From Parvularia atlantis (taxonomy: Eukaryota; Opisthokonta; Rotosphaerida), in contig CALSCO010001821.1 in the NCBI GenBank assembly GCA_943704415.1, positions 1 through 26,819 of the forward strand: a stretch of DNA of 26,819 nt. Direction: 5' to 3'. Below are positions 1 through 26,819 of the stretch, piece after piece. Each line of letters opens with the position of its first letter. The stretch's first letter is position 1. The position numbers were made by a program, and so were the translations under genes. The notes under the pieces are model-generated. The model saw only the letters and a list, made by a program, of their open reading frames with translations, was not told where the DNA came from and searched no databases.

Positions 1-284
1 GGGGGGGGGCGCGTCACGTGTGAGCGAGCGCGTGCGCGGCCGTGCGGGGGAGCAGCGCGAAGGGGGCGCGCGGCGCGGTTGCGCAGGGCGAGAACGAGGC
101 GTGACTGGTAGACCAACAAATCAGAAATGGCGGCGCGCCGGCGCCATGACAATACCCGGCACCTACCCACGGCGAAACGCGTGTCAAAAGGCCACCAGGC
201 GGGTGCCAGCATGGCCGCACACTCGACAAGGGCCACGTGGTCGCGCGTTCACCTCCGCCTCACTCGACGCCCGCGCAAGACGCA
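1..284. other. Left-edge non-coding segment upstream of LSG1
   Basis: This stretch opens with nine G residues at the window edge and runs up to the LSG1 start codon. Short open frames exist on both strands, but none reads like a known protein and their composition is simply that of GC-rich DNA. It probably holds the LSG1 promoter, including a locally AT-richer patch around 110-130. No TATA box or other recognisable element is visible. Confidence 0.4.
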
Positions 285-3098
285 ATGGGGCGGCGCGCGG
301 TCAAGAAGGGGGCGTCGTCGCTCGGGCGCGCGCTGCTGAAGGACCGCTTCGACCGGCAGCGGCGGCCGGACGAGTTCTCGCACGTGCGCGGCGCAGCGCC
401 GCTTCTTTCGCGGGCCTGTGAGCGCGCGCGCGCTGACCAAGCCACGCGGCTGGCGTGCAGAACCACACGACCGAGCTCGACGACGGCGCCAAGTGGACGC
501 GGTACCAGTCCGTGACCGAGCAGCGCGACCTCGACGAGTTCCTCAGCACAGCCGAGCTCGCCGGCACCGACTTTACGGCCGGTGCGGCAACTCTTTTGAA
601 GCGACGGCAGAGCCACTGCTCACCTGGAGCGCGCAGAGCGCCGCAACGTCAAGGTCATCGTCGACGTCGACACGGCAAACAGCGGGCGCCTCACGGCCGA
701 GCAGGAGGCGCGCGTCACGCGGCTCATGCGCGAGCACACGGACCAGCTGCGCATTCCGCGGCGGCCGCGGTGGGACAACACGATGACGGCGCAGGACCTG
801 CAGCAGCGCGAGCGCGACGCGTTCCTCGACTGGCGGCGCTCGCTCGCGCAGCTGCAGGAGCAGGAAGAGCTGCTCATGACGCCGTTCGAGCGCAACATCG
901 AGGTCTGGCGGCAGCTGTGGCGCGTTGTTGAGCGCTGCGACCTGCTCGTGCAGATCGTCGACGCGCGCAACCCGCTCCTCTTCCGCTGCACCGACCTTGA
1001 GACGTACGTGCGCGAGGTCGGCGCGAGCAAGAAGAACCTGCTGCTGATCAACAAGGCCGACCTGCTGTCGGAGGAGCAGCGGTGCGCCCAGGCCGTCCGC
1101 TCCTCTGCTCGTGCCTCTCACCCCCCGCCGTGCCGCTCGCAGCAAGACCTGGGCCGAGTACTTCAACCGCGAAAAGATCCCGTTTGTGTTCTGGTCGGCC
1201 TTCCTCGCGCAGCACCAGCTGGACGAGGAGGCTGCCGCGGCGCTCGCAGCCGATGCAGCCGACACCGAGCGCCGTCTGGCCGTCGACCCGATCTCGGGCA
1301 AGTCACTGCAGAGCCTGATGCCGCAGGACGGGCGGCGACCCGGGCGCAAGGTGCGTCCGCCGGCCTGGAGCGCACGGGTGACGGTGCGCTGACGGCGCTG
1401 ATATGCAGGACGAGGATGAGGCCGACGCGCGCTGGGAGGCCACGCGCATCAAGCTGGAGGACCTCGAGCTGGTCGAGGACGACGTCGACGGCGCGGCAGA
1501 CGTCGAGCTTGACGACGACGAGGACGATGCGGACGAGGGCGGCGAGGCAGCCGACGACATGGAGCCGGTCGAGGACGACGGCGACGAGGTTTCGCGCGCA
1601 CTGACCGCACGCAACCGTGCGCTGACGGGCGCCCGTTGCAGGAGTACGAGGACATCGACTCGGACGAGGACGACGCAGCCGAGAGCGAGGCGAACGGCGC
1701 GAGCGGGAGACGCACGGCCCTCGCGGCCATGGGCAAGGCCGACATCATCAGCCGCAGCGACCTGTTCAAGCTCTTCCTCGCGCTGAGCCCACCCGTCGAC
1801 CGTGCGTGCGCAACCGGTCACGAGCCGTGCTCACGCCGCGCCGCGCAGTGCTCGAGGACGGCTCGCGCGCGCGCGCGACGATCGGCTTTGTCGGGTACCC
1901 AAACGTGGGCAAGTCGTCCACGATCAACGTTCTCTGTGGCGAGAAGCGCGTCGCCGTCGCCGCCACGCCGGGCAAGACCAAGCACTTCCAGGCACACGCC
2001 GGGTCGTGTGCGCTCGCTCGCTCGTCTGACAGCGCGCGCGTGCAGACGCTCAACGTGGGCGAGGACCTGTGCCTGTGCGACTGCCCCGGTCTCGTCTTCC
2101 CCAACTTTGCCACGACCAAGGCCGAGCTGGTGTGCAACGGCATCCTGCCGGTGGACCAGCTGCGCGACGGCGTGGCGCCTGTCGGGTGCGATGCGCGTGC
2201 CGCTGTGCGCCGCCCGCTGAGGCCCGTTGTCACCAGGCTCATCTGCGACCGGCTGCCGCGGCGCCTGCTCGAGCTCATCTACGGTGCGCGCACCGCTTGG
2301 CGCAGCAGGCCGGCCTGCTCACCCCACCCGCGCTGCAGGTGTGCGGCTCGCCCCGCCGGCCGACGACGAGAACCCAAAGCGCAAGCCGACCGCATCCGAG
2401 CTGCTGTCGGCCTACGCCTGTGCGTGCAGGCGCGCACGTGTGTATTGCTCACGGGGGGGCTGCAGACATGCGCGGGTTTGTCAAGTCCAACCACGGCACG
2501 GCTGATGAGCAGCGCGCCGCGCGCTACATCCTCAAGGACATGGTCAACGGCAAGCTTCTGTTTTGCCAGCCGCCGCCGGGGATAGCCGCGAGCAGGTTCA
2601 ACAACGACCAGTACCGGCAGCAGATCCGGTGCCTCGCGCTGCACCCCGTGCTGCGGTGCACGCGTTCTGACGTCGCCCGCCTCGCCCCGCCCCGCCCTGG
2701 CAGCAAGTACTCGATCCTGCGCGGACGCGTGGACGCACAGGCCGCCGTGAGCCCGCCCGCGCCGGCAGGCGACGCAACCGGGCGACGCACGGCACCAGCC
2801 GTGGCGGCGGCCGAGGCCGACGAGGACATGGACGCCCCGCTGCCGGCCTCGCGCGCCGCCGTGCAGTACTCTGCGCAAGGCCCGGTGGTGCGGCCCCCCT
2901 TGGGCGCACTGTGCGCCTCTGACGCGCGGCGAGCAGAGCGCGTCATCCGTGAGCGAGATCGACCGCGAGTTTTTCAAGCAGTCCAAGGTGCTGATCAAGA
3001 GCAAGGGCAAGAACCCGATCGAGGACTTCCGCAAGGCGCAGCATCGCGCCCTGACGCAGCAAAAGCGCAGCGAAAAAGGCAAGGCAGCCGCGTCGTGA
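285..3098 (+). CDS. LSG1: LSG1-type large-subunit GTPase, 13 exons
   Basis: This is a cytoplasmic GTPase of the YlqF/YawG circularly permuted family. It is needed to release the export adaptor NMD3 from pre-60S ribosomal subunits. The start gives MGRRAVKKGASSLGRALLKD, like the N-terminus of LSG1 proteins. The permuted order is clear: G4 NKAD at about residue 212, then G1 GYPNVGKSST at about 419, then G3 DCPGL. PFERNIEVWRQLWRV and QIVDARNPLLFR are family hallmarks, and an acidic linker separates G4 from G1. The C-terminal part has SAYAYMRGF and ARYILKDMVNGKLLFCQPPPG. I place introns at 384-460, 582-636, 1082-1142, 1351-1408, 1589-1641, 1802-1848, 1992-2045, 2186-2236, 2284-2338, 2420-2465, 2629-2703 and 2888-2936. 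Spliced, this gives about 710 aa in one frame ending at TGA. The 1992-2045 intron appears to begin with GC. The gene is convergent with TAM41, 50 bp away. Confidence 0.95.
1992..2045 (+). other. Probable GC-AG intron in LSG1
   Basis: The exon ends KHFQ with CAG, then GCACACGCCGGG starts the insert, which ends GTGCAG before TLNV. LSG1 homologues read KHFQTL without a break, so these 54 bases are extra. No GT donor fits the frame: the nearest, 12 bases in, would shift it. The insert has CTGAC at 2026-2030, like the other introns. It is a multiple of three and has no stop, so retention as 18 extra residues is the alternative. Confidence 0.7.
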
Positions 3099-3148
3099 TT
3101 CGCCAAGGGCAGCAGCAGCAAAAACAACGTCCACATGCGCGGCGCAGG

Positions 3149-4543
3149 TCACTGCCGCGGCGCGGGCGACGACTCGTCGAGCGCCTTTGACCGCTTGGCT
3201 AACTTCTGGCGGACGTACTCGACCGTCTTGAACAGGCCGGCGGTGAAGATGCCCTTGATCGACTGCACTCTGCTCGAGCGGCTGTTGATCTCGCGCAGTG
3301 CTACGGCGGGCGCGTTAGTGCTTCGGCTGCAACCACGCGCCGCACGGCACCCTGCAGCAGGTACTTGGAGCGGTCTGGGTGCAGCGTAAACTCGCGAATG
3401 TCTGCTCAGCGCGCCTGTGAGCTGGCGTGTCTGCCGTCCTCGCGCGAGCGCGCGCGCGCACTGTTCGTGGGCCGCCCTGTCCCGAGCTCCCAGTGCCGCA
3501 TCACACGCCACTGGAAGTTGCTCGGCAGGAGCGCTAACCTGAGCGCGGTCGTGTCCGGGTCGTGGTCTTGCTGCGCGCCCGGCGGCGTCAGCGCGCAGGC
3601 GCGACAAGTGCGCCGCAATGCTCACCTCGATGAACGCCAGCGGCGACGCCGGCAGCGAGACCGTCGCGGGCGCGAGCTCGCGCAGCAGCGGCAGGTAGAT
3701 CTCGGCAAACTCGTCAAACTGGCCCTTGACGATGTTGCGAACCTTGTGCGGGTTCTCGCCGTAGACCATGCGAAAGTCGCCTGGTTGCACGCGCGCGCGT
3801 GAGGCTGATGTACGCGCGCTCGCGGGCCGATGCGCACCCGCGTACGACAGCCCCGCGATCGTCGTGAACAGCTCGGTCTGGGTGAACGTCGCAGGTAGCA
3901 TAAGCAGCGCCGTGTGCAGTGCGTTGGTCCGGTTGAGCGCGAGCGCGCTGTCAAACTCGTGCGTGGACCGTACGACGTCGACCTGCGCGCGACGTCACAA
4001 CGCCGACGACGAACACCGCGATCCCGCGCGCGCGCACCGGCTTCTGCAGCCGCCCGCTCAGGTAAAAGTCGTCCCAGTGGCGCAGCTCGCGTTGCAGGCG
4101 CTCGAGCGTGACGACGCCGTACTTGATCGTCTGCCGCCCGGCGTGAGCAGCTGCAGCCATGCACATTGGACGATGTGTCTGTCGCACCCGCCCCTGGAAC
4201 GGCACCAGCGTGTTGTAGTACACGCCCGCGCCGAGCATCTGCACCCACGCGACGAAGCGTGCGCCGCCCAGGGCCATCAGCGTCGCGTAGTGCGCGCGGT
4301 GCTGCCGCAGGTTGACGTCGTGCCACGCTGCCGCATCCTCCACGCCAAAGATCAGGTCCACCATTGACGTCTGCGCCGTCGCGCCTCAGCCTGCGCGGCA
4401 CACAAGCGGCCGATGCGCGCGCGGCGCACGCGGTCGTCCACGCGCTGCCCGTGCTGCGCCTTGACCGCCGAGCCGTACGCGACCAGGACCGGCACGGGCG
4501 CGCGGAACTCGGCCGCGACGGCGCGCGCCACGAGCCCCGCCAT
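3149..4543 (-). CDS. TAM41: TAM41/MMP37-type mitochondrial phosphatidate cytidylyltransferase
   Basis: TAM41 makes CDP-diacylglycerol from phosphatidic acid and CTP at the matrix side of the inner mitochondrial membrane, the first step to cardiolipin. After splicing, the nucleotidyltransferase core reads VPVLVAYGSAV (Gly24-Ser25), then MVDLIFGVED with Asp43 as a likely metal ligand, then GAGVYYNTLVPFQGR, IKYGVV, SGRLQKPV, LNRTNALHTALLMLP and IAGLSYAGDFRM. The end has SIKGIFTAGLFKTVEYVRQKL, matching the conserved C-terminus. About eight exons are joined by GTGCG-type or GTGAGC donors. One intron near 3320-3350 has a classic CTAAC branch and TAG acceptor. The N-terminus is short and only weakly presequence-like (MAGLVARAVAAEFRAP). 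The start codon lies 12 bp from the TLS1-type start on the other strand. The family is certain; the exact start is less so. Confidence 0.93.
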
Positions 4544-4555
4544 GCACTTCGCAAC
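4544..4555. promoter_or_regulatory. 12-bp spacer between divergent start codons
   Basis: The ATG of TAM41 (minus, 4541-4543) and the ATG of the TLS1-type gene (plus, 4556-4558) leave only 12 bases. Each gene's 5' leader and at least part of its promoter must lie inside the other gene's first exon, unless one true start is further in. No other methionine fits TAM41 exon 1 upstream of the GS motif. Confidence 0.6.
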
Positions 4556-4638
4556 ATGGCAGACGTCACCTTCCGCCGCGCGAAGCGCCCGCGTGCCGTG
4601 CGCACGACGACGCCGGGCAGCGGCGACGAGGCGGGCGA

Positions 4639-4680
<42 letters not shown>

Positions 4681-5685
4681 TTCATCGCTGGCGCTCGAGG
4701 CGGCCGAGGACGACGACGAGCGGCACAGGCACGCGGCCGCCGCCTGCTGCCCGCCACGCCACGCTTGCTCAGACGCCACGCGCAGCACGCTCGTTGAGGA
4801 GGCGCGCGAGCTGCAGCGGCTGCGCCGCCGCGCCGCCGGCATCTCGGTCGACCGGCTGATGGATCCCGGTGACGGCGCGCGCGGCGGTGGGCCAGCCGGC
4901 GCGGGCGCGGCGGGCGGCGCGGCCGGCGACGACGACCCGTTCAAGCTCAAGACGGGCGGGCTGGTCGAGTCGCTCACGGGCGGGTTCACGAAGCAGAACA
5001 ACGCCCTCGACGTCGACCGGCACATGTGCGCGTTCGCTCGCGCTCGCTCGCACACCCGCGCGTCTGCTCACGGCGCCGCGCGCAGGGTCGCCTACGTCGA
5101 GCAGGAGATGCGCAAGCGCCGCGGGCTCGACAAGGACGGCGCCAACGCCAAGCCGGTCGACCCGATGGACGAGCTGTACAAGCTGCCGGAGCACGTCGAG
5201 GCACGTGCCCGCGATCGCCGTCTTGCCCGCGACTGAACTGCGTGTGCCGCGGCCGCAGAAACTGCTCAAGCCCAAGGAGGCCGCGCCGCTGGACGAGGGC
5301 GTGGCCAACACGTCGGCGATGCTGATCAACATCCCCGAGATCGACCTTGGCGTGCAGAGCAAGGTACGCAACATCGAGGAGACCGAGCGCGCCAAGCAGG
5401 CGATGGCCGACGCCAAGCCGGTCGCATCGTGCGTCGCTCGCATGCGGGTGCCGTTCGCCGCGCACCGCTGAGGCGCGCGCTGCACAGCAACATCGACGAG
5501 ACGTACCTGTTCACCGAGAGCGAAAAGCGTGCGTTTGTACGGGCCGCCTCATCGCTCCGCTGCGCCACCAACACGCAACGTACGCAGGCTTCGCCAAGCC
5601 GAACCAGAAAGAGCGTACGACCGCGAGCGACGACATCGTCATGGAGCGGTTCAAGAAGCGCGACATGGCCTTTCGGAGACGATGA
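4556..5685 (+). CDS. TLS1/C9orf78 (Hep59) family protein
   Basis: This belongs to the Hep59/C9orf78/Tls1 family (PF07052 by recall), spliceosome-associated proteins. In fission yeast Tls1 affects telomeres through splicing. Supporting segments in order are: MADVTFRRAKRPR, matching the basic family N-terminus; LVEEARELQRLRRRAAGIS; DDPFKLKTGGLVES; YVEQEMRKRRGLD; DELYKLPEHVE; INIPEIDLGVQSKVRNIEETE; FAKPNQKER; and the C-terminal SDDIVMERFKKRDMAFRRR. The order and spacing match the human protein. Canonical GTGCG introns lie near 5034-5090, 5418-5487 and 5530-5590. Two further introns, 4729-4785 and 5201-5258, seem to use a GC donor. An acidic low-complexity region includes a Ser-Ala hexanucleotide repeat. 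It ends 78 bp from the convergent gene at 5764. The family's role is known; function here is inferred. Confidence 0.9.
4640..4680 (+). repeat. TCGGCG hexanucleotide repeat, about seven copies
   Basis: This tandem run lies inside the TLS1-type coding sequence and encodes alternating Ser-Ala. A hexamer keeps the frame when its copy number changes. It sits in the poorly conserved acidic linker. Confidence 0.9.
4729..4785 (+). other. Possible GC-AG intron in the TLS1-type gene
   Basis: The segment begins GCACGCGG after CAG and ends CGCAG, with a weak branch-like GCTCAG. It is 57 nt with no in-frame stop, and no GT lies just upstream. Removing it brings the acidic stretch next to LVEEARELQRL, as in homologues. 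The flanking region is low-complexity, so 19 retained residues cannot be ruled out. Confidence 0.45.
5201..5258 (+). other. Intron with GC donor or weak GTCGAG donor in the TLS1-type gene
   Basis: An intron is required: the frame changes between YKLPEHVE and KLLKPKEAAP, and an in-frame TGA lies at 5234-5236. The acceptor is GCCGCAG at 5258. The donor in phase is GAG followed by GCACGTGCCC, or else a GT six bases upstream (GTCGAG), which lacks the GTGCG pattern. The GTGC four bases in is out of phase. Confidence 0.55.
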
Positions 5686-5763
5686 TGACGTGTGGCCCAC
5701 GGCGCCGCGGGGGTGCCGTCTGATACAATACACCGTAGAATGCCTTTTGGTGATGATGAGTGA

Positions 5764-8700
5764 TTAGGGCGCGGACGCGCTCGGCCCGCGCGAGACGTTC
5801 TTGAACATGCGTTGGCGGTGCCACTCCACGAGCGACATGGTCCAGCTGACAGTGGCGCGCACGTTGTCAGCGTGGGGCGGGCCGAGCGCGAGCGCGCGCG
5901 CACGGCACCTCTGCGCGCGCCACTGCTTGACCATGTCGCCGCTCGACTGCTGCCGCGGCGAAGCCGCCGCGCGCATGGTCCCGCGCTGGCCAGACTGCTC
6001 GCGCTGCATCTGCATTGTCAGCCGGCGGAACTTGGCGAACGTCGACGACTTGTACACGTCGTTGTGGAGGATCTGGCGAGGCCGCGCGTGAGTTGCCCGC
6101 GCGACATGGCCGACGACACTACCAGACCTCGAAGCACGTGAGCGGGTACATGAAGTAGTTGCTCGCGTTGAACGTGACCTTGTCGTCCTGGAAGCCCGTG
6201 ATGCGCACGAAGGCTGCACAGGCGCGTGTTGGCCGACCGCGCGCGCGCGCCGCCTCGCATCCGCACGGGCCACGCACCGATCATGCGAACCTTGCGCTCC
6301 TCGTCAACGTCGACCAGGCCAGCGTCGTACAGGTGCTCGGCGCCGATCGCGACCTCGGTCGAGCGCTTGAGGCGGTCCAGGGCCAGCGACAGGCTCTGCG
6401 GCGGCGGCGGCGGCGTTGAGCGGTGTCAGCACTGCCCGCATATGTCGCGCGCCACCCGACCTTGTCCAGGTCGTCGAGTGCGGCTGGGCGCGTCGTGCGC
6501 TCGAGCGCGGCCTGCATCGACGCCATGAAATCGTCGTCGCTCTCGCGCAGGATGGCGCCGCCTGGAGCGCACGCTCAGCGCTTTGCCGGTGCACGGCAGG
6601 CAGCCTGCGCACCCTTGATGTAGTCCCACTCTTGCGGCGTCACGTCGGCGCGGTCGCGCACGCGCATGACCGGCACCATTTGCGGGTACAGCCGCGGCAC
6701 GAGCACGAAGAAGCCCTTCATCGTCGACACGGCGTGGAACAGGCCGACGTACAGGCCCGCCGTCAGGTTGTTCTTGGCCGAGTCGTGGATCTCGGCCAAG
6801 TGCATCCACAGCGGCCACGCGTGCTTGTACACGCTCCAGTCAAGCTGCCAACACGCGCCGCGTCAGCGTGGCCGCGCGCTCTCGGTGAGCGCACCCGCTC
6901 GGTCTCACGCCAGCGCAGCTGCAGCGCAGGGTCGGCCTTGCTCAGCTCGTCCACGTACGCCTCGGGGTCCGGTATACTGCGCAGGCAGAAGATGAACGTC
7001 GTCTCGAGCGACTCGCTCGTCAGCGGCTGGCGTGCACACAGAGCACGGTCAGCGGCCGCGCACATGCACGGCGGGCTCGTGCCTCGCAGTAGATGTGCCC
7101 GGGCGAGCGCAGGCACAGCAGTCGCGACAGCCGCACGACCGCGCGGTCGACGCAGTCGTAGAAAGACATGCGCTGGTCCAGGTCCTCGAGCGAGTGGTTG
7201 GCGCTGAGCGAGCCGTCACCCTCGTCGCTGCGCCGCAGTGTCAGGCCAGGCCGACTCGGCCGGCGCCGCGCGCACGGGCTGGGACGGCGCGGCGACCCCG
7301 GCGGGCTCGTGTTGCTGCCGAGCCCGGACGAGCTGGACGCGTGCGCGCCGGCAAACACCCGCCGCGTGACCTCCCTCATGTACTCGCTATCGTCCCAGTC
7401 CTTTGACAGCTTGAGCAGATACCTGACGCCGCCGTCGTGCGCTCAGCCGTGTGCAACGTCGTGCGAGCGCCACGAACGTAAAGTCGTCGCTGTTGGCGTC
7501 AAAGCCGTGCACGGGGTACGTGTCGCCGCGCGCGATTGGCACGCTCGGCAGCAGCCCGCTGCTGGTGTGGAGCACGGCGCCGTCGGCGCGGAAGAGCACC
7601 TGCACCAGGTAGATGCTGTCCTTGCGGATTTTCTGCGCCGACAGGGCACGTGAGCACCAGCCTGTGCACATGGCGCCCGCCACACCTTCTCCATCACGAC
7701 CTTGCCCGTCAGCGGCAGCGGGTCGCGGAAGAAGGTTGTAGACGCGCCGTGGCTGTCGCGGTGGCTGCCCGCGTGGCTGCTCTGCCCGGCCTCGGCCGGA
7801 GTCTGCGGTGCGCGCTGCGTGAGCATGACGTGTACGGAAAGCGGGACGCGGGCGCACTTTGCTCGGCGCCTGCGCGAAAAAGTCGCCCGTCTTGACGCGC
7901 AGCTGCAGCACGCTCTGGGCGCGCACAACACCGTCAGCGCGAGTGCCGTGTGCACCGCCGCGCACGCGCACCCATTCGCGCAGGCCGTACTCACGCAGCG
8001 CGCGGCCCTCGTACAGCCAGTGCGACGTCTGCGGGTGGAAGAGGGCGAAGCGCCACTCCTCGTGCTTGCAGAAGCGCTTGACGCACTGGCGGCCGCGGCG
8101 CTCAGCCGGGGCAGCGGGCGCCGCCACGAGACGCATCCGCACCTTGCCAAACAGCTCGGCCGTGTCCATGCTCAAGCTGACCTCGAAGATCTTGACCTCC
8201 TTCAGCTCCTCTTGCGTCCCGCCCTCCTCGATGCTCTCGACCTTGATGAAGAATTTCCTGCACCGCGCGCTCGCTCAGGCGTCGCGGGCACGCGCACTCG
8301 CGCGCACGCACCGGTCGCCGGCGATGTCGATGTCGCGCAGCGATGGGCGTGCCGACCGCGAGCCGCGCAGTGCCATCAGCCCGTCGTCCGACACGGGCGA
8401 GGTCGAGGTCGAGGTCGAGTCGCCGTTCTTGGGGCGCGTCTCTGCCGTGCACGCGGCCTGAGCGCGCGGCACTGCCACGCGTGCACCGCCGCAGCCCCGT
8501 GCGCGCACCGATGTACGAGAAGCGGTTCGCCCACGTGTCGACCAGGCGGCGCCCGATGCGCCACGAGCCGGTCACGGGCGAGTTGGCCTTGGACGAGTCG
8601 GGCGTGACGGGCTGCGATCTGCTGGTACTAGCGGGCGCGCCAGCCTCGCCGCTGGCACGCGCGAGCCGGGCGACGTCGTCAGGGCCGCAGAGGGACGCGC

Positions 8701-9293
8701 GCGCATGGCGCAGCGAGGCGCACACCCGGTCGACTCGGGCAGCGCCGAGAGCGAGTTGGCGAGGCCATGCGGCGCCTCGACGGTGAACGCGCGCGGCGAC
8801 ATGGTCTTGCTCTTCCAGTTGACCATACGCAGCATCGACAGGCGGTTCTTGCGCCCGAGCGTGCCGTGGCGGGGCAGGTGCGGCTCCTCGTCGCTCAAGC
8901 GCATCACGGCGTTCGCGTCCGCCCCGTCCGACGGCGGCGTTGACCGCGTCGACAGCCGGAACGTCCCGACGCTCGCGTCGTCGCCGCTCGCTGATCTCGC
9001 TGATCCCGCCGACGCCGCCGATGCCGCCGATGCCGCCGACGCGATCGAGTTGACTGTGCCGCTACGAGCGCGTGCCACGGTCAAACAGGGTGCATCCGCA
9101 ACCGGTTCACGCACTGCCGATCTTCGCTCGTCGTGCTGCCGGCGCGCGGCTTGCTGGCGGTGATCTTGCCACTGCCGCGCCCGTGCCCGCGCCCGCGCCC
9201 GCGCCCGTGCCCGCGCCGTCAGCAGGGCCCGTGCGCCGCGCGGCAGCGAGCGCAACGGGCACACCCGCGCATGCTCACGCTCCGGGCGTGCAT
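5764..9293 (-). CDS. Unrecognised multi-exon protein, possible ubiquitin-like/FERM-F0-like region
   Basis: I do not recognise this family. Splicing at GTGCG-type donors gives one frame of roughly 800-850 aa from ATG 9291-9293 to TAA 5764-5766. Order: a Ser/Ala-rich disordered N-terminus with repeated SAA; a basic segment RKNRLSMLRMVNWKSKTMSP; WRIGRRLVDTWANRFSYI; then KVESIEEGG leading to SMDTAELFGKVRMRL, EEWRFALFHP, HWLYEGRALREYGL, which loosely resembles the talin/kindlin F0 ubiquitin fold (talin has WLEAGKALDYYML). The second half is mostly helical: YLLKLSKDWDDSEYMREVT, MSFYDCVDRAVVRLSRLLCL, ETTFIFCLRSIPDPEAYVDEL, YKHAWPLWMHLAEIHDSAKN, STMKGFFVLVPRLYPQMVPV, VTFNASNYFMYPLTCFE. No enzyme motif is visible. 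The first exon (MHARSVSMRGG) and its GGGCGC-repeat intron are the least certain part. The gene diverges from the NO VEIN-type gene and may be an adaptor or cytoskeletal regulator, but that is a guess. Confidence 0.7.
7027..7082 (-). other. Probable GC-AG intron in the unrecognised gene
   Basis: The exon ends SPGHIYCE with GAG, then the intron starts GCACGAGCCCGCC and ends ACGCCAG before PLTSESLETT. The frame changes across the 56 nt, so an intron is needed, and it contains GCTGAC. The only canonical in-phase alternative, GTGCGG 54 bases upstream, would remove 18 helical-looking residues and make a 110-nt intron. Confidence 0.55.
9006..9041 (-). repeat. Ser-Ala-Ala coding repeat
   Basis: Tandem units of about 9 bases (GCCGCCGAC/T on the plus strand) encode repeated SAA near the N-terminus of the unrecognised minus-strand protein, in a region predicted to be disordered. 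Confidence 0.75.
9175..9217 (-). repeat. GC-only simple repeat within a proposed first intron
   Basis: Imperfect CCCGCG/CCCGTG units lie in what I model as intron 1 of the unrecognised minus-strand gene. Translated, it gives only an Arg-Ala run, which argues against coding. Confidence 0.6.
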
Positions 9294-9358
9294 GGTGCGG
9301 CGGCGCAGCAGCTCGTGTTTTTGGAGAGAATCGTCCTAGCTGGCCCCCGCGAACAGTG
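9294..9358. promoter_or_regulatory. 65-bp bidirectional promoter region
   Basis: This spacer separates the divergent start codons of the unrecognised minus-strand gene and the NO VEIN-type gene. It is locally poorer in GC than its flanks, with a GTGTTTTTGGAGAGAATCG stretch. No known element is recognised. Its size depends on the less certain minus-strand start. Confidence 0.5.
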
Positions 9359-12300
9359 ATGGCGGCGCAGGTGCGCGCGGCGCCAACCTTCGTGGCTTGC
9401 CCCCAACCCCAACCCCACCGCGCGCGCGCGCGCCGCAGAAGCCGCCCGCGCAGCACGTGGGCGCGTCGGTGCTGCACGTGGCCGTGGGCGAGCGCAATTA
9501 CGCGCAGGTGCGGGCGCTTGCACGCGCGCGCTGCTCTGCACGCCGCCAGCGAGCGCTGACCGGGTCTTGCGCGCACAAGGTCGTGCGCCTGCTCGAGGGC
9601 AGCCCCGAACTCGTGCGCACGCGCGACCAGCGCGGCCAGACGCCGCTGCACTGGGCCGCCAAGCAGGGCGAGCTCGAGCTCGTGCGACTGCTGTGCCAGT
9701 ACGGCGCGAGCCTGACCGCCCAGGACGACGGCTCGGACGGCGCGCCTGACCCGACCGCCAGCGAGCCGCAGCCGCGCACGCCGCTCGACGTGGCGCAGAC
9801 CAAGGAGGTCGAGATGTACCTGCAGGCGGGTACGTCGCGTGCGCTATGTGCGCGGCCCTTGCCGGGACGTTGACGCGGCCGGAGCAGCTGGCGACGCGCG
9901 CAACCGGCCGTTCCGCCTCGTCCTGCCCGACTGGACCGACGCGTTCTACCCGCGCGTGCGCAAGCTCGGCCAGAGCTACAGCTCGCTCGCAGCCGAGAGC
10001 GCGTTCCTGCAGCGCGCAAGCCCGCTCGTCGCCGTCGCGCGGTTCCCGCTGCACGAGCGGCTGTGGTCGAGCATGCAGCGGTGCGGTTTCGCGAGCGACT
10101 GCCCGCGACCAGTTTGGCCTCACGCCGCGCCGCGCAGCTACGTCGAGACGTGCCTGGCGTCATGGTGCCTCGCCCTCGCGCTCTACACTACCAACCAGCG
10201 CATCCGCACCGCACGCCTGCGCGAGATGGTCGCGTTTGTCGAGGCTAACGCGCAGGCCAAGGCGCGCCTGGACGCACTCATGCAGCGGCTCGAGGACGGT
10301 CGCCAGCATATCGCGGACGAGCGTACGCGCAGGCCGCTCCAGGCCGCATCGCTCTGCGCTCACCCCCACACATGCAGACAACGACCAGAAGCTGAGCCTG
10401 CTCAAGATTAAGGAGGAGCAGCTGCGCAAGAGCGAGGCCCGCGTGGCCGAGCTGGAGAAGCAGGCACGTGCGCAGCTGCACGCCCGCGCGCGCGGCTGAC
10501 GGCCTGTGAACGTGCAGCTCGCCGACACGCGCGAGGAGCTTGTAGGAACGCAGCAAGAGCGCGACGAGGTGCTCGCGACCGTGCACCAGCTGCGCTCGGA
10601 CAACAAGCGCCTGCATCGGGTGTGCGACCATGCATCGCGCAACAAACTGCTCGCTGAGCCGCGTGCGCGGAAGAACGTGCTGCTGGGCCGGCCCGCAGAC
10701 GACGTGGCCGGGGCAAAGGCCGCCACAGTAGCGCTGGCCGACGCGCCGCAACAGATCGTGCCCGCTGCCAGCGAGCCTGTGGTGACAGAGACCGCGGCGG
10801 TCGCGGCCGATGATGCCGGTGCCAGCTGCCAGCTGCAGGTCATTCGCTCCATCCGGCGCGACCGCGGCTACGACGTGGCCGTGCCGTCGGCGCAGATGCA
10901 GACGACGCTCGCGACGCTGTACAAGTCGCTCGACAGCGCGCTGCAGAAGTTGTCGGAGGACATCTACTCGTCGTCGTCGCGCTTTATCCTAGAGCTGATC
11001 CAAAACGCCGACGACAACCATTACGACGCGGGCCAGCAGCCGGCCTTCTCGCTCGACCTCAGCCCGGTCGAGGTGCGCGCGTCAGCGCCGCCTGCGCGGT
11101 GCCGTGACGCGCGCGGCCGCAGCGCTACGTCGTCACGTACAACAACGAGGTCGGCTTCGTCGAGGCCAACGTGCGGTCAATCTGCGAGATCGGTGCGTGT
11201 ATGCGCATGTGCCAAGACGCGGCACCTTACGCATAAGGCACACAGGCGGCAGCACCAAGCTCGACGCGGCGCGCTACATCGGCCGCAAGGGCGTCGGGTT
11301 CAAGTCGGTGTTCAAGGTGGCGTGCCGCGGTCGCTGTGCGCGCGTGCGGGCTCAACAGACGCGCACGGAGGTCACCGACCAGCCGCACGTGTTCTCCAAC
11401 GGCTTCCACTTCCGGTTTGACTCGCGCAAGCAGCTCGGCCATATCGTGCCCGAGTGGATCGACGTGGGCGAGCTGTCGCGCGCGGGTGCGTGGCGCCGCT
11501 CGAGAGGTGCGGCCTGAGCGCCCGCTCGGCAGACGCAACGTTTGGCCACCTGTGCCAGGACAAATTTCCGGCGCTCGTCACGGGCGAGCTCTGTGCGTTT
11601 CGCGCGCTTGCGGTGAGCCGGCCGGTTGGCTGACCCGGCCGCGCGAGCAGCCGGCACCGTGTTCTACCTGCCCCTGCGCGGCGAGAAGGAGCTGCAGATA
11701 GAGGAGCTGATCGACGACCTGGCCGGCGCCGAGCACACGCTGCTGTTCCTGCGCCGCCTGGTCACGCTCGACTTGACCATGGACGTCAAGGAGAAGACGC
11801 GCGGCTACGAGGCGCCGGGCCTGTGGCGGACGATGACGCGGCTGCTGACGGCGTGCGTTGCGCTTGACTATGCCCGCGACGGCCGTGCCTCACGCGCGCA
11901 CCGTCCAGCCGGCACGACGACGTCGAGCAGTGCATTGAAACGCGCCGGTTCCACGACGGCACCGAGCAGCTCCCGTCGACCAAGACGCGCTACCGGTGCG
12001 CTCGACTCTGGACTGCTTGCACAGCGCTGAGCGGCTGGTTGCACGGCCAGGGTGTTCCGGCGCGTGCTCGACGTGCCCGCGCACCTTATCGACCGCGGCC
12101 GCGACGGTGGCTCGTCCACGAGCACCGAGATCACCCTCGCCTTCCCCGTGACCGAAACGCCAGGTGGCGGCGCTGCACCGAGGCGGCGCGGCGAGTGCTG
12201 AGCGTGCGCACCCGCAGAGGAACCCGTGCCGCTGCAGATGGTGTACGCGTTCCTGCCCGTGCGCTGCGTCGGCCTGCACTTTATCGTGCAAGGTGCGGCG

Positions 12301-15300
12301 CGGGCGCGCGCAGCGTCGCCCTGCTGACACGAGCGCGCAGGCGACTTCCAGCTCGTCACGTCCCGCCAGGACGTGCACCGGACCAAGCCCTTCAATGCGT
12401 GGTTACGCGACCAGACCGCGCAGCTGTTTGTGGATTGCGTGCGCGAAGACACGTGCGTCTATGCCGCGCGCTCGTGTCTTGTGTTGAGTGCGCGGCCACC
12501 AGCTACGTGCGCTCGCGCCTCAACGTGTTTGTGCCGGACGAGGACGAGGTCGGCGACCCGTTCTGGCGCGCGCTCGCGGACAAGCTGTGGTCGTTGCTGG
12601 AGGTGTGCAAGCCTTCGCTCGTGTTGTGGCCGCGGCTGACCCCGCGCGCAGAGCGAGAACTGCATCCCGTGTGAGTCCGGCCGCCTGCGCGCGCCCAAGG
12701 ACGTGCTGATCAAGCCGCTCAATATTGACGGCCTCGTGACCAACGACGAGCTGCAGGCGTGCCTCGACAAGGGTGCGGGCCGAGCCTGCCCGTGTACCGC
12801 CACCGGGCTCAGCAGCGCGCCGCAGAGTTTCTCGCGCCGACGTTTGACCGCGCGCGCGCGACGAGCAAGCTGCGCCTCGCGAGCTTTGGGCCGCGCGACC
12901 TCGTACAGTGCCTGCGCCACACGGCCATGCGGCTCAGCGAGCGCGACCCTGCGTGGCTGGCCAAGGCAACGGGCGCACGGCGCTGCACCTTCGTGCACGC
13001 ACTGACGCGTGCGATGCGCAGCTCTACGCCGTGCTGCAGTGCTTCGACAGCGAGCACGTTGAGCCGCTGCTGGGCGATCTCGCGGCGCTGCCGATCTTTG
13101 CCCTGCGCGGCGACGCGCCCGGAAAGTGGCAGCTCAAGTCGAAGAGCGCCTGCCGCGGTGCGTGTGAGGCAGAGGCGGGGAGCGGCGGCGGCACGGCGAG
13201 CGCTCTGAGGCGGCCACGCAGGCGCCGTGTTTCTGCGTCTTCCGCCGGCGCTCAAGACGTCGCAGGACGAAGTGCTGCCGCCCTCGATCGTTGACATCCT
13301 GCACCCAGACTCGGTCACGCCGGCGGGCGAGCGCTTCCTGCACTGGTAACGTGCATTGCGGGCGTGTGTGCCGTTTGTGAGGCTGACACACGCTGGCCGC
13401 AGCATCGGCGTGACCGTGCCGACCATCGCTACGCTCGTCGACATGTTTGTGCAGCACCACGCGGCCGGCCTCGTGCGCCGACTGCCACGCCCCGCGCTCG
13501 CCGTCGCGCAGGTGTGGCGCCGCAATGCACGCCGACCCGTGGGGCTGTGCTGATTGTGCGCGATCTCGCTCAGCAACTGCGCTTTGTGCGCGATCACCTC
13601 GACGAGTACGTCAAGCACGCAGTGCGCGACGGCGCGACGTTCAAGCCCGACGACCTCAAGGCGCTGCTCCTTGTGCCGTCGACGGACGGTGTGCGCCCTC
13701 GCAACAGTGGCTGCGGCTGCTGACGCGGTCGGCAGGCCTGCTGCGCCACGCGCACGAGCTCTACTTGGCCTCGTGTGAGCGGTTGTGGGCGGGCCTGGAC
13801 GCGCAGACGTGCATCGTGAGCTTTACGGACGAGAGCGCGCTGCTGCAGGACGCTGTGGGCGACGCGGCCGAGCGCGGTGCGCGCCGGGCCGCCGGCTCTG
13901 TGGTCGCTGACGTGAGCACAGACAAGTGGCAGGCGTTTCTGCGCTTCCTCGGCGTGGAGGACGCACCGCGGCTGACGGTCGCGTTTGTGCCGCACGACGA
14001 CGTTAGCGCCCTGGACGCGGTCGTGCAGCTGCCGACGCCGTCGGTATGTGCGCGCGGCGGGCGTAAGACCTGCTAACGGGTGCGCACGCGCGCAGCAACT
14101 GTACGCCGTCTTTGCCGACAAGGCGAGTGTGCCCACGACGGGCGGTGTGCTCGAGCTGGTGCCGTCGCACGAGCTGCAGGCCGTGCTGAACGACGGTGCG
14201 GTGCTGCCGCGCTCGCTGAGTGCGCCTGACGGGTCTTTCACAGGGTCGCTCGATCGCGTCGGGCTCCTCATCCAGCTGATCGACCAGGCGTGGGACCGCG
14301 TGCCGTACAGCAAGTGCGGTGGCACCTGCGTGCACTATCTGCGCTCATGCCTGCGCGCCGCTCGCAGATGCACGCCGCTGTGGACGGTGCTGCGCACGCT
14401 GCGCACCCCGACGACGTTGGGCGACGCCCGGCCGTTTGCGCTATGCTACTCGCAGGTGCGTGCGCCGCGCGTTGGCCTGGCGCAGCTGAGCCTCGCGCCG
14501 CGCAGACGCTCAAGGCGCGCTTTGCGGACGCGCTGCCGTACCTGACGTGGCCCGTCGCGCACCACGCGCTCCTGGCGGCCCTGCGCGTGACGTCGGACCT
14601 GACGCCGAGCGTGACTGTCGACGTGCTTGAGCTGCTGTCGCGCGAAAAGTGCGCGGACACTCGCTGCTGCGCACAGGCTGAGCCCTTGTGTGTGCGCAAC
14701 GCAGACGCGGCCTGCCGGCGACGTGGCACGCGCTCTACAGCTACCTGGCCGACGCCGACGCGACGCACGCGCTCACGCCGTTCATCGGCCGGCTGCGCGC
14801 GGTGCAGCACCTGTGCGTGGTGCGCCCGAGCTTCACGGGCTACCACGGCGACGCGGCGTCGTACCTGGAGCCGCGCACCAAGCTGCGGTGCGCTGCCGAA
14901 CTGTTGACAGGACCGATCGGTGGCTCACGTGCACGCGCAGCTGGAACGGCCACCCAGACATCGCACAGAGCGCCGGACTGATCCTGCTGGCCGAGCAGGG
15001 CTACGCGCAGTGGCGTGACTTGCTGCTGAACGTGTTTGGTACGCACACTGGCGATGCTGTGCTGGTGGCCGGCTGACGGTGCGGGCGCAGACATCCCGCG
15101 CGCGCTGAGCATCGGTGACTACGTGCTCGGCCTGTCGCGTCTGACCAACGACGAGGGCGTGCTCAGCCCGGCGGCGATGGCAGTGCACCCGTCGCACGCC
15201 TCGGCAGCGGCGGCGGTGCCCTGACACGTGGCGCCCAGTCGATGCCGTTTGAGCCGCTCAAGAACGTCAACAACGACCGCAACTTTGTGCAGGACAAGCG

Positions 15301-18300
15301 CTGGGAGGCGATCCTGGCCCACTACAGCGCGCTCGAGCGCATGATCAGCACGGTCAACGTCTCGTCCGACTCGGACTGGGCCGGCTTCCCGATGCTGCTG
15401 TGGCGGCTGGCCGGTGGCGCGCGAGAGAGCGGGGGCGAGTCTGACCGCCGCTGATGGACGCGAACGCCGCAGACGACACGCCTGTGTGGTACTACTGGCA
15501 GCCGAACGCGGCCGTGCCGCCGTACGCGGACGACGACGAGCTCGTGCTCATGTTCAAGCACGTCGAGCCGATCCTGCTGCACCCGGTGCGCGCCCTCTCG
15601 CTGTGTCCGGCGCCGATCTGCTCAGTCAACGGCGCAGGTCTTCACGGACGACAACTTGCCGGGCCTGCTAAGCCGCCTGGGCTCGCGGCCGTTCTCGACG
15701 CACGTGCGGAGGCGCTTCATCCCGCAGGAGGCAAGTCTGTGCGCGCGCGCGGAGCGACTGTGCGCGCTGATCTGGCGCACGGGCGCGCAGAAACTCGGCG
15801 TGTACCACAACTTGGCCACGTCGATGCTGTACCGGCGCGCGGTGTCGCTCGCGTTTGGCATTACGATCTCCGAGTGCGCGCATGGGGCCGCGTGCGAGTG
15901 CGGGCGCTGACTGCGGCGCGGCAGGGACGACGAGGACGCGGTGCCTGTGCCGGAGGAGGTGGCGCAGCGCAAGGCCGAGCTGCTCGAGCTCGAGCGGCGC
16001 ATGCTGCAGTTTGTCTACGTCTACGACGTGCACAAGGTGCAGAGCGCCAGCTGTTTGTTCGCTCACGTGAGCTCACGGCCGCGCCGGAGCTCAACGTGAC
16101 GTACACGATCACAGCGGGCGAGGAGGTCGTCGAGCAGGAGCGCGAGGAGGCCTTCTTCTACCAGGCGTGCGTGCGCGTGTGACTAGAGGGCGGCGGCAGT
16201 GGCCGACCGCGCTCGCTGCGCGCGCACCAGGCCGCTCGCGGACCGGTACCCGCGGCTGTTCCTGTCGACGCAAAAGCGCGACCGGGCGGCGCTGCTTGAT
16301 TTCGCCGCGCTCACTGCGGTCACGGGCATCCCTGCGGCGCGCCTCGAGCGGTTCTTCAGCAGGTGCGACTCAATCGCTCGGGTACGCTCGGTATGCTCAC
16401 GTGGTGCGCCCGCAGCCAGCACATCATGGACCTGCTGACGACCGAGCTGGCCGAAGGCGCACTGCGTTCGACCAAGGAGGAGGGCGAATGGCGCCAGCTG
16501 TGCGACAAGGTTAAGCAGCTCGCGGCCGAGGCGGCGGACGCGCGCCGGCGCGGCCCTGCGCGCGGAGGCGGCGGGAGCGGACCGCGGTGCGCGACGGCGA
16601 CAAGATGTGCGCGTGCCTGATGGCCGAGCGCAGGCTTGGACCGAATGACCGTCCGCGCCAGATGGCCCGCGAGCCCGGCCGGGGCACGTTCCGTGGCGAC
16701 CACCGCGGCAAGTGGCCGCAGAACCGCGTTGGCCACCAGCGGTCGTACGTCTTTGACCGGTTGCTGCAGCTGCAGACCGACGCGCTCCTGGTGCGCACCG
16801 TTGGATGCCGCGCGCGGCCAGCGCTCACGTCGCGGCTGCTCGGGGTGCTGCAGGAGCTGGTGAGTGACGAGCAGCGCGATCTCGCCTCGGGCGACGAGAG
16901 AGCGGGCGGGCCGCCGCGCGCCGGCGGCAGCAGCGCCAACGGCGTCAACGTGGGCGGCGCGCCCTTCCGCGGCCTTGGCGGCGGCGGCGACGGCGGTGGC
17001 GGTTGTCCTGGTGCAGGCAGGGTGCCGCGCGAGGGCGGTGGCACTGGCTTCGGTGCAGGCGGGCCGCGTGAGGGCGAGATGTTGCCGGCCGGCGAGGGCG
17101 AGGGCGACGCGCTGCGGCTCGCGCGGCCGCGGTGCGCTCGGCGTGTGCGGCGTGATATGCCGCAGCTCACGCCCGCCCCGCAGCCGCCTGTTTGACCCGT
17201 CCTCGCTCGACTTTGACCCATCGCGCCTGGCAGAGCCGGTGCTCGACGACGACGGCAAGCCGGTGCCGCCGCGTTCAGACTTCGTCGGTGCGTGCTTCAG
17301 TTGCGCGCGCGCGTGAAGCGTTGCTGACCGCTCGTTGTCGCCGCGGCCAGGAATGGAGCGGCCGTTTGATCACACGAAGGACGGGTCCTGCTACCCGCTT
17401 ACGGAGGAGAAGCTCAAGGCCGACGAGGCGTCGCGGGTGTGAGCGCTTGCCGCGCCAGGGTGCAGGCAGGCCATACTGACGTGCCACGCGTGCTTGCAGT
17501 CGATGGACGATACGGGCGAGATTGCGGGCATTCCGAGGCACTTGTCGCGGGTGTGCATGCGACTGGTGCTGACCACGCAGCGCGGGATGGCACAGGCGCG
17601 TGTTTGACGGCTTCAAGTTCTCGTCGCTGCACGCGCCGTCCTCGGTCGCGATGCTGCGCGAGCTGCCGCCCGTCTCGCGCGAGCAGATGATGGCGATTAT
17701 GGAGGCGCTCGGGCAGCTGCAGACGCAGCACTCGTGTAGGTACCTGTTCATGGAGGACCACGACTGCAATGCCGACTTTGACCAGGTGCCGGCCGCACGG
17801 GAGCTGCGCGTCGCCGCACCGCTGACCGAGCCCGCCCGCGCCGCCGCCCAGGCGATCGAGGCGATCGGCCCGGCCGCATCGGATATCTTCTCGCTCGCGC
17901 GCAAGCAGATGGGTCTGCCGACGATTGTCGGGCGGCACGAAGCCGTGGACCCGTACCTCAGCGAGCAGTCGGACATGGACGACTACATAAAGACGCAGGC
18001 GATCGACCACCGCTGCGGCCAGGTGCGCGGCTGCGCGCGCTGGTGTGCGTGCGTGCGTGCGCGTGACGCTGGCGCAGCTGGGCGAGCTGTTTTTTTTCAA
18101 GATGCTTACGGTCGCGCTGGGCGAGGACGTGTTTGGCCCGGAGGTGCGCGTTATGCAACCGGAGGGTGCCGCTGACGGCCGCGCGACGGCAGAACTGGGT
18201 CTCGCGCTCGCGCGAGCGCTTCTTCCCACAGTTTGGGCCCGGTGACGACCGCATCGGGCACGACTTCCGCTTCAAGGACGCCAAGGGGTGCGTCTGCGGT

Positions 18301-18777
18301 GGCGCTTGCGGCGGGCGGCGCGCTCAGCAGCGCCGCGCCAGGACGCTCGGCCGCCCCGGCACGACGTACTGCATCGAGGTCAAGGGCCAGCTCAGCCACA
18401 CAAAGAAGGTCGTCAGCGTGAGCGCGAACGAGTGGCGGCGCGCGCGCGAGATGGCCGAGCAGGCCGGGGTGCGTGTTCGCGGGGTTGCGCGGCCGCCTGG
18501 TGACCCGTGCGCGCGCAGGAGTCGATGGTGTACGTGCTGGCGATCGTCGCGCTCTCGCCCAAGCCCGTGCTGCTGCAGTGGCTCGAGAACCCGTTGCGTC
18601 TCACGCGCGCGACGGGGCGCGGCTGTGTCTCAACGCGCGCGGCACACGCGCAGGTTTACGCTCATGGGCCGCGGCTGGCTCGACGTCGCGCCAGACGGCT
18701 ACCGCATCCGCGTGCGCGTGCCCTGGCTGAGCGGGCTCGACGGCGGCGTCTTGCCAAAGGGGCTCGAACTCGAGTGA
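9359..18777 (+). CDS. Giant NO VEIN-family protein: ankyrin, coiled coil, GHKL ATPase, Gly-rich region, DUF3883
   Basis: Spliced, this gives roughly 2,500 aa from ATG 9359 to TGA 18775-18777 over about 35 short introns. Ankyrin-like repeats come first (ASVLHVAVGERNYAQ; GQTPLHWAAKQGELELVRLL, about 9582-9830). A helical coiled-coil follows (about 10200-10620). Then a GHKL ATPase at about 10900-11800 has the N-box FILELIQNADDN, the G1-like YNNEVGFVEANVRSICEIG, and G2 YIGRKGVGFKSVFK. These match plant NO VEIN and are close to sacsin. A long alpha-helical middle carries no known motif; a Gly/Arg-rich segment lies near 16550-17120. The C-terminus is DUF3883: LAQLGELFFFKML, then IGHDF and YCIEVKG, a D...ExK pattern of PD-(D/E)XK nucleases, then VSANEWRRAREMAEQ. 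One open frame links coiled coil and ATPase, supporting a single gene. Exact middle exons are not resolved. NO VEIN acts in plant vascular development by unknown chemistry; the role here is unknown. Confidence 0.85.
10464..10517 (+). other. Possible GC-AG intron in the NO VEIN-type gene
   Basis: The coiled-coil exon ends VAELEKQ with CAG, followed by GCACGTGCGC, and the next exon resumes LADTREELVG after GTGCAG. An in-frame TGA at 10497-10499 forces an intron. The nearby GTGCGC donor is out of phase with this acceptor. It would be in phase with a TAG at 10544, giving a 77-nt intron and losing nine coiled-coil residues, so the GC reading is likely but not certain. Confidence 0.5.
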
Positions 18778-18812
18778 GCTGCTTGCTGCGCCCGCCTAGA
18801 CTCATCAGTTGT

Positions 18813-21025
18813 ATGACAGTTGCACGTGCCACCAGTGACCATCAGATGCTGGCGATCGCGGCGCTCGTGCTGGGCGTGCCGCTGCTGTACGTCGTGTGGG
18901 AGGCGCTGCACCGGCGCTCGTTCGGCGACTTCAACAAGCTGCCGGGCCCCGTGCCCCTGCCCGTCGTCGGCTCAACCTACGTCTTCCCGCGCGACCGCGC
19001 CGAGATCGAGCGCCTCGGTCTAGTCTTCACCGAGATGTACCAGCGGCAGTACGGCGCGTTCAAGATGTGGTGCGTGCCGGCCTTGTGCTGTTGATGTGCC
19101 CGCACGGCAGCGCGTGATGAGACGAGGGCGCCGCACGCAGGCTCGGCATCTTCCCGGTGGTGCAGATCGGCGACCCGGAGCTGGTCCAGCAGGTCATCGG
19201 TGCGCGCGCCGCTGGCGTCCGTTGTGCGGCGCGTCTGTGTCCTCACGGGCGCGCGCGGAAGGCTCGTCCAAGAACAGCGCCAAGGGCTTCATCTACCGCT
19301 CGCTGTACCCGTGGCTGGGCCGCGGTGCGTCGCGGCGGCAGCACGGTGTCGTGCGCGGCGGCCCTGACGAGCGCGGTGCGCGCAGGTCTGCTCACGTCCG
19401 AGGGCCAGCTGTGGCACGACCGGCGGCGCCTGCTCACGCCCGCGTTCCACTTCAGCATCCTGGACGGGTTTGGCGAGATCATGAACGAGCAGGTGCGGCG
19501 CGCGCGTGGGGCGGGCGGCGGGCGGGCTCACGTGAGCGGCGGCGCAGGCCAACGTGTTTGTGCGCGCCGTGGCCAAGCACGCCGACACGGACGCGCCCGT
19601 GGACCTGTTTCACTACATCACGCGCTGCGCGCTCGACATCATCATGGAGACGGCGATGGGCGTCGAGCTGGGCTCGCAGACGGCCGAGGTCGAGCCCGAG
19701 TACGTCACGGCGATCTACAGCATGAGCCGTCAGATCACCGAGCGCGGGCGTAAGCCGTGGCTGCTGATCGACAGCATCTTTGCGCTCTCGCCCCAGGGCC
19801 GCAAAGAGACCGCGACGCTCAAGGTCTTGCACGGTGCGTGCTGCTCGCGGGGATGTGCCGCTCGCACGAGTGTCGGACATAACGCGCACGCGCACAGGGT
19901 TCACCAACAAGGTCATCAAGGACCGGCGCCAGACGATCGACCTCGCCGAGGCACAGACCAAGCGCCGCCAGGCGTTCCTTGACCTGCTGCTCACGGCCAA
20001 GTACAACGACGGCTCGATGCTGAGCGACCAGGACATCCGTGAGGAGGTCGACAGTGCGTGCACTGCGCTGTGCTGCGCTGCGCTGCGTGCCCTCGTCGTC
20101 GGCTGCGCGCTGACCGCGGGCGCGCGCAGCGTTCATGTTTGAGGGCCACGACACGACGAGTGCGGCCGTGGCCTGGTCGCTGTTCCTGATCGCGCAGCAC
20201 CCGGACGTGCAGAGCCGCCTGCACGAGGAGCTGGACACGGTCCTGGCCGACGACGACGACATCACGACCAAGAATGTGGGGTCGCTCAAGTACCTCGAAA
20301 TGGTCAATAAGGTGCCCTTCCGCGTAGTACGCGCGCACAAGAGACACGCGCTGCTCACACCGGCCGCTTGCGGCCGCGCGGCAGGAGGCGCTCCGGCTCA
20401 AGCCGTCCGTGCCCGGCATCTTCCGCCAGCTGTCCGAGCCGCTGCAGATCGGTGACCTAACGATCCCCGCGGGCGTGTCGTGCAGCATCCGCATCTGGGT
20501 ACATGCGCGCTCGCGTCTGCCGGCGGCGCCGCTCACGCCGGCTCTGTGCGCGCGCGCGCACCAGGACATGCACCGCGACACCATGGTGTGGGGGCCCGAC
20601 GCGCTCAAGTTCGACCCGGACCGCTGGCTGCCCGAGCGCGCCAAGGGCTACCATCCGTACCAGTACATCCCGTTCTCGGCGGGCCCGCGCAACTGCATCG
20701 GTGCGCGCAGCGGCAGAGCCACGGCGGCGACGGCGGGCGGCACTGACGTTTCGCGCGGCAGGCCAAAAGTTTGCGCAGCTCGAGGAGAAGATCATGGTCG
20801 GCAAGGTGCGCGCGCTGCCGCATATCGCGCGTGCCAGGCGTGCGCGCTTACGGCCCGCGACAGCTGCTCAAGCACTACCGCATCGCGACCGACAAGGAGT
20901 ACATCGCCGCGATCCCCGATGTGCGCGCTCGCGCAGGTGTCGGCGTCGTTTGCTGACTTCGGTGTCCGCAGATCATCCTGCGCCCGCAGCCCGAGCTGCC
21001 GATCCGGCTCTACCGCCGAACGTGA
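18813..21025 (+). CDS. CYP4-like cytochrome P450 monooxygenase
   Basis: This is a microsomal P450 of the CYP4 clan, usually fatty-acid omega-hydroxylases. An N-terminal anchor ([21 protein letters not shown]) is followed by a proline hinge, [11 protein letters not shown]. The C-helix WxxxR appears in [18 protein letters not shown]. The I-helix is [23 protein letters not shown]. The K-helix ExxR is [11 protein letters not shown], formed across an intron. The meander reads [21 protein letters not shown], and the heme site is [10 protein letters not shown], with the cysteine as the fifth iron ligand. About nine short introns, mostly with GTGCG donors, interrupt it; all landmarks stay in frame. 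ATG 18813 and the in-frame ATG 18846 are both possible starts; the second begins directly at the anchor. It follows the NO VEIN-type gene by 35 bp on the same strand. Substrate cannot be read from sequence. Confidence 0.93.
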
Positions 21026-21138
21026 GCACGCCGCTCCCGGCCTGAGTGTCAAATGTCGACCACGCATGTGCTTTCCGCCTCAACGGCCCGTCTCCACGCA
21101 CGCGAGACACACAGACACACGCACACGCGTCCCGCCGC

Positions 21139-21798
21139 TCATGCCTTGACCGCGTACCGCCGCAGAGGGAAGTGGCGCTTGCGCACCTCCTGGCGGCGCG
21201 TCTTGGCCGACAGCTCCTCCTTGGTGAGGCGGCGGCGAATCGCGCGCGTCTTCTTGGCGCGGAGGTCGGTCGGCTGCGAGCGAGCGCGTTGTGGGTCAGC
21301 AAGTCGGCGCACGCCCTCGCCCAGCGCCACGCCACGCACGATGTACTTCTTGCCCGCGTAGAACTTGCGCAGGTTTGCCCGCTGCGCCTCGTTGATCACG
21401 GTGTGGATGCGCGCGATCGCCTTGCGCGTGTGGAGAATGCGCGAGACCTTGGACTGGCTCGAGCCCGTGGCCTGCACCACGCGGAGCGACGCGAGCTCCT
21501 GTGCATGTCTCGCGCCGTTCAGCGTGCGGTGCGGCATGGCGTGTGTGCGCGCGACCGCTCGCCTTCTTCTGCTCCTCCAGCTGCCGCTCGAGATCGGCCT
21601 TGTTGAGCTTGCGCAGCTCGACGGTCTTGATGCGCGCCTGCCGACGCGACGCTCGCGTGAGCCATCCATCCATCCATCCATCCATCCATCCATCCATCCA
21701 TCCATCCGTGCGGTGCGTGCGGCATGTGCAGTGCGTGGGGCGGCGCAGTGCGGGCGGCTCGTGCGGTGGCGCGGGGTCACGTGACGGTGGCTCACCAT
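21139..21798 (-). CDS. RPL35: Ribosomal protein eL35/uL29 (RPL35), four exons
   Basis: This 60S ribosomal protein sits at the polypeptide exit tunnel. Spliced, it gives about 122 aa, the usual length. It starts [20 protein letters not shown], continues [20 protein letters not shown], then [36 protein letters not shown], and ends [10 protein letters not shown], which is diagnostic. Exon 1 is the ATG alone, followed by a 158-nt intron (21638-21795) with a GTGAGC donor and CTCAC branch. Two more introns lie at 21499-21562 and 21274-21339. The first-exon-is-ATG layout is common in ribosomal protein genes. The 21499-21562 intron must begin with GC. It diverges from PRP4 across 48 bp, so a housekeeping promoter is probably shared. 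All residues expected for the family are present. Confidence 0.96.
21499..21562 (-). other. GC-AG intron in RPL35
   Basis: The exons LEEQKK and ELASLRV are in different frames. They align without gap or extra residue to the conserved RPL35 segment when joined after AAG and before GAG. The 64 removed bases start GCGAGCGGTC and end ATGCACAG. The only nearby GT, six bases in, is out of phase with this acceptor, and no GT lies between codon 3 and the junction. Confidence 0.82.
21662..21707 (+). repeat. CCAT tetranucleotide microsatellite, about 11.5 copies
   Basis: A perfect CCAT (minus strand ATGG) array lies within intron 1 of RPL35. On the minus strand it presents many ATG triplets downstream of the real start, but splicing removes them. 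Confidence 0.97.
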
Positions 21799-21846
21799 GA
21801 TTCGGGTCGAAAGAGACTGCCTACGTCCCGCTGTTGTTCGTCAAGC
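21799..21846. promoter_or_regulatory. 48-bp bidirectional promoter region, RPL35/PRP4
   Basis: The spacer between divergent ATGs is close to half A+T, unlike the GC-rich coding flanks. It must contain, or lie within, the promoters of both genes. Extra control sequence could lie in the 158-nt first intron of RPL35. No named motif is visible. Confidence 0.55.
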
Positions 21847-24553
<2,707 letters not shown>

Positions 24554-24584
24554 ACAGAGAGAGAGGCAAACCTGTACACGACAG

Positions 24585-25039
24585 TCACGAGGGCGCATCG
24601 GGCGCATTGGTCGCATCGGGTGCGGGTGCTGCCGCCGAGGCCGCCACGGCCGCCACGGCGCTAGCCCGCGCACGCTTCTCCTGCACAAACTTGAGCTTCA
24701 TCGCGTCGAGCGTGTCGGCGTCGGTGTACTGGTGCAGGCAGCTGTTGAGGCGCCGGCTGACCTTGCGGCAGTGCCACGCGACCGTGACCGTCCTGCCCTC
24801 GGCGCACTGCGCGAGCTCTGGCCATCCGGATATGCGCGACGTGAGCGATCCGTGTCCGCGGCAAAGCGCCCGCGCGCACCGACGACGAGGTCGCGGCACT
24901 GGTCGAGCGCGCGCCGCTTCATCTCGTCCACGAGCTGCTTCTCCTCGGCGCGGTTCACCTCGACGATCATCGGCGGCGAATGCCCCACGGAAAGCGCCCG
25001 GAAGAGTGGCATTTGCTTCAAGTCATCGTCTGTCGTCAT
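24585..25039 (-). CDS. CMC1: CMC1-type twin Cx9C mitochondrial assembly factor
   Basis: CMC1 proteins are small intermembrane-space proteins imported by Mia40 that help assemble cytochrome c oxidase by stabilising COX1. With one GTGCGC intron (near 24820-24881) removed, the protein reads DQCRDLVVELAQC, then 11 residues, then CRKVSRRLNSC. Both pairs are exactly C-x9-C, and the 11-residue middle spacing matches human CMC1. The N-terminus MPLFRALSVGHSPPMIVEVN resembles fungal CMC1 (LPIWVLSP). The C-terminus is Ala-rich. ATG 25037-25039 gives MTTDDDLKQMPLF; later methionines are possible starts. If the first is used, it shares CATG with the plus-strand neighbour. No cleavable presequence is expected. 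Confident for family, moderate for start. Confidence 0.87.
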
Positions 25040-25040
25040 G
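25037..25040. promoter_or_regulatory. Overlapping divergent start codons in one CATG
   Basis: Read on the minus strand, CAT 25037-25039 is the CMC1 ATG. Read on the plus strand, ATG 25038-25040 starts the ankyrin gene. If both are used, there is no intergenic DNA at all. Later CMC1 methionines would move its start inward by about 25 bases or more, so the overlap is a model to test. Confidence 0.45.
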
Positions 25041-25140
25041 CCGCAAACGACGTCTCCTGTCGTTCCCGCGGGCACGGAGCAGCAGCAGCGCGCGCGCACG
25101 CTCGGCCGGGCGACGCTGCGGCGGCTGGCGAGCCTCCTGC

Positions 25141-25179
<39 letters not shown>

Positions 25180-26676
25180 GGTCGTCTGCAGCTGCAGCCG
25201 CGCAGACAGCCGCAACAACCGCAGTGTCGCCGCCCGGCGCGGCCACGGCGCTGTCGCTGGCGTCGTCGGCCTCGTCGGCCTCGTCCACGACGTCGTCGCA
25301 GCTGTCACTCGGATCGTCGCCGCCGCGCGTCAAGCCCGCACCGATGCTGCGCTCCCCCGCCGCCTCGGCCCTCGCGGTGCCCTCGCCGGCCGCAGCCCCC
25401 GCCCCGGTCGAGCAGCCGCCGCGGTCGCCCGGCCGCTTCGCCGCGCTGTTTGGGCGCAAGCCGTCGTCACCCGCGTCGTCGCCGGGGCCGTCGCCCGCCC
25501 TCGCGCCCACGCCCAGCACCACGCCCGTCTCCCCCGCCCTCGCACCCTCGCGGCGCGCGCAGACGCCGACCGAGCGCGGCCACGCCGCCACGCTGTCGCC
25601 CAAGCTCGGTGCGCGCGCGTGCAGCTTGCGTCGTCGCCGTGCACCGCCTGACGTGCACGTGCGCGCAGTGTCGCGCATCGGCCGCAAGCTGTCCCTGCCC
25701 GACGAGTTTGACATGGCTGAGTCCGGCTGCGAGCAGTGCGACGCGCTGCGGCGCGTGGTCGGCGCCGACGACGCCTGCTGCAGCGAGCGCTGCGCCAAGC
25801 GTGCGTGCCGCGCCCCTCCGACGCGACCGTGCGCTGACCCGATCGACAGTGCGCAAGGGCGCGCGCCGCCGCGACAACAGCCAGACCAACATTGTCGGCC
25901 TGATCAACCCGGACTTTCAGAAGATCCACAGCAAGGCGCGCTGGAACGACATCACCACCGTCAAGGCGCTCCTTGCCAAGGGCTGCCCGCTCGACCTCGC
26001 AGACGGCGTCGGCAACACGGCCCTCAGCGTCGCGTGCCAGAACGGGCACTACGAGCTCACACGGTTCCTGCTCGACCAGGGTGCGCGCCACCGCGCCTAC
26101 CCGCGCTGGCAGCACCCGCTGACACCGATGGCATGTGCAGGCGCCGACGTCAACCACCAGAACATCAGCGGCTGCTGTCCGGTCCACTTCACCGTGGCCA
26201 ACGACTACGACGACCTCACGGAGCTCCTCGTCCAGCGCGGCGCCGTGCGCGAGCCACGCAACCTCGACGGCCAGACGCCGCACGAGTGGAAGCTCGCGCG
26301 CAAGCAGGCCGCCGCGCGCCTGCCGTGGATGCCCAAGACGTCCGACCGCGCGCAGGCCGTGGCCGCCCATGCGACGACCGCCGCGTCGTCTCTGCCGACA
26401 TCCGACGCGGGCTTTGCGGCCGGCTCGCTGGGCCTGCCCGACAAGGCACGCACGGCCAGCACGGGCAGTTGGTCCTCCGAGAGTGTCATCAGCTCGGCCA
26501 GCGACGACAGCAGCTTCTCAGGCGGCGTCGGCGCGAGCATGGGCAGCAACACCACAGGCGCCGACGGGCGCAAGACCAACCTGGCCGTCGACTTTGACCT
26601 GACCGTGAGCGACGGCGGCGAGATCATCCTCGCCGTGCCGCCGCTCGAGCTGCCGCCGTCGCTCGCGTCTTCGTAA
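25038..26676 (+). CDS. FCS-like zinc finger and ankyrin-repeat protein
   Basis: I know no direct orthologue. The N-terminal 190 residues are Ser/Pro/Ala-rich and likely disordered, including a run of about ten alanines and SPGRFAALFGRKPSSP. After a GTGCGC intron (near 25609-25669) comes IGRKLSLPDEFDMAESG, then CEQCDALRRVVGADDACCSERC. The CxxC plus CSxxC pattern is like FCS/TRASH-type zinc fingers. A second intron (GTGCGT donor near 25801, CTGAC, CGACAG acceptor near 25851) leads to two or three ankyrin repeats: NTALSVACQNGHYELTRFLLDQGADVNHQN, split by a third intron, and CCPVHFTVANDYDDLTELLVQRGA. The tail is Ser-rich and ends LAVPPLELPPSLASS. It is probably a scaffold or regulatory protein. 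The start is uncertain because the frame is open upstream. It diverges from CMC1. Confidence 0.75.
25145..25174 (+). repeat. GGC-type triplet repeat encoding poly-alanine
   Basis: About ten GCG/GGC triplets encode an alanine run in the disordered N-terminus of the ankyrin protein. Such runs are prone to length change. Confidence 0.85.
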
Positions 26677-26747
26677 ACCGCGTGCCTCCCCTGCCATTTG
26701 TTCACCCGCAGTTGTTGCCCTGCTGATGCTGTCTGCTGCCACTCCGT

Positions 26748-26748
<1 letters not shown>
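26677..26748 (+). other. 3' flank of the ankyrin gene
   Basis: About 70 bases of mixed composition follow the stop codon, notably poorer in GC than the genes. No AATAAA is present. It most likely holds the 3' untranslated region and cleavage site. Confidence 0.4.

Positions 26749-26819
<71 letters not shown>
26749..26819 (+). repeat. Poly-T run of 71 bases at the window end
   Basis: An uninterrupted T run reaches the last base of the window. In a genome this GC-rich it stands out sharply. It may be a real homopolymer, or an assembly or library artefact at a contig end. It starts 72 bases after the ankyrin stop codon. Confidence 0.95.

Follow-up and report, generated by a model that had tools for sequence, protein, structure and literature searches.

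About 6% of the introns of Parvularia atlantis, whose genome is GC-rich and intron-dense, appear to begin with GC and not with GT, and GC is the sole second donor class. They are probably regular spliceosomal introns of the U2 type in which a GT donor has turned into GC under a GC-biased pressure on position +2, a change that is tolerated where the context compensates.

Donor dinucleotides of the called introns

Introns were called in a 226.8-kb sample with a gene/intron model trained without labels, in which the acceptor AG is imposed. Among the 985 introns called, the donor was GT in 882 and GC in 70, with any other dinucleotide in 11 at most; equal priors on all 16 dinucleotides gave GT 856, GC 73 and then CA 15 (971 introns). 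Likely register errors were removed from the GC calls, namely four with a GT exactly 3 nt upstream (11320 and 15417 of the window, i.e. the whole stretch of 26,819 nucleotides analysed, C29 15443 and C36b 4591), six without G at −1 (18605 and 20505 of the window, C477 60645, C29 35181, C29 42552 and C36b 2107), and C29 8738 (ctg/GCACGC, the slash marking the exon–intron border), which left 59 of the 985 (6%). Several calls of an AC donor resemble the register error with GT 3 nt upstream. Two adjacent genes were merged by the model at 9359-21022.

Masking a GC donor was about as costly to the model as masking a GT donor, the median loss of score being 7.45 nats for GC (n = 70), 7.8 for GT (n = 150, sampled) and 1.6 for the other dinucleotides (n = 33). 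In a blind, context-free test the signal of the GC class was weak. The priors of every dinucleotide but GT were set to 1e-9 in training, and flat, context-free alternatives were then offered on the other half of the data, where 17 of 974 introns were called GC (CA 8, CG 8, AC 7), and AG preceded the GC in 16 of these 17, with the context left unscored; the "GT-only" training nonetheless gave 3 GC introns per data half.

Donor words and the bases at +2 and +3

The GC donor word is AG/GCACG, less often AG/GCGCG, and the GT donor word is G/GTGCG. The 70 GC calls have A at −2 in 89%, G at −1 in 91%, A at +3 in 57% (63% in the 59) and G at +5 in 96%, compared with 32% for A−2 and 4% for A+3 in GT donors, which bears out the suggestion of the earlier note that GC donors form a distinct class with a context of its own. 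Position +4 is C in 85% and A in 7% of the 59 GC donors; since C is equally the consensus of the GT donors (88%, with A in 2%), C+4 is a property of the genome and not of the GC class.

In the whole genome, the pattern AG/GCACG..CTGAC..CAG has 541 matches against 26 for the reversed control, the counts for the other words (pattern/control) being GTA 87/11, GCG 900/47 and GTG 1989/19, and those for the decoy AG/GAACG 12 and 17. Within AG/GNACG followed by a CTGAC branch point, GC exceeds GT by 541 to 87 across the genome. A looser first pattern (AGGCACGNG..GCAG) gave 903 matches versus 463 in the reversed control. Within the sample, 10 of 11 matches with GCA, 9 of 9 with GCG and 24 of 24 with GTG were called as intron starts.

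The share of GC in the sample depends on the context: it is 36/43 with AG before the donor and A at +3, 20/206 with AG and G at +3, 8/443 with G−1 but without A−2 and 6/248 without G−1, the extremes being about 2% where AG is lacking and 84% where AG and A+3 coincide, with 36 GC to 7 GT donors in the latter case. When AG/GT donors were re-scored as GC, 173 of 193 were still found, so these strata are not an artefact of detection. The bases at +2 and +3 change together, T going with G and C with A: corrected for composition, T+2 donors favour G+3 about sevenfold and C+2 donors favour A+3 two- to sixfold, the baseline being the intron interior, which is an assumption. No earlier description of this joint swap was found in the open-licence PMC literature, so far as its texts could be consulted, and it is new in that sense.

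GC introns in the window and continuity of the proteins

The window contains 10 confident GC introns among 121 called. All six places where the earlier note had proposed recurrent introns starting with GC were called GC by the model, which was not told of them, and GCACG after AG, proposed for four of these, was found in all four: 4729..4785 (plus strand, cag/GCACGC, 57 nt, masking loss 7.8 nats) and 5201..5258 (plus, gag/GCACGT, 58 nt, 14.4 nats) in a Hep_59/TLS1-type gene, 7027..7082 (minus, gag/GCACGA, 56 nt, 12.2 nats) in a gene for which the Pfam search returned no family, and 10464..10517 (plus, cag/GCACGT, 54 nt, 8.6 nats). The junction of 4729..4785 falls outside the Pfam domain, and that of 5201..5258, at residue 176, lies within the Hep_59 domain (125-225). 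The other two are the introns of LSG1 (1992..2045, plus, cag/GCACAC, 54 nt, 9.4 nats), whose retention would leave the reading frame intact and free of stops, and RPL35 (uL29; 21499..21562, minus, aag/GCGAGC, 64 nt, 4.2 nats). The donors of these two differ from GCACG, reading GCACA in LSG1 and GCGAG in RPL35.

The remaining confident introns, all on the plus strand, are 15731..15790 (gag/GCAAGT, 60 nt, 7.0 nats), 17538..17595 (gag/GCACTT, 58 nt, 6.4 nats) and two in a PRP4-kinase gene, 22822..22876 (aag/GCGCGC, 55 nt, 11.3 nats), which sits upstream of the kinase domain, and 24256..24316 (aag/GCGCGC, 61 nt, 8.7 nats). The classical mammalian GC-AG donor motif is AG/GCAAGT, and the donor of 15731..15790 has this word. 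A further intron, 12966..13021 (plus, aag/GCAACG, 56 nt), is tentative and was kept out of the confident set because its masking loss is only 3.0 nats.

Alignment to PDB relatives was gapless at 9 of the 9 GC junctions examined residue by residue, in six conserved proteins. Among them, the conserved residues of RPL35 and LSG1, which had been said to join without a gap through a GC donor, do so in comparison with mammalian uL29 and with human and yeast LSG1, respectively, and junction 24256..24316 is gapless to human PRP4K. Out of 39 confident GC junctions submitted, 24 lie inside a Pfam domain. Judged from this continuity, the GC introns would be removed from the RNA.

Compensation and origin of the GC donors

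One U1 gene scored over the cut-off, with the canonical 5′ end AUACUUACCUG, and one U6 gene was found, with the canonical ACAGAGA. The GC donors form more Watson–Crick pairs to U1 outside +1/+2 than GT donors do (4.09 vs 2.73), and the predicted U1 duplex is weaker for them (−3.10 vs −4.08 kcal/mol), which suggests that compensation through U1 would be partial. The branch-point consensus is gCTgAC, of the U2 type, and in AG context CTGAC is found in 30 of 56 GC introns versus 53 of 193 GT introns (p = 0.0004); by word, it is present in 13/20 with AG/GCG, 17/36 with AG/GCA and 52/186 with AG/GTG. The earlier statement that GC donors here lack compensation does not hold: they carry A−2, G−1, A+3, G+5 and better branch points instead. 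The ends are GC...AG (with AG imposed), and the flanking A−2/G−1/A+3/G+5, the branch point and the standard U1 and U6 are those of U2-type GC-AG introns; the main departure is the missing A+4 of AG/GCAAGT, a difference in consensus and not in the defining ends.

The genome has a GC content of about 70%, with 91.5% GC at codon position 3 and a C/(C+T) of 0.68 in the intron interior. Strong AT-to-GC pressure may keep generating T-to-C changes at +2 in such a genome, and a GC donor would persist where other contacts compensate, i.e. the exon contacts A−2 and G−1, presumably read by U1 and afterwards by U5 loop 1, the U1 contact of A in place of G at +3, and the U2 contact of an improved branch point. 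Since C+2 comes with A+3 and T+2 with G+3, two donor words arise, GTGCG and AG/GCACG. GC content is insufficient to account for the GC-AG share, since Micromonas RCC299, with 64.1% GC, is reported to have only 2.7% GC-AG introns, and the correlation between the two across species is described as weak outside three genomes (PMC3033335). Mammalian GT-to-GC conversion is likewise reported to occur without strong dependence on regional composition (PMC2490688).

Alternative explanations

It is conceivable, if rather doubtful, that the two donor words are separated by a valley and that +2 and +3 are recognised jointly and not one base at a time, the reader being perhaps an unusually modified U1 or a protein like U1C, with C+4 being part of the same altered reading.

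It is unlikely that GC donors are actively recognised by an altered machinery, be it a second U1 pairing with C+2 or changed modification or proteins of U1 and U6. The flip of the +3 preference with the base at +2 would agree with this, as would the dominance of C+4 in both donor classes, which is not paired by U1 or U6 as found; base modification or U1 proteins have been proposed for algae (PMC3033335, in the part of that source available), and the snRNA searches, which scored 41/149 and 47/492 first-look candidates, leave room for a second U1. However, the only U1 gene over the cut-off has the standard 5′ end, and GC donors keep their need for A−2/G−1 plus A+3, which is what a donor with poor pairing would show. 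The exact 11-mer of a variant U1 end pairing with C+2 is present at two genomic sites, and at both of them Rfam gave no match over the gathering score. At gathering scores, the search for structured RNAs returned only the known U1 in L003-L017 and none in L018-L022, the window, L023 and L025. A search for the fungal chitin synthase domain PF08407 gave no match, but the control genomes gave none either, so that this result says nothing on the taxon.

Even less probable is a function of the GC donors as marks of introns that are alternatively spliced or whose retention is regulated, as reported for mammals, a nematode and Arabidopsis in the available part of PMC2490688. The LSG1 intron could be retained in frame, but 42 of the 59 GC introns have a length that is not a multiple of 3, so that retention would shift the frame, and GC introns occur in constitutive housekeeping genes (RPL35, LSG1, a trifunctional enzyme), their rate following the context.

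The same 42 introns speak against miscalls, in which the true donor would be a nearby GT or the segment would be retained as coding sequence. The 4 of 70 calls with an upstream GT and the 6 lacking G−1 show that such errors occur, but these are already excluded from the 59, a masked donor was often replaced by another non-GT donor with the same acceptor rather than by GT, and all nine examined junctions are gapless; this explanation is very improbable.

Least credible is a different intron type, either a mobile introner family, to which most GC donors of M. pusilla are reported to belong (PMC4815162, as far as available), or euglenid-like removal by paired ends, in keeping with a donor UGCG complementary to the acceptor CGCA, as the GC introns are the same as the GT introns in length, branch-point distance and acceptor. 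No covariation of the ends was detected within GT introns (3.028 pairs vs 3.024 permuted, p = 0.35), and with fixed borders besides, euglenid-type nonconventional introns were rejected. Sequence clusters in the sample contain 4 of 70 GC introns and 31 of 915 others and are small (the largest has 5 members). The U12 type, with motifs given as ATATCC for the donor and CCTTAAC for the branch point (PMC3033335), was rejected as well: donors are GC[AG]CG and the branch point is CTGAC-type, as in GT introns.

Comparison with known systems

GC-rich algae in which GC-AG introns abound are known from the literature, with shares of 39.6% in Aureococcus anophagefferens, 22-26% in Micromonas pusilla CCMP1545 and about 56-60% in Emiliania huxleyi (PMC3033335, PMC4815162, PMC4028052), and their abundance in some GC-rich genomes was termed an enigma (PMC3033335). 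According to the available parts of these sources, the algae resemble P. atlantis in their high genomic GC, in a GC-AG share far over the average of about 1% and, where checked, in the unchanged U1 5′ end. They differ in that their shares exceed the 6% found here, that the GC donors of M. pusilla lie largely in introners, whereas no introner family was seen in our sample, and that the +3 swap was not found described for them in these parts.

In mammalian GC-AG introns A−2, G−1, A+3 and G+5 likewise offset C+2, as far as given in PMC2490688; in P. atlantis, by contrast, +4 is C and not A, T+2 donors prefer G+3, so that the +3 base reverses between the classes, and GC is the majority donor within AG/GNACG. 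With respect to the U5/U6 seesaw, nearly all GC donors follow AG and so fall into the class that pairs strongly with U5 loop 1, but the seesaw is not what separates GT from GC donors here, because G+5 is kept in both.

A gene finder limited to GT donors would lose about 6% of the introns in this genome. Its C+4 consensus, alongside METTL16 and SNRNP27 homologues, offers a test case for models that link those factors to A+4. The genome reveals the price at which GC donors are tolerated: as their share rises from about 2% to 84% with the context, the balance of mutation and selection becomes measurable at a nearly invariant splice position.

Gene model and intron architecture

The assembly comprises 16.25 Mb in 616 contigs, one of which (C437) is the window. 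The GC content is about 70% in the window and 91.5% at third codon positions in a 226.8-kb sample consisting of the window and 200 kb of the same assembly (pieces L003-L022). The best PDB relatives of the conserved proteins are eukaryotic, often mammalian. A semi-Markov gene model was trained label-free on this sample, covering both strands and combining a three-periodic coding model with intron segments that carry a donor, a branch point and an acceptor. All 16 donor dinucleotides were admitted (main-run priors 0.5 for GT and 0.5 for the remaining 15 together), the AG acceptor was imposed and the branch-point prior was CTNAC-like.

The introns called in the sample are short, with 54 nt as the commonest length, occur at 6.3 per kb of coding sequence, and are U2-like, with a G|GTGCGY donor, a gCTgAC branch point and a gCAG acceptor. 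Acceptor position -4 is G in 66% of GT introns versus 35% in intron interiors, giving CGCAG, which is the complement of the donor UGCG; no covariation between donor and acceptor ends within introns was found in the sample. At 9359-21022 of the window the model merges two genes into one with 64 introns, namely a long ankyrin/NOV-like protein and, from about 18847, a P450-like gene, both named by reading the sequence. The contig ends with about 71 T (26749-26819), which may be an artefact of assembly or of poly(A).

GC-AG introns and their verification

At convergence 985 introns were called in the sample, including 882 GT, 70 GC, 11 AC and 6 CA, with each other dinucleotide represented by at most 4; with equal priors there were 971 (GT 856, GC 73, CA 15, AC 8). 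Eleven GC calls are doubtful, four having GT 3 nt upstream and six lacking G at -1 (the last exon base), plus one at position 8738 of contig C29, so 59 are used as the GC count, a share of 6.0% (59/985). All six GC introns named for the window in the earlier note were called by the model unaided. When single donors were masked, the median score loss for GC (7.45 nats, all 70) was close to that for GT (7.8, 150 sampled) and above that for other dinucleotides (1.6, 33); 53 of the 70 GC donors form a confident set with a loss of at least 4 nats and G at -1.

At the protein level, nine of nine GC junctions checked residue by residue against PDB chains are gapless: one each in LSG1, RPL35, cullin-4 and PRP4 kinase (at 24256), two in UCH-L3 and three in the trifunctional enzyme alpha. 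Of 39 confident junctions put to Pfam (7 in window proteins and 32 of the 43 elsewhere), 24 lie within a matched domain and 15 outside, leaving out of the tally C29 34166, which lies on the boundary of a matched region. The main point of the earlier note, that GC-AG introns with a donor context of their own occur here, holds.

A blind test, in which a model trained with non-GT priors of 1e-9 (still admitting 3 GC introns per half) was run on the half of the data not used in training, with all alternatives flat and free of context, gave a weaker result, with GC 17, CA 8, CG 8 and AC 7 among 974 introns; AG precedes 16 of the 17 GC sites, though context was unscored. When GT donors were scored as GC, 173 of 193 AG|GT and 155 of 200 non-AG ones were still called, so detection is not the cause of the GC context. 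Judged from the genome sequence, GC-AG introns are real, abundant and explicable, and we infer that they are spliced in RNA.

Two donor words

Over all 70 GC and 882 GT donors of the main run, the GC donors are richer in A-2 (89% versus 32%), G-1 (91% versus 73%) and A+3 (57% versus 4%), with similar values at C+4 (86% and 88%) and G+5 (96% and 93%). AG precedes 56 of 70 GC donors versus 205 of 882 GT donors (p = 2e-21). Within this AG context the bases at +2 and +3 depend on each other (GTA 7, GTG 186, GCA 36, GCG 20; p = 4e-22): relative to intron-interior composition, T+2 favours G+3 over A+3 by 7.3 (95% 3.7-19.9), and C+2 favours A+3 over G+3 by 6.5 (3.8-11.4).

A looser initial genome-wide pattern gave 903 matches versus 463 in the reversed control. 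The stricter one (AG|GxxCG, 27-50 nt, CTGAC, 8-26 nt, CAG), in which one start may count repeatedly, gave, against its reversed form, GCA 541/26, GTA 87/11, GCG 900/47, GTG 1989/19 and GAA 12/17. In the sample its matches were called as intron starts in 10 of 11 cases for GCA, 9 of 9 for GCG and 24 of 24 for GTG, with no GTA matches. These CTGAC-restricted genome counts yield +3 preferences in the same directions, 7.1 for T+2 and 2.2 for C+2. Because the +3 preference reverses in both data sets, the donors are taken to form two words, GTGCG and AG|GCACG, rather than one noisy consensus. Between a preceding AG and a following A, GC is the usual donor, as it outnumbers GT 541 to 87 genome-wide and 36 to 7 in the sample. 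GC introns more often have CTGAC, which inflates the overall GC share in the restricted counts, and the model's 6% is the better estimate.

Probable compensation at the branch point and in U1 pairing

CTGAC is the branch point in 13 of 20 AG|GCG and 17 of 36 AG|GCA introns versus 52 of 186 AG|GTG introns in the sample (p = 0.002 and 0.03, respectively). Watson-Crick pairs to U1 outside +1/+2 number 2.73 in GT and 4.09 in GC donors. The proposal that GC donors lack compensation does not hold, as A-2, G-1, A+3, CTGAC and U1 pairs are all higher in them. Compensation by U1 is only partial, since despite the extra pairs the mean predicted duplex energy is weaker for GC (-3.10) than for GT (-4.08), with -1.83 for GT sites read with C.

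Splicing machinery

One U1 gene above the cut-off (L001:706-869, minus strand; 41 of 149 first-look candidates scored) has the standard 5' end AUACUUACCUG. The exact end of a variant U1 able to pair with C+2 occurs twice in the genome, neither copy with an Rfam match. One U6 gene above the cut-off (L002:1501-1662; 47 of 492 first-look candidates scored) contains ACAGAGA. The only U6 gene found carries a 48-nt insertion between GAUUA and GCAUGG (L002:1560-1607), which could be an intron in U6; it has no AG end in register and has GTTG repeats on its flanks. An intron within U6 is known from S. pombe.

Homologues of METTL16 (L023:1114-2535, minus strand; top three PDB matches are U6 m6A methyltransferase) and SNRNP27 (L025:1501-1614) are present. 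In contrast to the genome's intron density, the METTL16-like gene has no introns; its reading frame spans 473 aa and bears a repeated NVTRVQQL at the N-terminus. C+4 is the consensus in both GT and GC donors, yet it has no pairing partner in the U1 and U6 identified, and it coexists with both homologues; passages of one paper tie A+4 to METTL16 and SNRNP27 (PMC10581693).

Relation to published GC-AG introns

Passages of one survey put the GC-AG share at 1.3% overall, among some 2.46 million introns from 61 species; Aureococcus (69.5% GC) reaches 39.6%, M. pusilla 22.2% and Chlorella 7.7%. The U1 5' ends there are standard, and the authors tie abundance to genomic GC, though the correlation elsewhere is weak (PMC3033335). 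Excerpts of other reports give 25.6% for M. pusilla CCMP1545 in an RNA-based study, mostly in introner elements (PMC4815162), 56% among 241 hand-mapped junctions in E. huxleyi (PMC4028052) and a fungal mean of 98.7% GT-AG (PMC7072748). For mammals, GC donors are described in part of one paper as nearer consensus, with neutral fixation in strong context proposed and GT-to-GC conversion without strong dependence on regional composition (PMC2490688). The kind of phenomenon is thus known, as abundant GC-AG introns are already published for GC-rich algae; neither the +3 reversal nor the GC majority in AG|GNACG was found in the passages of open-licence PMC literature searched. The simplest mechanism is a normal spliceosome that would tolerate GC donors wherever contacts with U1, U5 and U2 are favourable; that U5 may contribute is suggested by passages of PMC11732430.
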